From Hyphomicrobium zavarzinii ATCC 27496 (GTDB taxonomy: Bacteria > Pseudomonadota > Alphaproteobacteria > Rhizobiales > Hyphomicrobiaceae), in the NCBI RefSeq assembly GCF_000383415.1, contig NZ_KB911255.1, positions 480,001-544,000 on the forward strand: a stretch of 64,000 nucleotides of DNA. Reading direction: 5' to 3'. Under the pieces are notes generated by a model. The model saw only the letters and a program-made list of their open reading frames with translations, had not been told where the DNA came from and made no database searches. Shown one piece after another: positions 1 through 64,000 of this stretch (within the stretch, counting starts at the first letter, position 1; each line of letters opens with the position of its first letter). Made by a program: the position numbers and the translations under genes.

Positions 1-2
1 TT

Positions 3-395
3 GTCCAGGGGCAGGGCATCATCGACATCACGAACCTCTACCTGCAGATCGCGCTCAGCTACGGGTTCGTCGGGTTCGTGCTGTTCTTCTCCATCTTCCT
101 GCAAAGCGTTTACGGCTTGCTGGTCGGGGCCTGGCGCGAGGCGCGCCACGGAGATCGTTCGACGTGTGCCGTGCTGCTGGCGATCCTCGTGGGCTGGCTG
201 ACGCTCGTCGCGACGACGAGCGATGTCGCATTGACGGTTCATCTCGGTATCGTATTCGCGGCGCTGGGGCGTGCCGCCTACGGCCTTTCGGCAAAGAGAC
301 ATGAGGAGGTGGTTCGCGTGCGGCCGCCCTCTCCGGTCTGCGTACCCGCTTGGCAACCCGCTCTGGCGCGGAAGCTCCCTGCCCCTCAGATCTAG
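3..395 (+). CDS. Wzy-like O-antigen/EPS polymerase, C-terminal fragment
   Basis: The frame is open from the left edge, so the 5' end lies outside the window. The visible N-terminal part carries the pattern GQGIIDITNLYLQIALSYG followed by hydrophobic segments (about residues 20-40 and 58-92 of the fragment). This glycine/aspartate/asparagine-rich periplasmic loop flanked by membrane helices is characteristic of the O-antigen ligase/polymerase (Wzy/WaaL) superfamily. Family knowledge: such proteins join lipid-linked repeat units in the periplasm. The flippase gene next to it is convergent, with 38 bp between the two stops, which fits a Wzx/Wzy pathway. It could be a ligase rather than a polymerase; the missing N-terminus prevents a decision. 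Confidence 0.7.
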   Translation, partial: VQGQGIIDITNLYLQIALSYGFVGFVLFFSIFLQSVYGLLVGAWREARHGDRSTCAVLLAILVGWLTLVATTSDVALTVHLGIVFAALGRAAYGLSAKRHEEVVRVRPPSPVCVPAWQPALARKLPAPQI

Positions 396-433
396 GATGG
401 CATCGCCGCGCTGCGATCGCCTGACGAGGCGTC

Positions 434-1843
434 TCAGCCGAGGATGCGGGTGAGGATCGCTATTGCGGTCAATCCGGCGATGTAGCCCGCGGGCCATGCC
501 GGGAGCACCATCAGCTCGTATTTCAGATCCGCAAGACCGAGCTCGCGGGCGAAGACGTAGTGGAAAGGCATCATGACGATGGGATGGAGCGCGATGGCGT
601 ACATCGCGCCGTGAAGGCCGTACATGTAGAAGAGGGTCGGCAAGAGAACGGCAACGGCAACCAGTCTCACGAAGCTCAGGATCGCCTGGTACTTCGGCCG
701 TCCAACGGCGAGGTAAGCCATGCTGAAAACGCCGTATCGCGCGAACACGAGAGAGAACGACAGGATCTGGAGGAGGGCGCCCGCATCCTCGTAACGGTGA
801 TCGTAGAGCAGCGAGACGAGGCTCGGCGCAACCGCGAACAGAAAGCCGGCAGAGCTCAGATACCAGATGTCGATCGGTGGGCGCAGGCGCATCAATTGCT
901 GGCGCAGCTTCTCGTGGCTCTCACGAGAGGCCTCGCTCAAAGCCGGGAGAACGACATTGTCGAACAGCCGCGAGATCAGCCCGTCGACCGCTCCATGCAG
1001 GTTGAGCGCGATGGAGTAGATGCCGAGGGTCGCAGCGCTGACGACGGCGCCGAGGAAGGCGCGATCGATGTTGGTTGCGAACACGAAGGTGATCGATGAA
1101 ACCAACACCCACTGGCCGAACTTCGATATCTCGGTGAGTGCCTCCCGGTTCCACATGAAGCGGTTCTTGATGCCCGGGAGATACGTGTGGCTCATCACGG
1201 TCGTGATGAGTGTCGCGACCACGCTGGCAGCGACAAGAGACCAGATCGACCGGGTGAAGTAGCCGAGCGCGATCATCAAGATCAGGCTGCCGATCTGGGC
1301 GGCCCCGTCGATGATGATGAGACGGCCGAGTGCAAGGTTGCGGCCGGCCGTCATGTGGTTCGTGGACTGGAAACCACCGATCACGAACACGAATGACGCG
1401 GCAATGAGCAGGAGGGGCAGCTCGGGCGCGGTGAAGGCGGTTCCTTCCTTGAAGAGACCGAAGCTGTTGGCGAGATACAACAGCATCGCGATGGCGACGC
1501 AGGCGATCCACATGATCACGCCGCGGAGCACCTGCACCGAGAACGCGGTGTTGAGGAGCACGGGATCGTCTCCGCGCTTGCTCTGAATGATGGCGGAGCG
1601 AAGTCCGATGTCGGAGAGCAGGCCGAGCGTGACCTGGATCATGATCACGAGGATCATGAGGCCGAACATCTCGGGAGCCAGCAATCTGGTGATGATCAGG
1701 TTGCCGCCGAGGCGGATCACCTGGCTCAGAACCTGAGCGCCCATCATCAGGCTGGCGGCCTGGAAAATGCGGCCGTGGATGAAGCGGTCGCGGAGCGCGG
1801 AGAAGCTGAGCCGGGAGAGCGCATCAAGCGGTACAAATCGCAC
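434..1843 (-). CDS. Wzx-like oligosaccharide flippase (PST family)
   Basis: About 470 residues with many hydrophobic segments and the N-terminal pattern of PST/MOP-family polysaccharide transporters: an amphipathic start, then MGAQVLSQVIRLGGNLIITR and LLAPEMFGLM, which matches the 'ls.il..ll.P..fGl' signature. It probably flips undecaprenyl-PP-linked repeat units across the inner membrane. I chose the GTG at 1843 because GAGGAGAG stands 8-9 bases before it; an in-frame ATG at 1861 has no visible ribosome-binding site. It is convergent with the Wzy fragment and co-directional with the OPX gene upstream of it, from which a strong terminator separates it. Confidence 0.85.
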   Translation of the reverse strand: MRFVPLDALSRLSFSALRDRFIHGRIFQAASLMMGAQVLSQVIRLGGNLIITRLLAPEMFGLMILVIMIQVTLGLLSDIGLRSAIIQSKRGDDPVLLNTAFSVQVLRGVIMWIACVAIAMLLYLANSFGLFKEGTAFTAPELPLLLIAASFVFVIGGFQSTNHMTAGRNLALGRLIIIDGAAQIGSLILMIALGYFTRSIWSLVAASVVATLITTVMSHTYLPGIKNRFMWNREALTEISKFGQWVLVSSITFVFATNIDRAFLGAVVSAATLGIYSIALNLHGAVDGLISRLFDNVVLPALSEASRESHEKLRQQLMRLRPPIDIWYLSSAGFLFAVAPSLVSLLYDHRYEDAGALLQILSFSLVFARYGVFSMAYLAVGRPKYQAILSFVRLVAVAVLLPTLFYMYGLHGAMYAIALHPIVMMPFHYVFARELGLADLKYELMVLPAWPAGYIAGLTAIAILTRILG

Positions 1844-2035
1844 GCGATGCTCTCCTCGCATCAAGTTCCGAAAGTGCCCGGTCGGCCTGGGACAGGCCTA
1901 ATCACCATCGAAGGGGCTGGTTGGCAAGCCATTCACGCATGAGGAGATTAATATCGGGCCAACATGGCGTCCGTGGGCCTTGCGGCGTCGCGCCGGGGTG
2001 GCTGGCTCGTGACGAAGATGCATCCGTTTGGGCAC

Positions 2036-2075
2036 GAAAAAGCGGCCGCGCGGCAGGTCATGCCGCACGGCCGCT
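2036..2075 (-). terminator. Rho-independent terminator after the OPX gene
   Basis: Two 15-base arms (2041-2055 and 2061-2075), complementary except for one mismatch, enclose a 5-base loop. Read on the minus strand, the hairpin is followed by five T residues. It lies 11 bp past the stop of the OPX gene and upstream of the flippase, so the flippase probably has its own promoter in 1844-2035. No gene was seen in that spacer. Confidence 0.85.
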
Positions 2076-2085
2076 GGAAGCAATC

Positions 2086-3615
2086 TCAGTAGTGGCTGCG
2101 GCTGCCTGCGTCCGAGGACGAGGAAGACGTGCGGCGGAGGATCGCCGGGGCGTCCACGGCCGCGTCCTCGATCATGCGCTGCGCGGCGTCGGCAGCGTCG
2201 ATCGCGTTGTCGCTGCCTTCGAGAGACGACTGCTCGCTGGCGGCCTCAGGCTGGGCGTCCTGGCCTTCGGCCACGATCAGCACATCACCCGGCAGGATCT
2301 CGGTGAACACGGAGGCGGGAATCGTCTGTACGCCTTCAGCGGTCTCGCGGGCGATGTGATACTTGAGCTTCAGCACATCCTCCTGGTCAGCGGTGCCGGG
2401 GCGCACGCCCGAAGCGAGCTCGAGCTGGGCGACCTCACGCTCGAGCGCATCGATACGCTCGCTCAGAGCGGCGCGGCGCTGCTGCGGAACCATCACGAGC
2501 TGCTGGTCGATGTTGCTCAGGCGAACGCGTGCACGCTCGACCATGGAGTGCGCCTCTGCGTAACGCACCTCGCTCGAAAGCAGGTCCGACTTCTGGCTCA
2601 GATAACGGCTCTTGGAGACGAGCTGCTTGTCCTTGAGGCTCTCGATGTCGGCGAGCTGAGCGCGCGTGATCTCGAGCTGGCCGAGGACGGCCTTCTCCTG
2701 GCTCTGGGCGGCGGAGAGCTCACGCTCGGCGGCCTCGCGCTCACGACGAAGGCCGATGAGCTGGGTTTCCATCATGTCGCGCTGCTCGCTCAGCATCGTG
2801 TTCTGGCGAGCGACGAGCGTCGTCAGAGCCGTGCGGCTCGATTCCGGAACGCTCTTGATCAGCGTCTTGACGCGCTCGGTCGTTGCGACCGCGTCAGCAC
2901 CCTCACGCTCGGCCTTTAGGCGCGCGAGCTGTGCGAGAGCGAAGGTCAACTGCGTCCGCGTCTGGCGGTTCGCAACCGTACGAACCTGCGTGCTGCCTCC
3001 CTCGACAGACGAACGCATCACACCGCGTGCGAGAGAAATGGCCTGGATCACCTTGAGGCCCGGGCGCCATTCGATGGCACCGGCTTCGGCAACCTGACCC
3101 ATGATGAAGTAGGGACGGAACTTGGCGACCTCGATGGCCACCGTCACGTCGGTGCGCGTCAAGGCGCTGAGCTTCTGGGCCAGCATCTGCTCGAGCTCGG
3201 CCGGCGTCATGGTGCCGATCTCGATACGGCCCAGGCGCGGGAAGGAGAGCGAAGAGTCCGGATCGATGGTGTAGTCGCCGCTTACGTCGGCGTTGCCCCA
3301 CACGCGGATCCGGATGCGCTCGACGTGCGACATGTCGAATGTCGCCCGCTTCTTGGTTTGAGCCTGCGTTTGCGCGGCGGGTACGCTATACTCGACCTCG
3401 CGGATACTCGACGCGTTTGGCGAGAGCGCATGCGCGGGCGATACGGATGCGAGATCCACCGCCGAGGCCGCATGCCTATCGGCATGGGCCGAGTCTTCTC
3501 CAAAGCTGTCGGCAAAAATAGCGCCAGGCAATATGCTTGCTGCGACACACGCGCCCAAAAGCGTCGGAATGCGCACTCGCCGCACGATCGGGCGGCTAAC
3601 AATTTTACTCGTCAC
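2086..3615 (-). CDS. Outer-membrane polysaccharide export (OPX) protein, ExoF/Wza-like, with long coiled coil
   Basis: About 509 residues. An N-terminal hydrophobic stretch after several arginines (RIPTLLGACVAASILPGAIF) reads as a signal peptide. About residues 100-190 match the Poly_export plus SLBB-like region (IRIRVWGNADVSGDYTIDPD, then the PRLGRIEIGTMTPAELEQML stretch). Residues roughly 215-420 are charged and leucine-rich with few prolines, a predicted coiled coil like that of rhizobial ExoF proteins. Likely role: export of the finished polymer through the periplasm and outer membrane. The GTG at 3615 was chosen because GGTGGAG lies 3 bases before it; an ATG at 3666 gives 17 extra residues without a clear site. 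A terminator follows the stop. The upstream region is divergent from a glycosyltransferase. Confidence 0.85.
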   Translation of the reverse strand: MTSKIVSRPIVRRVRIPTLLGACVAASILPGAIFADSFGEDSAHADRHAASAVDLASVSPAHALSPNASSIREVEYSVPAAQTQAQTKKRATFDMSHVERIRIRVWGNADVSGDYTIDPDSSLSFPRLGRIEIGTMTPAELEQMLAQKLSALTRTDVTVAIEVAKFRPYFIMGQVAEAGAIEWRPGLKVIQAISLARGVMRSSVEGGSTQVRTVANRQTRTQLTFALAQLARLKAEREGADAVATTERVKTLIKSVPESSRTALTTLVARQNTMLSEQRDMMETQLIGLRREREAAERELSAAQSQEKAVLGQLEITRAQLADIESLKDKQLVSKSRYLSQKSDLLSSEVRYAEAHSMVERARVRLSNIDQQLVMVPQQRRAALSERIDALEREVAQLELASGVRPGTADQEDVLKLKYHIARETAEGVQTIPASVFTEILPGDVLIVAEGQDAQPEAASEQSSLEGSDNAIDAADAAQRMIEDAAVDAPAILRRTSSSSSDAGSRSHY

Positions 3616-4068
3616 GGACTCCACCCTTCCGCTACGGCGTTCGTCTGCACAAAGATTGCAGGCCAACGACGTGCCCCATGTGAACGACCTAAGTCAGGAG
3701 CAAATACGTGCCAAAACGGCACGTCTAGAAATCGAAAAATATGACCTGATACAATCATGTGCAACATAAATATTATGATATTGTTTACCTTGGTTAACCG
3801 CTGCCGCCGCGAGCTGTGGATTGTCACACGGAAGGGCGGTGTTTCATCGGATCGTCGCAGTCGAGAACGTGCGGTTTGGGGCCGGTTCGCGACGACGGAA
3901 CTTGCAGCCGGGCTCCGCGCCGAGGCCTGTGGATGACGCCGCGCGCGAGGCGGGATTTCGCCCCGCTCAACCAAAGTCAGCGGGATTTCTTCCGAAGCTT
4001 CGGTGCTGTGATAGTACGAGTGCCGCGCGTCTGAGGCGCAACCGCGTCCGATCGTAGTGGGTGAAATT
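3616..4068. promoter_or_regulatory. Divergent intergenic region between OPX and glycosyltransferase genes
   Basis: About 450 bp with no credible gene. It holds an AT-rich island around 3740-3800, unlike the GC-rich coding surroundings, and an inverted GGTTAACC at 3792-3799. Reading frames that cross it on both strands have unlikely composition and no recognisable domain. It probably holds the promoters of both flanking genes. Confidence 0.5.
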
Positions 4069-5079
4069 ATGTTTTCTGAGCAGACGGATAAGACAGCTTC
4101 GGGTGTCACCGTCGTTGTCGCGCTCGTGAATTATTGCACGCGCGATCTCACGCTGGACGCTCTTCGCTCGCTCGAGCCCGAGATTGCGCAGTATCCCGGC
4201 TCTCATGTGGTGGTCGCAGACAACGCCTCGCCGGATGGATCGGGCGCAGAGATCGCGCGCGCCATAGCGGAGAACGGATGGTCCGCGTGGGCGCGGCTGC
4301 TGCCGATGCCGATCAACGGCGGCTTCAGCTATGGCAACAACGGCGTGGTTCGCGAGCAGCTCGCGAAGCCGCAGCCCCCTAAGTACATCTGGCTTCTGAA
4401 TACCGACACCGTCGTGAGGCCGGGCGGGCTCCGCGCGCTCATCTCCTTTCTCGAAACCCATCCCGATGCGGGGATCGCCGGAAGCCGCCTGGAGCACCCC
4501 GATGGGGAGCGCCAATGCTCGGCGTTTCGCTTTCATTCGGTCGCGGGCGAGTTCGAATCGAGCCTTCAGATCGGCGTCGTGTCCAAGCTGCTGAAGCCGT
4601 GGGTGATCGCGCCTCCTCTCACCGATGAGCCCTCCCGCTACGATTGGCTTTCGGGCGCGAGCATGCTGATCCGCACACGCGTTTTCCAGGACGTGGGGCT
4701 GATGGACGAGGACTACTTCCTCTACTACGAGGAGACGGATTTCTGCCGTCGTGCGTTGGATTACGGCTGGTCTTGCTGGTATGTGCCCGAGAGCCGTGTG
4801 ATCCATCTCGTGGGCAAGAGCACGGGCGTCACCGATGCGGCGGGGCGTGTCAAGCGGCGGGCTCCCTACTGGTTCCAGTCGCGGCGGCGCTACTTCATCA
4901 AGCATCATGGCGTGGTCTATGCGGCGCTGGCGGATCTCGCGCTTGCGGCCGGAACCGCACTATCGATGCTCCGCAACGTCGTGCGGGGACGCGCACCCAC
5001 GAATCCCGAACGGTTTCTCAGCGATCTCGCGCGTCAGAGCGCGATCCTCAATCCGTCTGCCGGCGGGGAGCCGCGATGA
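4069..5079 (+). CDS. Family 2 glycosyltransferase, rhamnosyltransferase-like
   Basis: About 336 residues. The GT2 nucleotide-sugar fold is visible from residue 13: VVVALVNYCTRDL, then ADNASPDGSG, the metal-site region LLNTDTVVRPG, and the late motif YDWLSGASMLIRTRVF followed by DEDYFLYYEETDFC, the typical GT2 acceptor-site ED pattern. It resembles WbbL-type rhamnosyltransferases, which fits the rfb genes downstream, but the donor sugar is inference. It probably acts at the cytoplasmic face of the inner membrane in repeat-unit assembly. The ATG at 4069 follows GGTGAA; an in-frame GTG at 4057 is the alternative. Its stop overlaps the next start (ATGA). Confidence 0.85.
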   Translation: MFSEQTDKTASGVTVVVALVNYCTRDLTLDALRSLEPEIAQYPGSHVVVADNASPDGSGAEIARAIAENGWSAWARLLPMPINGGFSYGNNGVVREQLAKPQPPKYIWLLNTDTVVRPGGLRALISFLETHPDAGIAGSRLEHPDGERQCSAFRFHSVAGEFESSLQIGVVSKLLKPWVIAPPLTDEPSRYDWLSGASMLIRTRVFQDVGLMDEDYFLYYEETDFCRRALDYGWSCWYVPESRVIHLVGKSTGVTDAAGRVKRRAPYWFQSRRRYFIKHHGVVYAALADLALAAGTALSMLRNVVRGRAPTNPERFLSDLARQSAILNPSAGGEPR

Positions 5080-6086
5080 CGGAGGGCGGCCCGGGCGCGG
5101 TGGAGCAGCCTCACCAGGACGTCGCGGCAATCGTCATCGGGCGCAACGAGGGCGAGCGGCTTCAGCGTTGCCTGCGCTCGCTCCTCGGGCAGGTTCGCAC
5201 GATCGTCTACGTGGATTCCGGATCGAGCGACGGCTCGATCGCGTTCGCGGAAGGGCTTGGCGTGCACGTGGTGCCGCTTGACCTCAGCTTGCCCTTCACG
5301 GCTGCCCGGGCGCGCAACGCGGGATTTTCCCATCTGGAGAGCCTTGGGGAGCGCCCGGCCTACATTCAGTTTGTGGATGGCGATTGCGAGGTGGAGCGCG
5401 GCTGGATCGGGACCGCACGCCGCTTTCTGTCCGAGACGGATGCGGCGGCCGTCGTATTCGGCCGGCGGCGGGAGCGGTTTCCGGAACGCTCTCTCTATAA
5501 CCGGCTTTGCGATCTCGAATGGAGCGTTCCTGCGGGCGAGGTGAAAAGCTGCGGCGGAGATGCGTTGATGCGCGCAAGCGCGTTCCGCGAGGCCGGCGGT
5601 TACCGGCCGGATCTCATTGCGGGCGAGGAGCCCGAGCTGTGCGTTCGCTTGCGTCGGCGGGGGTGGAAGATTTTCTGCCTCGATCACCCGATGACGCTGC
5701 ATGACGCGGCGATGACGCGTTTCTCCCAGTGGTGGCGCCGCTCCGTGCGCTCCGGCTACGCGTTTGCCCAAGGCGCTCACCTGCATGGCGACCCGCCTGA
5801 GCGTCATTGGGTGGCCGAGTCCCGCCGCGCGTGGATCTGGGGTGCCGGCATTCCGGCAGCGATCGCCGCCACGGTGGTGCTTGTGGGGCCTGCGGGCCTT
5901 GCGCTCGCGCTGGTCTATCCCGTTCAGGTGCTCCGCCTTTACCTCAAGCGCACGGGGCGTGAGCCGATGCCTCTGGCGTCCTCTTTTCTCCACGTTCTGG
6001 GCCGATTTCCCGAGGCCGCCGGACAGATGAAATTTCGGCGAGACCTGCTCACGGGGCGTGCGGGAAAATTAATTGAATACAAGTGA
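5076..6086 (+). CDS. Family 2 glycosyltransferase
   Basis: 336 residues. GT2 signatures are AAIVIGRNEGERLQ near residue 13, YVDSGSSDGS, FVDGDCEVERGW (the DxD-like site) and, further on, GGDALMRASAFREAGGYRPD with an acidic GEEPELCVRLRRRGW segment. The C-terminal third has a hydrophobic stretch (IPAAIAATVVLVGPAGLALA), so the enzyme is probably membrane-attached. It is translationally coupled to the preceding glycosyltransferase by a 4-base overlap, with GGGGAG before the ATG. Likely role: adding one sugar of the EPS repeat unit; donor and linkage unknown. Confidence 0.83.
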   Translation: MTEGGPGAVEQPHQDVAAIVIGRNEGERLQRCLRSLLGQVRTIVYVDSGSSDGSIAFAEGLGVHVVPLDLSLPFTAARARNAGFSHLESLGERPAYIQFVDGDCEVERGWIGTARRFLSETDAAAVVFGRRRERFPERSLYNRLCDLEWSVPAGEVKSCGGDALMRASAFREAGGYRPDLIAGEEPELCVRLRRRGWKIFCLDHPMTLHDAAMTRFSQWWRRSVRSGYAFAQGAHLHGDPPERHWVAESRRAWIWGAGIPAAIAATVVLVGPAGLALALVYPVQVLRLYLKRTGREPMPLASSFLHVLGRFPEAAGQMKFRRDLLTGRAGKLIEYK

Positions 6087-6221
6087 TTCCGTCGTCGTGC
6101 GATCCCGTCTTGCGGAGGCGGGCACAATGCTTTTCGCTCCGTTAACGCTAGTGCTCTGGGGCGTTTGTTAGGCGCTGCGCGGACGGATAGGATTTGGTTC
6201 GGGTTTTTTCGTTTTTTCTGA

Positions 6222-9200
6222 ATGTTGGCAGGGGCGTCTGGGTGGCTGAGGCGTCATGTCGGTCGTGGAAACAGTCGTGGCTGCGATAACGTGACTCATG
6301 TCAGTCCCAGAGACCGGCTTCGTGCCCTCTCTCCCAAAGCATCCAAGCTGCGCACCGCCTCGCCGGAGGACCGGGCTCCAGCAGATTTGCGCACTCTCTT
6401 TCTGCGTCAATGCAGCCGCCTCGGCGCGACGACGGTCGCCTACGCGCTGCTGGCCGACAATCTCGGCATAGCCTGCCAGATCACTTACGAAGAGCTGCAG
6501 CGGCGGGTGTTCACTCTCGCCTATGCCCTGGCCGCGCGTTGCGAGCCGGGGGAGCGTGTGCTTCTCGCGTTCGACAACGGTCTCGAAAGCATCGAGCTGT
6601 TCTGGGCGTGCATCGTGGCCGGCGCGGTGCCCATTCCGGCGCCAGCGCCAGCGCCGCGGCAGTTTGCGGAAATCGGATACCGTCGCCTGCAGGGCATCGC
6701 GGCCGATGCCGGCGCAAGCCTTGTCGTCACCACCGCAGACCAGCTCGCGAAGCTGCCGCTGCCAGTGCCTGATAATTGGGTGTCTTACGAGGCGCTCGAT
6801 GGAGGTCTCGCGACGGCACCGCCAGACGTCACGGTTTCGGAAAGCGATCTTGCGTACCTGCAATATACGTCCGGCTCGACCAGCGAACCTCGCGGAGTAG
6901 AACTCACGCACGCCAACGTGCTGCATCACTGCGCGGTGATCACACGCACAGCGGATTCGAGCACGGAACCGGTCAGCTCCCTCAATTGGCTCCCCTGGTT
7001 TCACGATTTCGGGCTTGTGCAGGGCGTGATCGCGCCGCTCTACAAGGGCGCGACCTCCTATCTTATGCCGACTGTCTCGTTCATGCGCAGGCCGCTTTCG
7101 TGGCTCGAGGGAATAGCCAAATATCGCGTCTCGCATAGCGGTGGGCCGGATACTGCGTACCTGTCTTGCGTGAGAGCTCTAGCCCGCCGTCCGAACTGGA
7201 CGGTGGATCTCGGCTCCTGGTCTCTGGCGACGAGCGGCGGAGAGCCGGTTCGCGCCGATACCGTCCAGGCTTTCCTGCGCGCTTTCGCTCCGCATGGGTT
7301 TCGTAGCGAGGCTTTCGCGCCGGCCTACGGAATGGCGGAGGCCGTTCTCGCCGTAAGCCTCAATTGCGAGGAAACGCCGCCGCGTTTTCTACGCTTGGAC
7401 AGCGCCGCCCTCGAGCGCAACGAGGTTTGCGAGGCGCCAGGCCATGCCGCCGACGCCAAGACGCTCGTCGGGTGCGGCGCGGTGCTCGATGGGCTCGATC
7501 TTCGCATCGTCGACGCGGAAACTGGCGTTGAGCGTGCGCCGAACCGGGTTGGCGAAATCTGGGTGCGCGGGCTGACCATCGGGCAAGGCTACTGGGGGAA
7601 GCCGGACGAGAGCCGCGAGGCGTTCGGCGCAGAGCTCGCGGGAAGCGGCGAGCGCTTCCTGCGTACCGGCGATCTCGGCTTTCTGCACGATGGTCAGCTC
7701 TATATTTCCGGGCGCCGCAAAGACCTGATCGTCGTGCATGGGCGCAATCTTTATCCGCAGGACATCGAGCATACGGCGGAGGCGGCACATGATGCCGTGC
7801 GCGAAGGTGGCGTTATCGCCTTGGGCATCGAACGATCCGTCGGGGAAGCCGTGGTGCTGCTCGCCGAATGTTCGGGGAGGCCTGACGAGGCCGCAATCCG
7901 TGACCTGGCCGAGCGTATTAGGCGTGAAGTGAGCGCGGAGCACGGCGTCGAGGTTCACGATGTCGTGGTGTTGAAGCGCGGGGCGTTGCCCCAGACTTCG
8001 AGCGGAAAGCCGCAACGTGCTGTCGCGCGCCAGCGCTATCTCGCACGCGGCTTCGAGGGTGAGAGGCTCAATGGCGGACCGGCCGTGCAGGCCAGCCGGG
8101 ATCCTGCGGATGCCACCGAACGCGTTGTCGCCGACGCGTGGATGGCTGTGCTGGGTCTCGATCGCTGCAATGTGGACGATGACTTCTTCCTGCAGGGCGG
8201 AAACTCCCTCACCGCGACACAGCTCGTCTCGCGCCTGAAAGCTGCCTCCGGCGTGGATCTCGCGATCCGGAGTGTGTTCGAGGCGCCGACCATTGCCGGT
8301 CTCGCGCGGAAGCTTCGGGACGAAGCGGGCCGCTCCGTTTCTTCGTGCGTGGATCGAGGGCAAGGCGGCGAGATCGTTTTGGCAGACGCTACGCCGCTGT
8401 CCTTCTCGCAGGAACGCATGTGGTTCATTCACCAGCAGGCGCCGGAAAGCCCTGCCTACCACATGCCGCTCGCCTTGCGGCTCAGGGGCACGGTCGATGC
8501 GGATGCGATGGAGGCGGCATTCGCCCGCGTCATCGAGCGTCACGATATTCTACGGACGACGTTCGAGACGACTGCGTCCGGAGTCGAGCCGCGCGTTCAC
8601 CTGGCCATGCACGTTCCGCTTCGCCGTGTTGCGCTTTCGGCCGCCGATCCCGCGGCGCGGGCCGAGGAGCTGGAGCGCCTGCTTGCGCGCCTGACACACG
8701 AGACGTTCGATTTTGAGCGCGGCCCGTTGATGCGGACCTACCTCGTCGAACTCGGGGCGGGGGAGGCGGTTCTGCTCATCGTGATGCATCATATCATCGG
8801 CGATCAGTGGTCGTTCGCCGTGCTGGCGCGCGAGCTTGCGCACTTCTATCGCGCGGCTCTTGGCGCCGAAGTGGGGCTGCTGCCTCCTTTGGTCGCGCAA
8901 TATGCGGATTACGCCGCGTGGCAGCGCAGCACGTTTGCCGGCGCGCGGCGTGAGCGTGAGGAAGCGTACTGGGAACAGGAGCTTGCCGATCTCGAGCCGT
9001 TTGCGCTCGCTTCCGATGCGCCGCGTCCCAATCATCCGCTCTATCGCGGCGGCCGTGTGCGGGTGCCGCTCGATCCCGGTCTTGTGAAGGAATTGACGGC
9101 GCTGGGCGCTCGTCACGCGGCGAGCCTTTCGATGGTGATGATGGCGGCGCTCGACGCGCTGCTGCACCGTCATTCCGGGCGAACGGATATTTCGTTCGGT

Positions 9201-12200
9201 GTTCCCATTGCCAATCGCAACCATGCGCGCTCGGAAGCGCTCATCGGTACATTCGTCAACATGCTTGTGCTGAGATCCGATGTCGACAGCGGGCAGGATT
9301 TCGCGTCGCTCCTGCGGCAGGTTCGTCAGCGCGCGCTCGACGCCTTTGCGCATCAGGACATGCCGTTCGAGCTTCTGGTGCGTGCGCTGAAACATCAGCG
9401 AGACGCCAGCCGCGCGCCTCTCTTCAACGTCCTGTTCAACATGATCAACACGCCGGTCGGTAAGCTCGATTTCGGCGGGCTCGAAGTCTCGCGCTTTGAT
9501 TTCGACCGCGAGGCCACGCAGTTCGATCTTGCAGTGATGGTGGATGCCGAGCACGATTTTTCGATCGGCTTCGAGTATGCGGCGGAGCTGTTCGAGCGGG
9601 AGACGATGGAACGTCTCGCCTCTCATTACGAGCGGGTTCTTCGGGCTGTGGCCGCTTCCGAAACGGTGACGATAGCGGCTCTCCCGATGATGGATGCCGA
9701 GGAGGCCGCATGGATCTCCTCGTTCGGGCGGGGGCGCGATCTTGCGTTGCGCGCGGAGACGGTTCCTGCGTGGCTGGCGCCTGCGTTCGAGAGAAATGCC
9801 GACGAACCCGCGGTTGTGTTCCAAGGGCGCGCGACGAGCTATGGGGAGCTGGGCCGTGCGGCGGACGCGGTTGCACGCGCGTTGCGTGCGCGCGGGATCG
9901 GCCGAGGCGACCGCGTCGGGCTCTATGCCGTCAGGTCCGTCGAGATGCTGGTGGCGCAGCTCGGCATTCTGAAGTCCGGCGGCGCTTATGTGCCGCTCGA
10001 CCCCACCAATCCCGCTGCGCGGCTGCGCTACATGGCGGGCGATGCAGGCCTCGGACTCATTCTCACCCATGCTCCGGAGGGAGCGCTCGTGGATTGGGCA
10101 TCCGAGACCTCGCGTCTCGACGTCGGCAAGGCGATTTCCGAAGGGGCGGATCTGGCGCGGACCGATGATGCGTGGGACGTGTCGCGTGATGCCGGTCCGG
10201 ATGATGCCGCCTACATTCTCTACACGTCGGGCTCGACAGGGGAACCGAAAGGCGTGGTGGTCCCTCACCGCCCGGTTGTGAACCTGCTCGCGAGCGTGGA
10301 GCAGGAGCCGGGGCTTGCCGCATCCGACCGCATTCTCGCGGTGACCACGCTGAGCTTCGACATTTCCATCACTGAAACGTTGTTGCCGCTCGGCGCCGGG
10401 GCGCAGATCGTGCTGGCTGGCGGCGACGAGATCGCGGATGGCGCTGCCTTGTGGCGCCTGATTGACGAGCACGGCGTATCCGTGGTGCAGGCGACGCCGT
10501 CGACCTGGTATCTGCTGCTGGCAGCGGGATGGCCCGGCTCACCGTGGCTCAAGACGGCTATCGTAACGGGCGAGCCGCTTCCGCCGGATTTGGCAATGGC
10601 CTTGCGGGTGCGTTGCGAGGCGGTCTGGAACATGTATGGGCCGACCGAGACGACGGTCTGGTCCACCGGCGGGCTGGTGGCAGACCCCGCGGAACAACGC
10701 ATCTCCATTGGACGGCCGATTGCCAATACGCAGGTCTACGTGCTCGATGCCGGCATGCGGCGGTGCCCTATCGGTGTCGAGGGTGAGCTGTTCATCGGCG
10801 GGCTTGGCGTCAGCGCGGGCTACCTCAAACGGCCGGAGCTGACGGCGGAGCGATTTTTGGCAGATCCGTTCTTCCCCAGCGACGGCCAGGCGAGGCTCTA
10901 TCGCACGGGTGATCGCGCCTTGTGGCGCAAAGACGGCATGCTGTTGCATCTCGGCCGGTCGGATTCGCAAGTGAAGATCCGAGGATACCGGATCGAGCTT
11001 GCGGAGATCGAGGCGGCGCTGGCGCGGCATCCGCAGGTCTCACGTGCGGCAGTCGACGTCCGTGATTTCGGCGGAGACAAACGGCTCGTCGCGTATGTGG
11101 CGTCGGGCGCGGAGCCTGCGGGGCGAGAGGCGCTTCGGGATCATCTGCGCGCCCTTCTGCCGGACTACATGGTACCGCAGCATTTTACCGAAATGGAAGC
11201 CTTGCCGCTGCTTGGGAGCGGAAAGATCGATCGCAAGCAGCTGGCGGCAGGGCCGCTGCCCGATCTCACGATCGAAGCCGCGACGCCGCCGCGAAACCTC
11301 ACCGAGCAGGCCATTTGGGAGATCTGGCGTGAGGTTCTCGGCACCGAGCGCTTCGGCGTTCACGAGAACTTCTTCGATCTCGGCGGTCATTCCATGCTGG
11401 CGGTGCGCGTCGTGAACCGCATCCGGGCCGATATCTCGCCGCGGTGCACGCTACCGCTGTTTTTCCAGAACCCCACCGTCGCCGGATTGGGCGCGGCAAT
11501 GAGCATGCGTCCGCATCTCGAGCAGCCATCGCTCGTGTCGCTGCAGGAGCAAGGGGAGGGACCGCCGCTGTTCTGCATCTGCGGCATCCATCTCTATCAG
11601 GAGCTGGCGGACCAGCTTGCGCCGCATACGCCGGTTTACGCGATCTTCGTTCCGTGCGAGCTCGGCATCCTGAACGGAGACGCGGATGAGAGATCGCGTT
11701 TTATCTCGGTCGAGACGCTTGCGGCCGACTATCTCGTCGAGGTGCGCAAGAAGCAGCCGCACGGTCCCTATTCTCTCGCCGGGCTGTCGTTCGGAGGCTT
11801 GCTCGCCTACGAAATGGCCCAGCAGCTTCGCCGCGCCGGTGAGGAGGTCGCGTTCCTCGCGATGTTCGATACAGTGATGCCTGAGCGCAAGATCAGGACA
11901 GTCGCACGCCGCGCGCTGCATCACGTGCAGATGTTCCCGAAAGAGGGCGTGATGCCGGGGTTTGTGCGCGGGCGTGCGCGCTTTTCGGAGCTGATCAGTG
12001 CGTTTGCAGGCCCGGCCGGGGACGCGTTCCCGGTGATGAACATCCTGGACGTTCAGGATGCCCGGCGCGCTGCTTTGCGCGATACCATCTATGCGCGGGC
12101 GGCGCGCCGATACAAGGTGAAGCCCTACGACGGAACGACGGTTCTGTTCCGGGCGGATGATAGCAAGACGCTGGACACGACGGCGCGCTGGAGGGCTGTC

Positions 12201-12338
12201 GTCCGCAACCTCGATGTGCAGCACGTTCCGGGTGATCATCTCGATGTTCTCAAGGCGCCGCATGTGAGCGTGGTCGCGCGGCAGATCCTGAAGCGGCTCA
12301 AGCGCGCGCTTTCGTCTTCGCGCATGCTGATAGGCTGA
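6222..12338 (+). CDS. Lipopeptide-type NRPS: FAAL-PCP-C-A-PCP-TE
   Basis: 2038 residues. Order: fatty-acyl-AMP ligase about 35-610 (YTSGSTSEPRGVELTH near 215, then GRRKDLIVVHGRNLYPQDIE, the FAAL signature); carrier with Ser662 in GGNSL; condensation domain with HHIIGD starting at His856; adenylation domain with YTSGSTGEPKG near 1334 and NMYGPTETTVW; carrier with Ser1724 in GGHSM; thioesterase with Ser1856 in GLSFGG and a late PGDH. The protein should activate a fatty acid, condense it with one amino acid and release the acyl-amino acid or pass it on. My manual alignment to the GrsA pocket gives D-I-T-Q-I-T-M-V-W-K, which I do not recognise. ATG 6222 lacks a good ribosome site; GTG 6291 is an alternative. 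The gene is 136 bp after two EPS glycosyltransferase genes on the same strand. Confidence 0.92.
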   Translation: MLAGASGWLRRHVGRGNSRGCDNVTHVSPRDRLRALSPKASKLRTASPEDRAPADLRTLFLRQCSRLGATTVAYALLADNLGIACQITYEELQRRVFTLAYALAARCEPGERVLLAFDNGLESIELFWACIVAGAVPIPAPAPAPRQFAEIGYRRLQGIAADAGASLVVTTADQLAKLPLPVPDNWVSYEALDGGLATAPPDVTVSESDLAYLQYTSGSTSEPRGVELTHANVLHHCAVITRTADSSTEPVSSLNWLPWFHDFGLVQGVIAPLYKGATSYLMPTVSFMRRPLSWLEGIAKYRVSHSGGPDTAYLSCVRALARRPNWTVDLGSWSLATSGGEPVRADTVQAFLRAFAPHGFRSEAFAPAYGMAEAVLAVSLNCEETPPRFLRLDSAALERNEVCEAPGHAADAKTLVGCGAVLDGLDLRIVDAETGVERAPNRVGEIWVRGLTIGQGYWGKPDESREAFGAELAGSGERFLRTGDLGFLHDGQLYISGRRKDLIVVHGRNLYPQDIEHTAEAAHDAVREGGVIALGIERSVGEAVVLLAECSGRPDEAAIRDLAERIRREVSAEHGVEVHDVVVLKRGALPQTSSGKPQRAVARQRYLARGFEGERLNGGPAVQASRDPADATERVVADAWMAVLGLDRCNVDDDFFLQGGNSLTATQLVSRLKAASGVDLAIRSVFEAPTIAGLARKLRDEAGRSVSSCVDRGQGGEIVLADATPLSFSQERMWFIHQQAPESPAYHMPLALRLRGTVDADAMEAAFARVIERHDILRTTFETTASGVEPRVHLAMHVPLRRVALSAADPAARAEELERLLARLTHETFDFERGPLMRTYLVELGAGEAVLLIVMHHIIGDQWSFAVLARELAHFYRAALGAEVGLLPPLVAQYADYAAWQRSTFAGARREREEAYWEQELADLEPFALASDAPRPNHPLYRGGRVRVPLDPGLVKELTALGARHAASLSMVMMAALDALLHRHSGRTDISFGVPIANRNHARSEALIGTFVNMLVLRSDVDSGQDFASLLRQVRQRALDAFAHQDMPFELLVRALKHQRDASRAPLFNVLFNMINTPVGKLDFGGLEVSRFDFDREATQFDLAVMVDAEHDFSIGFEYAAELFERETMERLASHYERVLRAVAASETVTIAALPMMDAEEAAWISSFGRGRDLALRAETVPAWLAPAFERNADEPAVVFQGRATSYGELGRAADAVARALRARGIGRGDRVGLYAVRSVEMLVAQLGILKSGGAYVPLDPTNPAARLRYMAGDAGLGLILTHAPEGALVDWASETSRLDVGKAISEGADLARTDDAWDVSRDAGPDDAAYILYTSGSTGEPKGVVVPHRPVVNLLASVEQEPGLAASDRILAVTTLSFDISITETLLPLGAGAQIVLAGGDEIADGAALWRLIDEHGVSVVQATPSTWYLLLAAGWPGSPWLKTAIVTGEPLPPDLAMALRVRCEAVWNMYGPTETTVWSTGGLVADPAEQRISIGRPIANTQVYVLDAGMRRCPIGVEGELFIGGLGVSAGYLKRPELTAERFLADPFFPSDGQARLYRTGDRALWRKDGMLLHLGRSDSQVKIRGYRIELAEIEAALARHPQVSRAAVDVRDFGGDKRLVAYVASGAEPAGREALRDHLRALLPDYMVPQHFTEMEALPLLGSGKIDRKQLAAGPLPDLTIEAATPPRNLTEQAIWEIWREVLGTERFGVHENFFDLGGHSMLAVRVVNRIRADISPRCTLPLFFQNPTVAGLGAAMSMRPHLEQPSLVSLQEQGEGPPLFCICGIHLYQELADQLAPHTPVYAIFVPCELGILNGDADERSRFISVETLAADYLVEVRKKQPHGPYSLAGLSFGGLLAYEMAQQLRRAGEEVAFLAMFDTVMPERKIRTVARRALHHVQMFPKEGVMPGFVRGRARFSELISAFAGPAGDAFPVMNILDVQDARRAALRDTIYARAARRYKVKPYDGTTVLFRADDSKTLDTTARWRAVVRNLDVQHVPGDHLDVLKAPHVSVVARQILKRLKRALSSSRMLIG

Positions 12339-12341
12339 GAA

Positions 12342-13448
12342 ATGGCCGGATATCGCAATCCTCTTTGTGTCTCGCTCGCCGTTGCGGCGGCCGGCTGGGC
12401 AAGCCTTTTCGAAGTAAGGGCTCAAGACATGGTGCGCGCGCCCGCGGAGAGCTGGCAGGAGCACAGGCTCGGTCCCAAGCCGGGTATTTCGGTCATGTGG
12501 GTGGGGCACAGCCTCATCGAGCAGAAGGCGGACTCGGCGTGGGGCCGCGTCGACATCATGTCGGTCGTCGGCAGGCTGGCGGAGAGCCGAAAGCTTGCCT
12601 ACACCATGACGGATCACACGCTGTTCGGCTCCCCATTGTCGGCCCTCTGGCGCGGGCGGCCACACAGCTACGATCGCGACGCTTCTCCGATGGCCAAGAA
12701 GCGAGCGGTCTTCGAAACGGAGGCGGGGCGTTACGATACGCTCGTTGCGACGGAGGCTGTTCCGCTTGCGGGAACGCTCAAGTACGAGTTCAGCCCCTAT
12801 TATCTGCGCAGCTTCTACTGCACCCTGCTCAAGGCCAATCCTAAGGCACGCGTCTATCTCTACCAGACGTGGGTGAACTTCCAGGGCTCGCATCGGGCTG
12901 GAGGCAAGCCCGCGCCCGAGGGTTTCGATTGGCGCGCCGAGATGAAGGCGGAGCGGGTGCTGTGGGATGAACTTGCGGACGCGGCCCGGAAGCCGTCCGT
13001 CGTCGCGCCTCATTGGCTGCATCGGCTCGGCTGGACCTCGACATCAGATGCCGGTTGCGGCATCGAGGATCCCATTTATTCGGCCCCGGTGGGCGACGCA
13101 CTCCTGGCGCTCGATGCGCGTATGGCGGCTCCGAAGCCGGGCGATCGTTTTGAATGGCCAGACGGAAGGCCGTTTCGCCTGATCGATATGGTGGCCAATC
13201 CGGTCGTCGACTCTGCCACCGGCGCGCTCAGAGATCCCTCGAAGCCATTCGACGACATTCACGCGAGCCTTGCTGGCATCTACTTCTCGGCGCTGGTGCA
13301 CTTCGCGACGCTCTATCGGCAAAGTCCGGCCGATCTTCCATCGCCGCCCGAGATCGGCGAGCCGCTTGCGCGAACGCTCCAATGCATTGCGTGGGAGACT
13401 GTCGCTAAAAACCCGCGTTCGGGTGTGCTTGGGGACGCGGACTGCTAG
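12342..13448 (+). CDS. Secreted SGNH-hydrolase-like protein coupled to the NRPS
   Basis: 368 residues, starting 3 bp after the NRPS stop. The N-terminus reads as a signal peptide (NPLCVSLAVAAAGWASLFEVRAQD). MWVGHSLIEQ near residue 51 resembles block I of SGNH/GDSL hydrolases (Ser in GHS). FDDIHASLAGIYFSALVHFA near the C-terminus fits the late DxxH block with Asp and His. The middle part (YLYQTWVNFQG) is also seen in such proteins. Family knowledge: these are esterases or acyl-transfer enzymes acting on acylated sugars or lipids. Inferred role: periplasmic cleavage or transfer of the acyl product of the NRPS or of an EPS acyl group. Convergent with the glycosidase gene, with 7 bp between stops. 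Confidence 0.6.
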   Translation: MAGYRNPLCVSLAVAAAGWASLFEVRAQDMVRAPAESWQEHRLGPKPGISVMWVGHSLIEQKADSAWGRVDIMSVVGRLAESRKLAYTMTDHTLFGSPLSALWRGRPHSYDRDASPMAKKRAVFETEAGRYDTLVATEAVPLAGTLKYEFSPYYLRSFYCTLLKANPKARVYLYQTWVNFQGSHRAGGKPAPEGFDWRAEMKAERVLWDELADAARKPSVVAPHWLHRLGWTSTSDAGCGIEDPIYSAPVGDALLALDARMAAPKPGDRFEWPDGRPFRLIDMVANPVVDSATGALRDPSKPFDDIHASLAGIYFSALVHFATLYRQSPADLPSPPEIGEPLARTLQCIAWETVAKNPRSGVLGDADC

Positions 13449-13455
13449 CTGGCGA

Positions 13456-16044
13456 CTATTGCAGGAACAGCCAGTGCGAGCGGATGTCTGGCGTGAGGCG
13501 CAGAAGCGTGTAGCCTTCGGCGGTGGTTTCGAGCGGCACGGGTGACAGGACGCCTTCGCGATCCGCTTTGTAGGCCTTGAGCCCAGCCCGCGCGCGAATT
13601 CTGATTTCCCCTTCGACGGGCTCGGTGAGATACGGCAGACGTCCCTGCACCTCGGGTGTCGACCGGGCCGAGATCGAAACCATAAGCCTGCTCGACTGGG
13701 GCAAAGGCTCGCCGTCGAGGCTCTGAACGGCAACTGCGGCATTTGCGGTGCTCAGAGCTACGGTGACGTCGCGCAGCGCGATTGTCTTTCCGCCGAGCCA
13801 GCCGCTCGCGATCTGGGATTTCGCAGTGTTGACCGTGAAGACGCCTTGCTGCCAGTCGCGGCAGAGCTCGCCGGTGTCGGAACAAACGCTGGTCTTGCCT
13901 TCCCCGATGGCGTCGAAATCGGGATCGGTGATCTGTTTTGCGCTGCTTGCCGCAGGCTGCTCGGTGATCCAGCTCAGGGCCGGCATCTGGGGCACCCTGA
14001 TGCGCAGCTTTGAGGTTTCGGTGAGGGTTCTGATGGCGCGCGAGGTGCGTGCGTTGACCTCGGTCCCCGTAAACACCTTTTCAGGCAGGTCGAGCTCGTA
14101 TGTGCTCTTAGCCTCGCTCACATGCTTGGCGCGGAACAGAAGAGCGGCGGCCGGCATGGTCGCGAGCAGGGCCGGATCATTGTAACCCTCCCAGTTTCCG
14201 ACGGAGGCGTAGCCGTTCATGGGGGCCTGGGTATAGGCGTACTGAAGCAATGCGTTCCAGCCCTGGAGGCTTGCGACGGAGGCGAGATGGGCTGGAACCT
14301 GGAAGCGGTCGAATACGGGGAATGGCTCGACGTTCCACTCGCTGACGGAAAACGGCTTGTTGACGATCGCGCCGCCGGAGATCCAGCTCATCAGGCTCGG
14401 CGTGAAGCGCGGATTGTTCTCGACCTCGTTGGTGCCGCCGTAAGCGTGCGCATCCACCATATCGCCTTCAGCGAGCGAGGTAAGGCCGGACGTATTCATG
14501 CCGCCCCAGTAGTTGGTGCCGACGATCGGCACCTTGACGCCGAGCTTACGCAAGTGGCTCGTCATGTCGCTGAAATAGGCGTGTTCTAGGTCGGCGAGGA
14601 AGATCTTCGACGCCCCGAACTCCCAGCTTCGCCAGACCTTGCTCTTATCGAGCCCGGATTTCGCCGCGAACGCGTCGGCGCGTGCGAGATAGCGCTCCGA
14701 ATGCCAGGGCACGTTCTTGTCCGGCAACAGGCCGTTTCCGTAGTGCTGGGTGAGGTCGTTCTCATTCGTGATCAGCACGGTGACGACGGCCGGATCATCC
14801 TTGTAGGCGAGCCCGGTGTGAGGGTTCACATGCGAGAGGTAAGCGTCCGCGAACTCCTTCGTGCGGGCCTTGATGCTGTCGTTGACATACATGTAGCCCT
14901 TCATTTCGGCCGTGGCACCGTCCTTGTCCGCGATCTCCTGGAACGCATCGACGCCGTCGGCCTTCTTGAGCTTCCGTCCAACGTGGAGGTCCAGCCAGAC
15001 GTAGATGCCTTCGTCCCGGAGACACTTGATCCACCAGTCGATCTTCTCGAGCGAGGCGGCGTTGAGGGAAAGGGTGTTCGGCGGCTCGGCGCCGAAGATG
15101 TTGGGTGAGACCCAGGCCGAGTCGTGGTGATGAATGCGGACCAGATTGAAGCCAAGCTTCGAAATGCGCTTGGCCTGATTGCGCACGAGCTCGGGCGTGG
15201 TGCCCTGGAACAGCGCGTAGCCCGACAGGTTCGTGCCCCAGAAGCGGGCCTTGGTTCCATCCTCGAACACCAGGTCCTCGCCGACCGCGTGCAGGAAGCC
15301 CCGCTTTCCGGCGGGCTTCTCTTCGGCGTTAAGGAAGCTCAGGTCGACAGGCGTGCGGTTCCAATGGATGTCGCTTGCCCACCAGGTGTCCTTCTTCTCG
15401 CCCAGGCGCTCGGAGAGAGTGGGCACGAACTCGCCCGGAAGGGACACCGTCATCTTGAGATCGAGTGAATCGGGCCTGGTGTTCTTCTGGAGGAGATAGG
15501 CGCGGATCTCGTTACGGTTTCCCATCTCGAAGCTGAGGCTTTCGACGGGTTTGTCGAACGTGATCGTCAGGGGTGGCTTGTCCGGCTCCAGAAGCAGCGA
15601 CCATCCCATCCGGTCGGGACGCACGTCCGCCACGGGATCGAAACCCTTGCGCTTCAGCGCGTCGCTCGAAATCCTGAAGATAATGGTGCCGAAGACGTCC
15701 GTGGCGCGCTCCGGATCCTCCTTAAGCCGCAAAGCCCAAGTGGCTTTGCCGGGCTCCGAAAGCTCCACATCGGCATCGAGTGTCATTTTCTCGGCTGCGT
15801 CTCCGCGCACCGAGTAGCGGCGCAGGGGCTCCACCACGCTCGTCACCAGGCCAAGGCCGAGCCAGGACCACTCACCGCGCCAGAAACTGAACTCGGCATC
15901 CACGACGGTCGAGGTTTTGTATTCGACCCTGAAAAGGCCGGTATCGGGGTCGAATTTGGCGTGCGCCTGGGCCATTGCGGCGCTGGCGCAGAAGAGCATG
16001 GACAGTGCGATCAGAGCGGATCGGACTACGCGTTTTGCGATCAT
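13456..16044 (-). CDS. Secreted GH5-like glycoside hydrolase
   Basis: 862 residues. Signal peptide MIAKRVVRSALIALSMLFCA followed by SAAMAQA. A beta-rich N-terminal region of about 200 residues precedes a TIM-barrel part: FWGTNLSGYALFQ, RISKLGFNLVRIHHHDSAW (the GH-A Arg/His pattern), then VLITNENDLTQHYG, where Glu of NEN is the likely acid/base, and KPFSVSEWNVEPFP, where Glu of SEWN is the likely nucleophile. It is the last gene of a minus-strand run starting at 21156, so it may trim or release the polysaccharide. GGAGGAT precedes the ATG by 8 bases. The exact family and substrate are not determinable by eye. Confidence 0.78.
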   Translation of the reverse strand: MIAKRVVRSALIALSMLFCASAAMAQAHAKFDPDTGLFRVEYKTSTVVDAEFSFWRGEWSWLGLGLVTSVVEPLRRYSVRGDAAEKMTLDADVELSEPGKATWALRLKEDPERATDVFGTIIFRISSDALKRKGFDPVADVRPDRMGWSLLLEPDKPPLTITFDKPVESLSFEMGNRNEIRAYLLQKNTRPDSLDLKMTVSLPGEFVPTLSERLGEKKDTWWASDIHWNRTPVDLSFLNAEEKPAGKRGFLHAVGEDLVFEDGTKARFWGTNLSGYALFQGTTPELVRNQAKRISKLGFNLVRIHHHDSAWVSPNIFGAEPPNTLSLNAASLEKIDWWIKCLRDEGIYVWLDLHVGRKLKKADGVDAFQEIADKDGATAEMKGYMYVNDSIKARTKEFADAYLSHVNPHTGLAYKDDPAVVTVLITNENDLTQHYGNGLLPDKNVPWHSERYLARADAFAAKSGLDKSKVWRSWEFGASKIFLADLEHAYFSDMTSHLRKLGVKVPIVGTNYWGGMNTSGLTSLAEGDMVDAHAYGGTNEVENNPRFTPSLMSWISGGAIVNKPFSVSEWNVEPFPVFDRFQVPAHLASVASLQGWNALLQYAYTQAPMNGYASVGNWEGYNDPALLATMPAAALLFRAKHVSEAKSTYELDLPEKVFTGTEVNARTSRAIRTLTETSKLRIRVPQMPALSWITEQPAASSAKQITDPDFDAIGEGKTSVCSDTGELCRDWQQGVFTVNTAKSQIASGWLGGKTIALRDVTVALSTANAAVAVQSLDGEPLPQSSRLMVSISARSTPEVQGRLPYLTEPVEGEIRIRARAGLKAYKADREGVLSPVPLETTAEGYTLLRLTPDIRSHWLFLQ

Positions 16045-16074
16045 GTGATCCGTATCCTCCGTTCTGGGCTGTGC

Positions 16075-17214
16075 TCAGCCGTGGGCAAGCTTCCTTCGCG
16101 GAATTCTCGAGACCCGTCCGACGACCTGAAGGCCGGATGCGTTCTCGTGGTCGCGTCTCGTGCGCAAGAGGCCGGCGAACAGCTCGACCAGGAATACGAG
16201 GCCGCAGCCTCCGATCACGCTCAGCAGGATGCCGGCCACGGCGAGCTTGCGCGCGACGCTTTCTCCGACGATTGGATCCTTCGGGCGTCCGATGATGAGC
16301 AGATCGTCAGGCGAGTCGAAGATGCCGACATAGTTGTTGCCGCGCGCGCCGCCTGCCTGGTTCTGCAGGGCCTGGAAGCGATCGAGGGCGGCCTGATAGA
16401 CGCCATACAGGCGTTCGAGGTTCTGAACCACCTTCGGGTTCTCGCTGATGGCAAGGCGGAGCCTGTTGGCTGCAGCGAAAGCCCTCTTGTCGTCGTCCGA
16501 GGCCGTTTCCGGCGGAGGCTCCGCGCTCGACGACATGTCGTAGCTCGCGTTGCCGCGGCGCTGGGTCATGGTCCACAGCTGCTGAAGCTCAGCGCGCACC
16601 TGGAGCGGTGCCTGGAAGCCGCCTTCGTTGATGGCCTTCATCAAGGCCGTCTCGGCGATGGCCACGTCCTCGCTTCTGCGCATGAGCACGAATTGGGGCG
16701 CGCTGAAGATGTTCTGCTCGGGGCCGGTGAGGCCTTCCATGAGGCGCGAGAGGATGACCTCGAGGTCCCGTCCGAGGCCCACGGGATTGCGGCCTTCGAG
16801 ACCGACCTCAAGAATGGAGCCGCCCACGAGCTCGAAGGTCAGCGAAGCGCCGAGCGCTCTTGTCTGGATGAACAGCTCGGCCGGCGACTTCGCGGGAGGG
16901 AAGGCCTTGATCTGAGGCAGGATGCCTGCGAGCACGTGGTCGCTCTTCAGCCACGCTTCGATCGCGCGGACCTGCTCGTAGGTGCTGGAGCGCTGGATGG
17001 TGTTCGATCCGCCGATGCTGCGGTTTGCAGCCTGGAGGAGGATGAGCGACTTGGCGGTGTACTTGGTGGGCGCGAACTTGACGGCGAAGGCCGAAAGGAG
17101 GGCCGCGAGCAAGATCGGCAAAGCGAGAAGGAGCCAGCGCCGGCGCAGTACGTCCAGCGCGAAGACCAGATGCTCCCGGATGAATTCAGATCCAATGCCC
17201 ATGTGCGGCATCAC
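16075..17214 (-). CDS. Wzz/GumC-like polysaccharide co-polymerase
   Basis: 379 residues. Topology is typical of chain-length determinants: an N-terminal membrane helix (RRRWLLLALPILLAALLSAF), a long periplasmic part with extended helices, and a C-terminal helix (KLAVAGILLSVIGGCGLVFLV) ending in a short basic tail. There is no fused kinase domain; the ATPase-like partner is the separate gene 47 bp upstream. Likely role: controlling chain length and linking polymerisation to the OPX channel. It is part of the minus-strand run from the flavin reductase to the glycosidase. Confidence 0.82.
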   Translation of the reverse strand: MMPHMGIGSEFIREHLVFALDVLRRRWLLLALPILLAALLSAFAVKFAPTKYTAKSLILLQAANRSIGGSNTIQRSSTYEQVRAIEAWLKSDHVLAGILPQIKAFPPAKSPAELFIQTRALGASLTFELVGGSILEVGLEGRNPVGLGRDLEVILSRLMEGLTGPEQNIFSAPQFVLMRRSEDVAIAETALMKAINEGGFQAPLQVRAELQQLWTMTQRRGNASYDMSSSAEPPPETASDDDKRAFAAANRLRLAISENPKVVQNLERLYGVYQAALDRFQALQNQAGGARGNNYVGIFDSPDDLLIIGRPKDPIVGESVARKLAVAGILLSVIGGCGLVFLVELFAGLLRTRRDHENASGLQVVGRVSRIPRRKLAHG

Positions 17215-17261
17215 TCCATTGCAGATCGTCCAGGCGGCCGGTTTCGGCCGCCGTCAGGGTG

Positions 17262-18029
17262 TCAACTTTCCAGGATGCTGCTGCCAGGAAGCTTCCAGTC
17301 GTTCAGGATCAGGCCGCCGACCTTCAATTCCATGATCGCGCACGTTTGCACGCACGAGATCAGATCCTTGCGCTGCATGGTGCCGCTCAGGCAGACGAGA
17401 AAGACGAGATCGCACGCGGCGCCCGAGATGGCTGTAGCAGGAACCGGCTGGCCGGATTTCTGCAGCACGGGGGGCAGATCGACGATGATGGTGTAGCCAG
17501 ATCGCGAGGCGGTATCGAGCGCATGGTGAAGCTCGGAAAGCGTCTTCTCGTGCAGCAGAGGCACGGCGGTGCCATCGACGACGCTGAGGCCCGGCCGGAT
17601 CTCCGACGCATAGTCCAGAAGCGTGATCGGGGCTGCGGGGGCGTGAGCGGAGCCGAGGCTCGAAAAATCGACTCCGCTCAGGTCGACGAGAAGCGTCTTT
17701 CTTCCGAAGTTCGAGATTGCTCCTGCGAGCTGGCGGCTGGTGACCGTTACGCCGACGCCAGGGCGTGCGCCGGTGACGCCGATGATGTGCGCCGACTGCG
17801 TGTTGGCAATCGCGATGATCTTCGCCATGCGGCGGGCGCTGGTGGGGTCACCGAAGAACATGTCGCAACTGTCGGCCTCCTGTGCCGCGGCATCTCCCTC
17901 GTCGGCAGCCGGGCGCGCCAGTTTCGACTCGACGGGAGCCGTATCGGCATCGGCGGATGGGTTTGCGAGGATCTGACTTAGCTTCTGGGTCGCGTCGAGA
18001 GGGTTCGGTATGCGTTCGAAAATAGTCAT
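17262..18029 (-). CDS. Wzc/CpsD-like P-loop ATPase with degenerate Walker A
   Basis: 255 residues. The MinD/ParA-type fold of bacterial tyrosine kinases is visible: HIIGVTGARPGVGVTVTSRQ (81-100), KTLLVDLSGVD (111-121, Walker A' position), YTIIVDLPPVLQ (Walker B-like) and DLVFLVCLSGTMQRKDL. The canonical P-loop lysine is replaced by valine (Val94 in PGVGVT); the codon is GTA. No C-terminal tyrosine cluster is present; the protein ends at LPGSSILES. It sits directly upstream of the Wzz-like gene, the normal place for the cytoplasmic kinase half of a split ExoP/Wzc. It may be a non-catalytic regulator or may bind nucleotide in a noncanonical way. Confidence 0.75.
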   Translation of the reverse strand: MTIFERIPNPLDATQKLSQILANPSADADTAPVESKLARPAADEGDAAAQEADSCDMFFGDPTSARRMAKIIAIANTQSAHIIGVTGARPGVGVTVTSRQLAGAISNFGRKTLLVDLSGVDFSSLGSAHAPAAPITLLDYASEIRPGLSVVDGTAVPLLHEKTLSELHHALDTASRSGYTIIVDLPPVLQKSGQPVPATAISGAACDLVFLVCLSGTMQRKDLISCVQTCAIMELKVGGLILNDWKLPGSSILES

Positions 18030-18036
18030 TCCACAC

Positions 18037-19227
18037 TCAGTCCCTTTTCGACCTGATCCAGGAAATGTGTTTCCCTTTCAAGATTTGAGCATATAGCGAT
18101 AATTTTGAAATGGCATAAGCGGGTGCGCGGGCCAATTCAATTAATGTAATGTTATCCCTACCTACGCTTTGCCAGGCGAGCGCCACGGCGATCGTGAAAG
18201 CGGCGGCGATGGCGGCGGCGAGGATCAGGGGGGACGTGACCCCCGTCAGAAGCGCCCAGATTAGTGAGGCGACGCCGAAGACGGCGAGGGCCATCGCGTG
18301 CAACGCAAGCGGCGGCACAGCAGCATCGAGCGCCAGGGCGAAAAGTGGCCAATTTCGTGAGGTTATGGCTTCAGATAGTAAGAGCGGAACGCGGCGGGCT
18401 ATGGTTGTCAGGTGGCCGGTTTCCCAGCGAGCGCGCTGCGTTTGGCTGCCTTCCTCACTCACGGGAAAGCGGCTTGTGACGCGCGCCGTTGGACAAAACA
18501 TGGGGGGAATTCCGGCCCGGGCGAGGTCTAATCCGAGAACCAAATCTTCGGCGAGCTCGCCGGAATTAAGGTCGACCTTCGAAAAGGCGCCCCAGGGAAA
18601 TGCCATGCCGGTTCCCATGAGCTGGCAGGGCAGGCCAACATTGTAAAATCCGAGGGCGCGAAGATAGTTTTTAACCTTTGCGGCAAAAACCGCGATGCCG
18701 ACGCGCGGCGGCGGGCTTTCGGCGGGCGCAAGCAGCTCGTAGTGGGCCTGGACAGGGCGGCCGGTCTCGTAAGCTTCTTTGCCGATGGTCGGGAGGCAGC
18801 CGGAGTCGAGGGCGCAGTCCGCGTCCACGATGATGACCACGTCGGGAGGGTTCGAGGCGAGGTGGCGGATGCCGAAATCGAGGGCGTAGCTCTTGCCGCG
18901 CCGTGTGGTGTCCGTGCGCCGGACGACTTCGGCGCCGAGATTTTCGGCGATCTCGGCGGTTGCGTCGGTGCAGTTGTCGGCAACAACCAGCAGACGATCG
19001 CCGGGTGAAAGCTGATCGCGGATATTGAGAAGGGTCTCGGTGATGACGAGCGCTTCGTCGTGCGCGGGCACCAGCACGGCCAAGCGGGGTTTGGCGTCGC
19101 CCCGGCGTCTCTGCGGGCTCGAAAAGGCAAGGGCGGAGACGATCTCGACCAGAAGCACGGCTACCGGGACGGCCAGCACGATGCCTACAAGCAAGAGACC
19201 AGCGGTGGCGACGTCTAGGAGTGCCAT
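18037..19227 (-). CDS. Membrane family 2 glycosyltransferase (processive type)
   Basis: 396 residues. An N-terminal membrane helix (LLLVGIVLAVPVAVLLVEIV) is followed by the GT2 core LAVLVPAHDEALVI, VVADNCTDATAEIA, IIVDADCALD (DxD), and a late QRARWETGH, the (Q/R)xxRW motif of cellulose/hyaluronan synthase-like enzymes. Hydrophobic segments close the protein. It therefore belongs to the membrane-embedded GT2 type. Its stop lies 7 bp before the ATPase-like gene, and its start overlaps the stop of the GT4 gene by 13 bp. Role in EPS assembly is clear from context; the sugar is not. Confidence 0.85.
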   Translation of the reverse strand: MALLDVATAGLLLVGIVLAVPVAVLLVEIVSALAFSSPQRRRGDAKPRLAVLVPAHDEALVITETLLNIRDQLSPGDRLLVVADNCTDATAEIAENLGAEVVRRTDTTRRGKSYALDFGIRHLASNPPDVVIIVDADCALDSGCLPTIGKEAYETGRPVQAHYELLAPAESPPPRVGIAVFAAKVKNYLRALGFYNVGLPCQLMGTGMAFPWGAFSKVDLNSGELAEDLVLGLDLARAGIPPMFCPTARVTSRFPVSEEGSQTQRARWETGHLTTIARRVPLLLSEAITSRNWPLFALALDAAVPPLALHAMALAVFGVASLIWALLTGVTSPLILAAAIAAAFTIAVALAWQSVGRDNITLIELARAPAYAISKLSLYAQILKGKHISWIRSKRD

Positions 19228-20552
19228 TCTTCGATCTCGCGGCCTATCGCGTTGCTTTTGAAGAGCCGGGCGAGCTTTTCGGCTTCCTTGTCGATGTCAT
19301 GGCGTCCAACGACACGTGCGTAGCCGGCGTCTCCCATGCGCTTCAGGGCTTCGGGAGAGGAGGTGAGGCAAGCTTCCATGGCGTCCACCAGGGGCGTGAT
19401 GGCTGCGGCCGGCACGAGCCAGCCGGTTTCCCCGGGGATGACCAGCTCCGGAATGCCCGCGACGTACGTGGTGATCACAGGGCGGCGGAGCGCCATGGCC
19501 TCCATGATGACGACCGGCAGGCTCTCCTGGAAGCTCGGCAATACAAGCGCTTCGGCTGCGAGAATCTCGTCGCGCACGGCGGCGCTGCTGATCCAGCCGG
19601 TAATGGTGACAGCGCCGGACAGGCCGAGCGTTGCGATGCGGGCTTCGATCTCAGGGCGCATCTCGCCGTCGCCAGCCAGAACGAGATGAGATCCGCCGAT
19701 CCTCTTGCGCAACTCGCTGAAGGCGTCGAGAAGGACGAGTTGTCCCTTCTGCTCGCAGAGCCGTCCGACGCATACCAGGCGGCCTTTGGTCGGCTCCGGG
19801 CTTTCACTTGTGGCGCGGAATTCAGGCTCCAGCCCGCAATGGACTATCTTGATCTTTCCCCAGTCGGTGAGGTTGGCGCGGCGGAAGAGTTGCGCGCGGC
19901 AATAGGAATTCACGGCCGCGACGAACTTTGCGTGGCCGATCTTCTTGTCGAGGTGGAGACAATGGGCCTTGTCGAACTCGTCCGGGCCGTGGACCGTGAA
20001 GCTGTACGCCGGGCCGCCGAGCAGATGAACGAGTGTCGCGACCTCTGCCGAGTTGGTTCCGAAGTGAGCGTGAACGTGCTTGACGTCCGCTTCGCGCAGC
20101 CATTCGAGAATGAGACAGGCCTCGGCGAGATAGATGAGGTGATAGGGCGCGGAACGTTCTCCGCCCCAGGACATGCGCAGGGCTTCGCGCAAGGCGTTCG
20201 CGAACTGGCGGGGCGAGGCGAGCAGGGTGCGCCACGACGCCTTCAGGAGTGGCAGCATTCCCCCTTTCAGGGCGTAGCGGGTGCGTGCCTGCTCGGCGAT
20301 GTCCTCGGCATCCACGACTTCGGCATCCCATCCGCGAATGGCGACGCGCTCCACGGCGATACCTTGCCGCTCCACGGCCAGGATCTCCCGGCGGATGAAG
20401 GTGTGGCTGACCTTGGGGTATTGGTTGACGAGATAGGCAATCCGGAGCGGCTCGGCGCCGGGTTGCGTGGCGGCTGCCGCGCTCCGGGCATGAGGCTCGG
20501 CTGTGCTGGTCTTGTTCTCGGTAAAGGCGGTGCTCGGGGTCTCGCGATCCAT
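19215..20552 (-). CDS. Family 4 glycosyltransferase (WcaL/ExoL-like)
   Basis: About 445 residues. N-terminal half: RIAYLVNQYPKVSHTFIRRE, typical of WcaL-like GT4 enzymes. C-terminal half: KGRLVCVGRLCEQKGQLVLL (the 'vgRl...KG' motif), LAGDGEMRPEIEA, and LPSFQESLPVVIMEAMA with the E-x7-E donor-site pattern. I chose the ATG at 20552; the frame stays open to 20678 but that extension would overlap the flavin reductase gene. It probably transfers a sugar to the growing repeat unit at the inner membrane. It is the second gene of the minus-strand EPS run. Confidence 0.87.
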   Translation of the reverse strand: MDRETPSTAFTENKTSTAEPHARSAAAATQPGAEPLRIAYLVNQYPKVSHTFIRREILAVERQGIAVERVAIRGWDAEVVDAEDIAEQARTRYALKGGMLPLLKASWRTLLASPRQFANALREALRMSWGGERSAPYHLIYLAEACLILEWLREADVKHVHAHFGTNSAEVATLVHLLGGPAYSFTVHGPDEFDKAHCLHLDKKIGHAKFVAAVNSYCRAQLFRRANLTDWGKIKIVHCGLEPEFRATSESPEPTKGRLVCVGRLCEQKGQLVLLDAFSELRKRIGGSHLVLAGDGEMRPEIEARIATLGLSGAVTITGWISSAAVRDEILAAEALVLPSFQESLPVVIMEAMALRRPVITTYVAGIPELVIPGETGWLVPAAAITPLVDAMEACLTSSPEALKRMGDAGYARVVGRHDIDKEAEKLARLFKSNAIGREIEEWHS

Positions 20553-20595
20553 CACCGCAACTCTCAAACTCTCCGCACCCGGCACGGCGGCGTCC

Positions 20596-21156
20596 CTATT
20601 TGATACGCCCGCCCGAGACACATACCTCGTTGCGGGCCTGATCCCGCTCATCCTGCAAGCTCTGTTCCAAGCCCACATACGAGCCGCGCATGTAAAGGAG
20701 CGGGCTTGCCTCGGCGGACGCGGATCCTGCGATCACCTGCCCAAAGAATACGGTGTGGGACGAGGCGGTTCTGTATTCGGACAGGCGGCATTCGAGCCGG
20801 CAGACGGCGTCGGCCAGAATGGGCGCTCCGGTTACGCCCGGGGACCAGTTGCCGGTCTCGAAGCGGGCTTCTCCATAAGCGCGGGTGGCGCCCGAAAAGA
20901 CGCGCGCGACGCTCTCCTGATGAACGGCAAGCGCGTTGATGCTGAAGAAGCCGTTCCGAATGATCGGGTCGTGGGCGCCCGCCGTGCGATTGACGCAGAC
21001 GATGACGGTCGGCGGCAAATCTGTCAGCGAGCACACGGCGCTCGCGGTCAGGCCCATGCGGTTGCCGGGTGCGCCGGTGGCCACGACGGACACTTGTCCA
21101 GGTACGTTTCGCATGAGTCCGCGAAACACATGACGGTCGATTGGTTCGGCGCTCAT
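20596..21156 (-). CDS. Flavin reductase (HpaC/RutF-like, FMN-binding split barrel)
   Basis: 186 residues. RGLMRNVPGQVSVVATGAPG, GLTASAVCSLTDLPPTVIVC (the TASS-like FMN-site segment), GFFSINALAVHQESVARVF and FETGNWSPGVTGAPILADAV match short-chain flavin reductases that use NAD(P)H to supply FMNH2 to partner monooxygenases. It heads the minus-strand EPS run, where nothing else needs a flavin. The only monooxygenase-like domain in the window is the luciferase-type insert of the synthetase at 35.2-39.9 kb, so I infer it may serve that domain. Partner identity is unproven. Confidence 0.87.
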   Translation of the reverse strand: MSAEPIDRHVFRGLMRNVPGQVSVVATGAPGNRMGLTASAVCSLTDLPPTVIVCVNRTAGAHDPIIRNGFFSINALAVHQESVARVFSGATRAYGEARFETGNWSPGVTGAPILADAVCRLECRLSEYRTASSHTVFFGQVIAGSASAEASPLLYMRGSYVGLEQSLQDERDQARNEVCVSGGRIK

Positions 21157-21428
21157 GAACGTTCCGAAAAGCCTTGGCCTTGCATCAGGCCGCTATTCGC
21201 CTGTCCTTACGACGACATTGGTCGGATCGCCACCACGGACCGTCCGAAGTATGCCAACAGGCGATTGCAGCATACACCTCAAACCGCCAATACAGTTAAG
21301 AGCGGCGAACGCCTTATTTTGGATCAACAATGGCGCGCGGGGCGCGTCATAAACCGAACCAACGGACAGTTCTTGCACGGAAAGCGCGGAGACCATTAAG
21401 GCATTGGTCGCGATACGACGAGCAAAGG
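21157..21428. promoter_or_regulatory. Divergent spacer between flavin reductase and rfbC
   Basis: About 270 bp, less GC-rich than the genes, without a credible coding frame. It must hold the promoters for the minus-strand EPS run and the plus-strand rfb genes. No clear operator was recognised. Confidence 0.4.
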
Positions 21429-21995
21429 ATGCCGGATCAGGTGATCTTCGAGAGATGCCATATTCCCGACGTGATCAAGATCACGCCAAAGCGGCATGGC
21501 GACAGTAGAGGCCATTTCGTCGAGCTTTTTCGTGCGGATCTGTTTCAGTCGCAAGCGGGCGATGTGCAGTTCGTGCAGTACAATCAATCTCTTTCCCGTC
21601 CTGCGGGCACGGTGCGCGGGCTTCACTATCAGATCGCGCCGGCCGCTCAAGGAAAGCTTGTCCGTTGCGCGCAGGGTGCGATGCTAGACGTCGCAGTCGA
21701 CGTGCGGCGCTCCTCGCCCACCTTCGGTCAGCACGTGGCGGTAAAACTTTCCTCGGAGGACGACAGCCAGCTTTGGATTCCGCCGGGGTTTGCGCACGGT
21801 TTCTGTACCCTCGTTCCGGATACCGAGGTCTGGTACGCGGTGACGAGCACCTACAGTCCCGAGCACGAGCGCGGGGTTTTGTGGGACGATCCCGACCTCA
21901 ACATTGCCTGGCCGCTGGCGGGGCTGGAGCCGCTGGTCTCGCCGCGCGACGCCAAGCTGCCGAGATTTCACGACCTTGCGCGCGACTTCGAATAA
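21429..21995 (+). CDS. rfbC: dTDP-4-dehydrorhamnose 3,5-epimerase
   Basis: 188 residues, the usual length. Family motifs: [33 protein letters not shown] (catalytic His region), [31 protein letters not shown] and the Tyr-bearing [19 protein letters not shown]. It converts dTDP-4-keto-6-deoxyglucose to dTDP-4-keto-L-rhamnose in the cytoplasm. The ATG at 21429 is preceded by AAAGG. First of four rfb genes in the order C-B-D-A; 13 bp separate it from rfbB. Confidence 0.93.
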
Positions 21996-22008
21996 GCCGG
22001 AGAGACAG

Positions 22009-23067
22009 ATGCGTATAGTGGTGACGGGAGGAGCCGGGTTCATCGGGTCGGCGCTGGTGCGCTATCTCGTCAACGAGGCCGGCGCGGAAGTGCTGACGTT
22101 CGACAAGCTCACTTATGCGGGCAACCTGGCCAGTTTGCGTGCGGTGGAGCACGCTCCGAACCATCGCTTCCTGCGGGCCGATATTTGCGACCGGCAGGCC
22201 GTTGCGGCAGCCCTCAACGACTTCCAGCCGGACCGGATCTACCATCTGGCGGCGGAAAGCCACGTCGACCGGTCCATCGACGGCTCGGCGGATTTCATCC
22301 AGACGAATATCGTCGGCACCTACACTCTGATCGAGGCAGCGCGCCACTACTGGCTCGGACTCGATGAGGCGCGCAAAGCAAGCTTTCGGTTCCTTCATGT
22401 CTCGACGGACGAGGTCTACGGCTCGCTCGAGGCGGACGGCTTCTTCACCGAGCAAACGGCCTACGATCCGAGCTCGCCTTATTCGGCGTCGAAAGCCGCT
22501 TCCGATCATCTGGTCATGTCGTGGCACCGCACCTATGGCTTCCCCGCGATCATCTCCAACTGCTCCAACAATTACGGGCCGTATCATTTTCCCGAGAAGC
22601 TCATTCCTCTCACGATCCTGAACGCGCTCGATGGCAAGCCGTTGCCGGTCTACGGAAACGGCTCGAACGTCCGTGATTGGCTCTATGTGGAGGATCACGC
22701 CCGCGCCCTGCACCTGATTGCGGGCAAGGGACGGCTCGGCGAGAAGTACAACGTGGGCGGGCGCAACGAGCGGCGGAACATCGACGTCGTGGAGGCGATC
22801 TGCGGCATTCTCGATCGGGTGCGTCCGGCGCGCGAGCCGCATGCCAATCTCATCCGCTTCGTGACGGACCGCCCCGGGCACGACTACCGCTATGCCATCG
22901 ACGCGTCACGGCTGGAAACCGAGCTTGGCTGGCGCGCTAAGGAAACCTTCGACACCGGCATCGAGAAGACGGTGCTGTGGTATCTCGATAATGACTGGTG
23001 GTGGCGTCCGCTGCGCGAGAAGGTCTATTCCGGCGAGCGGCTCGGCACTGCTGTCGGCGCCGGATAG
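22009..23067 (+). CDS. rfbB: dTDP-glucose 4,6-dehydratase
   Basis: 352 residues. Short-chain dehydrogenase fold: [19 protein letters not shown] (Rossmann motif), [24 protein letters not shown] and [13 protein letters not shown] (the YxxxK pair), and a late [10 protein letters not shown]. It makes dTDP-4-keto-6-deoxyglucose, the precursor of dTDP-L-rhamnose. The ATG at 22009 follows GGAGAGAC; the frame is open further upstream but that would overlap rfbC. Its stop is 5 bp before rfbD. Confidence 0.95.
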
Positions 23068-23072
23068 CTCCC

Positions 23073-23950
23073 ATGCGCATCGTCGTCACCGGCAAGAAGG
23101 GGCAAGTGGTTCAGGCGCTTCTGGAACGCGGGCCTGCGTTCGGCGCTGACATCGTGCCCCTCGGCCGGCCGGAGCTCGATCTCGCGAGCCCCGAGCGCGT
23201 GGGCGCGCTGTTGGCCGCTGCGAGGGCGGATCTCATTGTCTCCGCCGCGGCTTACACCGCGGTCGACAAGGCTGAGAGCGAGCCCGATCTCGCCTACGCT
23301 GTGAACGCGGAGGGGCCACGGGCGCTGGCGGAGGCTGCGAGCTCACTTGGCGTTCCGCTGATCCATATTTCGACCGACTATGTGTTCGACGGTTCAAAGG
23401 ATAGCCCCTGGACCGAGACCACATCCCTGCGCCGCTCGGCGTCTATGGCGCGTCGAAGCTCGCGGGCGAAAACGCCGTGCTTGCTGCTTCCCCCAACACT
23501 GTCGTTCTGAGGATCGGGTGGGTGTACAGCCCGTTTGGCGCCAATTTCGCGAAGACGATCCTTCGGCTGGCGGGGGAGCGGGACGTCCTGCGTATCGTTT
23601 CGGATCAGGTGGGCGCGCCGAGCTCCGCGCTCGACGTCGCCGACGGTGTTCTGACCGTGGCACGGAATGTGCTCTCCGAACCCGATCGGGCGGATTTGCG
23701 TGGGCTGTTCCACATGGGGGCAGGCGGCGAAGCCACCTGGGCGGAATTTGCGGCCGAGATCTGTGATTGGCTGCGGGCGAGAAAGGGCAGGACTGTGACG
23801 GTGGAGAAGATCACGACCGCCGACTATCCCACGCCTGCGCGGCGGCCCGCCAACTCGCGGCTGGACAGCGGCAAGCTCGCGTCGCTGCACGGCTATCGCA
23901 TGCCGCTATGGCGCGCTTCACTACCGGGCGTGCTCGAGCGGCTCGCCTAA
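23073..23950 (+). pseudogene. rfbD: dTDP-4-dehydrorhamnose reductase, frameshifted as written
   Basis: Reading frame 1 from ATG 23073 gives MRIVVTGKKGQVVQALLE through ADLIVSAAAYTAVDKAESEP and HISTDYVFDGSKDSPWTET, then turns to nonsense and ends at 23510. The rest of the family sequence continues in another frame: PAPLGVYGASKLAGENAVL (YxxxK site), LRIGWVYSPFG and SDQVGAPSSALDVADGVLT, up to LPGVLERLA and the stop at 23950. One missing base at about 23416-23426 would restore a full reductase of about 290 residues. All catalytic blocks are intact on both sides, so this is either a recent mutation or a sequencing error. The enzyme makes dTDP-L-rhamnose, and rfbC, rfbB and rfbA beside it are intact. 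Confidence 0.88.
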
Positions 23951-23982
23951 AGACGATCTCGCGGCATGGCATCGAGGGTATC

Positions 23983-24855
23983 ATGAAGGGCATCATTCTG
24001 GCGGGCGGTAGCGGAACGCGGCTGCATCCGATGACGCACGTCACGTCGAAGCAGCTCCTCCCCGTCTACGACAAGCCGATGGTCTACTATCCGCTGACCA
24101 CGCTGATGCTGGCCGGGATCCGGGACATTCTTTTGATCTCTACGCCGCATGACCTGCCGAACTTTCAGCGTCTGCTCGGTGACGGATCACAATGGGGAAT
24201 CTCGCTCACCTATGCCGAGCAGCCTCATCCCGAAGGACTTGCGCAGGCCTATATCATCGGCGCGGATTTCGTTGCCGGGCAGCGCTCTTGCCTAATCCTG
24301 GGCGACAACATCTACTACGGTCACGGACTGCCGGAGCTATTGAAGGTGGCGGTTGGCCGGCAGAGCGGCGCGACGGTTTTCGCCTACCATGTCACCGATC
24401 CCGAGCGTTACGGCGTCGTCGAGTTCGATCAGGGCATGAAGGCGGTCTCCATCGAGGAGAAGCCGGTGAAGCCCAAATCCAACTGGGCCGTGACGGGCCT
24501 CTATTTCTACGACGAGAAGGCGCCTCACATCGCAGTGGGGCTCAAGCCGTCCGCGCGGGGCGAGCTCGAGATCACGGACATGAACCGCGCCTACCTCGAC
24601 AGCGGCACGCTTTCGGTCGAGTTGATGGGACGAGGCTATGCGTGGCTCGATACCGGGACGCCCGACAGCCTGATCGAGGCTGCGGAGTTCGTTCGCACGC
24701 TTGAGAAGCGGCAAGGCTTCAAGATCGCGTGTCCGGAGGAAGTGGCGTGGCGGATGCGTTTCATCGACGGGGCGCAACTCGAAGCCGCTGCGGTGCGGCA
24801 TGGAAAGAGCGCATACGGACAGTATCTCTCGCGGCTGCTCACATCACAGAGCTGA
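23983..24855 (+). CDS. rfbA: Glucose-1-phosphate thymidylyltransferase
   Basis: 290 residues, normal length. [18 protein letters not shown] is the nucleotidyltransferase signature. It is followed by [35 protein letters not shown] and the sugar-site [20 protein letters not shown]. It makes dTDP-glucose, the first step to dTDP-L-rhamnose. GAGGGT stands just before the ATG. Last of the rfb group; 330 bp of non-coding sequence follows. Confidence 0.95.
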
Positions 24856-25185
24856 GCGTCGCCGGGAAGCGCGCTTTCATTCGACACCTGTCAGTCAGAT
24901 GACTGATTTATAACTCGGCCCTCTGCCTCCGAAAATATCAGTCAGCTGATGGAGTTGACCCCGTTGGCGTGCCCGTTCCGCCTTTACGGTGGATCAGCAA
25001 CGTTAACCAATTTATTTGTTTATCCTTTCCAAAACGTTGATGTAACGAAATATTATCCACGCATCCAAGCCTGAAATTTTACGGTATGGCGCGCTGGACC
25101 GGGGCGATGGAGCACGTCTGCGCATGCTTATTTTCGAGCGCGACGGCCAAAGAATTAGAATTGCGCGCGCGTGGTCGGGACAGTT
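24856..25185. promoter_or_regulatory. Intergenic region before the EPS-priming transferase
   Basis: 330 bp without a gene. The left half holds a perfect palindrome and a related half copy (annotated separately). The middle holds CGTTAACCAATTTATTTG at 25001-25018 in an AT-rich stretch, a likely promoter area for the sugar-phosphate transferase. Confidence 0.5.
24891..24949. promoter_or_regulatory. Two operator-like TCAGTCA repeats
   Basis: TCAGTCAGATGACTGA at 24891-24906 is a perfect palindrome with a 2-base centre. TCAGTCAGCTGA at 24938-24949 repeats the left half and part of the right half, 47 bp (about 4.5 helical turns) further on. The pair sits upstream of the EPS-priming transferase and may bind a dimeric regulator; the regulator is unknown. 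Confidence 0.45.
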
Positions 25186-26652
25186 ATGGCTGAGAGTAAC
25201 GTGCACGTTGAGCCCGTGTCGGCGAGGGCTCGGCAGCTCGCGCGGGTGGATAGTGCTCGATCTGGAGTTCTGTCCAAGTTCGAGAACTGCATAACGGCCT
25301 GTGCGATTGCCGAAGGGCTCTCGGTCATCCTGGCGGCTGCGGTTGCCAAGTTTCTCTACATCGATCTGTTTCTTGACCAGGATCAGGGCCTGCTTCCCTA
25401 TCTCGCGCCCGCGCCTCTGCTCTCTGTCACGCTTTACCTATTTATGAAGCAGGCGGGGCTGTACGAGCCCAATGTTCTGGTCGATCGCGTCGTCGGCTAC
25501 GGGAAGCTCTGGGGGGCGCTCGCGATGTCGCTCCTCGTCCTCTTGGGCATTCTCTACATCTTCAAGAGCGCTGAAGGGTATTCGCGCGGCTGGTTCCTGA
25601 CCTGGTTCGCGCTCAGCGCCGTGGCTCTCGTCACGGTGCGTGTGGCTGCGATGCGGCGCGTGCGCCATATGGTTGCGACCGGTCAGCTCCGTCGGCGGGT
25701 GGCCATCTTCGGCACGCTCGAGTTTATCACCGCCATGAAGGATCAGATCGAAAACTCCGAGCAATCAGTGGTGGTCGAGGGCGTGTATCTCGCCAAGCCC
25801 GCCGCGATCGGCAGCTCGGATCTGCCTCTCGACGGTGGCCTCGCGGAGCTCAAGGACGCGATCGAGCGCAACGAGTTCGACACCGTTTTCATCGGCTTGC
25901 CGGCCCAGGATACGGCCCGGATTCAAACGGCGGTGAACGGGCTGGCGTCGTACTCGACTGAGCTTTTGCTGTGCACCGAACTCGATCCTTATCCGGTGGT
26001 CGTCCACGGCTCGCGGAATTTCGGTCCGCTCAGGACCAACGTCGTGAACCTGGTGCCGCTTTCCGAGAGCAACGTGCTCCTGAAGTCGATGCTGGACTAC
26101 GCGGTTGCGCTGGTCGGCCTGATCGTGCTCGCCCCGCTGCTCGCGGTGGTGGCGCTCGCCATCAAGATCGACAGCCCCGGCCCGGTCTTCTTCCGGCAAC
26201 GCCGCTATGGCCAGAACAACAGCATCTTCCGGATCTTCAAGTTCCGCACCATGGCGGTGACGGAGGATGGCCCGACGGTCAAGCAAGCCGAGCGCGATGA
26301 TCCCCGTGTGACGCGAATGGGCCGTATTCTAAGGCGTACGAGCATTGACGAGCTTCCGCAGCTCCTCAACGTTCTCACTGGCGACATGTCGATCGTGGGG
26401 CCGCGCCCCCATGCGCTGGCGCATGATCAGCTCTTCGAGCAGAAGCTCGATCTCTTCTCCCGCCGCCGCCGGGTGCGTCCCGGTTTGACCGGATGGGCGC
26501 AGGTGCATGGGTTCCGAGGCGAGACGAAGACGACCGAGGATATCCGCAGCCGCATGCAGCACGATCTCTATTACATCGACAACTGGTCGATCTGGCTCGA
26601 TATCGAGATCATCACGCGCACGGTGTTCGTGCTGTTCCGCGGCGCGTACTGA
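25186..26652 (+). CDS. Polyprenyl-phosphate sugar-1-phosphate transferase (WcaJ/PssA-like)
   Basis: 488 residues. An N-terminal half with about four hydrophobic helices and a CoA-binding-like part (RRRVAIFGTLEFI) is followed by the conserved catalytic domain: KSMLDYAVALVGLIVLAPLL, SPGPVFFRQRRYGQNN, FRIFKFRTM, DPRVTRMGRILRRTSIDELPQ, MSIVGPRPHA and RPGLTGWAQVHGFRGET. It transfers a sugar phosphate, typically glucose or galactose, to undecaprenyl phosphate and so starts EPS repeat-unit synthesis at the inner membrane. The ATG at 25186 follows GGGA by 6 bases; GTG 25171 is an alternative. Convergent with the WecG-like gene. Confidence 0.93.
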   Translation: MAESNVHVEPVSARARQLARVDSARSGVLSKFENCITACAIAEGLSVILAAAVAKFLYIDLFLDQDQGLLPYLAPAPLLSVTLYLFMKQAGLYEPNVLVDRVVGYGKLWGALAMSLLVLLGILYIFKSAEGYSRGWFLTWFALSAVALVTVRVAAMRRVRHMVATGQLRRRVAIFGTLEFITAMKDQIENSEQSVVVEGVYLAKPAAIGSSDLPLDGGLAELKDAIERNEFDTVFIGLPAQDTARIQTAVNGLASYSTELLLCTELDPYPVVVHGSRNFGPLRTNVVNLVPLSESNVLLKSMLDYAVALVGLIVLAPLLAVVALAIKIDSPGPVFFRQRRYGQNNSIFRIFKFRTMAVTEDGPTVKQAERDDPRVTRMGRILRRTSIDELPQLLNVLTGDMSIVGPRPHALAHDQLFEQKLDLFSRRRRVRPGLTGWAQVHGFRGETKTTEDIRSRMQHDLYYIDNWSIWLDIEIITRTVFVLFRGAY

Positions 26653-26713
26653 GGACGCGCCGTTAGTTCAAGCTATAGCTGACGTGGGATTTGCGTTGGC
26701 TGGGAGCCAGACC

Positions 26714-27463
26714 TCAGCGGCGGGCCAATCCGCCCAGCAGAACGCCCGGAAATACGTACAGGCATTCGAGGTAACGGCGTGCGAGGCGGCGCGGATTGAG
26801 CGCCATGCGCCACAGCCACTCGCAGCCGAGGGTTTGGAACACCTTCGGGGCGCGGCGTTGATGGCCGGCGAGGAAATCCAATCCTGCGCCGATGCATATG
26901 AACGAAACGCCTTCCACTTCCTGGGCGCACCGGTCGGCAAAAATCTCCTGCTTCGGTGCGCCGAGGGCAACGAAACAGATTTTGGCGCCGGAGCTCTTGA
27001 TGAACTCGATGCCTTCGTTGGCCTCTCCGGAGAGGACATCAATGCCGTGGGGCGGAGAGTACACACCGGCGATGGTGAGGCCGGGATGGTCTTTCTTGAG
27101 ATGGCGCGCCGATCCGGCAAGAGAGTCGAACGTGGAGCCGAACAGCAGCACCGGTAGGCCACGGCGGCTCGCTTCCGCGCAGAGAGGCTCGATCAGGTCC
27201 GCCCCCGTCGTGCGGGACAGGTGCCGTCCTTGAAGGCGGCCAGCGAGAACGATGGGAAACCCGTCCGCCAAAACGATGCGTGCCCTGTCGTAAGCAGCGC
27301 GGAACGCCTTGTTGCAGCGCAGTTTTACGATGTGGTCGAGATTGAGGGTGAAGACCGAGAAGGATTTCCCCGAGCCCACCTCCTCGCAGACGCGTGAAGA
27401 CGCATCTCCCAGGGAGAGTGTCTCGACATTTACACCTTCGACTAGAAATGGATCGCTGTGCAC
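26714..27463 (-). CDS. WecG/TagA/CpsF-family glycosyltransferase (GT26)
   Basis: 249 residues. FTLNLDHIVKLRCNKAFRAA, ARIVLADGFPIVLAGRL (the catalytic DG pair), RTTGADLIEPLC, LFGSTFDSLAGSARHLKK, and late VALGAPKQEIFADR and CIGAGLDFLAGHQRRAP are the standard blocks of this family. The C-terminus LECLYVFPGVLLGGLARR is amphipathic and may attach it to the membrane. It adds an N-acetylmannosaminuronate-type or other sugar to the lipid-linked acceptor. A GTG start at 27463 is assumed, without a clear ribosome-binding site. Confidence 0.88.
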   Translation of the reverse strand: MHSDPFLVEGVNVETLSLGDASSRVCEEVGSGKSFSVFTLNLDHIVKLRCNKAFRAAYDRARIVLADGFPIVLAGRLQGRHLSRTTGADLIEPLCAEASRRGLPVLLFGSTFDSLAGSARHLKKDHPGLTIAGVYSPPHGIDVLSGEANEGIEFIKSSGAKICFVALGAPKQEIFADRCAQEVEGVSFICIGAGLDFLAGHQRRAPKVFQTLGCEWLWRMALNPRRLARRYLECLYVFPGVLLGGLARR

Positions 27464-27999
27464 GCAGGAAACGTCCGCATTATCTGATCGCTTCGATCTG
27501 GCGACGCCTCTATAGCATGCGCAGTGTTCCTCCTTTTGCGGCGAAGGTAAAATATGGTTTATTTGATTGGTTAATTTTTTATCCTGAAAATTGCTCGGAT
27601 TTACCTCGGGCGGGTAGGCACGGCCGAGCCTCGCTGTGCGGACGCCGACCTCGTTTTTCTGTCATAAAACTGTGGCTTAAGCGGGATTTCCATCTGCGGT
27701 GTACGCCGTGATGGCTTTCGCGCTGTTAACCATAGCCGCTCTTCGTCGATCTGCAGTCTGTCTTTTTGGATAGCTTGTCGTATTCAATTAATATCATCTC
27801 GGGCGGGAATGCTTTAAAAAGGGAATAGGTGCTTTGCATCAATATCCAAATCCGTTTTTTGTGCGACTTTTATTGATCTGATGCGAACGGGTGAAATCTG
27901 GCGCGCTTCCTGCAGCCGAGCCCGAAATTGGTGCTTTGCCGTTTCTGTGCGGTCGTATCCGGCAAGGCGCCCGGCCAATTGAGTTGAGACGAGGCAAGT
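27464..27999. promoter_or_regulatory. Divergent intergenic region between WecG-like and PKS genes
   Basis: 536 bp without a supported gene. It is markedly AT-rich for this window, with TTAACCAT at 27727-27734, the reverse-strand sequence TTAACCAATC near 27560-27570, and several A/T runs. GAGACGAGG stands 6 bases before the PKS start and is its ribosome-binding site. Promoters of both flanking genes are expected here. Confidence 0.5.
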
Positions 28000-30900
28000 A
28001 TGTCCGAGAGTGAGAGCGGGGCGTCCCAAAGCGACATCGCGATCGTTGGGATGGCGCTGCGCGTACCCGGTGCCCGTTCAGTCGAGGAGTTTTGGCACAA
28101 TCTCCGGGAAGGTGTGGAGTCCATCGAGACCCGAACGCCGGAGCAACTGCTGCAGGCTGGCGAGAGCCCGGACAATCTTCGCCGTAAGAATTATGTCCCC
28201 CGGACCGCGGAGCTTCGCGGTTTCGAAGGCTTCGATGCCGAGTTCTTTGGGTTCAGCCCGAAGGAAGCGGCGATCATGGACCCGCAGCATCGCCAGTTTC
28301 TGGAATGCGCGTGGGAAGCGCTGGAGGATTCGACGCGCACGCCAGAGCGCATCGCGGGCCCTGTCGGGGTGTTCGCCGGCTGCGGCATGGGCAGCTATTT
28401 CTATTTCAACGTCTGCAGCCATCGCGCCCTGGTCGACAAGACGGGCATGTTCCTGCTTCGTCACACCGGCAACGACAAAGACTTCCTCGCGACGCGCGCG
28501 TCCTATCTTTTCGATCTGCATGGGCCGAGCGTGAACGTGCAGACGGCGTGCTCGACATCGCTCGTCGCCGTGCATTATGCCTGCCAGAGCCTGCTCAGCG
28601 GCGAATGCGAGATGGCGCTCGCGGGTGGCGTCACTATCGAGCTTCCGCAAGGGCGGGGCTATCTTTTCCAGGATGGCGAGATCCTTTCGACGGACGGTCA
28701 TTGCCGGGCCTTCGACCATCGGGCCTCCGGAACCGTGTTCGGAAGCGGCACGGGTGTCGTCGTGCTGCGGCGGCTGGCGGATGCGCTCGCTGACGGCGAT
28801 CCCATCCATGCCGTGATCAAGGCGACGGCGATCAACAACGACGGCGCAAGCAAGGCGGGCTATCTCGCCCCAAGCGTCACGGGGCAGGCCGAGGCCATCG
28901 TCGAAGCGCAGGCGCTGGCGGGTCTCGAGGCGAGCTCCATCGGTTATGTGGAGTGCCACGGCACGGGGACGTATCTCGGCGACCCGATCGAGATCGAAGC
29001 TCTCACTCAGGCGTTCCGCCAGACGACCGACAAGACCGGCTTCTGCCGGGTCGGCTCGGTGAAATCCAACATCGGGCATCTCGATACCGCGGCAGGTGTC
29101 GTCAGTCTCATCAAGGCCGTTCTCTCCGTGAAGCACGGGGAAATCCCGCCGACACTCGGGTTCGAGAAGCCCAATCCGGCCATAAATTTCGCCGCCAGCC
29201 CGTTTGTTGTGAACGACCGGCTGACGCCCTGGACGTCCACTGGCGCCCCGCGCCGCGCGGGCATCAACTCCCTCGGTGTCGGCGGGACGAACGCGCATGT
29301 GATCGTCGAGGAGGCGCCTCTGCGGAAGGTGCCTGCCGCGCGCGCGGATGCAGGCCCGCAGGTTCTGGTTCTCACGGCCAAGAGCCGCAAGGCGCTCGAC
29401 GAGGCCGGTAAGCGGCTCGCGAAGCATCTCGAAGCCAATCCGGATCTCGGGCTGGAGGACGTGGCCCACACGCTGCTCAACGGGCGGCGGCATTTCGAGC
29501 ATCGCAGGGTGGCTGCCGTCGCTGACCGGGCGGATGCGATGGCGCTGCTTGCTCAACCGGACACGCATCGCGTGTTTACACACACGCCCGTCGAGGGAAC
29601 GGCCGAGGCCGTGTTCCTGTTTCCGGGCGGCGGAGCGCAGTATCCGCATATGGCGCGTGCTCTCTATCGTGACGAACCCGCGTTCCGGCGCGTCGTCGAC
29701 GAAGGGCTCTCCTATCTTCCGGCACCTGCCGCGCAAGAGATCCGGGACATCTGGCTTCCGCAGGGTGCGGAGGCGGCCGACGCGGTGGAACGGCTTCTGC
29801 GGCCCTCGCTTCAGCTTCCGGCCATTCTCATCGTGGAGGTTGCGCTGGCGCGCCTCTGGATGAGTTGGGGCGTGAAGCCCGCAGCGCTCATCGGCCATTC
29901 GATGGGCGAGAACGCGGCGGCGTGCGTTGCCGGCGTGCTGAGTTTCGAGCGAGCGGTGAAGCTCGTGCGGTTGCGCGGCGAACTGTTCGACGAGGTTCCG
30001 CCCGGCGGAATGCTGAGCGTGGCGCTTCCCGCCGAGGCGCTGAAGGCGCGGCTGCCCGCCGATCTCGATGTTGCCTCCATCAATGCGCCCGAGCTTTGCG
30101 TCGTGTCGGGCTCGAACGACGCCCTTGATGCTTTCCGTCAGGTGCTCGTCGCTGAAGGAATCGAGGCAAGCCGTATTCCGATCGACATCGCGGCTCATTC
30201 GCGGATGCTGGCGCCGATCCTCGAGCGCTTCCAGGATTTTCTGCGCTCGACGCCTTTGTCCGCGCCCACGATCCCGATCGTGTCCAACCTGACCGGTACC
30301 TGGCTGACGGCGGCCGAAGCCCGCGATCCCGCCTACTGGACGAAGCACCTGCGCTCCACGGTGCGGTTCGGCGACGGCATGGCGCTGCTCGCTGCGCAAC
30401 CGTCGCGCGTTTACATCGAGGTCGGGCCCGGCCGTGTGCTCGGTTCGCTGGCCAAAGCGCAAGGCATTCCGGCCAATCAGGTGATCAACAGCCTTCCTCA
30501 TTCGGAGGAGGCGATCGATGACAATCTGCATTTCCTCACGGCGCTTGGGCGTGCGTGGGCGGTTGGCGTGGCGGTGCCGCTCGAGAAACTTTCGGAAGGG
30601 GCGGATCCCCAGCGGGTCAATCTCCCGACCTATGCGTTCCAGCATCAGAGCTATTTCCTAGAGCGGATCGCGGCCAGCGGCGCAGCGCAGGAGGACGCTT
30701 CGCCTGCCAAGATCGCCGACATGGCGAATTGGGGATGGCAACCGGTTTGGAAGCAATCTTCGCCGAATGTGCGGCTCGATGCGGAACAGGAGGCGTCGTC
30801 GTGGCTTGTGTTCCTGGACGATGGCGGTATTGGCGCGGGGCTCGTCGCCCGGCTTCGTGAACTCGGCCATACGGTGCGCACGGTCACCTTGGGTGATGCC

Positions 30901-33900
30901 TTCGGCGTTACGGCAGCGGGCGACTATGTGCTCTGCCCGGAGCAGGGTCGCGACGGCTATGACGCGCTCGTGAAGGATCTCACGGGCGCGGGCGGCGTCC
31001 CGCAGCGGATCGTGCATCTTTGGCTGGCGACGCACGACGAGAGCTTCCGTCCGGGATCGAGCTTCTTCCATCGCAATCAGGAGCGGGGCTTCTACAGCTT
31101 GTTCTTCCTGGGGCAGGCGCTGTCTGATGCCGGCCATACGCTTCCGACCCACATCACGGTTCTGACCAACGGCATGCAGCGCATCGGCAACGAGTGCCTT
31201 GCCTATCCCGACAAGGCGACGGTGCTGGGTCCCGCGCAGGTGCTTCCCCGCGAGATGCCCAATGTGTCCGTGCGGGTGATCGATATTCCGCTCGCCACCG
31301 GCGGACGTGAGACGTTCGTGCGGCGTCAGCGTGCGCTGCTGGTGAAACGCCTTGCCGCCGCTTTGGATGCGCAGGGCGCGGAAGTCTCGGCGGCGGATCG
31401 CATCTGGGACGACATCCTGGCGGAGCCCTGCAACGAGATCGTCTGCTACCGGAAAGGCCGGCGCTGGACACAGAGTCAGGAGCCGCTTTCTCTCGACAAG
31501 GCCGGGGAAGGCGAGGCCGTGTTCCGCGAGCGCGGCGTCTATCTGATCACGGGCGGCCTCGGTGAGCTTGCAACGGCTTGCGCCGAGGATCTGGCGCGGC
31601 GTTTCAAGGCTCGGCTCGTGCTGGTGGCGCGCACTGCGCTGCCCGACAGCGCGGAGTGGGATGGCTATCTGGCCGCTTACGGCGAGAACGACCGCATCGG
31701 CCGTGCCATTGCCGCGGTTCGCAGGATCGAAGCTGCGGGCGGCGAGGTGGCCGTGGCGCAGGCCGACATCACCAATTCGGAGGCGATGCGCGCCGTCGTC
31801 GAGACGGCGAAAGCCCGTTTTGGCCGTCTCAACGGCGTGCTGCACACGGCCGGCGTCGTGAAGGACGATCTGATCGCCCTCAAGGCTCTCTCCGACATTG
31901 AGGACGTTTTCGCGCCCAAGATCCTCGGCACGCTGGTGCTTGCCGAGGTGCTCAAGAAAGAACCGCTCGACGTGATGGTGCTGTTCTCGTCGACGAGCAC
32001 CGATACGGCTCCGGCCGGTCAGGTCGACTATGTGGCGGCCAACGCGTTCCTCAACGCGTTTGCGGAAAGCCGTGTGGGGTCCAGCGTTCGCACGATCGCC
32101 GTGCATTGGGGCGTGTGGAAGGATGTCGGTCTGGCGGCGCGCGCCATTGCGCAGGCCGAGCAGCAAGATGCCGCGCCGGTTGTGGAAGCGGCGCTTGGGC
32201 CCTTGTTCGACCGGCGCGTGCGCGTATCGGACAAAGAAGAATGGCTCGAGGCGCGTCTCGACAGCACGCGCCATTGGGTGCTGAACGAGCATCGCCTTAA
32301 GAGCGGCCATGCCATCTGGCCGGGCACAGGCTACATCGAGCTGATCGCGGAAGCCCTCTCCGAGCAGCGGATCGAAGGGCCGTTCGAGATCGAGGATCTG
32401 ACGTTCCTCAGGCCCTTGCACGTTCCCGACGACGAACCGCGCACAGCGCGCGTCACGCTCACACCGGAGGCAGACGGCTATCGGATCGCGATCGACAGCG
32501 AGCAGCCCGGAGCAGCGCTCGTGCGTCACGCGGAAGCTATCGTGAGGATCGCGCCTTCCTCCAAGCGACGCGTTATCGATGCCGCCAGGATCGGGGCTGC
32601 CTGCGAGACGAAAGCGCTTGTCGCGGGTGACAAGCCGCATCGTTCGGCGCAGGAAGATCACCTGAGGTTCGGTGCGCGCTGGCAGGTGCTGCGCTCGGCC
32701 TCGTTCGGGCGTGGCGAGGCGCTGGCTCAGCTTGCACTGTCTGACGATTTCGTCACCGATCTCGATCACGGCTATCTGGTTCATCCTGCCTTGCTGGACA
32801 TCGCGACGGGTTACGCCATGAACCTGATCGACGGCTATTCGCCGGCGGCGGGCCTGTGGGTGCCGATGACGTACGGCAAGCTCTGCATCAACGGGGCGCT
32901 GCCTGCCAAGATCTGGAGCCACGCCCGCCTCAACACGTCGAAGGATCTGGGACCGGGCTACGCGACGTTCGACGTCACGATTGCCGACGCCGAGGGGCGT
33001 GTGGTGATCGAGGTCGAAGGCTTCACGATCAAGAAGCTCGCGGCTGGAACCGATCTCTCGGCGTCGCTCTCGAACGAAGGTGAGGCGAAGACGGCCGAGG
33101 CTTCCAAGGGAAGCGATACGGCGGAGCTCTCGCCCGCACTGGCGCGGCTTGCCGCCCAAGTCGATCAAGGCATTCTTCCGGGTGAAGGGTTCGAAGCGCT
33201 TTTGCGCGCAGTCGGCTCCGGTAAGCCGCAGGTGATCGTGAGCTCGATGGATCTTCCGGCGCTGCAGCGGGCTGCCGCGCGGGCCGAGGTTCAGGCGGCG
33301 GCATCTTCTACGACGTTCGAACGGCCGGATCTTGGTGTCGATTTCGTCGAGCCCGGCACGGATATCGAGAAGGCGCTCGCGGGCTTCTGGACCGAGCTCC
33401 TCGGCGTGAAGAAGATCGGCATTCACGACAGCTTCTTCGATCTCGGCGGGCATTCGCTGATCGCGGTTCGCCTGTTCCGCATGATCAAGAAGGCGTTCTC
33501 CGTCGAGTTCCCGATTTCGGTGCTGTTCGAGGCCCCGACGATCGCGCAGTGCGCAGCCCTCATCGAGCAGAGTGGCGTGAAGCCTCAGAGCGATGCCGGT
33601 GCGGATGCAGGAGCGACTGTCACTGCCCTCGAGCGGCCGCGCCTGCTGCACCTGGTGCGGATGGACAGCGGCAAGGATCCCCGGCGCACGCCGTTCTTCC
33701 TGTGCGCGGGCATGTTCGGCAACATTCTCAACCTGCGGCATCTGGCAGTGCAGATCGGGGCAGACCGTCCCGTTTACGGCCTCCAGGCGCGGGGCATCTA
33801 CGGCGGTCAGGCGCCGCACGAGACGTTCGAGGAGATGGCGCGAGACTATCTTGCGGAAGTTCGCACCGTGCAGCCGCATGGTCCCTATCTGCTCGGCGGG

Positions 33901-34491
33901 TTCTCGGGTGGCGGGCTCGTGGCCTACGAGATGGCGCAGCAGCTTCGGGCCGCTGGAGAAGAGGCCGCGATCGTCGTTCTGCTCGATACGCCCTATCCGG
34001 CGAACCCCGTGCTCTCCGCGCAGGACCGCTTGATGATGAAGATGCAGGATGTCGAGAAGGAAGGTCTCTCCTTCTTCAGCAACTGGGTGCGCCGCCGCAT
34101 TGAGTGGGAGCAGCGGAAGGCGCAGGCGCGTGCCGGCGTGCAGCCCAAGTCTGCCGAGCAGTTCCACAACGAGGAGATCGAGGCTGCCTTCCGCCGTGCG
34201 CTTTCGCGCTATCAAGGTGCGGCCTACGACGGGTCCGTTCTGTTGATGCGTCCGAAGCTGCAGGTCGCCTACCGGGTGACCGGCGGGCGCGAGCTCAATC
34301 ACGAGCGCAGCCTGCTGCGTGCAGACAATGGATGGTCGCCTTTCGTTGCGGACCTCGCGATCCACGAGGTTCCGGGCGATCACGACAGCATGGTTCTTGA
34401 GCCGAACGTGCGCGTTCTGGCGAGCCACCTCCGCCAGGAGCTGATGCGGGCCGACCGGAGCCGGACGGTTCAGCAGATCGCGGCCGAGTAG
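28000..34491 (+). CDS. Type I polyketide synthase: KS-AT-KR-DH-ACP-TE
   Basis: 2163 residues. KS about 10-445 with the full triad Cys184 (TACSTSL), His320 (ECHGTGT) and His360 (NIGHL). AT about 545-850 with Ser634 in GHSMGE and the specificity region IDIAAHSRML, neither clearly malonyl nor methylmalonyl. KR about 1180-1390 (YLITGGLGELA, Tyr1344 in VDYVAANAF). DH about 1420-1680 (EHRLKSGHAIWPGTGY, one residue longer than HxxxGxxxxP). ACP with Ser1819 (DLGGHSL). TE with Ser1969 (GFSGGG) and His2128 (PGDHDS). No enoylreductase or methyltransferase was seen. KR precedes DH, which differs from the usual modular order. The enzyme should extend a starter once, reduce and possibly dehydrate it, and release it. 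PKS genes occur in capsule/K-antigen clusters (WcbR, RkpA) as well as in siderophore clusters. Confidence 0.92.
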   Translation: MSESESGASQSDIAIVGMALRVPGARSVEEFWHNLREGVESIETRTPEQLLQAGESPDNLRRKNYVPRTAELRGFEGFDAEFFGFSPKEAAIMDPQHRQFLECAWEALEDSTRTPERIAGPVGVFAGCGMGSYFYFNVCSHRALVDKTGMFLLRHTGNDKDFLATRASYLFDLHGPSVNVQTACSTSLVAVHYACQSLLSGECEMALAGGVTIELPQGRGYLFQDGEILSTDGHCRAFDHRASGTVFGSGTGVVVLRRLADALADGDPIHAVIKATAINNDGASKAGYLAPSVTGQAEAIVEAQALAGLEASSIGYVECHGTGTYLGDPIEIEALTQAFRQTTDKTGFCRVGSVKSNIGHLDTAAGVVSLIKAVLSVKHGEIPPTLGFEKPNPAINFAASPFVVNDRLTPWTSTGAPRRAGINSLGVGGTNAHVIVEEAPLRKVPAARADAGPQVLVLTAKSRKALDEAGKRLAKHLEANPDLGLEDVAHTLLNGRRHFEHRRVAAVADRADAMALLAQPDTHRVFTHTPVEGTAEAVFLFPGGGAQYPHMARALYRDEPAFRRVVDEGLSYLPAPAAQEIRDIWLPQGAEAADAVERLLRPSLQLPAILIVEVALARLWMSWGVKPAALIGHSMGENAAACVAGVLSFERAVKLVRLRGELFDEVPPGGMLSVALPAEALKARLPADLDVASINAPELCVVSGSNDALDAFRQVLVAEGIEASRIPIDIAAHSRMLAPILERFQDFLRSTPLSAPTIPIVSNLTGTWLTAAEARDPAYWTKHLRSTVRFGDGMALLAAQPSRVYIEVGPGRVLGSLAKAQGIPANQVINSLPHSEEAIDDNLHFLTALGRAWAVGVAVPLEKLSEGADPQRVNLPTYAFQHQSYFLERIAASGAAQEDASPAKIADMANWGWQPVWKQSSPNVRLDAEQEASSWLVFLDDGGIGAGLVARLRELGHTVRTVTLGDAFGVTAAGDYVLCPEQGRDGYDALVKDLTGAGGVPQRIVHLWLATHDESFRPGSSFFHRNQERGFYSLFFLGQALSDAGHTLPTHITVLTNGMQRIGNECLAYPDKATVLGPAQVLPREMPNVSVRVIDIPLATGGRETFVRRQRALLVKRLAAALDAQGAEVSAADRIWDDILAEPCNEIVCYRKGRRWTQSQEPLSLDKAGEGEAVFRERGVYLITGGLGELATACAEDLARRFKARLVLVARTALPDSAEWDGYLAAYGENDRIGRAIAAVRRIEAAGGEVAVAQADITNSEAMRAVVETAKARFGRLNGVLHTAGVVKDDLIALKALSDIEDVFAPKILGTLVLAEVLKKEPLDVMVLFSSTSTDTAPAGQVDYVAANAFLNAFAESRVGSSVRTIAVHWGVWKDVGLAARAIAQAEQQDAAPVVEAALGPLFDRRVRVSDKEEWLEARLDSTRHWVLNEHRLKSGHAIWPGTGYIELIAEALSEQRIEGPFEIEDLTFLRPLHVPDDEPRTARVTLTPEADGYRIAIDSEQPGAALVRHAEAIVRIAPSSKRRVIDAARIGAACETKALVAGDKPHRSAQEDHLRFGARWQVLRSASFGRGEALAQLALSDDFVTDLDHGYLVHPALLDIATGYAMNLIDGYSPAAGLWVPMTYGKLCINGALPAKIWSHARLNTSKDLGPGYATFDVTIADAEGRVVIEVEGFTIKKLAAGTDLSASLSNEGEAKTAEASKGSDTAELSPALARLAAQVDQGILPGEGFEALLRAVGSGKPQVIVSSMDLPALQRAAARAEVQAAASSTTFERPDLGVDFVEPGTDIEKALAGFWTELLGVKKIGIHDSFFDLGGHSLIAVRLFRMIKKAFSVEFPISVLFEAPTIAQCAALIEQSGVKPQSDAGADAGATVTALERPRLLHLVRMDSGKDPRRTPFFLCAGMFGNILNLRHLAVQIGADRPVYGLQARGIYGGQAPHETFEEMARDYLAEVRTVQPHGPYLLGGFSGGGLVAYEMAQQLRAAGEEAAIVVLLDTPYPANPVLSAQDRLMMKMQDVEKEGLSFFSNWVRRRIEWEQRKAQARAGVQPKSAEQFHNEEIEAAFRRALSRYQGAAYDGSVLLMRPKLQVAYRVTGGRELNHERSLLRADNGWSPFVADLAIHEVPGDHDSMVLEPNVRVLASHLRQELMRADRSRTVQQIAAE

Positions 34492-34502
34492 CGAACAGAC
34501 GT

Positions 34503-34528
34503 CACCGCCGCATTCACGTGCGGCGGTG
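34503..34528. terminator. Hairpin between convergent PKS and PPTase genes
   Basis: Perfect 10-base arms (34503-34512 and 34519-34528) around a 6-base loop, placed between two convergent stops. There is no T-run on either side, so it may act in both directions with low strength. Confidence 0.6.
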
Positions 34529-34555
34529 CCTCACCCCTGCTTCAGCAACACAGAT

Positions 34556-35212
34556 TCAGCAATAGAGAGCTATGGCGCTCGCGAGTAGGCCGTTGGCCAC
34601 GCGTATGCGGCCGCGGGCGGTGTGGCCGCGCGGAAACTCGCCGGCGTCGCGCTCGAATGTGGCCTTGAAAGTCTCCGCGCGGAGATCGATCTCGATTGAG
34701 AGGTCTTCGAATTCGAGCATTTCCCGCGTCACCGGGAACTGGCACTTGAACGTGCATTCCTTGGCGCTGAAGAGGGCGCGGGCGAGGAGATCTCGCTCGT
34801 TTCGCGCGGCCGATTGCAGCCACGCAATTTCCTCGGCCCGGCCGATCGTTTCCAGGACGCCTGGAGGCAACGTCTCGGCCGGTTCCAGGTCGATGCCAAT
34901 GGCGCGCACACCGTCGTCCGCGCGCCCGACCGCCACGGCGCAATGGCAATCCGTGTGCGTGATGCTGCCGACGTAGCCTGCCGGCCAGAGCGGCATTCGA
35001 TCGGGGCCTGGGAGAAGGGGCTTTCTAGGAGCGCCGAGCTTTGCAAGCGCGTCATGGGCTGCATTTCGCCCTGCCAGAAACTCACGCCTGCGCTTCGCCA
35101 CAGCAGGGGCGACGGCTGCTTGCTCCTCGGGAAAGGATGCGGCGAGGCCGTCCCCGATCGCACGTTCGACGATCGCGATGCGTGGGTCGAGGAGGCCCGC
35201 GAAGATGCTCAC
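34556..35212 (-). CDS. 4'-phosphopantetheinyl transferase, EntD/Sfp type
   Basis: 218 residues. RRREFLAGRNAAHDAL (41-56), GYVGSITHTDCHCAVAVG (79-96), GIDLEPAE (106-113; Asp108 and Glu110 as Mg ligands) and LFSAKECTFKCQFP (147-160) are the EntD-type blocks. It should activate the carrier domains of the three megasynthases (Ser662, Ser1724, Ser1819 and the carrier of the neighbouring synthetase). Its start overlaps the stop of that synthetase by 4 bases (ATGA), so the two are translationally coupled. Confidence 0.92.
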   Translation of the reverse strand: MSIFAGLLDPRIAIVERAIGDGLAASFPEEQAAVAPAVAKRRREFLAGRNAAHDALAKLGAPRKPLLPGPDRMPLWPAGYVGSITHTDCHCAVAVGRADDGVRAIGIDLEPAETLPPGVLETIGRAEEIAWLQSAARNERDLLARALFSAKECTFKCQFPVTREMLEFEDLSIEIDLRAETFKATFERDAGEFPRGHTARGRIRVANGLLASAIALYC

Positions 35213-38200
35213 GATACGCCGCGTGTCCGCTCCGGCACGGCCCGGCGTCCCAGCATGGCCTGGCGACGTGCGGCGGCGCGATCAGCAACCTGGCTCAGGT
35301 GCTTTCCGGCCTGTCCGCGATCCTGGATGTGTCCCGCAAGACCGGCCACTGTCGGGAAGCGATAGATGTCGGTGATGGTGAGCTCGGGCGCGATGCTGGC
35401 CTTGAGGTCGCGGTGAAGCTGGACGGCCAGCAGCGAGTGGCCGCCAAGCGTGAAGAAGTTGTCGAACGCACCGACCCGTTCCACGCCGAGCAGCTTCTTG
35501 AAGGCATCCGACAGGCGGAGCTGCAAGTCGTTCGTCGGGGCGATGTACTCGACGGGAGCCTTCGTGCGGCAGGCTTCCTCGGGGCGGGGCAGAGCCTTGC
35601 GGTCCACTTTCGCGTTAGGGGTCAGCGGGAACGATTGCATGGTGACGAAGTGCGCCGGCACCATGAAGTCCGGTAGCGCATGACGCACGTGAGCCTTCAA
35701 TTCCGCATCCGGCACGGGCTCGCGCTCGTAGCGCACGTACGCGACGATGCGCACGTCGTTCGCTTCGTCCTCTCTCGCCATTACAACTGCTTCGGCGACG
35801 GCGGGGTGGAGACCGATACGCGCTTCGATCTCACCGAGCTCGATGCGATAGCCGCGCACCTTGACCTGATGATCCGCGCGGCCGAGGAAGTGTATCTCGC
35901 CATCCTCGCCGATGCGCACGAGATCGCCCGTGCGATAGACGCGCTCGCCTGGGACGAACGGATTTTCGAGGAAGCGCTCGCGGGTGAGGTCGTCACGGCC
36001 GAGATAGCCGCGGGTGACGCCGTCGCCGCCGATGTGGAGCTCGCCCGGGACGCCCGGCGGAACGAGCCGGCGCGCGTCGTCGAGAATGTAGAGCTGCGTG
36101 TTGGCGATGGGCGTTCCGAGCGGCACGGCGCCGCTGCCCGCAGCGGTGGCCGGTCCCGTCGAGGACCAGATGGTGGTTTCGGTGGGGCCGTACATGTTCT
36201 CGACCGTGGCGGCGGTGGTTTTCCTCAGGTCGTTGAGGAGCGCAGGCTGAAGCGCTTCGCCGCCGATGAACAGGTGGCGGATGGACTGAAGCGCGGCGCG
36301 ATCCTCGTCGCTCATGAGGATCATGGCGGCCATGGACGGCGTGCACTGCATATGGGTAACGCCGTGGCGGCGCACGAGGGCGGCGAGGCTGCCGTGCTCG
36401 CCCATGTCGACGATGGAGTTGCCCTGGGCGTGAACCGCGCCCACGACTTCGGCGAGAGGCTCCAGTGCCTGCAGAGCCACTTCCGTCGAGACGCCGAAGT
36501 CGATGAGGCACGCAATCTCGTTGACGCCGATCGCCTTGAGCTGCTCGGTGCGCGCCATGGCGTCGTCGAAGGTGCCGAAGAGGCCGCTATCGTCAAAGTA
36601 GCGCAGGAACGCGAACTCGATGATGGCATCGACCTCCTCGGGATCGAGGGTCTGGAGATCGATGTCCATGGGCTGTGTGACGCCCTTGGGCTTCTTGAAG
36701 GCGGGGAAGGCCCAGGCATACTGCTTTATCAGCGCCGCTGCGCTTCTGAGATAAGCCTTCATCGGCTCACGGGCGGCCGCGCGCACTTCTTCCCTGTCGT
36801 GCCCGATCAAGGTGTGCAGCATCAGCGTGACGGTGTAATCGGCTGGATTGCGTCCGGTCTCGGCGAGCGTTTCACGGTAGATGCGGATCTTGTCCGCGAC
36901 CTCGTCGATGGATTGGCCGAGAAGATGTGTGAGCACATTGGCGCCGAGGCGGGCTGCTTCGCGGTAGGTGTCCGGATTGCCGGCCGTCGTCACCCAGATC
37001 GGCAGCTCCTTGCTGACCGGGCGAGGCTGGGTGAGCACGTTCACCTGCTTGCCGCCGGGAGCGTCGAACTGCACGGCCTCGCCGCGCCAGAGACGTCGCA
37101 CGGCGTCGATGTCGCGCAGCATGGCGCTCTTGTTGTTGGGCGGCGCGTTTTCCGGGCGCAGCAGGAAGTCCTCGGGCATCCAGCCCGACGCGAACGCGAT
37201 GCCCGCGCGGCCGTTGCTGATGTTGTCGATGACCGCCCATTCCTCGGCCACGCGCGCGGGGTGATGCAGCGGCAGCACGCAACTGCCGGCGCGGATGTCG
37301 AGGTTGCGGGTGACGGCCGCGACGGCCGCACCGGTTACTGACGGGTTGGGGTAGGGGCCGCCGAAGGCGTGGAAGTGCCGCTCCGGTGTCCACACGGCGC
37401 GGAAGCCGCGTGTGTCGGCATAGCGCGCGCCCTTGAGCAGGAGCTGATATTTCCGCGGCCCCGCTCCATCGTCGTTGCCCCAGAAGTAGAGGCTGAAATC
37501 CATAGGTGCGTGGGCGCCTTGCCGCCGCTTCGCGGTCGTGGCGGCCCGTTGCTGGCTCGTGTGGACGACAACCGCAAAGCCGTTGGCCAGCGTCCAGAAC
37601 AGCTCGAGCACCGAGATGTCGAACGAGAGGCTGGTTACAGCCAGCCAAACGGGCTGCGTGTCTGCCGCGCGCGGAATGCGATCGTCCATTCCGGCGAAGA
37701 AGTTCACGACGTTCCTGTGCTCGACCATCACGCCCTTGGGACGCCCGGTCGATCCAGAGGTGTAGATCACATAGGCGAGGTTCGCGGAGGTTGTTTCGGT
37801 CTGCGGGGCCGATGCGGCGGCGCTCGCCTTGGAAGCTGCCTCCTCGACCGACAGCACATGGACGGCGCTGGTGCCAACCGGCGGCTGGAGGCCCTTCTCC
37901 GTGAGGACGATGGAGAGGCCGCTGTCCTCGATCATGAGGGCGATGCGGTCCTTCGGATAGATGGGATCGAGCGGAACGTACGCGCCGCCTGCCTTGAGGA
38001 TCGCGAGCGCGCCGACGACGAGGTCGCACGACCGGTGTACGTAGAGGCCGACGAGCGTATCCGGCTTCACGCCGAGGGAAACGAGCGTCTCTGCAACGCG
38101 GTTGGCTCGTGCATCGAGATCGCGGTAGGTCAGTTTCTCATCCTCGCAGATGAGGGCTGTCGCGTCGGGCGTGCGCGCTGCTTGCTGTTCGATCAGGCGA

Positions 38201-39882
38201 TGCACGAGTGCGGTGCGGTCGTAGGGGCGGCCCGTCTGGTTGCGGCCGACGAGCAGGGTTTCGACTTCCGCGTCCGACATGAGCGGAAGATCCGCGACCT
38301 TTTCGGGTGCGCTCTTGCTCGCTAACGCCGAGAAAACCGCCTGGATCTGACGTGAGATCGCATCGAGAGCGGTGCGCGGCAGACGAGCCGTGTCAGCGAG
38401 AACGTCAATGGCGTGTGCGCTGGGCGGAATGACGAAAGTGAGGATGCTTCCCGGGAGAGGCTCCGAGCTGGTGGATCCGCCCGTCAGTCGAATTGCGACC
38501 GTGGCGCGGCCGGGAGAAAGCTTTGGATTGCAGTTAACGAGATCTCCGGCATAGCCGCGGCGGCGGCGGGCTTCGGCCAGCTCCTTTGCGACGGAGGTGG
38601 AGAGAGAAGCTGTCGTCGTGTCCGATGCGACCTCGAGAGTCAGAGGGACGGCCGGTGCGATATAGCCCGCGAACGTAGCGCTGTCCGCGGCGAGGCGGTC
38701 GCCGACGAGGGCGATCCGGAAGCGGGACTGGTTGCCTGTGCGCGCAAAAAATGCGGCAAGCGCCGAGACAGTCCGCTCCGCCTCCCAGGTCTCGGGCAGG
38801 GGAAGCTGGATGGTCTCATACGCGGGGATCGCGCCGTCGTCTTTCGGCAGCACGCCGTTGAGATCGGGATCGCGCGCCTCCGTGAGGCGATCGCGGAAAT
38901 AGCTCTCGTTCTTCGCCAGCTCGTGCGTCAGCTCCGTGAGCCGGATGCTTTCGTCTGCGTCGAGCGGGCGGATCACCTCGCCCTTGGCGAGAACCGCGCT
39001 GGGATCGACAGCCTCACCCGCGCTGTCGCGGAGTGCCTTGATACGCACGCTGCCGTCGGCTGCGGCGAGGGTGGCGCCGCTCTTGTCGACATCGATCACC
39101 GTTCCTGGGCGCGCCGCGACGCTCGTCGTGTCGATTTCGAGATCGGTCACGGCGTAGGCGCCGGATGCGGTTCTGATCTTGGGCAGGCAGAGCGGGTTTG
39201 CGTAGCGCTGGCCGAAGGAGAGCGCGCGCTGAAGACGTCCGATCTGGCTGACCGACTGGCGGAAGTCTAGGGTGGCGGCGGCTTCGGGGCGTTTTGTCTT
39301 CCCGAAGTAGAGGCGCTCGCCGAAGGATTGCGGGCGGCCTTCGAGGCTTCCGCTCTCGATCTTCTCGATCAGCTCGGAGAACGAGGCAATGCCAGCTTCG
39401 AAGCACTTCGTATTCAGCGTGAGCGCTGTGTCATCGTCGCTGATCTCGAAGGCGCGCTCGGCGTAGATCGCGCCCTCGTCGATCCCCTCCGACAGTGCGT
39501 GCCAGGTGACGCCGTAGCCGGTCTCTCCGGCCAGGATGGCCCAGACCGGCGTGTTGAGGCCTGCGTAGCGAGGCAGAGGGCCATCATGGAAGTTCGCCGA
39601 GCCTTCACGCGCGCGCTGCCAGACACCCTTGGGGATGAGCCGGAGATTGGCGATGCTGAAGAACCAGTCGTAGGTGTAGGGCGCGAGATCCTGCTCGAGG
39701 CTGGCGCCGGGCGCCAGGGTCGGGATGCCGTGCCCTTTGGCCCAGGACGCGACCTGATCGTTGGCCGTAACGACCGCTTCGATCTTGTGCTGCCGCTCTC
39801 GCAGCGCCTCTCCGCATTGGACGAGGAGCGATTCATCGCCCATCACCACACACGCAATCTTCTTTGCTGCGGCTTGCGTCAT
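35209..39882 (-). CDS. NRPS-like protein: formyltransferase-A(luciferase-like insert)-PCP
   Basis: 1557 residues. N-terminal formyltransferase domain about 1-300 with NFHDGPLPRYAGLN near 95 and VTWHALSEGIDEGAI (catalytic Asn/His/Asp set). Adenylation domain from about 560 with VIYTSGSTGRPKG near 700. After FDISVLELFW the A domain is interrupted at about 790-1150 by a luciferase-like FMN monooxygenase (MDFSLYFWGNDDG, WTPERHFHAFGG, RAGSCVLPLHHPARVAEEWA, FASGWMPEDF), then resumes at NMYGPTETTIW. Carrier with DNFFTLGGHSL near 1484. There is no condensation or thioesterase domain. This is the MupA/Atu3671 type of architecture. My manual pocket alignment reads D-I-L-Q-F-G-M-I-W-K, close to the glycine code. 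ATG 39882 follows AGGG; the frame is open to 39945. Confidence 0.92.
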   Translation of the reverse strand: MTQAAAKKIACVVMGDESLLVQCGEALRERQHKIEAVVTANDQVASWAKGHGIPTLAPGASLEQDLAPYTYDWFFSIANLRLIPKGVWQRAREGSANFHDGPLPRYAGLNTPVWAILAGETGYGVTWHALSEGIDEGAIYAERAFEISDDDTALTLNTKCFEAGIASFSELIEKIESGSLEGRPQSFGERLYFGKTKRPEAAATLDFRQSVSQIGRLQRALSFGQRYANPLCLPKIRTASGAYAVTDLEIDTTSVAARPGTVIDVDKSGATLAAADGSVRIKALRDSAGEAVDPSAVLAKGEVIRPLDADESIRLTELTHELAKNESYFRDRLTEARDPDLNGVLPKDDGAIPAYETIQLPLPETWEAERTVSALAAFFARTGNQSRFRIALVGDRLAADSATFAGYIAPAVPLTLEVASDTTTASLSTSVAKELAEARRRRGYAGDLVNCNPKLSPGRATVAIRLTGGSTSSEPLPGSILTFVIPPSAHAIDVLADTARLPRTALDAISRQIQAVFSALASKSAPEKVADLPLMSDAEVETLLVGRNQTGRPYDRTALVHRLIEQQAARTPDATALICEDEKLTYRDLDARANRVAETLVSLGVKPDTLVGLYVHRSCDLVVGALAILKAGGAYVPLDPIYPKDRIALMIEDSGLSIVLTEKGLQPPVGTSAVHVLSVEEAASKASAAASAPQTETTSANLAYVIYTSGSTGRPKGVMVEHRNVVNFFAGMDDRIPRAADTQPVWLAVTSLSFDISVLELFWTLANGFAVVVHTSQQRAATTAKRRQGAHAPMDFSLYFWGNDDGAGPRKYQLLLKGARYADTRGFRAVWTPERHFHAFGGPYPNPSVTGAAVAAVTRNLDIRAGSCVLPLHHPARVAEEWAVIDNISNGRAGIAFASGWMPEDFLLRPENAPPNNKSAMLRDIDAVRRLWRGEAVQFDAPGGKQVNVLTQPRPVSKELPIWVTTAGNPDTYREAARLGANVLTHLLGQSIDEVADKIRIYRETLAETGRNPADYTVTLMLHTLIGHDREEVRAAAREPMKAYLRSAAALIKQYAWAFPAFKKPKGVTQPMDIDLQTLDPEEVDAIIEFAFLRYFDDSGLFGTFDDAMARTEQLKAIGVNEIACLIDFGVSTEVALQALEPLAEVVGAVHAQGNSIVDMGEHGSLAALVRRHGVTHMQCTPSMAAMILMSDEDRAALQSIRHLFIGGEALQPALLNDLRKTTAATVENMYGPTETTIWSSTGPATAAGSGAVPLGTPIANTQLYILDDARRLVPPGVPGELHIGGDGVTRGYLGRDDLTRERFLENPFVPGERVYRTGDLVRIGEDGEIHFLGRADHQVKVRGYRIELGEIEARIGLHPAVAEAVVMAREDEANDVRIVAYVRYEREPVPDAELKAHVRHALPDFMVPAHFVTMQSFPLTPNAKVDRKALPRPEEACRTKAPVEYIAPTNDLQLRLSDAFKKLLGVERVGAFDNFFTLGGHSLLAVQLHRDLKASIAPELTITDIYRFPTVAGLAGHIQDRGQAGKHLSQVADRAAARRQAMLGRRAVPERTRGVS

Positions 39883-40223
39883 GTCAGCCCTATAGAAATA
39901 CGACGTAGGTTCGGAGACCGCCCTGGAATTGACGGGAGGCGGCACGCGTCAAGAAAGGTCACTGTTTTCAGTGCCTTGGTCCGCATCCCTCTGGTTCCCG
40001 TTTGGGCGCATCTTAGCTTCTTTGCCACCATCCGTCAGACGAGCCCGAGCACATGGTGAAAGCGAACAATTTTCTGGATTCTAGCGCGGAAACCCCCTTC
40101 ACTTCCGTGGGCGGATAGAGTGATGGTTAACGGCGGGTGCTCGCAATATCATCCGGCGCTTCGGGAGCGGGCAGCCGGCGCGCTCGATTGACAACCTACC
40201 AGTTGGTAGGTAAAAAGTGGCAA
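39883..40223. promoter_or_regulatory. Divergent region between the formyltransferase-NRPS and tetR
   Basis: About 340 bp with no supported gene. The right end holds the tetR promoter and operator. TTAACCAT occurs on the minus strand at 40123-40130, facing the NRPS. The remainder shows nothing I can name. Confidence 0.45.
40188..40216 (+). promoter_or_regulatory. tetR promoter with palindromic operator in the spacer
   Basis: TTGACA at 40188-40193 is a perfect -35 box. 17 bases later TAAAAA at 40211-40216 is a fair -10 box. The spacer is almost exactly filled by the palindrome ACCTACCAGTTGGTAGGT (40194-40211; 8-base arms, 2-base centre). The TetR start follows 8 bases after the -10 box, so the transcript leader would be very short or the transcript nearly leaderless. 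The layout implies autorepression. Confidence 0.72.
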
Positions 40224-40793
40224 ATGACGACCATGGATACCAAGACAGCTTTGCTCGCGGAGGCGGAGAGCCTCGTGCGTACCGTCGGGTATGCTGCTTT
40301 CAGCTATGCCGACCTTTCGGAGCGCGTCGGGATACGCAAGGCCAGCATCCACCATCACTTTCCCACCAAGGAGAGCTTGGGGAACGCGCTGATCGACTCT
40401 TATCTCGAGCGCTTCCAGGCTGAGCTCGCCAAGCTTTCGGAGCGCCGGCTCGACACCAAGGGCAAGCTTCTGGCTTACGGCGATTTCTTCGTTCAGGGAT
40501 TACGCGATCGGCAGATGCCCCTTTGCGGCGCATTGGCTGCAGATGCGGCCTATCTGCCGCCTTCGATGCAAGGGCGCGTCGAGCATTTCTTTCGTATTCA
40601 TCTCGAGTGGCTGGAGCAGACGCTTCGCTCCGGTGTGTCGAGCGGCGATGTTCGCGCCGATCTCAAGCCCGAGCGGGCGGCGCTTCTCGTGCTGAGCACG
40701 CTTCAAGGGGCGAGCCTCGTCGCGTGGGCCTTGAAAGATCCCAGCACCATTCGTCCCGCCCTCAAGGAGGTCGTGGACAGCCTTGCGACGTAA
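40224..40793 (+). CDS. TetR/AcrR-family transcriptional regulator
   Basis: 189 residues. The N-terminal helix-turn-helix is clear: LVRTVGYAAFSYADLSERVG followed by IRKASIHHHFPTKESLGNAL. The C-terminal ligand domain (FVQGLRDRQMPLCGALAADA) resembles the AcrR/YcdC-like group. ATG 40224 is used; ATG 40233 is an alternative. A palindromic operator lies in its promoter, and a degenerate copy precedes the next gene, 43 bp after its stop. It probably represses itself and the downstream metallohydrolase/SoxYZ pair. The ligand is unknown. Confidence 0.88.
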   Translation: MTTMDTKTALLAEAESLVRTVGYAAFSYADLSERVGIRKASIHHHFPTKESLGNALIDSYLERFQAELAKLSERRLDTKGKLLAYGDFFVQGLRDRQMPLCGALAADAAYLPPSMQGRVEHFFRIHLEWLEQTLRSGVSSGDVRADLKPERAALLVLSTLQGASLVAWALKDPSTIRPALKEVVDSLAT

Positions 40794-40810
40794 TTTTTTG
40801 GATCGATAGA

Positions 40811-40824
40811 CTACCGACTGGAAG
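40811..40824. promoter_or_regulatory. Degenerate copy of the TetR operator
   Basis: CTACCGACTGGAAG resembles the core of the upstream palindrome (CTACCAGTTGGTAG), with 10 of 14 positions shared. It lies just before the ribosome-binding site (GGAAGGAAG) of the metallohydrolase. It may be a second, weaker TetR site. Confidence 0.35.
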
Positions 40825-40836
40825 GAAGTCGGACCG

Positions 40837-41889
40837 ATGGAAAAACTGGCGGATCGTTCGCGTCTTGAAGGAAAAGGTGCGGGAAGGCGAAAAGCCCTCG
40901 CGCCCGACGCGGAGTTGCTTTCGCGGGAGATCGAGGCGGCACATTCCCTTTCGCGCCGGACCTTTCTTGCCGCAACGTTCGCATTGGCTGCGCCAGTACT
41001 GCGATATGTGCCTGCGCGAGCGGGTGCGCCGTCCGCACTTTCGGTAAGCGAGGTGGCGCCGGGGGTCTTCGTTCATCAGGGGCTCTACGAGGAGCAGTCT
41101 CCGCAAAACAGGGGTGATATCGCGAACGCGAGCTTCATCGTCGGCAAGGACGCTGTGGCGGTCATCGACACGTCGGGCAGCTTCAAAGTGGGCCGGGAGC
41201 TGCACGCAGCGATCCGAGGCGTGACGGACCGGCCAATCAAGTACGTCATCAACACGCACATGCATCCAGATCATGTGCTGGGCAATGCGGCCTTCAAGGC
41301 GGACAGGCCGGACTATGTCGGTCATCACAAGCTACAACGCGCGCTCGCCATGCGGGCCGATAGCTATCTCCAGTCCAACAAGCTGATGCTCGGCGACGAG
41401 GCGTTCGAAGGCTCGGAGATCGTGCTGCCCACCGTGCTGGTGGAGGACAAGCTGTCGCTCGATCTGGGCGGGCGTAGCCTCGTCTGCGAGCCCCAGAAAA
41501 CGGCGCATACCGATAACGATCTCATAATCACGGATACGGCAACCGACACGCTGTTTCTCGGCGACCTGCTGTTCTCCGTCCATATTCCGACGATCGACGG
41601 CTCCATCAAGGGCTGGCTTTCGCTGCTGGACGAGCTTGCGACGCGGAAAGCGGCGCGCGTGGTGCCGGGGCACGGACCTCCAGCCATGGAGTTCCCAGGC
41701 GCGCTCGATGCCGAGCGGAAATACCTGTCCACGGTGGCCAGCGATGTCCGCAAGCTGATCGCTGACAACAAGACGATGAGCGAGGCCGCCAAAACCGCCG
41801 CGCTTTCGGAACGGGCGGATTGGAAACTGTTCGACACCTTCCACGTGCGAAACGTGACCACGGCGTTCGCGGAGTTGGAATGGGACTGA
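40837..41889 (+). CDS. Tat-exported zinc metallohydrolase of the quinoprotein relay type
   Basis: 350 residues. SRRTFLAATFALAAP near residue 38 is a twin-arginine signal, unusually far from the start. The metallo-beta-lactamase fold has THMHPDHVLGN (HxHxDH), AHTDNDLII, FLGDLLF and PGHGPP. It resembles SoxH-like proteins annotated as 'quinoprotein relay system zinc metallohydrolase', which are found with PQQ alcohol dehydrogenases. The next gene, a SoxYZ-like carrier 40 bp on, supports this. GGAAGGAAG precedes the ATG. No dehydrogenase gene is in the window. Confidence 0.82.
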   Translation: MEKLADRSRLEGKGAGRRKALAPDAELLSREIEAAHSLSRRTFLAATFALAAPVLRYVPARAGAPSALSVSEVAPGVFVHQGLYEEQSPQNRGDIANASFIVGKDAVAVIDTSGSFKVGRELHAAIRGVTDRPIKYVINTHMHPDHVLGNAAFKADRPDYVGHHKLQRALAMRADSYLQSNKLMLGDEAFEGSEIVLPTVLVEDKLSLDLGGRSLVCEPQKTAHTDNDLIITDTATDTLFLGDLLFSVHIPTIDGSIKGWLSLLDELATRKAARVVPGHGPPAMEFPGALDAERKYLSTVASDVRKLIADNKTMSEAAKTAALSERADWKLFDTFHVRNVTTAFAELEWD

Positions 41890-41929
41890 CCGAGACAAGA
41901 GCAACAAGATCAATCGAGGAGGATAGCCG

Positions 41930-42778
41930 GTGAGCAGGATTTTCAAGGTCGGAGGACTTGTCAGCGACGTAGGGCGCCGCACAGCGATCGCGGTTGCTCT
42001 CGCGCTTGGTGTGGCGGGAATGTCTTTGCCTGCCGTTGCCGGCGATGAAGACCTTTGGCCGTCGCTGCGCAAGGAAGTCTTCGGTGAAAGAGCGATCGTC
42101 GAGGGCGACGGCCTCATTGTGATCGACGCGCCGGAGCGGGCGGAGGACGCAGCGATCGTTCCGATCACCATGCGCGTGCCGCCCAGCGTCAAGGGCGCGC
42201 TGAAGTCGCTCACGCTGATCATCGACCAAAACCCGGCGCCCGTGGCAGCTGCGTTCACGTTCGGTCCTGCCGCCGGGGATGGCGGCGGAGAGCGGCGCAT
42301 GACCACGCGCGTACGCATCGATACCTACTCGTATGTGCGCGCCATCGTGGAGACCAGCGATGGCACGCTGCACATGGCAAAGACTTTCGTAAAGGCGTCC
42401 GGCGGATGCTCGGCGCCCGCACCCAAGGATATCGACGGCGCGAGTTCGGATCTCGGGAAGATCGTCGTGAAGAGCTTCGATCCTGCGCTCGAGACGACGC
42501 CGCTTCGGGAAGCGCAAATCATGATCCGTCACCCGAACATCAACGGGCTTCAGATGGACCCGGTAACGCGCGCCTATACACCTGCGCGGTTCGTGAAGAC
42601 GATGACGGTCAATCGGGGCGAGGATCTCGTTTTCCGGGTTGAGACCAGCATCTCGATCTCATCCGATCCGCACTATCGCTTCACCTACGCCAACACAAAG
42701 AACAACGAGCTCGACGTCGTCGCCATCGACACCGACGAGACCGAGTTCAAGGGCGAGACCCGTCACAAAGGTCTTTGA
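41930..42778 (+). CDS. Fused SoxY-SoxZ-like carrier protein (quinoprotein dehydrogenase-associated)
   Basis: 282 residues. The signal peptide is near TAIAVALALGVAGMSLPAVAG. The N-terminal half is SoxY-like and carries a single exposed cysteine in KASGGCSAPAP, comparable to the GGCGG arm of SoxY. The C-terminal half is SoxZ-like (MIRHPNINGLQMDPVTRAYT, VETSISISSDPHYRFTY). Fused carriers of this kind accompany PQQ-dependent dehydrogenases and the zinc hydrolase just upstream. The GTG at 41930 has GAGGAGGAT 6 bases before it. Confidence 0.85.
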   Translation: MSRIFKVGGLVSDVGRRTAIAVALALGVAGMSLPAVAGDEDLWPSLRKEVFGERAIVEGDGLIVIDAPERAEDAAIVPITMRVPPSVKGALKSLTLIIDQNPAPVAAAFTFGPAAGDGGGERRMTTRVRIDTYSYVRAIVETSDGTLHMAKTFVKASGGCSAPAPKDIDGASSDLGKIVVKSFDPALETTPLREAQIMIRHPNINGLQMDPVTRAYTPARFVKTMTVNRGEDLVFRVETSISISSDPHYRFTYANTKNNELDVVAIDTDETEFKGETRHKGL

Positions 42779-42794
42779 CGGTTGCAAACGAAAT

Positions 42795-42824
42795 GCCCGC
42801 AGCCGGTGTGGTTTGGCTGCGGGC
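42795..42824 (-). terminator. Hairpin between convergent SoxYZ-like and btuB genes
   Basis: Perfect 10-base arms (42795-42804 and 42815-42824) around a 10-base loop. On the minus strand it is followed by ATTTCGTTTG, a weak T-tract, so it probably ends btuB transcription. Confidence 0.65.
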
Positions 42825-42879
42825 GCGCGACGAAGTGACGGGAGCGTGGGGGCACTCCATCGCTTTCCGAGTTCTTCTC

Positions 42880-44988
42880 TTAGCGATACTTGGCCCAGTG
42901 GGCTGTAGAGGGATCCTCGAGCTTGATCCGCACGCCGCCGTAGGCTGCCAAGCCAAGCGTATTGTAGCCCAGGATCTCCTGATACTGCTCATCCAGCAGG
43001 TTATCGACACGTCCGAAGATCTCGAACTGCGGCGTGACCTCGTAGGATCCCGCGATGTTCACGAGCCAATAGTCGTCCAGCACGACGTTCTGGAAGCTCA
43101 CGAAGTCGGTGTCTTCCGTCTGGCCGTTGTAGATCGCCGCAAGGTTGAGATTTCCGCGGCCACCATCGAAGCTGTAGTTCACGTCGCCACGCCCCGCGTG
43201 CTCGGGGCGGCGGATCTCGATGGAGCCGTCGGGGTTGGAAGCGTCGAGGTAGGTGTAGCTGGCGCCGATTGTCAGGCCCTGCATCACGGCGAGACGGCCT
43301 GAAATCTCCACACCCTTGCGCTCGCTCACACCGAGCTGATTGTACATGGAGTTACCGGAGCTGGTGATCTCGTTCTTGAGGTCGGCTTCGAAGTAGGTCA
43401 CGTCCAGGATAGCGCGGCCCTTGAGGAAGCTGAACTCCACACCGGCGTCCCAGCTGTAGGATTCCTCGGGAACCAGGTTCGGGTTTCCGATGAAGTTACC
43501 GAGAACGGTGCCGAACTGCTCGAACATGCCGGGCAGGGCAACGCTGGTGCCGGTGCTGGTGTGCGGCCTCAGGCCGATCTCAGGCAAATTCAGCGACGCG
43601 TTGACGTTCCAGGTCGTGAAATCGGCGAACGTATCGTTGTTGTCACGACGGATCGTGCCGCCCACGAACAAGCGGTCGTAGAAGCCCGTGCGGTATTCGC
43701 CGACCGTCGCCACGTGACCGCGCTCGCGGGTGAGCGCGTCGGTGTAGCTGTATCCCGGGGTGAACTCCTCGTCCTTCTTCTCGATGAAGCCGCTGATGCT
43801 GTGCTTCGATTGCAGAAGCTCAGGTGTCGAGAAGCGATAGGTGGCGAGGTAGGAGTAGGTTTCGGCGATGGAGTCGTTCGTTGAGACGCCGCCCCAGGGG
43901 CCCGATGCGAAGTACCAGGAGTCCGTGTCGGTCCGGTTGGCTTTGACCACGTGCGTGAGCGCGCCTCCCAGCATGTCCCACCGCAGGTTCACGCCGCCGA
44001 GGAAGAGATCCGTCTTGGAATAGTCCGGCGCATCGCCCACGCTGTTGTAAGGGGTTTGGGGGCGCGGCATGTAAAGATCGGGGTCGGAGTTGACGAGCTT
44101 GTGCGAGTTGCGCACGAAGAAATCGAGCGTCATGCCCTGCATCAGGGTCACACCGCCTTTGACGTTGATGCTGGAGTTGTTCCAGGGATCGTCTTCCGTG
44201 CCCCAGATGTCCCAGTTGAAGCCGTCCTGCTCGCGGTAACCGGCGCTGATCGCCAGCCAGAACTGGTCGGTGCCGCCGGAAGCGCGGGCGGACACATCTC
44301 GCGTGCCATAGCTGCCGAACTCGGTCTTCGCAGCCAAGGTGATCGGGCCCTTGCCGCCCTTCGTGATGACGTTGACGACGCCACCGATCGCCTTCGAGCC
44401 GTAGATACCGCTCTGTCCGCCGCGAATGACCTCAATGCGCTCGATGTCGTCGGCCATGAGGTTCGACCAGTCGAATTCGTTGCCGGTGGCCGCGGAGGCG
44501 TCGATGCCGTCGATGAGCACGAGGGTGTGATTGCCTTCGGCGCCGCGGATACGGATTTGCGTGATGCCGCCTGCACTTCCCGATTGGCTGACCGAGACGC
44601 CCGGCAGGCTGCGAAGCGCGTCGGCGGCATGGCGGATCTGCTGCGCCTTGAGCTGGGCGCCGGTCACGACTGTGATGGCTGAGCCGATCTGATTGGCGGG
44701 GACGCCGGTCACGGTCTGGCCGTCGCCGCCGTTCGATGTGAGCGTGGCCGCATCAGCGGAATCCGCGGGGCCAGGGACGGCGTAGGATGACGGCGAGCCA
44801 GTGGTCTTGCTCACCTTTGTTTTGGGCTTCTCGACGGTCGCGCCTTCGACGACCAGCGGCGGAAGCTCCTCCGCTTCCTGGGCTACGGCGGGCGTCGCGA
44901 GCGTCACAAGCGTGGCGCTGGTCGAGAGCAGAAGCGCTTTCAAGACACCTTTTGGCGCCGATGTCGCGGCGATATTACGATACGTCAC
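42880..44988 (-). CDS. btuB: TonB-dependent vitamin B12 receptor
   Basis: About 702 residues. Signal peptide around LLLSTSATLVTLATPAVAQ, a TonB-box-like LPPLVVEGA, then the plug domain: IRHAADALRSLPGVSVSQSG, QIRIRGAEGNHTLVLIDGID and DIERIEVIRGGQSGIYGSKA. The barrel ends with the typical FGRVDNLLDEQYQEILGYNT and a final strand. It should carry cobalamins across the outer membrane. The GTG at 44988 follows GGGGGA; the frame is open to 45129. A B12 riboswitch about 260 bp upstream on the same strand supports the substrate assignment. Confidence 0.9.
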   Translation of the reverse strand: MTYRNIAATSAPKGVLKALLLSTSATLVTLATPAVAQEAEELPPLVVEGATVEKPKTKVSKTTGSPSSYAVPGPADSADAATLTSNGGDGQTVTGVPANQIGSAITVVTGAQLKAQQIRHAADALRSLPGVSVSQSGSAGGITQIRIRGAEGNHTLVLIDGIDASAATGNEFDWSNLMADDIERIEVIRGGQSGIYGSKAIGGVVNVITKGGKGPITLAAKTEFGSYGTRDVSARASGGTDQFWLAISAGYREQDGFNWDIWGTEDDPWNNSSINVKGGVTLMQGMTLDFFVRNSHKLVNSDPDLYMPRPQTPYNSVGDAPDYSKTDLFLGGVNLRWDMLGGALTHVVKANRTDTDSWYFASGPWGGVSTNDSIAETYSYLATYRFSTPELLQSKHSISGFIEKKDEEFTPGYSYTDALTRERGHVATVGEYRTGFYDRLFVGGTIRRDNNDTFADFTTWNVNASLNLPEIGLRPHTSTGTSVALPGMFEQFGTVLGNFIGNPNLVPEESYSWDAGVEFSFLKGRAILDVTYFEADLKNEITSSGNSMYNQLGVSERKGVEISGRLAVMQGLTIGASYTYLDASNPDGSIEIRRPEHAGRGDVNYSFDGGRGNLNLAAIYNGQTEDTDFVSFQNVVLDDYWLVNIAGSYEVTPQFEIFGRVDNLLDEQYQEILGYNTLGLAAYGGVRIKLEDPSTAHWAKYR

Positions 44989-45130
44989 AAATTCCCCCGT
45001 CACGAGTGATGGACGGGAACTCCGGCAGGTCGGCCCGACGGCTCGCAACGGCGGCACACAATGCGAAGGCGCCGCAAGTATCGCGGCACGATGCATTGCC
45101 CGCCATACGCGAGCGTTCTTGGTTCTCAAA

Positions 45131-45187
45131 TCAGGTGGGTATCGAGACCCTGGGCATGCCTGACGTTGCTCCCATTCGGTTGCACAT
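45131..45187 (-). CDS. Possible 18-codon leader ORF in the btuB leader
   Basis: ATG at 45187 and stop at 45131 give MCNRMGATSGMPRVSIPT. It lies between the B12 aptamer and btuB, inside a segment that is repeated after the second riboswitch. There the equivalent start (46757) begins MRNRTEAASG but stays open into the next gene. Coding is unproven; the similarity may only reflect conserved RNA structure. Confidence 0.2.
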   Translation of the reverse strand: MCNRMGATSGMPRVSIPT

Positions 45188-45250
45188 CAGCCGCCACTAC
45201 GGGTAACCGTTCCAACGCGCGTCCCGCACGTAGGATGGGCGACTCGTGCC
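45159..45250 (-). repeat. Conserved post-aptamer segment, copy 1
   Basis: About 92 bp just downstream of the btuB riboswitch. It matches 46731-46820, downstream of the second riboswitch, at about four of five positions by eye, with a fully conserved core around CATCAGCCGCCACTACGG. Its fixed position after the aptamer suggests a shared expression platform. Confidence 0.7.
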
Positions 45251-45455
45251 GGCAGGTCTCCTGGCTCACGGCTCAAGCGTCTCTTTACCTGCCTTCCCGG
45301 TTGCCCAATTGGGGGCCGCCAGTGGCGTCGTTGGTAGAGACTCGCCGTTTACAGTTGCGGGAGCAGCCTCGGCTTCGACGTGCTGCGCTTTTCAGCGCTC
45401 GCGTCACACCGTGTTCCCTCTTAGTCGCCGCCTGCTTGCGCAGATGGTGACACCG
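45248..45455 (-). promoter_or_regulatory. Cobalamin riboswitch upstream of btuB
   Basis: Read on the minus strand, the segment shows the ordered B12-aptamer blocks: GGGAACACGGTG, GCTGCTCCCGCAACTGTAAA, GCCACTGG, CGGGAAGGC, and the B12 box GCCAGGAGACCTGCC at 45251-45265. High adenosylcobalamin is expected to reduce btuB expression. The switch type (transcription or translation) cannot be decided; no clear terminator T-run follows. Confidence 0.95.
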
Positions 45456-45575
45456 TCACGTTTCTTAGAGCGCCTCAAGGGAGGGGCAGAGTCAATGTGC
45501 AAACCTCGAACTCTTCCAACAGCACCTCCATGCGAGACACATCTGCCACACTCCTGATGTGGAGCGTTGCGCAGG

Positions 45576-46622
45576 TTACTCGTCGTCGCTCTCGGAGGCC
45601 CTGTCGAACTCAGCGCGCCAAGCTTCTATACTCTGCTGCAAAGCTTGATCAGCCGATGCTTCGCTGCGCCGGATCAGTTGGCGGATGGCATTTCGCAGCG
45701 CGGCTCTTTCGAGGCGGGTTTGTGGCTCGTCGAAGTTTGCCGGATCTTCCCGGTTCTCGATGGCGCGCCACACACGCTGCTTCGTCGCGGTGTAGGCAGG
45801 CGGTCCGAAAGCTGCGAGATAGTTCTGGAATTTTACGAACAATCCATCGTCGTAGGGAGTGTCCTCGCCCAGTGCGCCGATGACGGGGTTGCCGGGATAG
45901 AGGAACGCGCACGGCGTCAGGCCGTCGGGGATTGGCGTGTTCGCCGAATGCGTTCTGCGCGCGGATAGTAGTTTGGGCAGCACGTGGGTGTGAGGACCTG
46001 GCGGCGAGACGCCGCCCGTGTCCGGCCCGCCGATCTTCTGATAAACCTCGGCGCGGCCGAGATGCGATATCACGACCCGGTGCGGATGCTGCGAGAGGAT
46101 GGCCATGCCGGCCTCGGTGGCGAAGGTCGGTTTACCGCAGCAGCTCCTGAGCACGCGCAAGAGATCCGGATCGCTGGTGCGCACGCAGAAGTCGATTTGC
46201 GGCTGGGCAAGGCCCACATCGAACAGAATGGCGCCTCGATCCTCGGGGCGGATGGCGTCGCGATCGATGCCGAGCTCGGTCAAGGCCTCGCGCTGAGCGG
46301 CTGCGGCTTCCGCGTCGGGCAGGCAAAGCGCGATGCCCTGGCTCCAGCGATGGGGACGAGGGCTCAACAACTCGTAAGCGACGGGCTCTACGTTCTCCTT
46401 CAGCGCAATGCGGATGGCGCCGCGGCTGGTGGCGCGGGTGAGATTGGCCGGATCGTCGACGATCAACCTCTCGCCCTCGTCCTGGTGATACTCGCCGATG
46501 GCGCCGAAGGAGCCGACGCTCCAGCCGCAAGTCCAGCTTCGAAGCTCTGCCTCGATGAGTGTGCGCAAGTCTGCCAGCGTAACGAAAGCGGGCGATGGAG
46601 CGTGTGGATCAAGTGTAGCCAT
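45576..46622 (-). CDS. Unknown protein controlled by a B12 riboswitch
   Basis: 348 residues, soluble, with no signal peptide and no motif I can name. Features: WTCGWSVGSFGAIGEYHQDE near 25-45, IDFCVRTSDPDLLRVLRSCC, GPHTHVLPKLL, PCAFLYPGNPVIGALGED, and an acidic end. Several Cys and His residues could bind metal, but no standard motif is formed. The ATG at 46622 has GGGGAA upstream; a longer in-frame start at 46757 would put the leader repeat into the protein. It has its own B12 riboswitch and sits between cobQ and btuB, all on one strand, so a role in cobalamin or cobalt use is likely. Confidence 0.75.
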   Translation of the reverse strand: MATLDPHAPSPAFVTLADLRTLIEAELRSWTCGWSVGSFGAIGEYHQDEGERLIVDDPANLTRATSRGAIRIALKENVEPVAYELLSPRPHRWSQGIALCLPDAEAAAAQREALTELGIDRDAIRPEDRGAILFDVGLAQPQIDFCVRTSDPDLLRVLRSCCGKPTFATEAGMAILSQHPHRVVISHLGRAEVYQKIGGPDTGGVSPPGPHTHVLPKLLSARRTHSANTPIPDGLTPCAFLYPGNPVIGALGEDTPYDDGLFVKFQNYLAAFGPPAYTATKQRVWRAIENREDPANFDEPQTRLERAALRNAIRQLIRRSEASADQALQQSIEAWRAEFDRASESDDE

Positions 46623-46730
46623 GGCGAGTTCCCCGTCAGAGACGATGGAACGAGAAGCCGCCCGAGGACAGGTATGCCGGAGTTCGGGAGACAAGCGAGA
46701 CAGCTCGCCGGTTGCCCATCCGTGATGTCC

Positions 46731-46820
46731 TGACGCTGCTTCCGTTCGGTTGCGCATCAGCCGCCACTACGGTGAACCGTCCTTCTGCGCGTCCCGCACA
46801 GCAGGTGGGCGACATGTGGC
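46731..46820 (-). repeat. Conserved post-aptamer segment, copy 2
   Basis: Partner of 45159-45250, located directly downstream of the second minus-strand B12 riboswitch and upstream of the unknown gene. The core CATCAGCCGCCACTACGG is identical in both. Together with the aptamers this implies that the whole leader cassette was duplicated. Confidence 0.7.
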
Positions 46821-46985
46821 GGCAGGTCTCCTGGCTCACGGCTCTGGCGCTTCTCCCGGCCTTCCCAGCGATCAGGTCGATCGCCAGTGGCATTGCGAAA
46901 GATGCTTGCCGCTCACAGTTGCGGGCGCAGCCGCGGGGTCGACACATGGTCTCACCGCGTTCCCTATTATCCGGGGAGACTTTCG
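46818..46985 (-). promoter_or_regulatory. Cobalamin riboswitch upstream of the unknown gene
   Basis: On the minus strand the aptamer blocks appear in order: GGGAACGCGGTG, GGCTGCGCCCGCAACTGTGA, GCCACTGGCG, TGGGAAGGC, and the B12 box GCCAGGAGACCTGCC at 46821-46835. It starts about 150 bp after cobQ ends on the same strand and has room for its own promoter in 46986-47134. Confidence 0.95.
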
Positions 46986-47134
46986 TATCCCGCGGAACCG
47001 TCACGGGGCGTATGTGCTCAGAACGTGCGGCAGGGAGTCAATTTAGAAATGCACACGGAGGGGCGGGCGCTGAGGGCGAGAGTACAAATTCGCCACAGAG
47101 ATACACGTGCCCTGACCGCGAGTTGTGCGCTCTC

Positions 47135-48616
47135 TTATACCGAGCTTGCGAGCGTCGGTGTGCGAGCGATTTCAAGGATGCGGTCGCAATCGAGGTGCGC
47201 TTCCAGATGTGCGGCGAGCGCGTCGAGCGTGGCATCGACGCCCGCCTCGTAGTCATGGACGCCGGACGTCGCGCCAAGCCCATCGAGAAGTGCCGAGCGA
47301 TACGCGTCGCTCGCGAAGAGGCCGTGCACGTAGCACCCCGAGATGCGACCGGACGGGCTCACGGCTCCGTCGCGTCTGCCATCGGAGAACTGCAGCATGG
47401 GGTTTGCGCAGCCCGGACCATTGGTCCGGCCGACGTGCATCTCGTAGCCTTTTATCGGTATGCCGCCGGTCGCCGTACCCGCTACCTCGACCAGCATTTT
47501 GTCTCCCGCCAGCATCGTTTCGACATCGAGCAGGCCCAAGCCGCGCGTTGATCCCGCCGGGCCTTCGATGCCGCCGGGATCGGCGATCTCGCGGCCGAGC
47601 ATTTGATATCCCCCGCAGATCCCGAGCACGTGGCCGCCGCGGCGCACGTGTGCCGCGAGGTCGATGTCCCAGCCGGTTTCCCTTAGCGCTGCGAGGTCTG
47701 CGATGGTGGATTTCGAACCCGGCAGAATGACGAGGGCAGCCGTTCCCGGGATCGGCTCTCCCGGCCGGAGGAAGGCGAAGTCGATGCCGGGCTCGAGGCG
47801 CAAGGGATCGAAATCGTCGAAGTTGGACAGGCGCGGATAGGCGAGCACCACGACGAGCGGGTGGCTCGCGTCGCCGCTCGCCGTGCGGCCCGTTACGAGC
47901 GATTGGGAGTCCTCGGCGGGCAGGTTAGCCGCTTCGGTGAAATAGGGCACGAGGCCGAGCGCGCTCCACCCGGTCTGCTGGGCAATGAGATCGAGCCCGG
48001 TTGCAAAGAGCGCCGGATCGCCGCGGAACTTGTTGACGATGAAGCCTTCGACCATGGCTGCATCTTCGGGCGTGATCACCGCACGCGTGCCTGCAAGGCT
48101 TGCGAAGATGCCGCCGCGCTCGATATCGCCGATCAGCACGACCGGCACATCCGCAGCGCGTGCGAAGCCCATGTTGGCGATGTCGCCCTTGCGAAGGTTG
48201 ATCTCGGAGGCGGAGCCCGCGCCTTCCACCAGAACGATGTCGGCCTCCTGGGAGAGCCGCTCGAAGCTGTCGAGCACGGCGGCCATCAGGCGGGGCTTCA
48301 TGTCGTGATAGCCGCGCGCAGGAGCGTTGCCGATCACGCGGCCTTGCACGACCACCTGAGCGCCGATCTCGCTCTGCGGCTTCAGGAGCACCGGGTTCAT
48401 GTGGATGGTGGGGGCGATGCGGGCCGCGCGCGCCTGGAGGGCTTGGGCGCGGCCGATCTCGCCGCCGTCGGGCGTCACGGCCGCGTTGTTCGACATGTTC
48501 TGCGGCTTGAACGGGCGCACGCGCAGGCCCCGGTTGGCGAACGCGCGGGCGAGCCCGGCAACCAGCAACGACTTGCCGACGTCCGAGCCCGTGCCCTGGA
48601 ACATGATCGCTTTCAT
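47135..48616 (-). CDS. cobQ: Cobyric acid synthase
   Basis: 493 residues, normal length. N-terminal P-loop [20 protein letters not shown], then [20 protein letters not shown] and [21 protein letters not shown]-terminal triad glutamine amidotransferase domain with the nucleophile Cys in [12 protein letters not shown] and His in CYVHGLF. It amidates four side chains of adenosylcobyrinate a,c-diamide using glutamine and ATP. The start lies 5 bp after the cobO stop, and the two form one minus-strand unit. Confidence 0.96.
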
Positions 48617-48621
48617 GGGCG

Positions 48622-49233
48622 TCAGAACTCGATGCCTTCCTGGGCTTTGACGCCGGCAGCGAAGTGATGCTTCACGAGGGTCATCTCGGTGACGAGATCG
48701 GCGGCCTCGATCATCTCGGCCTTGGCGTTGCGTCCGGTCACGACCACGTGCAGATTGGGGCGCTTTTCCTTGAGGGCTGCGACGACCATTGCGAGGTCGA
48801 GGTGGTCGTAGCGCAGCGCGATGTTCAGCTCGTCGAGGATGATGAGTCCGAAGGACGGGTCCGCCATCAACTCCATGGCCACTGCCCAGGCCCGCTCGGC
48901 GGCGGCGACATCGCGGGCGCGATCCTGCGTTTCCCAGGTAAAGCCTTCGCCCAATGTGTGCCAGACAACCTGATCCCCGAACTTCTCGACAGCTTTGCGC
49001 TCGCCGGTTTCCCAGGCGCCCTTTCCGAATTGCACGACACCAACGCGCAGCCCCCTGCCGAGCGCACGCAAGAGAAGCCCCCAAGCGGCCGTGGATTTAC
49101 CTTTGCCCTTGCCGGTGTGGACGATCAGCAGTCCCTTCTCCATGTTTTTGGAAGAAACTTCCGCGTCTTGCACGGCTTTCCTGTTCGCCATTTTCTCTTT
49201 GTGGCGGGCCTCTTCGCTGGTGCCGTTCTGCAT
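48622..49233 (-). CDS. cobO: Cob(I)yrinic acid a,c-diamide adenosyltransferase
   Basis: 203 residues. The CobO/BtuR P-loop is [18 protein letters not shown]. It is followed by [30 protein letters not shown] and [19 protein letters not shown]. It adds the 5'-deoxyadenosyl ligand to the corrinoid. The ATG at 49233 has AAGGAG about 9 bases before it; the frame is open to 49422, but that would run into the opposing riboswitch. Divergent from the cbtB riboswitch; the promoters share about 100 bp. Confidence 0.95.
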
Positions 49234-49339
49234 GGGGCGATGCTCCTTTTCAAGCGGGGGGACGAGGCCGTTCGCGCCTGTACTGCCGGCCTTCGCGGAG
49301 CCGGATTTCGATTGACGCAATGCCGAAACAGCCCTTATC

Positions 49340-49512
49340 AAACTGGTGACGGTTCCTCGCAAGAGGATTGAACGGGAATGCGGTGTCGCCTCGTCATGGC
49401 CAATCCGCAGCTGCCCCCGCAACTGTTATCGGTGAGTGCTCGGCCTGAATGCCACTGGGAAACCGGGAAGGCGCTTGAGCGCGGAGAACCGAGAGCCAGG
49501 AGACCGGCCGTC
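49340..49512 (+). promoter_or_regulatory. Cobalamin riboswitch upstream of cbtBA-cob operon
   Basis: Aptamer blocks in order: GGGAATGCGGTG, GCAGCTGCCCCCGCAACTGT, GCCACTGGGAAACCGGGAAG and the B12 box AGCCAGGAGACCGGCC. A GGCCGC/GCGGCC hairpin at about 49530-49548 ends just before GGGAGA, the ribosome-binding site of cbtB, so translational control is plausible. It differs downstream from the two minus-strand switches. Confidence 0.95.
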
Positions 49513-49561
49513 GAAACTATAAGCTCGTGTGGCCGCGGAGGGGCGGCCTGGGAGAATTGAG

Positions 49562-49750
49562 ATGAACACGCAATCCTACACCTCTACGACCGTACCTGCG
49601 GAAGGCACGAGAAGCGAAAGCCTGAAGGCCGCGGCGCTTGCGCTCGTGCTGGGCGCCGGTCTCGTCTTCACGGCCGGTTTCTCGCATTCCTCCACCATTC
49701 ACAACGCCGGACACGATACGCGCCACGCGCTCAGCTTTCCTTGTCACTGA
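49562..49750 (+). CDS. cbtB: Cobalt transporter subunit CbtB
   Basis: 62 residues, the family's usual small size: one membrane helix (KAAALALVLGAGLVFTAGF) and the histidine-rich end HNAGHDTRHALSFPCH, the CbtB signature. It works with CbtA in cobalt uptake across the inner membrane. First gene of the riboswitch-controlled plus-strand operon; GGGAGA precedes the ATG, and cbtA follows 12 bp after its stop. Confidence 0.95.
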   Translation: MNTQSYTSTTVPAEGTRSESLKAAALALVLGAGLVFTAGFSHSSTIHNAGHDTRHALSFPCH

Positions 49751-49762
49751 TCGAGGAACGCC

Positions 49763-50509
49763 ATGATAATTCGTGTTCTTTCAACCAGCCTTGTGGCTGG
49801 TTTTCTTGCTGGCGTGCTCGTAGCGGTCATCCAGCACTTCACGACCACGCCCTTGATTCTCGCGGCCGAGGTTTTTGAGAGCCAGGCTGCGGAGGCTCCC
49901 TCCCTGATCAGCCCTGCCGTGTTCCGGGGCGACGACGCGCGTCTCATCCTCGCCCATGCCGACCACGATGCTGCGGCCGGGGGCGAAGAAGGATGGGCCC
50001 CCGCCGACGGCATCGAGCGCACGCTCTATACGAGCACGGTGACGATTGCGACTGCGATCGGCTTCGCATTCCTGCTGCTTGCCGGGCTGCTCGCCTCGGG
50101 TGATCGCATCGATCCGCAACGGGCGCTGATGTGGGGTGCTGCCGGCTTTGTCGTGACTGGCCTCGCGCCTGCGCTGGGGCTTGCGCCCGAGCTTCCTGGA
50201 ATGCCAGCCGCGGATCTTATCGACCGGCAGGTCTGGTGGGTCGCGACGGCGGTGGCAACGGGAGGTGCCCTCTGGCTCATCCTGAGGTCGCGCAGTCTCG
50301 CGCTCCAGATCCTGGGTGTCGCTCTGCTGGTCTCCCCGCATGTGATCGGCGCTCCCCACCTTCATGGGGGCGAGGTGAGCCGCGTGCCGGCCGAGCTTGC
50401 GGCCCGTTTTGCGGCGACATCGCTCGCGGTTCACGCGGTGCTGTGGGCTGCGACGGGGCTCGCCGTTGGCTGGTTCTGGCAGTGGACGGATAGCACGGGG
50501 CGCGCTTAG
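49763..50509 (+). CDS. cbtA: Cobalt transporter subunit CbtA
   Basis: 248 residues. Several membrane helices (LVAGFLAGVLVAVIQHFTT at the start, ATAIGFAFLLLAGLLASG, ALWLILRSRSLALQILGVAL) and a His/acid-rich loop (ILAHADHDAAAGGEEG) fit CbtA. LLVSPHVIGAPHLHGGEVS is a conserved histidine-containing segment. Expected to be the main membrane part of the B12-regulated cobalt importer. Confidence 0.93.
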   Translation: MIIRVLSTSLVAGFLAGVLVAVIQHFTTTPLILAAEVFESQAAEAPSLISPAVFRGDDARLILAHADHDAAAGGEEGWAPADGIERTLYTSTVTIATAIGFAFLLLAGLLASGDRIDPQRALMWGAAGFVVTGLAPALGLAPELPGMPAADLIDRQVWWVATAVATGGALWLILRSRSLALQILGVALLVSPHVIGAPHLHGGEVSRVPAELAARFAATSLAVHAVLWAATGLAVGWFWQWTDSTGRA

Positions 50510-50532
50510 CGCGCTCTGAGGTCCGGCATCTT

Positions 50533-50934
50533 ATGACCCATTCCGACGTAACCATATTCGTTTGCGTTTCATGCCGGCGAGCCAATCCTGAAGGCGAGGG
50601 TTTTCATCTGCCGGGGCGTGCGCTGGCAGATGTGCTGCATGAGAAGCTCGCGCAGACGGACGCGAGCCATATCAAGGTCACGCCTGTCGAGTGCCTTGCC
50701 GTGTGCAACCGGCCCAGCACCGTCGCCATGGTGGGGCCGGACAGGTGGACCTACCTCGTCGGCGATCTCGATGCCGAGCGGCATGCCGATCAGATCATCG
50801 CGGCCGCTACCGCGTTTCAGAAAACAGAGAATGGAATCGTGCCCTGGAAGGAGCGCCCCGAAGCGTTCCGCAAGGGCGTGATCGCACGCGTTCCCCCGTT
50901 GGGTTTTTCCATGCCGGAGCAAGACAGAGAATGA
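50533..50934 (+). CDS. DUF1636 family putative metal-binding protein
   Basis: 133 residues. CVSCRRANPEGEGF near the start and VTPVECLAVCNRPSTVAM in the middle give a CxxC plus CxxxC set in a thioredoxin-like/2Fe-2S-ferredoxin-like frame, as in DUF1636 proteins. These are recurrent neighbours of cobalamin genes, and their biochemical role is not established. The stop overlaps the cobW start by 4 bases. A metallochaperone or redox role in cobalt handling is only an inference. Confidence 0.85.
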   Translation: MTHSDVTIFVCVSCRRANPEGEGFHLPGRALADVLHEKLAQTDASHIKVTPVECLAVCNRPSTVAMVGPDRWTYLVGDLDAERHADQIIAAATAFQKTENGIVPWKERPEAFRKGVIARVPPLGFSMPEQDRE

Positions 50935-51968
50935 CAGCGCTCGCCAAAGTGCCGTGCAGCATCGTGACCGGCTTTCTCGGAGCCGGGAAGACGACGCTCG
51001 TTCGCAATATCCTCCAGAACGCCCAGGGCCGGCGACTGGCTGTCATCGTCAACGAGTTCGGCGATGTCGGCATCGACGGAGAGATCCTCAAGGGCTGTGG
51101 CGTGGAAAGCTGCAGCGAGGATCGCATCGTGGAGCTTTCGAACGGCTGCATCTGCTGCACCGTGGCCGACGATTTCGTGCCTGCTCTGGAACGACTGCTG
51201 GCGCTTTCCGATCCGCCCGAGCACATCCTGATCGAGACGTCCGGGCTCGCGCTCCCGAAGCCGCTCGTGCAGGCGTTCAACTGGCCGGCGATCGCCTCGC
51301 GCGTGACGGTGGACGGCGTCATCGCGGTGGTCGACGGGGCGGCGGTTGCGGCCGGCCGTTTCGCGGACGACCCGGAGGCGCTCGCGACGCAACGCGCCGA
51401 TGATGCGTCGGTCGATCACGAGAATCCGCTCGAGGAGGTCTACGAGGATCAGCTTCTCTGCGCGGATCTCATCGTGCTCAACAAGGCCGATCTCATGACG
51501 GCCGCGGATCTCGAGCGGGTGTCGGAGGAGATCCGGCAGTCTGTTCCGCGCGCGGTCAAGGTAGTGGAGACGACCGGCGGCCAGCTCGAAGCAAAAGTGC
51601 TGCTCGGGCTGGGTGCGGCTGCTGAAGCCGATCTCGCGGCGCGCCCCTCGCATCACGATAACGAGGAAGACCACGATCACGACGATTTCGACACGTTCAT
51701 CGTGGATGTTCCGCAGCTCGAGGATCCTGAGGTGCTGCTGGCCCGCATCCGGCGGGCGGCGGACGACCACGATATCCTGCGGATCAAAGGGTTTACCGAG
51801 GTCAAAGGTAAGCCGATGCGGCTCTTGATCCAGGGTGTAGGCTCGCGCCTGCAGCATCAGTTCGACCGCCCCTGGCGCGAAGGCGAAAGCCGGCAGGGCC
51901 GTCTCGTCGTGATCGGGCAGAAGGGACTTGACCGGGAGGCCATCGCGCGGGCGATTTCAAGCGTGTAA
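50931..51968 (+). CDS. cobW: CobW-type G3E GTPase, putative cobalt chaperone
   Basis: 345 residues. Walker A GFLGAGKTTLVRNIL, the metal-site CxCC in SNGCICCTVADDF, LIETSGLALP, and VLNKADLM (GTP-specificity site). A linker rich in His and acid (HHDNEEDHDHDDF) precedes the CobW C-terminal domain. Immediately upstream of cobN, which fits cobalt delivery to the cobaltochelatase. Confidence 0.93.
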   Translation: MTALAKVPCSIVTGFLGAGKTTLVRNILQNAQGRRLAVIVNEFGDVGIDGEILKGCGVESCSEDRIVELSNGCICCTVADDFVPALERLLALSDPPEHILIETSGLALPKPLVQAFNWPAIASRVTVDGVIAVVDGAAVAAGRFADDPEALATQRADDASVDHENPLEEVYEDQLLCADLIVLNKADLMTAADLERVSEEIRQSVPRAVKVVETTGGQLEAKVLLGLGAAAEADLAARPSHHDNEEDHDHDDFDTFIVDVPQLEDPEVLLARIRRAADDHDILRIKGFTEVKGKPMRLLIQGVGSRLQHQFDRPWREGESRQGRLVVIGQKGLDREAIARAISSV

Positions 51969-51977
51969 GGTTGCTTT

Positions 51978-54900
51978 ATGCATCTACTTGCCGTCGAGAC
52001 GGGATCGCTGGACGAAATTGACGGCGCGGTTGATCTCAACCAGACACCCGCCGATATCGTTGTCTTGTCGTTCAGCGACAGCGATCTCTCGGCACTCGCG
52101 TCGGCGTGGGAGCAGGATGCCTCCCGCTTTCCGTCGCTGAGGCTTGCCAGCCTCAAGAAGCTTCGCCATCCCATGTCGGTGGATGTCTACGTGGAGCGCG
52201 TGATCGAGCACGCGCGTCTCGTCATCGTGCGCAGCCTCGGCGGTCTCGACTACTGGCGCTACGGCTTCGAGCGTCTTGCGCGCGCCGCATCCGAGCGCGG
52301 CACGCTGCTGGTGGCGCTACCGGGCGACGACCGGCCCGATGCGCGGCTGGTGGCGCTTTCCACGGCGCCGCGAGACGTCGTCGAGGCGTTCGACCGCTAC
52401 TTTCGTGCCGGCGGGCCGCACAATGCCTGCAACGCGCTCCTCTATGCCGCACATCTCTTGGGACGCGATGTCGCCTTCGATCCCCCTCTCGATATGGAAC
52501 CGGCGCTGGCGCTCGACGGGGAGGGCCTGCCTGTCAGGCTCGATACCATCTCGGCCTGTCCGGATCGGCCGAGCGCGCTCGTCGTCTTCTACAGGTCGAG
52601 CCTGCTGGCGGGAGATTTCAAGCCGGTTACGCGGTTGGCGGATGCGCTCCGCGCGCGAGGGCTGCGGCCAGTGTGCGTCGCGCTCACGAGCCTCAAAGAC
52701 CCGGATGCGACCCGTCCACTCGAAGCTCTCATTCGCCGCGTGATGCCGGCCGTTGTGCTGAATGCGACGGCATTCTCCGCGATGCGGGCCGACGAGACCA
52801 CTGTTCTCGACGCCGCGGACTGTCCGGTGCTGCAGGTTGCGCTCGCGGGGCATCCGAAGGTCGCGTGGGAGGCTTCCAGGCGAGGACTGTCTCCAAGCGA
52901 TCTCGCGATGAACGTCGTGCTGCCCGAGCTGGACGGCCGCCTCTTTACGCGTGCGATCTCGTTCAAGGCGGATGTGGCGCCTGCGGCCGATCTGCAATAC
53001 GCGCGGGTGCTGCACGAGCCCGACGACGGCCGCGTGTCTTTCGTGGCCGAGCTCGCGGCTGCCTGGGTGCGGCTTGGGCAGGCCGAGCGCGCCTCGCGGC
53101 GTGTTGCGATCCTGCTGTCCGATTATCCGAACCGCGCGGGGCGGACGGGTTATGCCTGCGGCCTCGATACGCCCGAGAGCGTGGCCGAGATCATGGGGCT
53201 GCTGCGCGCGGAAGGCTACGACGTCGGGGATGAACCGTTCGAAGCGCATGATCTCATCTCGCGCCTCGCGGATCTTGCGCCGGGGGCCGATACGATCACG
53301 GTGCCGCTCCGCGACTATCTGGGCTGGCTGGGTGCGCTGCCGGGTGAGATTGCGAAAGAGATCGAGACCGCGTGGGGTGCGCCGGAGGACGATCCGTCCT
53401 TTGAGAACGGTCATTTCCGGTTTCGCGCTGTGGTGGCCGGGAACATCGTCATCTCGCTTCAGCCGGATCGCGGTGCGCACGGCGACCGCAAAGCGGGCTA
53501 TCATGACATGCAGCTTCCGCCGCGCCATGCCTATGTGGCGCTCTACGGGTGGCTGCGCGAGACGCGGAAGATCCATGCGCTCGTGCATCTCGGTACGCAT
53601 GGCACGCTGGAATGGCTTCCCGGCAAGGCGCTCGCGCTTTCTGAGGCTTGCTTTCCCGAAGCGGTGCTCGGGCCCGTGCCGGTGATCTATCCGTTCATCG
53701 TGAACAATCCGGGCGAAGCAGTGCAGGCCAAGCGGCGGATTTCTGCGCTTACCATCGGGCACATGACGCCGCCATTGTGCGAGGCGGGGCTTCACGGCCC
53801 GCTGGGAGAGCTCGAAGGGCTCATCGAGGAATATGCCGAGGCCGATGGCGTCGACAGGCGGCGCATCGCGATCCTCGAGCGGGAGATTTTGGATCGCGCG
53901 TGGCGCTCTGGCCTTGCCGCGGACTGCGGGCTGGAGAAGACCGATGCGCCCCGGGATGCGATCGGCAAGCTCGATGCGCAGCTTTGCGACATCAAGGATC
54001 TGGCGATCCGCGATCATCTTCACGTGTTTGGCAGGGCGGCTTCTCTGGATGCGCGGACGGCTCTGGCGGCTCAGATGGTTCGCGCCTCCGGCGGTGGGGA
54101 GGCGCAGATCGCGGGTGTCGAGCAGGCGATCCTCGCGTGCGCCGAAAGCGAGCGGGGTGCCCTGATCGCGTCGCTCGACGCTCGCCGCGTTGCGCCGGGG
54201 CCATCAGGAGCGCCCACCCGTGGGCGTCGCGATGTGCTTCCCACAGGACGGAACCTCACGACCATCGATCCGCGTGCCGTGCCAACGCGGACGGCCGCTA
54301 TCGTGGGCGCGCGTGCGGCCGACGAGGTTGTGCGCCGTTACATGCAGGACCACGGAGATTATCCCCGCGCGCTGATGCTCGATCTCTGGGCCTCGGCCTC
54401 GCTGCGCACAGGGGGCGACGATCTCGCCCAGGCGTTGGCCTATCTCGGCGTGCGCCCGCGCTGGGACGACGGATCGAACCGCGTGGTCGGCGTCGAGGTG
54501 CTGCCGATTGCCAAGCTCGATCGGCCGAGGATCGACGTCACGCTGCGCATCTCGGGATCGTTCCGCGACATCTTTCCGGCGCAGATTGCCCTGTTCGACC
54601 TTGCCGTGCGGCTGGTTGCGGAGCGCGACGAGCCGGAAGAGTGGAACCCGCTGTCCGCTGCAAGGCTTCGCGGTGAAAGCCTGTCTCGCATCTTCGGCAG
54701 CGAACCCGGCACCTATGGCGCGGGGGCGGCTGCAACCGCGCTTGACAGCGCGTGGGAGAGCCGGGCCGATCTCGCGGCTGCCTATCTTCAGTCCAGCTCT
54801 CATGCTTATGGGGGCGACGACAGCGAGCGTCCGGCGGCGAAAGATTTTGAGGAGCGTGTCGCGGCGACGGATGCGCTGGTGCATCCGCAAGACGACAGGG

Positions 54901-55415
54901 AGCGCGATCTTCTCGACGGCGATGGCGTTGCGGATTTCGTCGGGGGTTTTGCTGCGGCTGCGGCGGGGCTCGGCAAGGCGCCGGCTCTTTATCACCTCGA
55001 CACCAGTGTGGCCGCGGCGCCCAAGGCGCGCACGGTCAGCGAGGAGGTCGTGCGCATCGTTCGCGGGCGGCTCACCAATCCGCGCTGGGTTTCGGGCATG
55101 ATCGCGCACGGACATCGCGGCGTGGCGGAGATCGCGCAGGGCGTCGACGCGCTCTATGCGTTCTCCGCGACGGCGGACGTGGTGGACGATCACCTGTTCG
55201 AAGCGGTGCATGACGTCTTGATCGCGGACGAAGATTGCCTGGGGTCGCTTCTGACGCTGAATGCGTCTGCGGCTCGTGCCATTGCCGAACGCCTGCAAGA
55301 TGCGATCGCGCGGCGCTTGTGGTCGCCCCGGCGCAACGCGGTTCATGCCGAGCTGCATCGCGTGCTCGCCAGTGGCGAGGTGCGGCGTGCATCCGAAAAG
55401 AGAGCGCTGCCATGA
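51978..55415 (+). CDS. cobN: Cobaltochelatase subunit CobN
   Basis: 1145 residues, slightly short of the roughly 1200-1275 common for the family. Recognised blocks include VIVRSLGGLDYWRYGFERLA, LSDYPNRAGRTGYACGLDTP, HLGTHGTLEWLPGKALALS, and late RISGSFRDIFPAQIALFDLA and NPRWVSGMIAHGHRG. It is the large, substrate-binding subunit of the aerobic ATP-dependent CobNST chelatase that inserts cobalt into hydrogenobyrinate a,c-diamide. cobS and cobT are not in this window. The stop overlaps the cobG start (ATGA). Confidence 0.96.
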   Translation: MHLLAVETGSLDEIDGAVDLNQTPADIVVLSFSDSDLSALASAWEQDASRFPSLRLASLKKLRHPMSVDVYVERVIEHARLVIVRSLGGLDYWRYGFERLARAASERGTLLVALPGDDRPDARLVALSTAPRDVVEAFDRYFRAGGPHNACNALLYAAHLLGRDVAFDPPLDMEPALALDGEGLPVRLDTISACPDRPSALVVFYRSSLLAGDFKPVTRLADALRARGLRPVCVALTSLKDPDATRPLEALIRRVMPAVVLNATAFSAMRADETTVLDAADCPVLQVALAGHPKVAWEASRRGLSPSDLAMNVVLPELDGRLFTRAISFKADVAPAADLQYARVLHEPDDGRVSFVAELAAAWVRLGQAERASRRVAILLSDYPNRAGRTGYACGLDTPESVAEIMGLLRAEGYDVGDEPFEAHDLISRLADLAPGADTITVPLRDYLGWLGALPGEIAKEIETAWGAPEDDPSFENGHFRFRAVVAGNIVISLQPDRGAHGDRKAGYHDMQLPPRHAYVALYGWLRETRKIHALVHLGTHGTLEWLPGKALALSEACFPEAVLGPVPVIYPFIVNNPGEAVQAKRRISALTIGHMTPPLCEAGLHGPLGELEGLIEEYAEADGVDRRRIAILEREILDRAWRSGLAADCGLEKTDAPRDAIGKLDAQLCDIKDLAIRDHLHVFGRAASLDARTALAAQMVRASGGGEAQIAGVEQAILACAESERGALIASLDARRVAPGPSGAPTRGRRDVLPTGRNLTTIDPRAVPTRTAAIVGARAADEVVRRYMQDHGDYPRALMLDLWASASLRTGGDDLAQALAYLGVRPRWDDGSNRVVGVEVLPIAKLDRPRIDVTLRISGSFRDIFPAQIALFDLAVRLVAERDEPEEWNPLSAARLRGESLSRIFGSEPGTYGAGAAATALDSAWESRADLAAAYLQSSSHAYGGDDSERPAAKDFEERVAATDALVHPQDDRERDLLDGDGVADFVGGFAAAAAGLGKAPALYHLDTSVAAAPKARTVSEEVVRIVRGRLTNPRWVSGMIAHGHRGVAEIAQGVDALYAFSATADVVDDHLFEAVHDVLIADEDCLGSLLTLNASAARAIAERLQDAIARRLWSPRRNAVHAELHRVLASGEVRRASEKRALP

Positions 55416-56713
55416 GCGATCCCGCCGCCACCGCGCACCGGGCGCCCGTGAGGGGATGGTGCCCGGGCGCGCTCAAGCCTATGGAAACGGGCGATGGGCT
55501 GATCGTGCGCGTGCGGGCGCACTGCGGAACGCTCAGCGCGGAGCAGATGCTCGACATCTGCGAGATCGCCGAGCGGCATGGCAATGGGCATATCGATCTC
55601 ACGCGCCGCGCCAACGTGCAGATCCGCGGAATCCGGGTAGAAGGGCTTCCCGAGGTCTGGAGCATGCTTTCGGCGCTCGGCCTTATCGATCTCAATGCGG
55701 AGGCCGAGTCCGTTCGCAACGTCATGATCAACCCGCTCGCCGGGCTCGATCCGACGGAGGTCTCCGACGTTCGCCCTATCGTCCTAGCCTTGGAGACGGC
55801 GCTCTCGCAGGCGAGCGACCTCTGGTCGCTTCCAGCGAAATTCGGCTTTTCGGTCGATGGTGGCGGCGTGCTTCCTCTCGACGGCGAGCGCGCCGATGTA
55901 CGTCTGAGAGCGGTCCGCGATGGGGCACGTCCGGCGATCGCCATCGGCGCCGATAGGACCGATGGCGTGGCGTGGCTGGGGATCGTCGCGCCGGATGCGG
56001 CCGTGGATGCCGTAACAGCTCTCTTGAGAGCCTCTCTCGCAGCGACCGAGAACACGGGGCGGACCCGCTTCCGGGCTCTCGCGCCTCGCCTCGTTCAGGA
56101 TCTAAAGCTGGCACTCGCGCCCTATGGCGCCGCTATCTCCGAGAATGTGCTGGCGCCGCCCCAGCAGTCTTGCGGCAGTGTGCTCGGTCCGATCATGGTG
56201 AACGGAACGGTGGTTGGCGCCGGGATCGGGGCGCCGTTCGGGCGTCTCGAAGCCGCATCGATGCGCGATTTGTTGGCTGCGGCCCAGAGTTTGGGCCTGG
56301 ACGAGTTCCGGCTTTCTCCATGGCGGGCGCTCGTTGTGCCTGCGACTCGGATGCGGGACGTGGAGATCCTGCTTGCGAGGGCGCGGGAGTGCGGGTTTAT
56401 TGCCGATCCCGATGATCCGCTGACACTGATCGACGCGTGTCCGGGCGCGCCCGCCTGCAGCTCCGCGCGGCTGGATGTGCGAGCCGCCGCCTACAGACTT
56501 GCCCAGTTGCTTCCCCTGCCGGGTGTTTCCTCGGTTCACGTCTCGGGATGTGCCAAAGGATGCGCCCGCTCGAAGGCGGCCGATCTCATGCTGGTGGATT
56601 GCGGTACTGTGTTCGGGGTGGCTCGTCATGGGCGGGCGGAGGCTCCTCCGGTTGCCTATGTGGAGCCGGACAACCTCGAACGTCTTCGCCTGATGCTGGA
56701 AGCTGGAATTTGA
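55412..56713 (+). CDS. cobG: Precorrin-3B synthase
   Basis: 433 residues. Nitrite/sulfite-reductase-like halves with RGWCPGALKPMETGDGL at the start, LTRRANVQIRGI, and the 4Fe-4S ligands in CPGAPACSS and VSGCAKGCARS. It uses oxygen to form precorrin-3B, so its presence marks the aerobic pathway. Coupled to cobN by overlap and to cobH by a 4-bp gap. Confidence 0.95.
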   Translation: MSDPAATAHRAPVRGWCPGALKPMETGDGLIVRVRAHCGTLSAEQMLDICEIAERHGNGHIDLTRRANVQIRGIRVEGLPEVWSMLSALGLIDLNAEAESVRNVMINPLAGLDPTEVSDVRPIVLALETALSQASDLWSLPAKFGFSVDGGGVLPLDGERADVRLRAVRDGARPAIAIGADRTDGVAWLGIVAPDAAVDAVTALLRASLAATENTGRTRFRALAPRLVQDLKLALAPYGAAISENVLAPPQQSCGSVLGPIMVNGTVVGAGIGAPFGRLEAASMRDLLAAAQSLGLDEFRLSPWRALVVPATRMRDVEILLARARECGFIADPDDPLTLIDACPGAPACSSARLDVRAAAYRLAQLLPLPGVSSVHVSGCAKGCARSKAADLMLVDCGTVFGVARHGRAEAPPVAYVEPDNLERLRLMLEAGI

Positions 56714-56717
56714 TGCC

Positions 56718-57350
56718 GTGACGCACGAGCGCTCCTATATCCGCGACGGTGCCGAGATCTACCGCAACTCGTTCTCGATCATCCGGGCCGAGGCCGATCT
56801 CGCGCGTTTCAACGGGCATTCCGAGAAGGTGGCCGTGCGCATCATCCATGCGTCCGGCATGGTCGAGATCGCGTCCGACATTGTGATGTCGGACGATTTC
56901 ACCGCACGTGCGCGGGAGGCTTTGCTCGCGGGCGCGCCTATTCTCTGCGACGCCAACATGGTGGCGCATGGCATCACCCGGAGCCGCCTGCCTGCCAACA
57001 ACGAAGTGATCTGCACGCTTCAGGCCCCCGAGGTTGCGGAGCTGGCGCGCAAGATGGGTACGACGCGATCCGCGGCCGCGATGGAGCTGTGGCGGCCGAA
57101 ACTCGCCGGAGCCGTCGTCGCCATCGGCAACGCGCCGACCTCGCTGTTCCGCCTGCTCGAAATGCTGGACGAGGGCGCACCGCGCCCGGCGGCTATCGTG
57201 GGGATTCCGGTCGGGTTTGTGGGAGCTGCCGAATCCAAGGAGGCGCTTCGGGCCGATGGCCGGTGCCCCTATCTGATCGTGAAGGGCCGTAAGGGGGGAA
57301 GTGCGATGACGGCAGCGGCGATCAACGCCCTTGCGAGCGAGGCCGAATGA
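56718..57350 (+). CDS. cobH: Precorrin-8X methylmutase
   Basis: 210 residues. The catalytic His is in VRIIHASGMVE; further blocks are PILCDANMVAHGITRSRLPA, AIGNAPTSLFRLLEML and GIPVGFVGAAESKEAL. It moves a methyl group from C-11 to C-12 to give hydrogenobyrinate. A GTG start at 56718, 4 bp after cobG, is used. The stop overlaps cobI (ATGA). Confidence 0.96.
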   Translation: MTHERSYIRDGAEIYRNSFSIIRAEADLARFNGHSEKVAVRIIHASGMVEIASDIVMSDDFTARAREALLAGAPILCDANMVAHGITRSRLPANNEVICTLQAPEVAELARKMGTTRSAAAMELWRPKLAGAVVAIGNAPTSLFRLLEMLDEGAPRPAAIVGIPVGFVGAAESKEALRADGRCPYLIVKGRKGGSAMTAAAINALASEAE

Positions 57351-58105
57351 TCTCTCTCGAAGACATCGGCGGAAAGGCGGTCGCGGGAACGCTCTACGGC
57401 ATCGGCGTCGGGCCGGGCGATACCCGCTACATGACGCTGCGTGCTGCCGCGCTCGTGTGCTCCGTCGATGTGATCGCCTTCTTCGCGAAGAAGGGTCGGC
57501 AGGGCAACGCCCGCAAGGTCGTCTCAGCGCTGGTCGGTGCCGAGCGCCGGGAGCTGCGTTTCGAATATCCCCTTACAGACGAGGTTCCTGCCGATCACTC
57601 CGAGTATCGGGAGCAGATCGCCAGGTTCTACAAGGAAACTGCCGCTGCTCTGGAAGCCGAGCTCAAGGGTGGGCGTTCGGTCGGGTTGCTCGCGGAGGGC
57701 GATCCATTCTTCTACGGCTCGTTCATGCACATGTGGCGCCGTTTGGACGAAGCGTTTCCTGTGGAGGTCGTGCCTGGTGTTACGGGCATGTCCGGATGCT
57801 GGACGCGCGCCAATGCGCCGATCACGTGGGGCGACGATATCCTCACCGTCATTCCAGGCACGCTCGACGAGGAGCGGCTGACGCAGCGGCTCGCGGCGTC
57901 GGATGCGGCCGTCATCATGAAGATCGGACGCAACCTCGAGAAAGTACGCCGGGCGGTGGAGAATGCGGGCCTTTCCGATCGCGCGATCTACGTCGAGCGC
58001 GGGACGATGGCGGATGAGCTGATCATGCCGCTCAGGGAGTGTGACGGCGTGGCCGGAACTTATTTCGCCATGGTGATCATTCCCGGCCAGGGGCGGCGGC
58101 TATGA
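57347..58105 (+). CDS. cobI: Precorrin-2 C20-methyltransferase
   Basis: 252 residues. The tetrapyrrole-methylase fold shows GTLYGIGVGPGDTRYMTLRA, FFAKKGRQGNA, LLAEGDPFFYGSFMHMWRRL, VPGVTGMSGCWTRANAPI and ERGTMADELIMPL. It uses SAM to methylate C-20 of precorrin-2. Overlaps both neighbours by 4 bases. Confidence 0.95.
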   Translation: MISLEDIGGKAVAGTLYGIGVGPGDTRYMTLRAAALVCSVDVIAFFAKKGRQGNARKVVSALVGAERRELRFEYPLTDEVPADHSEYREQIARFYKETAAALEAELKGGRSVGLLAEGDPFFYGSFMHMWRRLDEAFPVEVVPGVTGMSGCWTRANAPITWGDDILTVIPGTLDEERLTQRLAASDAAVIMKIGRNLEKVRRAVENAGLSDRAIYVERGTMADELIMPLRECDGVAGTYFAMVIIPGQGRRL

Positions 58106-58869
58106 ACGGTAAGCTGACAGTGGTGGGGCTTGGTCCCGGCGCACCGGAACTGGTGACGCCTGCGGTGCGGAAGGCCCTCGAAGAGGCGACCGATCTCGTC
58201 GGCTATTTCACCTATCTCGATCGTGTGCCGCCGGGCCCTGCAGGGCAGCGGCGCCACGGTTCAGACAACCGCGTCGAGGTCGATCGCGCGCGTCATGCGC
58301 TGGCGCTCGCCGAGGCCGGTCATACCGTTGTCGTCGTGTCGGGCGGCGATCCCGGCGTGTTCGCGATGGCGGCTGCCGTTTTTGAAGCGATCGAAGAGGG
58401 CGAGCCTGCGTGGCGCGCGCTGGACATCCGTATCGAGCCCGGCGTCACAGCGATGCTGGCGGCAGCCGCTAGCGTGGGAGCTCCGCTCGGAGGTGATTTC
58501 TGCGCCATCTCGCTGTCTGACAATCTCAAAGCGTGGAGCACGATCGAGCAGCGGCTCGAAGCGGCCGCACGTGGAGATTTCGTGATCGCGCTCTACAATC
58601 CGGCTTCGCGCGCCAGGCCGGAGCAACTCGGCCGTGCGCTGGGTTTTCTCAGAGGCTTGAAAGCAGCCGATACGGTGGTGCTGTTCGTCAAGGCAGCGGG
58701 CACGGCGGACCTGCAGGTGCGGATCGAGAGCCTCGGCAAGGCCGATCCCGCCGGTGTCGACATGCGGACGCTGGTGCTGATCGGCTCCAGCCGGACGCGC
58801 CTGATCCCGCGCGACGGCGCTACGCCGTGGGTTTACACGCCGCGCTCGGAGCGCGAGGCATCAGCATGA
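58102..58869 (+). CDS. cobJ: Precorrin-3B C17-methyltransferase
   Basis: 255 residues. LTVVGLGPGAPELVTPAV, LVGYFTYLDRV, VVVSGGDPGVFAMAAAVFEA, EPGVTAMLAAAASVGAPLG, GDFCAISLSDNL and ALYNPASRARP are CobJ blocks. It methylates C-17 with ring contraction to precorrin-4. Its end runs 37 bp into the end of the opposing cobK. Confidence 0.95.
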   Translation: MNGKLTVVGLGPGAPELVTPAVRKALEEATDLVGYFTYLDRVPPGPAGQRRHGSDNRVEVDRARHALALAEAGHTVVVVSGGDPGVFAMAAAVFEAIEEGEPAWRALDIRIEPGVTAMLAAAASVGAPLGGDFCAISLSDNLKAWSTIEQRLEAAARGDFVIALYNPASRARPEQLGRALGFLRGLKAADTVVLFVKAAGTADLQVRIESLGKADPAGVDMRTLVLIGSSRTRLIPRDGATPWVYTPRSEREASA

Positions 58870-59600
58870 TGCCGGATGAGCCAGTCGAGCGCTTCTTCCG
58901 CGTCGCGAACGACGGCTGGGTTCGCCTTGTGCGGCCGCGCGATCATGATCACCGGAAGACCCAGCGTGCGGGCGGCTTCGATCTTGGCATAGGTGGCGCT
59001 GCCGCCGGAATTTTTCGACACGACCACATCGATCCGCTCGCTGCGGAGCAGTGCGATCTCGCTCGCGAGATCGAAGGGGCCGCGGTGCTGGAGCAGGGTC
59101 AGGAGGGGCGGAAGTGGCGCGGTGTCCGGCGGCTCGATGAGGCGCGCGAGATAGGTGTGGTGCGGCGCGCGCGTGAACGCGCCGATGGTCTGGCGGCCGA
59201 TGCTCAGAAATACCCGGCGCGGTGTCTTTCCCAAGCTGTCCGCTGCGTCTTCCACGGTTTTGACGGTCTGCCAGCGGTCTCCGGCGACCGGTTGCCAGGG
59301 CGGGCGGATGACGGTGCACAGCGGAATTCCCGCCTGGATCGTGGCCGCGTTCGCGTTTGCGGAGATTTGGGCGGCGAAGGGATGCGTCGCGTCGATCACC
59401 GCTTCGGTTTTGGATTGAGCAAGCCACTGGGCAAGCCCCTCCGCGCCGCCGAAGCCTCCGATGCGGACGGCGATGCCAGGGGTTGCCGGTGCTTTGGTGC
59501 GACCGGCCAGGGACAAGGTGGGCGCAAAGCGCGGATCGCCTTCGAGGCGCTTCGCGAGGGCGGACGCTTCCGTCGTGCCGCCGAGTATGAGGATGCGCAT
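58833..59600 (-). CDS. cobK: Precorrin-6A reductase, inverted within the cob run
   Basis: 255 residues. MRILILGGTTEASALAKRL (Rossmann start), VIDATHPFAAQISANA, RVFLSIGRQTIGAF and VVSKNSGGSATYAKIEAAR identify CobK, the NADPH-dependent reductase of precorrin-6A. It is on the strand opposite to cobJ and cobL. Its 3' end overlaps cobJ, and its start lies 13 bp from the cobL start. A start at 59615 would make the two start codons share the bases CATG. Its promoter must lie inside cobL. Confidence 0.95.
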   Translation of the reverse strand: MRILILGGTTEASALAKRLEGDPRFAPTLSLAGRTKAPATPGIAVRIGGFGGAEGLAQWLAQSKTEAVIDATHPFAAQISANANAATIQAGIPLCTVIRPPWQPVAGDRWQTVKTVEDAADSLGKTPRRVFLSIGRQTIGAFTRAPHHTYLARLIEPPDTAPLPPLLTLLQHRGPFDLASEIALLRSERIDVVVSKNSGGSATYAKIEAARTLGLPVIMIARPHKANPAVVRDAEEALDWLIRHHADASRSERGV

Positions 59601-59613
59601 CGGGGTGCTGCTC

Positions 59614-60855
59614 ATGGCTGGTAACGAGACAGGCCGCTCCGGCGCGCGCTGGCTGTCTCTCATCGGGCTGGGTGAGGACGGCGTCGCGGGGCTCTCGGAT
59701 TCGGCGAAGCTGCTCCTAGAGAGTGCCGAGCTGGTGGTCGGCGGGAAAAGACATCTCATGTTGGTCCGAGATCTCGTGCGCGGCAAGCAACTTTCCTGGC
59801 CGAGCCCGATCAGCGAGGCTTGGCCCGAGATCATGGCGTGGCGGGGGCGCCCGGTGGCGGTGCTGGCCAGCGGCGATCCCTTTTTCTATGGCGTCGGCAA
59901 GCAGCTCGTGGAGCTCGTTCCCGTCGAGGAGATGCTGTGCCTGCCGCAGCCGTCCGCGTTCTCGTTTGCCGCCTCGCGGCTCGGCTGGGCGTTGCAGGAT
60001 ACGGCGCTGGTGACGCTGCATGGGAGGCCGCTCGAAGCGATCATCCGGCACCTTCAGCCGGGTGCGCGCATTCTGGCGCTGTCGTGGAACGGCAAGACGC
60101 CGTCCGATGTCGCCCGGCTGCTCGCGGCGCGCGGTCTTGGCGAGGCGAGGATCACCATTCTCGAAGCGCTGGGCGGGCCGCGCGAGCGCGTGGTGTCCGG
60201 CCGGGCTTCGGAGCTTTCCTGTGGTGAGACGGACGATTTAAATACCATCGCAATCGAGGTGCCGGCGGGTGCCTGTGACGTTGCGCTCAGCCTGTCATCG
60301 GGGCTCGACGACGATCTTTTCGAGAACGATGGGCAACTCACCAAGCGTGAGATCCGCGCGGTGACGCTGTCGTCCCTCGCGCCGCGAGCGGGAGAGGTTC
60401 TGTGGGACGTGGGGCTCGGCGCCGGCTCGATTGCGATCGAGTGGCTGTTGCGTCATCCGTCACTCAAGGCGTTCGGCATCGAGGAGCGCGCGGACCGCGC
60501 GGAGCGGGCGGCTCGCAATGCGGCGCAACTCGGCACGCCGGATCTCGCCATCGTGAGGGGACGCGCACCGGAAGCTTTTTCCGGCCTCCCCAGTCCCGAT
60601 GCGGTGTTCATCGGCGGGGGGATGGGGGACGCCGGCGTGTTCGAAGCTGCGTGGGCCGCGCTGAAACCTGGAGGCCGTCTCGTTGCAAATGCGGTTGCGC
60701 TCAAGACCGAGATGCTGGTGCTCGACTTGTTCCAGCGCTACGGCGGCGATCTCGTGCGGCTGGGTGTGGCGCGGCTGAAGCCTGTCGGGGGCGAGACGGT
60801 CTGGAATCCGGGCAAGCCGGTTACGCAATGGCGGGTGGTGAAGCCATGCTCGTAG
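59614..60855 (+). CDS. cobL: Precorrin-6Y C5,15-methyltransferase (decarboxylating)
   Basis: 413 residues with both domains. CbiE-like N-terminal methylase: WLSLIGLGEDGVAGLSDSAK, VLASGDPFFYGVGKQL, PQPSAFSFAASRLGW. CbiT-like C-terminal methylase: KREIRAVTLSSLAPRAGEVL, WDVGLGAGSIAIEWLL, GGGMGDAGVFEAAWAALKPG. It methylates C-5 and C-15 and decarboxylates to precorrin-8X. Divergent from cobK; overlaps cobE by 10 bases. Confidence 0.95.
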   Translation: MAGNETGRSGARWLSLIGLGEDGVAGLSDSAKLLLESAELVVGGKRHLMLVRDLVRGKQLSWPSPISEAWPEIMAWRGRPVAVLASGDPFFYGVGKQLVELVPVEEMLCLPQPSAFSFAASRLGWALQDTALVTLHGRPLEAIIRHLQPGARILALSWNGKTPSDVARLLAARGLGEARITILEALGGPRERVVSGRASELSCGETDDLNTIAIEVPAGACDVALSLSSGLDDDLFENDGQLTKREIRAVTLSSLAPRAGEVLWDVGLGAGSIAIEWLLRHPSLKAFGIEERADRAERAARNAAQLGTPDLAIVRGRAPEAFSGLPSPDAVFIGGGMGDAGVFEAAWAALKPGGRLVANAVALKTEMLVLDLFQRYGGDLVRLGVARLKPVGGETVWNPGKPVTQWRVVKPCS

Positions 60856-61247
60856 CGGGGATCGGATGCCGGCGCGGTGCGTCGGCGGCGGACATCGATG
60901 CGGTGATCACGGCCGCGCGGGAGGCATTCCGGTGCGAAGCTCCTATCGCGCTGATCGCGACGGAGGCGTCCAAATCCGATGAGGATGGTTTGCAGGAGGC
61001 GGCGCGGCGCCTCGGCGTGCGTGTCGCAACCTATCCAACAGATGCGCTGGATGCGATGGCGGGGTCGGTGCTGACGCAATCGGCTGCCGCGCTGGAACAC
61101 AAGGGCACACGATCCGTTGCCGAAGCGGCGGCCTTGCTGGCGGCCGGCGTGAACGGCCGGCTGCTGGGGCCGAGGGTGGCGACGCCAAGGGCGACGTGCG
61201 CGTTTGCCATCGGCGACGGCACGCGATCGGATGGAGGCGGAACGTGA
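60846..61247 (+). CDS. cobE: Cobalamin biosynthesis protein CobE (CbiG C-terminal type)
   Basis: 133 residues. [60 protein letters not shown] and FAIGDGTRS match the CbiG C-terminal/CobE family. Its exact role in the aerobic pathway is not settled. ATG 60846 is used; an in-frame ATG at 60828 exists. The stop overlaps cobM (GTGA). Confidence 0.92.
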
Positions 61248-61999
61248 CGGTCCATTTCATTGGCGCCGGTCCGGGGGCTGCGGATCTCATCACGCTGCGC
61301 GGGCGCGATCTGATCGCGGCGTCTCCCGTTTGCCTTTACGCGGGATCTCTGGTGCCCAAGGAGCTTCTCTCGCACTGCCCGCCGGATGCCCGCATTGTCG
61401 ATACGGCCCCCTTTTCGCTCGATGAAATCATTGCGGAGATGAAGGCGGCCACGGATGCGGGGAAGGATGTCGCGCGCCTGCATTCGGGCGACGTTTCGAT
61501 ATGGAGTGCGGTGGGCGAGCAGATGAGGCGCCTCGATGCGCTGGGCATTCCCTACACGATGACGCCGGGAGTGCCGTCGTTCGCGGCCGCTGCGGCTGCC
61601 CTGTGCCAGGAATTGACGCTCCCTGAAGTCGCGCAATCGCTCGTGCTTACGCGCACGCCGGGGCGCGCCTCTTCGATGCCGCCCACGGAGACGCTGGCTG
61701 CGTTTGCCGCCACGCGCGCGACGCTTGCCATCCATCTTTCAATCCAGGCCATCGCCGAGGTGGTTCAGGAACTGGTGCCGTTGTACGGCAAGGACTGCCC
61801 CGCCGTCGTGGTCGCGAAGGCGAGCTGGCCCGACCAGGAGATCCTGCGCGGCACGCTCGGCACCATTGCCGATGCAGTCGGCGAAGCCGGAATAGATCGC
61901 ACGGCGCTCATTCTTGTTGGTCCGTCGCTGGGGCACCGCGATTTTCGTGAGAGCGCGCTCTACAGCGTGGACTACCAGCGCCGCTACAGGGGGCGCTGA
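61244..61999 (+). CDS. cobM: Precorrin-4 C11-methyltransferase
   Basis: 251 residues. [77 protein letters not shown] and [20 protein letters not shown] are CobM blocks. It methylates C-11 of precorrin-4 to precorrin-5. The GTG start overlaps the cobE stop; its own stop overlaps the cobB start (TGATG). Confidence 0.95.
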
Positions 62000-63330
62000 T
62001 GGTGACGGCGCGCAGGACAAGAGGGTTGATCGTTGCGGCGCCCTGCTCTGGCTCGGGCAAGACGACGGTAACGCTCGGCCTGCTCGCAGCATTGCGGCAG
62101 AGCGAACGCGCGGTTCAGCCGTTCAAGACGGGACCCGATTACATCGATACCGGCCATCATGAGGCGGCGGCCGGGCGGCCGAGCTTCAATCTCGATACAT
62201 GGGCGATGCCCGCTCCTGCGATCAAGCGGCTCGTCGCCGATACGACGCCGGATGCGGATGTCGCCATCGTAGAAGGCGTGATGGGCTTGTTCGACGGCGC
62301 CTCGGATGCGGGGCGCGCCGGGAGCGGGTCCACGGCGGATCTCGCTGCGCTGCTCGGCTGGCCGGTGGTTCTGGTGCTCGACGTTTCCGGGCAGACGGAG
62401 ACGGCCGCGGCGCTGGCGCTGGGTTGCGCTCTCTACCGGCCGGATGTGCGCGTCGTGGGGGTCATTCTCAACCAGGTCGCCAGCGCGCGTCATCTGGCGA
62501 TGATCACGCCGGGCTTCGCGCGCATCGGGCTCAAGGTGTTCGGCGCCCTGTTCCGCGATGGCGATTTGCGGCTGCCGGAACGCCATCTCGGTCTGGTGCA
62601 GGCGGGCGAGACGGAAGACTGGCAAGCGAAGATAAACCGCATCGGGGCACGGATCGCGGACGAGGTGGATCTCGCTGCGCTTCTGGAGGCGGCTCATCAT
62701 ATCGAACCGGCTGCCTCGCCCGAGTTGCGTCCGGCGATGCGGCCTCCCGGTCAGCGGGTTGCCCTCGCCCGCGATGTCGCGTTCTCGTTCGCCTACAATC
62801 ACCTTCTGAAATCGTGGCGTGACGCGGGGGCGGAGATCCTGCCGTTCTCGCCGTTGCAGGACGAGAGCCCGAGCGAAGCTGCGGACGCGATCTGGCTTCC
62901 CGGCGGATATCCGGAGCTGCATGCGGGACGGATTGCGGCCGCGTCTCGCTTTCTCACGGGCTTGAGAGCGGCGGCGGAGCGGGCCGTCCCCATTCACGGC
63001 GAATGCGGAGGCTACATGGTGCTGGGGCAGGGGCTCGAGGACGCGGACGGCCATCGGCATGCGATGGCGGGACTGCTCACTGCGGAGACCTCGTTCCTCA
63101 AGCGCAAGCTACATCTTGGATATCGCCGCGCGAGGCTGCTTTCCGATTGCGTGCTGGGCAGGAAGGAGGCCGAGATCTACGGGCACGAGTTCCATTACGC
63201 GACGCTGCTGTCGGATACGGGGCAGCCGTTGATGGAGTGCCGGGATGCGGGGACCGGCGCCGTGCGCCCCGCAGGCTCACGCAATGGCTCCGTGACCGGC
63301 TCGTTCTTTCATTTTCTGTCGTCGGATTGA
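61999..63330 (+). CDS. cobB: Hydrogenobyrinic acid a,c-diamide synthase
   Basis: 443 residues. N-terminal P-loop LIVAAPCSGSGKTTVTLGLL, FKTGPDYIDTGHHEAAAG and VEGVMGLFDGASD. C-terminal amidotransferase with Cys in IHGECGGYMVLGQGL, and a late GHEFHYATL. It amidates the a and c side chains in the aerobic pathway. Last gene of the plus-strand run; its end overlaps the end of convergent cobF by 22 bp. Confidence 0.95.
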   Translation: MVTARRTRGLIVAAPCSGSGKTTVTLGLLAALRQSERAVQPFKTGPDYIDTGHHEAAAGRPSFNLDTWAMPAPAIKRLVADTTPDADVAIVEGVMGLFDGASDAGRAGSGSTADLAALLGWPVVLVLDVSGQTETAAALALGCALYRPDVRVVGVILNQVASARHLAMITPGFARIGLKVFGALFRDGDLRLPERHLGLVQAGETEDWQAKINRIGARIADEVDLAALLEAAHHIEPAASPELRPAMRPPGQRVALARDVAFSFAYNHLLKSWRDAGAEILPFSPLQDESPSEAADAIWLPGGYPELHAGRIAAASRFLTGLRAAAERAVPIHGECGGYMVLGQGLEDADGHRHAMAGLLTAETSFLKRKLHLGYRRARLLSDCVLGRKEAEIYGHEFHYATLLSDTGQPLMECRDAGTGAVRPAGSRNGSVTGSFFHFLSSD

Positions 63331-64000
63331 TCGCTCCGCGCTTTAGGGCGCGTTCTTCGCAGCACGTAGGTATCCATGATCCAGCCGTGCTTCTCTTTCT
63401 CGCGGGCGCGGATCTGCTCGATGACATCGACGAGATCGCGAAGCTTGCCGGACAGGAGAATTTCGTCGGGCGTGCCGAGGTAGGCTCCCCAGTGGATCTC
63501 GATATCGTCGTCGCAGATGGCGCGGAGCGTCTCGCCGCCGTCGAGCATGACGACGACGCTCTCTTCCGTCTCCGGCATTCCGTGCTTCACGAGTTTGCGC
63601 CCCGTCGTGATATGCACCGGCTCTCCCACCGCGTTCAGAACCATGGCGTGGCGCGCGGCGAGTGCCTGCACGCTGCTGATGCCCGGAATAACCTCGCAGT
63701 CGAATTCGAGGCCACCTTCCGAGCGTAGCAGATCCACAAGGCGCAAGGTGCTGTCGTAAAGGCTCGGATCGCCCCATACGAGGAACGCGCCGCAGCCGTT
63801 TACATCCACCTCGGCTGTGATCTGTGCGGCAAGCCGCTTCGCGCGTTCGCGATGCCAATCGGCGACGCCGAGCTTGTAGCCGCCGGGTTCCGGATCGCGC
63901 ACGGGGTCTGCGATCGAAATGAACTTGAAGGGGCGATCCTTCATGTGGCGTTCGCAGATTTCCTTGCGAAAGCGCACGAGATCGCCTTTTGCCTCGCCCT
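63309..64000 (-). CDS. cobF: Precorrin-6A synthase (deacetylating), 5' end beyond the window
   Basis: The frame is open to the right edge, and the family N-terminus (the nucleotide-site start of about 30-40 residues) is missing, so the gene is cut by the window. Visible blocks: GDLVRFRKEICERHM, DWHRERAKRLAAQI, FLVWGDPSLYDSTLRLVDLL, EVIPGISSVQALAARHAMVL, EPVHITTGRKLV and HWGAYLGTPDEILLSG. CobF removes the acetyl fragment and methylates C-1 in the aerobic pathway. It is on the opposite strand to cobB. Confidence 0.94.
   Translation of the reverse strand, partial: GEAKGDLVRFRKEICERHMKDRPFKFISIADPVRDPEPGGYKLGVADWHRERAKRLAAQITAEVDVNGCGAFLVWGDPSLYDSTLRLVDLLRSEGGLEFDCEVIPGISSVQALAARHAMVLNAVGEPVHITTGRKLVKHGMPETEESVVVMLDGGETLRAICDDDIEIHWGAYLGTPDEILLSGKLRDLVDVIEQIRAREKEKHGWIMDTYVLRRTRPKARSDQSDDRK

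Follow-up and report, generated by a model that had tools for sequence, protein, structure and literature searches.

The window analysed here, a 64,000-nucleotide stretch of the Hyphomicrobium zavarzinii ATCC 27496 genome, carries a Wzx/Wzy-dependent exopolysaccharide (EPS) locus in which a flippase, a polymerase, an initiating PGT, a Wzz protein and an outer-membrane export protein are encoded together. The 3' end of a gene for a Wzy-type polytopic protein of the O-antigen ligase family occupies positions 1-395 on the + strand (PF04932, 46.8 bits against a cut-off of 31.7). Most of this gene lies outside the window (genome 478878-480395), its start being 1.1 kb upstream, and 9 TM segments were counted in its product by simple hydropathy. 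A Wzx-type flippase (434-1864, - strand; PF13440, 5.9e-40) and a Wza-like polysaccharide export protein (2086-3666, - strand; PF02563, 4.7e-13) come next, followed by two GT2 glycosyltransferases on the + strand. The first (4057-5079; PF13641) belongs to a family, here called GT2a, whose relatives in Rhodobacterales are encoded between the polyketide synthase (PKS) and LLM genes described below. The second spans about 5046-6086, its start not being fixed (PF00535, 3.7e-15), and matched four relatives at 41-57% in tblastn. An ORF on the - strand at 5034-5993 was rejected as a gene because the relatives have a + strand GT2 gene there.

Further EPS genes were assigned on the - strand: a GH5-like protein (13456-16044; PF00150, 26 bits, barely above the cut-off of 23.5), a Wzz chain-length regulator (16075-17214; PF02706, 2.8e-07), a BY-kinase/CpsD-like ATPase (17262-18029; weak matches to TIGR01007, 4.9e-06, and TIGR03815, 1.9e-06, both below cut-off), an EpsU-like GT2 (18037-19227; NF041865, 3.8e-55, below its cut-off) and an EpsE-like GT4 (19215-20678; NF041876, 5.1e-62, below its cut-off). 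The GH5-like protein had no blastp match (E 1e-3) in a Rhodobacterales protein family that adjoins or is fused to SGNH proteins; hence, that family is not called a glycoside hydrolase. The dTDP-rhamnose genes rmlC, rmlB, rmlD and rmlA (21330-24855, + strand) were identified by Pfam/NCBIfam scans and tblastn, and rmlD is frameshifted near 23417-23426. A WcaJ-type undecaprenyl-phosphate glucose phosphotransferase (25171-26652, + strand; TIGR03023, 427.6 bits against 410.75) and a WecG/TagA/CpsF glycosyltransferase (26714-27463, - strand; TIGR00696, 123.3 against 69) complete the set. A promoter scan of 20500-40200 returned no sigma-70-like site, with 2.9 expected by chance, and 11 terminator-like sites were found in the same interval, with 14.5 expected.

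The NRPS/PKS genes were delineated by the same scans. A lipopeptide-type synthetase with the predicted order FAAL-PCP-C-A-PCP-TE is encoded at 6222-12338 (+ strand; Pfam/NCBIfam); its putative FAAL domain, named by best similarity, precedes carrier, C and A domains, as in FAAL-initiated NRPSs. An SGNH/DUF4886 protein, recognised by fold match and catalytic triad, follows after 3 bp (12342-13448, + strand). A flavin reductase ORF (20596-21156, - strand; PF01613, 8.4e-36) overlaps the GT4 ORF on the same strand, and its product is a candidate FMNH2 supplier for the LLM domain. A mono-modular type I PKS, KS-AT-KR-DH-ACP-TE (28000-34491, + strand; Pfam/NCBIfam), an Sfp-type PPTase (34556-35212, - strand; PF17837 and PF01648) and a formyltransferase-A(embedded LLM)-A-PCP protein (35209-39945, - strand; TIGR04020, 471.2 bits against a curated cut-off of 244.45), hereafter the LLM protein, lie further on. 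In the LLM protein, AMP-binding is found in two stretches, Bac_luciferase at 824-1141 and AMP-binding_C at 1372-1446, so that the monooxygenase is embedded within the A domain; the true start of the gene is probably downstream of the GTG. A TonB receptor gene (42880-45129) lies 3 kb away. The scans, and for the SGNH protein its fold, bore out each gene of the NRPS/PKS set that an earlier note on this DNA had named. The same note had placed the synthetic genes between or inside runs of EPS genes. This holds for three of them (FAAL, SGNH and flavin reductase) and no others; those for the PKS, the PPTase and the LLM protein follow one another without interruption where the EPS genes end on the right.

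Catalytic residues were checked in 67 aligned PKS proteins, comprising the window's and those of 66 of 76 loci with a long enough PKS. The KS, AT, KR, DH and ACP catalytic residues and the TE serine are kept in 67/67, and the TE histidine in 65/67. The KS motif of the window PKS reads DPQHR. No ER domain was found in it by Pfam; hence, this PKS would not be expected to give a saturated chain by itself. In the LLM protein, the N/H/D triad of the formyltransferase is kept in 80 of 81 rows, the remaining row having a gap. All 81 rows show the A-domain code DIL(S/A)(M/F/L/Y)GM(I/V)WK, two of them gapped at the last place. The window code, DILSFGMIWK, was read at positions hand-placed from GrsA motifs; at 8/10 positions it is identical to DILQLGMIWK, which the available part of PMC12283262 gives as the code of Gly domains that contain a monooxygenase. 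Read in this way, the A-domain code is glycine-like.

The SGNH protein gave no Pfam or NCBIfam match. Its S57, D304 and H307 are invariant in 13 rows, and its closest fold is DUF4886 (4i8i, Z 19.2, rmsd 3.0 over 222), with SGNH hydrolases and carbohydrate esterases coming next; an LPS acetyltransferase is matched through its periplasmic SGNH domain at rank 50 (Z 10.5). The protein is probably secreted: its N terminus is signal-like by eye only and was not flagged by a simple hydropathy count, although the same count did flag this region in 59% of 27 related proteins.

The PKS, LLM protein and PPTase, often with the SGNH protein, form a recurring cassette in Hyphomicrobiales and Rhodobacterales, and singly elsewhere; they are no local accident of this genome. 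Eighty loci were selected by similarity from at least 579 relatives of the LLM protein and assigned to taxon groups from sequence-record names; two of them (L144 and L156) duplicate family-genome contigs (G083:C94 and G094:C485, respectively). The PKS is present in 76 of the 80 and lies within 2 kb of the LLM gene in 73 of these 76, and the SGNH protein occurs in only 32/80. At least one EPS hallmark gene was detected in 67/80 loci and at least two in 49/80, with a median of 707 bp between the PKS-LLM block and the nearest hallmark among the 67. Since the loci were similarity-picked with a query built from EPS-linked members, 67/80 is no fair frequency for all TIGR04020 proteins; the HMMs were likewise built from EPS-linked members of one family. 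Eight of the 13 hallmark-less loci are shorter than 24 kb, and among the 59 loci of at least 24 kb, 54 have one hallmark or more and 44 have two or more. Other PKS loci in the same family had at least one hallmark in 1/20 cases and arbitrary 20 kb stretches, set at author-chosen round coordinates, in 2/20, with two or more in 0/20 of either; the mean length in these two control sets was 16.2 and 20.0 kb, respectively, as against 23.4 kb for the cassette loci.

Among 397 genomes drawn from across the order (E 1e-110, completeness at least 90), TIGR04020 was matched above cut-off in 14, 12 of which have PKS+LLM pairs of the cassette kind. An EPS hallmark lies within about 20 kb of the pair in 10/12, a count that pools two slightly different EPS tests (six family genomes and eight new ones). 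For G240, a multi-module PKS line not counted among the 12, the 30 kb contig contains no hallmark; with G240 included, the count is 10/13. The cassette is plasmid-borne in several genera, and EPS hallmarks were present in 6/6 plasmid loci opened from 20 records covering at least 80% of the PKS. Michael et al. are said to have dealt with biofilm plasmids in 2016. The partnership with EPS genes is found in Hyphomicrobiales, in Rhodobacterales and in a Hydrogenophaga genome, with differing gene orders and orientations. In one genus, a C domain and a methyltransferase replace the formyltransferase.

The association is not obligatory in either direction. The idea that the cassette always accompanies EPS genes was rejected: of the 15 family genomes in which Wzz was matched, nine have no LLM protein above cut-off (best match among the nine, G001, 42% identical). 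One of the nine, G013, does have the PKS (61%), located close to the end of a contig; the 13 kb beyond it gave no EPS match. Conversely, PKS+LLM pairs that lack EPS hallmarks occur in G322, G380 and L220; G322 has UDP-glucose dehydrogenase and epimerase genes, and none of the genes tested in G380 was polysaccharide-like. Because each occurs alone in some genomes, EPS does not depend on the cassette, and the cassette is usually, not always, found with EPS. The pattern that the earlier note had taken as a sign of two unrelated systems, EPS without NRPS/PKS genes or the reverse, is thus seen in part.

The FAAL synthetase is an optional extra beside the cassette. Full-length relatives were found in 2/103 family genomes and in Hydrogenophaga, where the FAAL-to-SGNH gene order is repeated and adjoins PKS, LLM and PPTase genes; with relatives this rare, the synthetase was rejected as a constant member. 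Proteins with this broad FAAL-C-A architecture are common: at E 1e-250, matches came from 23 of 397 genomes sampled across the phylum, one of them being the genome of the window.

Correlated divergence was evaluated in 26 Rhodobacterales by partial Mantel tests given rpoB. PKS divergence tracks that of the LLM protein (0.91), Wzx (0.75) and the inserted GT2a (0.77) beyond species relatedness. The corresponding values were 0.72 for PPTase (n = 24), 0.90 for WcaJ (n = 10), 0.57 for WecG (n = 12), 0.47 for Wzz (n = 24) and 0.28 for GT4 (n = 22). SGNH divergence in Rhodobacterales does not track the PKS (r 0.14, with 75/500 permutations as high). PKS divergence follows rpoB only partly (r 0.45), which indicates that the cassette moves between lineages. 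Physical linkage alone can explain the correlated divergence.

The repeated presence, in soil and marine bacteria, of an enzyme pair whose kind usually makes antibiotic-like molecules inside sugar-coat clusters suggests decoration of the coat rather than synthesis of a free molecule. We give about an even chance to the PKS, the LLM protein and the PPTase, often with the SGNH/DUF4886 protein, being one mobile tailoring cassette of a Wzx/Wzy EPS pathway. The observations behind this reading are co-occurrence, kept catalytic residues and correlated divergence. On the best reading, the product would be a small formyl-glycine-derived polyketide group on the polysaccharide, and we infer every step from substrate choice to attachment. 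The PPTase would prime the carrier domains, the A domain would load glycine, the formyltransferase would formylate its amine, and the LLM domain would hydroxylate its alpha carbon with FMNH2 from the flavin reductase. The PKS would lengthen the formyl-glycine-derived starter with malonyl-CoA; KR and DH would reduce and might dehydrate the intermediate, and the TE would release or transfer the acyl group. This group would be placed on a sugar of the undecaprenol-linked repeat unit or on the polymer, possibly aided in Rhodobacterales by the GT2 encoded between the two synthase genes. The acyl-decorated polysaccharide would leave via Wzx, Wzy, Wzz and Wza, and the SGNH protein, thought to be periplasmic, would transfer or trim the acyl ester. 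In this genome, an optional second unit (FAAL-C-A-TE and its SGNH partner) may add an N-acyl aminoacyl group. We hold, somewhat more tentatively than the tailoring role itself, that this amounts to a widespread surface polymer with an NRPS/PKS-built pendant group, namely a formyl-glycine-derived polyketide, with a variant using the C domain and methyltransferase in one genus and a FAAL lipopeptide supplement in three genomes.

The main alternative outcome, which we consider unlikely while giving it real weight, is a free metabolite, either diffusible or retained in the matrix, that would act as a signal, an antibiotic or a surfactant; its genes would accompany the EPS genes because both serve surface life. 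The TE domains that end both the PKS and the FAAL protein fit a free product equally well. One genus has five genomes in which clustering, with Pfam on one of them, places an RND-pump cluster (ACR_tran, HlyD) next to the cassette, a setting that fits small-molecule export; the hallmark-free loci of G322, G380 and L220 also agree with this explanation. However, the cassette lies close to EPS genes across orders, PKS divergence is in step with that of Wzx and WcaJ, and in six annotated plasmid loci the only exporters named beside the cassette, in a gene table that is incomplete, are TolC (Aminobacter) and a type I secretion pair (Shinella). RkpA and WcbR make a lipid-like acyl chain that anchors or carries a polysaccharide. 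By analogy, the PKS, here with the FAAL unit, might do the same, and a mono-modular type I PKS in a polysaccharide locus, with the rkp/wcb clusters as a precedent for a type I PKS gene among capsule genes (available part of PMC3908369) and with the FAAL-like domain of the window, points that way. We rate this anchor as improbable: the PKS lacks a detectable ER domain, the FAAL unit is rare, and the constant partner is a formyl-glycine-type loading protein, a poor fit to a plain fatty anchor.

Less probable again is that two unrelated systems have come to share a mobile stretch, either fortuitously or through common carriage on plasmids or islands. Carriage on plasmids in several genera and the only partial agreement of PKS divergence with rpoB, from which the unit is seen to move between lineages, accord with hitch-hiking; recurrence of the partnership in three groups with varied orders and orientations, and the scarcity of hallmarks in the controls, argue against it. 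A siderophore-like chelator, by analogy with the Atu3671-type clusters mentioned in the earlier note, gained no positive support and is very improbable. The LLM domain family is named after Atu3671, and the TonB receptor gene is close to the LLM gene of the window. Yet this receptor adjoins cobalamin genes, scores best with the B12 receptor family, although below both the B12 and siderophore cut-offs, and had no tblastn match (E 1e-5) in 23 family regions or the 80 loci. TonB receptors are absent from the gene lists of the six annotated plasmid loci; one of these loci has iron ABC transporter genes about 16 kb off. Between decoration or anchoring of the polysaccharide and two systems sharing the locus, the choice that the earlier note had left, the comparative data favour the former for the PKS, LLM and PPTase genes (with SGNH), owing to the hallmark frequencies in both samples and to divergence that parallels that of Wzx and WcaJ. 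The FAAL synthetase falls outside this constant set.

If the tailoring reading holds, the recurrent orphan NRPS-like/T1PKS cluster of Rhodobacterales and Hyphomicrobiales would be a device that decorates a matrix polymer and not a drug-like pathway. Genome mining would be redirected, and the lack of an assigned free product for such clusters could be explained. Assembly-line chemistry would then diversify a polysaccharide coat, variable loading modules with a constant PKS would suggest a means to vary surface chemistry, and whether assembly-line enzymes act on polysaccharides would be open to a direct genetic test.

A cluster of this layout is already on record. The available part of a 2023 survey (PMC10584327) gives an orphan NRPS-like/T1PKS hybrid cluster in Roseibaca domitiana, with an NRPS-like gene of 4,527 nt and a T1PKS gene of 6,333 nt between which about 1 kb and a single locus number intervene, and reads it as a source of bioactive molecules. 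In layout, this cluster matches the LLM-GT2-PKS loci. NRPS-like/T1PKS hybrids are counted there in 18/37 species, as a cluster type and not as one proven family, and the words 'polysaccharide' and 'glycosyltransferase' are absent from the main text. The combination, which had seemed undescribed, is thus on record as an orphan hybrid cluster; a description tying it to EPS was not found in the literature searched, mostly without subscription papers. Gly-activating A domains with an embedded MOX (MtaG/MelG type), a class marked by dealkylating amide formation, resemble the LLM protein of the window in having a luciferase-like monooxygenase inserted in a glycine-type A domain. The window protein differs in that a formyltransferase precedes its A domain and a C domain is lacking there; its gene adjoins a PKS with its own TE. 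The closest solved LLM domain by sequence is that of PuwE (6ket, E 3.2e-103) from puwainaphycin synthesis, which is a cyanobacterial PKS-aminotransferase-oxygenase-NRPS hybrid yielding a free lipopeptide; the aminotransferase and oxygenase are proposed to make a 3-amino-2-hydroxy acyl chain (available part of PMC4219810). The SGNH O-acyltransferase and esterase domains of polysaccharide modification (6se1; CE2/CE3/Axe2) share the fold and the S-D-H triad with the window SGNH protein, which is far closer to DUF4886 (4i8i) than to any of them; a transferase and a hydrolase role are both compatible. The RkpA/WcbR PKSs of capsule (K-antigen) synthesis are alike in that a type I PKS lies within a polysaccharide locus, and the rkp and wcb clusters combine such a gene with capsule genes (available part of PMC3908369). 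All WcbR/RkpA sequences are said there to have a DPQQR motif in the KS, in contrast to the DPQHR of the window PKS, which is partnered by a formyltransferase-A(LLM)-PCP protein and a PPTase and is associated with a Wzx/Wzy pathway.

Open reading frames were called from codon-position GC and annotated by Pfam and NCBIfam scans. On this basis, a Wzx/Wzy exopolysaccharide (EPS) locus spans the window from its left edge to approximately 27.5 kb. The locus opens with the tail of a Wzy-type gene (1-395), followed by genes for Wzx, a Wza-like exporter, and two GT2 glycosyltransferases, the second at approximately 5046-6086. A gene for a FAAL-PCP-C-A-PCP-TE synthetase comes next, with an SGNH gene 3 bp after it. 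Then follow genes for a GH5-like protein, Wzz, a BY-kinase-like ATPase, GT2, GT4, a flavin reductase (overlapping the GT4 ORF on the same strand), rmlCBDA, WcaJ, and a WecG-family transferase. Compared with its intact counterpart in the family genome G067, rmlD (23073-23950) is interrupted by a frameshift at approximately 23417-23426; this may reflect an error of assembly or a damaged gene. After the WecG-family gene, a polyketide synthase (PKS) gene, a PPTase gene, and a gene for a formyltransferase-A-A-PCP protein with an embedded luciferase-like monooxygenase (LLM; TIGR04020) adjoin the EPS genes directly. Past the LLM gene lie a TetR regulator gene, adjoined by genes for a PQQ "quinoprotein relay" metallo-hydrolase (TIGR04559) and a SoxY-SoxZ fusion (40837-42778). 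The region 42880-58869 holds a TonB receptor closest to B12 receptors (below cut-off), DUF6925, and cobalamin genes (CobB/CobQ-like, CobW, CobN, CbiC, and methylases). The TetR regulator, metallo-hydrolase, SoxYZ, receptor, and DUF6925 had no clustered relative in 23 family regions.

Among the 103 genomes of the window's family, 16 encoded a TIGR04020 protein over cut-off, and all 16 had a P0004-like PKS match (E value of 1e-60 or better). PKS and LLM genes lay on a single contig, approximately 13 kb apart at most, in 13 of them; the other three (G025, G089, and G094) are fragmented assemblies. The readable blocks were surrounded by wcaJ, wza, wzx, wzz, wecG, or fragments of these, and the G025 and G094 contigs were too short to tell. 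Five genomes of one genus carried a variant LLM protein with a C domain in front and an internal methyltransferase domain replacing the formyltransferase (Pfam on one genome, the other four assigned by clustering); PKS, SGNH, PPTase, and wcaJ genes still adjoined it. A full-length relative of the FAAL synthetase occurred in 2/103 genomes, the window's and G067, each with an adjoining SGNH gene. In Hydrogenophaga pseudoflava, a synthetase of matching FAAL domain order (46% identity) also has an SGNH gene adjoining its end, with PKS (in two ORFs), LLM, and PPTase genes upstream. An SGNH partner was thus present in all three FAAL units seen in a cassette setting, and their rarity indicates that the FAAL unit is optional. 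The PKS-adjacent PPTase of G067 (C2, approximately 823.8-824.4 kb) was matched by tblastn in two pieces and may be broken. An asparagine-synthase-like gene directly adjoins the PKS in G065 (L097:1016-2971; Pfam) and G027 (C1, 203817-205787; by clustering).

For a less biased sample, 397 genomes were drawn evenly from the window's order. TIGR04020 was over cut-off in 14. Two were left out of the pair count, G332 (no such PKS nearby) and G240 (a multi-module PKS line with no EPS hallmark in its 30-kb contig). An EPS hallmark gene accompanied 10 of the 12 remaining PKS-LLM pairs, or 10/13 with G240 counted. G322 had no hallmark within 20 kb, although genes for UDP-glucose dehydrogenase, an epimerase, a membrane-bound acyltransferase, and an adhesin resembling polysaccharide lyases lie nearby. 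The PKS of G380 is larger, and none of the four genes tested there was polysaccharide-like. The linkage in the order is therefore strong, not absolute.

Ten aligned LLM proteins from EPS-linked loci served as the query that picked 80 named loci from at least 579 relatives, and these were scored with HMMs made from family clusters. Most were from Rhodobacterales and Hyphomicrobiales; the others included H. pseudoflava and MAGs labelled Myxococcales, Deltaproteobacteria, and Anaerolineae. L144 is identical to L118. PKS, PPTase, and SGNH genes were present in 76, 68, and 32 loci, respectively, and the PKS-LLM separation was at most 2 kb in 73/76. At least one of the EPS hallmark genes (wcaJ, wza, wzx, wzz, byk, and wecG) was found in 67 loci and at least two in 49, the nearest at a median distance of 707 bp from the PKS-LLM block in the 67. 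The corresponding counts were 1 and 0 for 20 other PKS loci of the family, and 2 and 0 for 20 arbitrary stretches from cassette-bearing genomes. The PKS-LLM pair was also plasmid-borne in Aminobacter, Shinella, Rhizobium, Neorhizobium, Ruegeria, Parasedimentitalea, and Paracoccus. Six plasmid loci were examined out of 20 records covering at least 80% of the PKS; all six had EPS hallmarks, and the four from Rhodobacterales had a GT2 gene between PKS and LLM. On a Paracoccus marcusii plasmid, an extra NRPS gene lies among the EPS glycosyltransferase genes (L129:7968-11846). In L103 (1054-11220) and four same-genus genomes, genes for an HlyD protein and two RND pump proteins adjoin the cassette, with a GNAT (Acetyltransf_6) gene between pump and synthase in 4/5.

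Pairwise distances in the named loci correlated at 0.93 for PKS-LLM (66 loci), 0.92 for PKS-Wzx (36), 0.85 for PKS-WcaJ (20), 0.44 for PKS-GT4 (40), and 0.37 for PKS-SGNH (23). Within Rhodobacterales, the values were 0.85, 0.78, 0.83, 0.23, and 0.14, respectively; the SGNH protein did not track PKS divergence. PKS correlated with rpoB at 0.45. Correction for rpoB covered 26 of the 29 Rhodobacterales genomes with PKS, LLM, and Wzx, two having no rpoB match. Corrected values were 0.91 for LLM, 0.90 for WcaJ (n = 10), 0.77 for the GT2 family between PKS and LLM (GT2a), 0.75 for Wzx, 0.72 for PPTase (n = 24), 0.57 for WecG (n = 12), 0.47 for Wzz (n = 24), and 0.28 for GT4 (n = 22). Hence, synthases, flippase, and initiating transferase move as a unit that only partly tracks the species tree. 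This supports a shared product without proving it, since physical linkage alone could produce the same pattern.

The earlier note had observed that NRPS/PKS genes are interleaved with the EPS locus, which holds in the window and generalises to the named loci and the order-wide pairs. The two do not always travel together. EPS genes occur without the cassette, as 9 of the 15 family genomes matching the window's Wzz had no over-cut-off LLM. The cassette occurs without hallmarks in G322 and G380, and no hallmark was scored in 13 named loci (L143, L144, L146, L150, L156, L168, L182, L193, L195, L200, L211, L220, and L222). Eight of the 13 are shorter than 24 kb, and L168, L182, L193, and L222, at least 24 kb long, have a GT2a-family gene. 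L220, an Anaerolineae MAG locus with none of the scored glycosyltransferase families, is a genuine exception. Its PKS and LLM genes sit within a bigger NRPS/PKS cluster without EPS genes, where the pair may serve a different purpose or represent an ancestral state. The family genome G013 has the PKS (61%) close to the end of a contig; its LLM matches stay below the cut-off, and the 13 kb past the PKS showed no EPS match. In most of the relatives studied, cassette and EPS genes very probably form a single conserved unit. The best-supported reading is that the product becomes a covalent part of the polysaccharide, and we give it an even chance. G013, G240, and the window's TonB receptor leave these judgments unaffected.

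Catalytic residues of KS, AT, KR, and DH and the ACP and TE serines were kept in 67/67 PKS proteins, and the TE histidine in 65/67. Pfam and NCBIfam scans found no ER domain in the window PKS. Of 81 LLM proteins, 80 retained Asn, His, and Asp of the formyltransferase (one gap) and 78 retained the PCP serine (three gaps). The A-domain code, set by hand using the GrsA rule, read DIL(S/A)(M/F/L/Y)GM(I/V)WK in all 81 rows, the last place being gapped in two. According to a 2025 survey, DILQLGMIWK is common to four Gly-activating domains that each include a monooxygenase, and the monooxygenase domain cleaves the Gly backbone (PMC12283262). Assembly-line LLM domains are interpreted as hydroxylases and, in some cases, as oxidases that cleave the chain (PMC8739492). 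The closest solved LLM to the window's domain is PuwE. From the code, the kept formyltransferase residues, the LLM literature, and the PuwE match, our best guess is that the starter would be made from glycine via N-formylation and alpha-hydroxylation. It may be extended by the PKS or cleaved to an amide, both being compatible with the sequence.

The AlphaFold2 model of the window SGNH protein had a mean pLDDT of 75.6 and a pTM of 0.79, with low confidence in the N-terminal 40 residues. Its top solved-structure match was the DUF4886 protein 4i8i (Z 19.2, rmsd 3.0 over 222 residues). SGNH hydrolases and carbohydrate acetylesterases ranked next, and an LPS acetyltransferase (6se1) matched through its periplasmic domain at Z 10.5. 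Five Rhodobacterales loci (L175, L177, L194, L203, and L208) encode a fusion of the SGNH domain with a domain from a family whose tested member, from L170, had no Pfam match. A separate conserved family with 7-10 predicted TM segments lies near the PKS in 28/80 loci (L181:20214-21716 and 27 more). Its tested member, from L181, had no Pfam match, and the family may be the polymerase of its loci, an unrecognised Wzy.

PKS genes are already known from capsule loci as rkpA and wcbR (PMC3908369). The KS motif of the window PKS reads DPQHR, unlike the RkpA/WcbR type, so this PKS was not placed with them. T1PKS-NRPS-like and T1PKS/NRPS hybrid clusters are listed in PMC10221251 and PMC11225332, respectively. 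In a survey of 37 genomes around Roseibaca, NRPS-like/T1PKS hybrids were the commonest unknown cluster type (18 species), and the words "polysaccharide" and "glycosyltransferase" are absent from its main text (PMC10584327). The R. domitiana cluster reported there comprises a 4,527-nt gene, approximately 1 kb, and a 6,333-nt gene; in gene sizes and spacing, it matches the LLM-GT2-PKS layout (PMC10584327).
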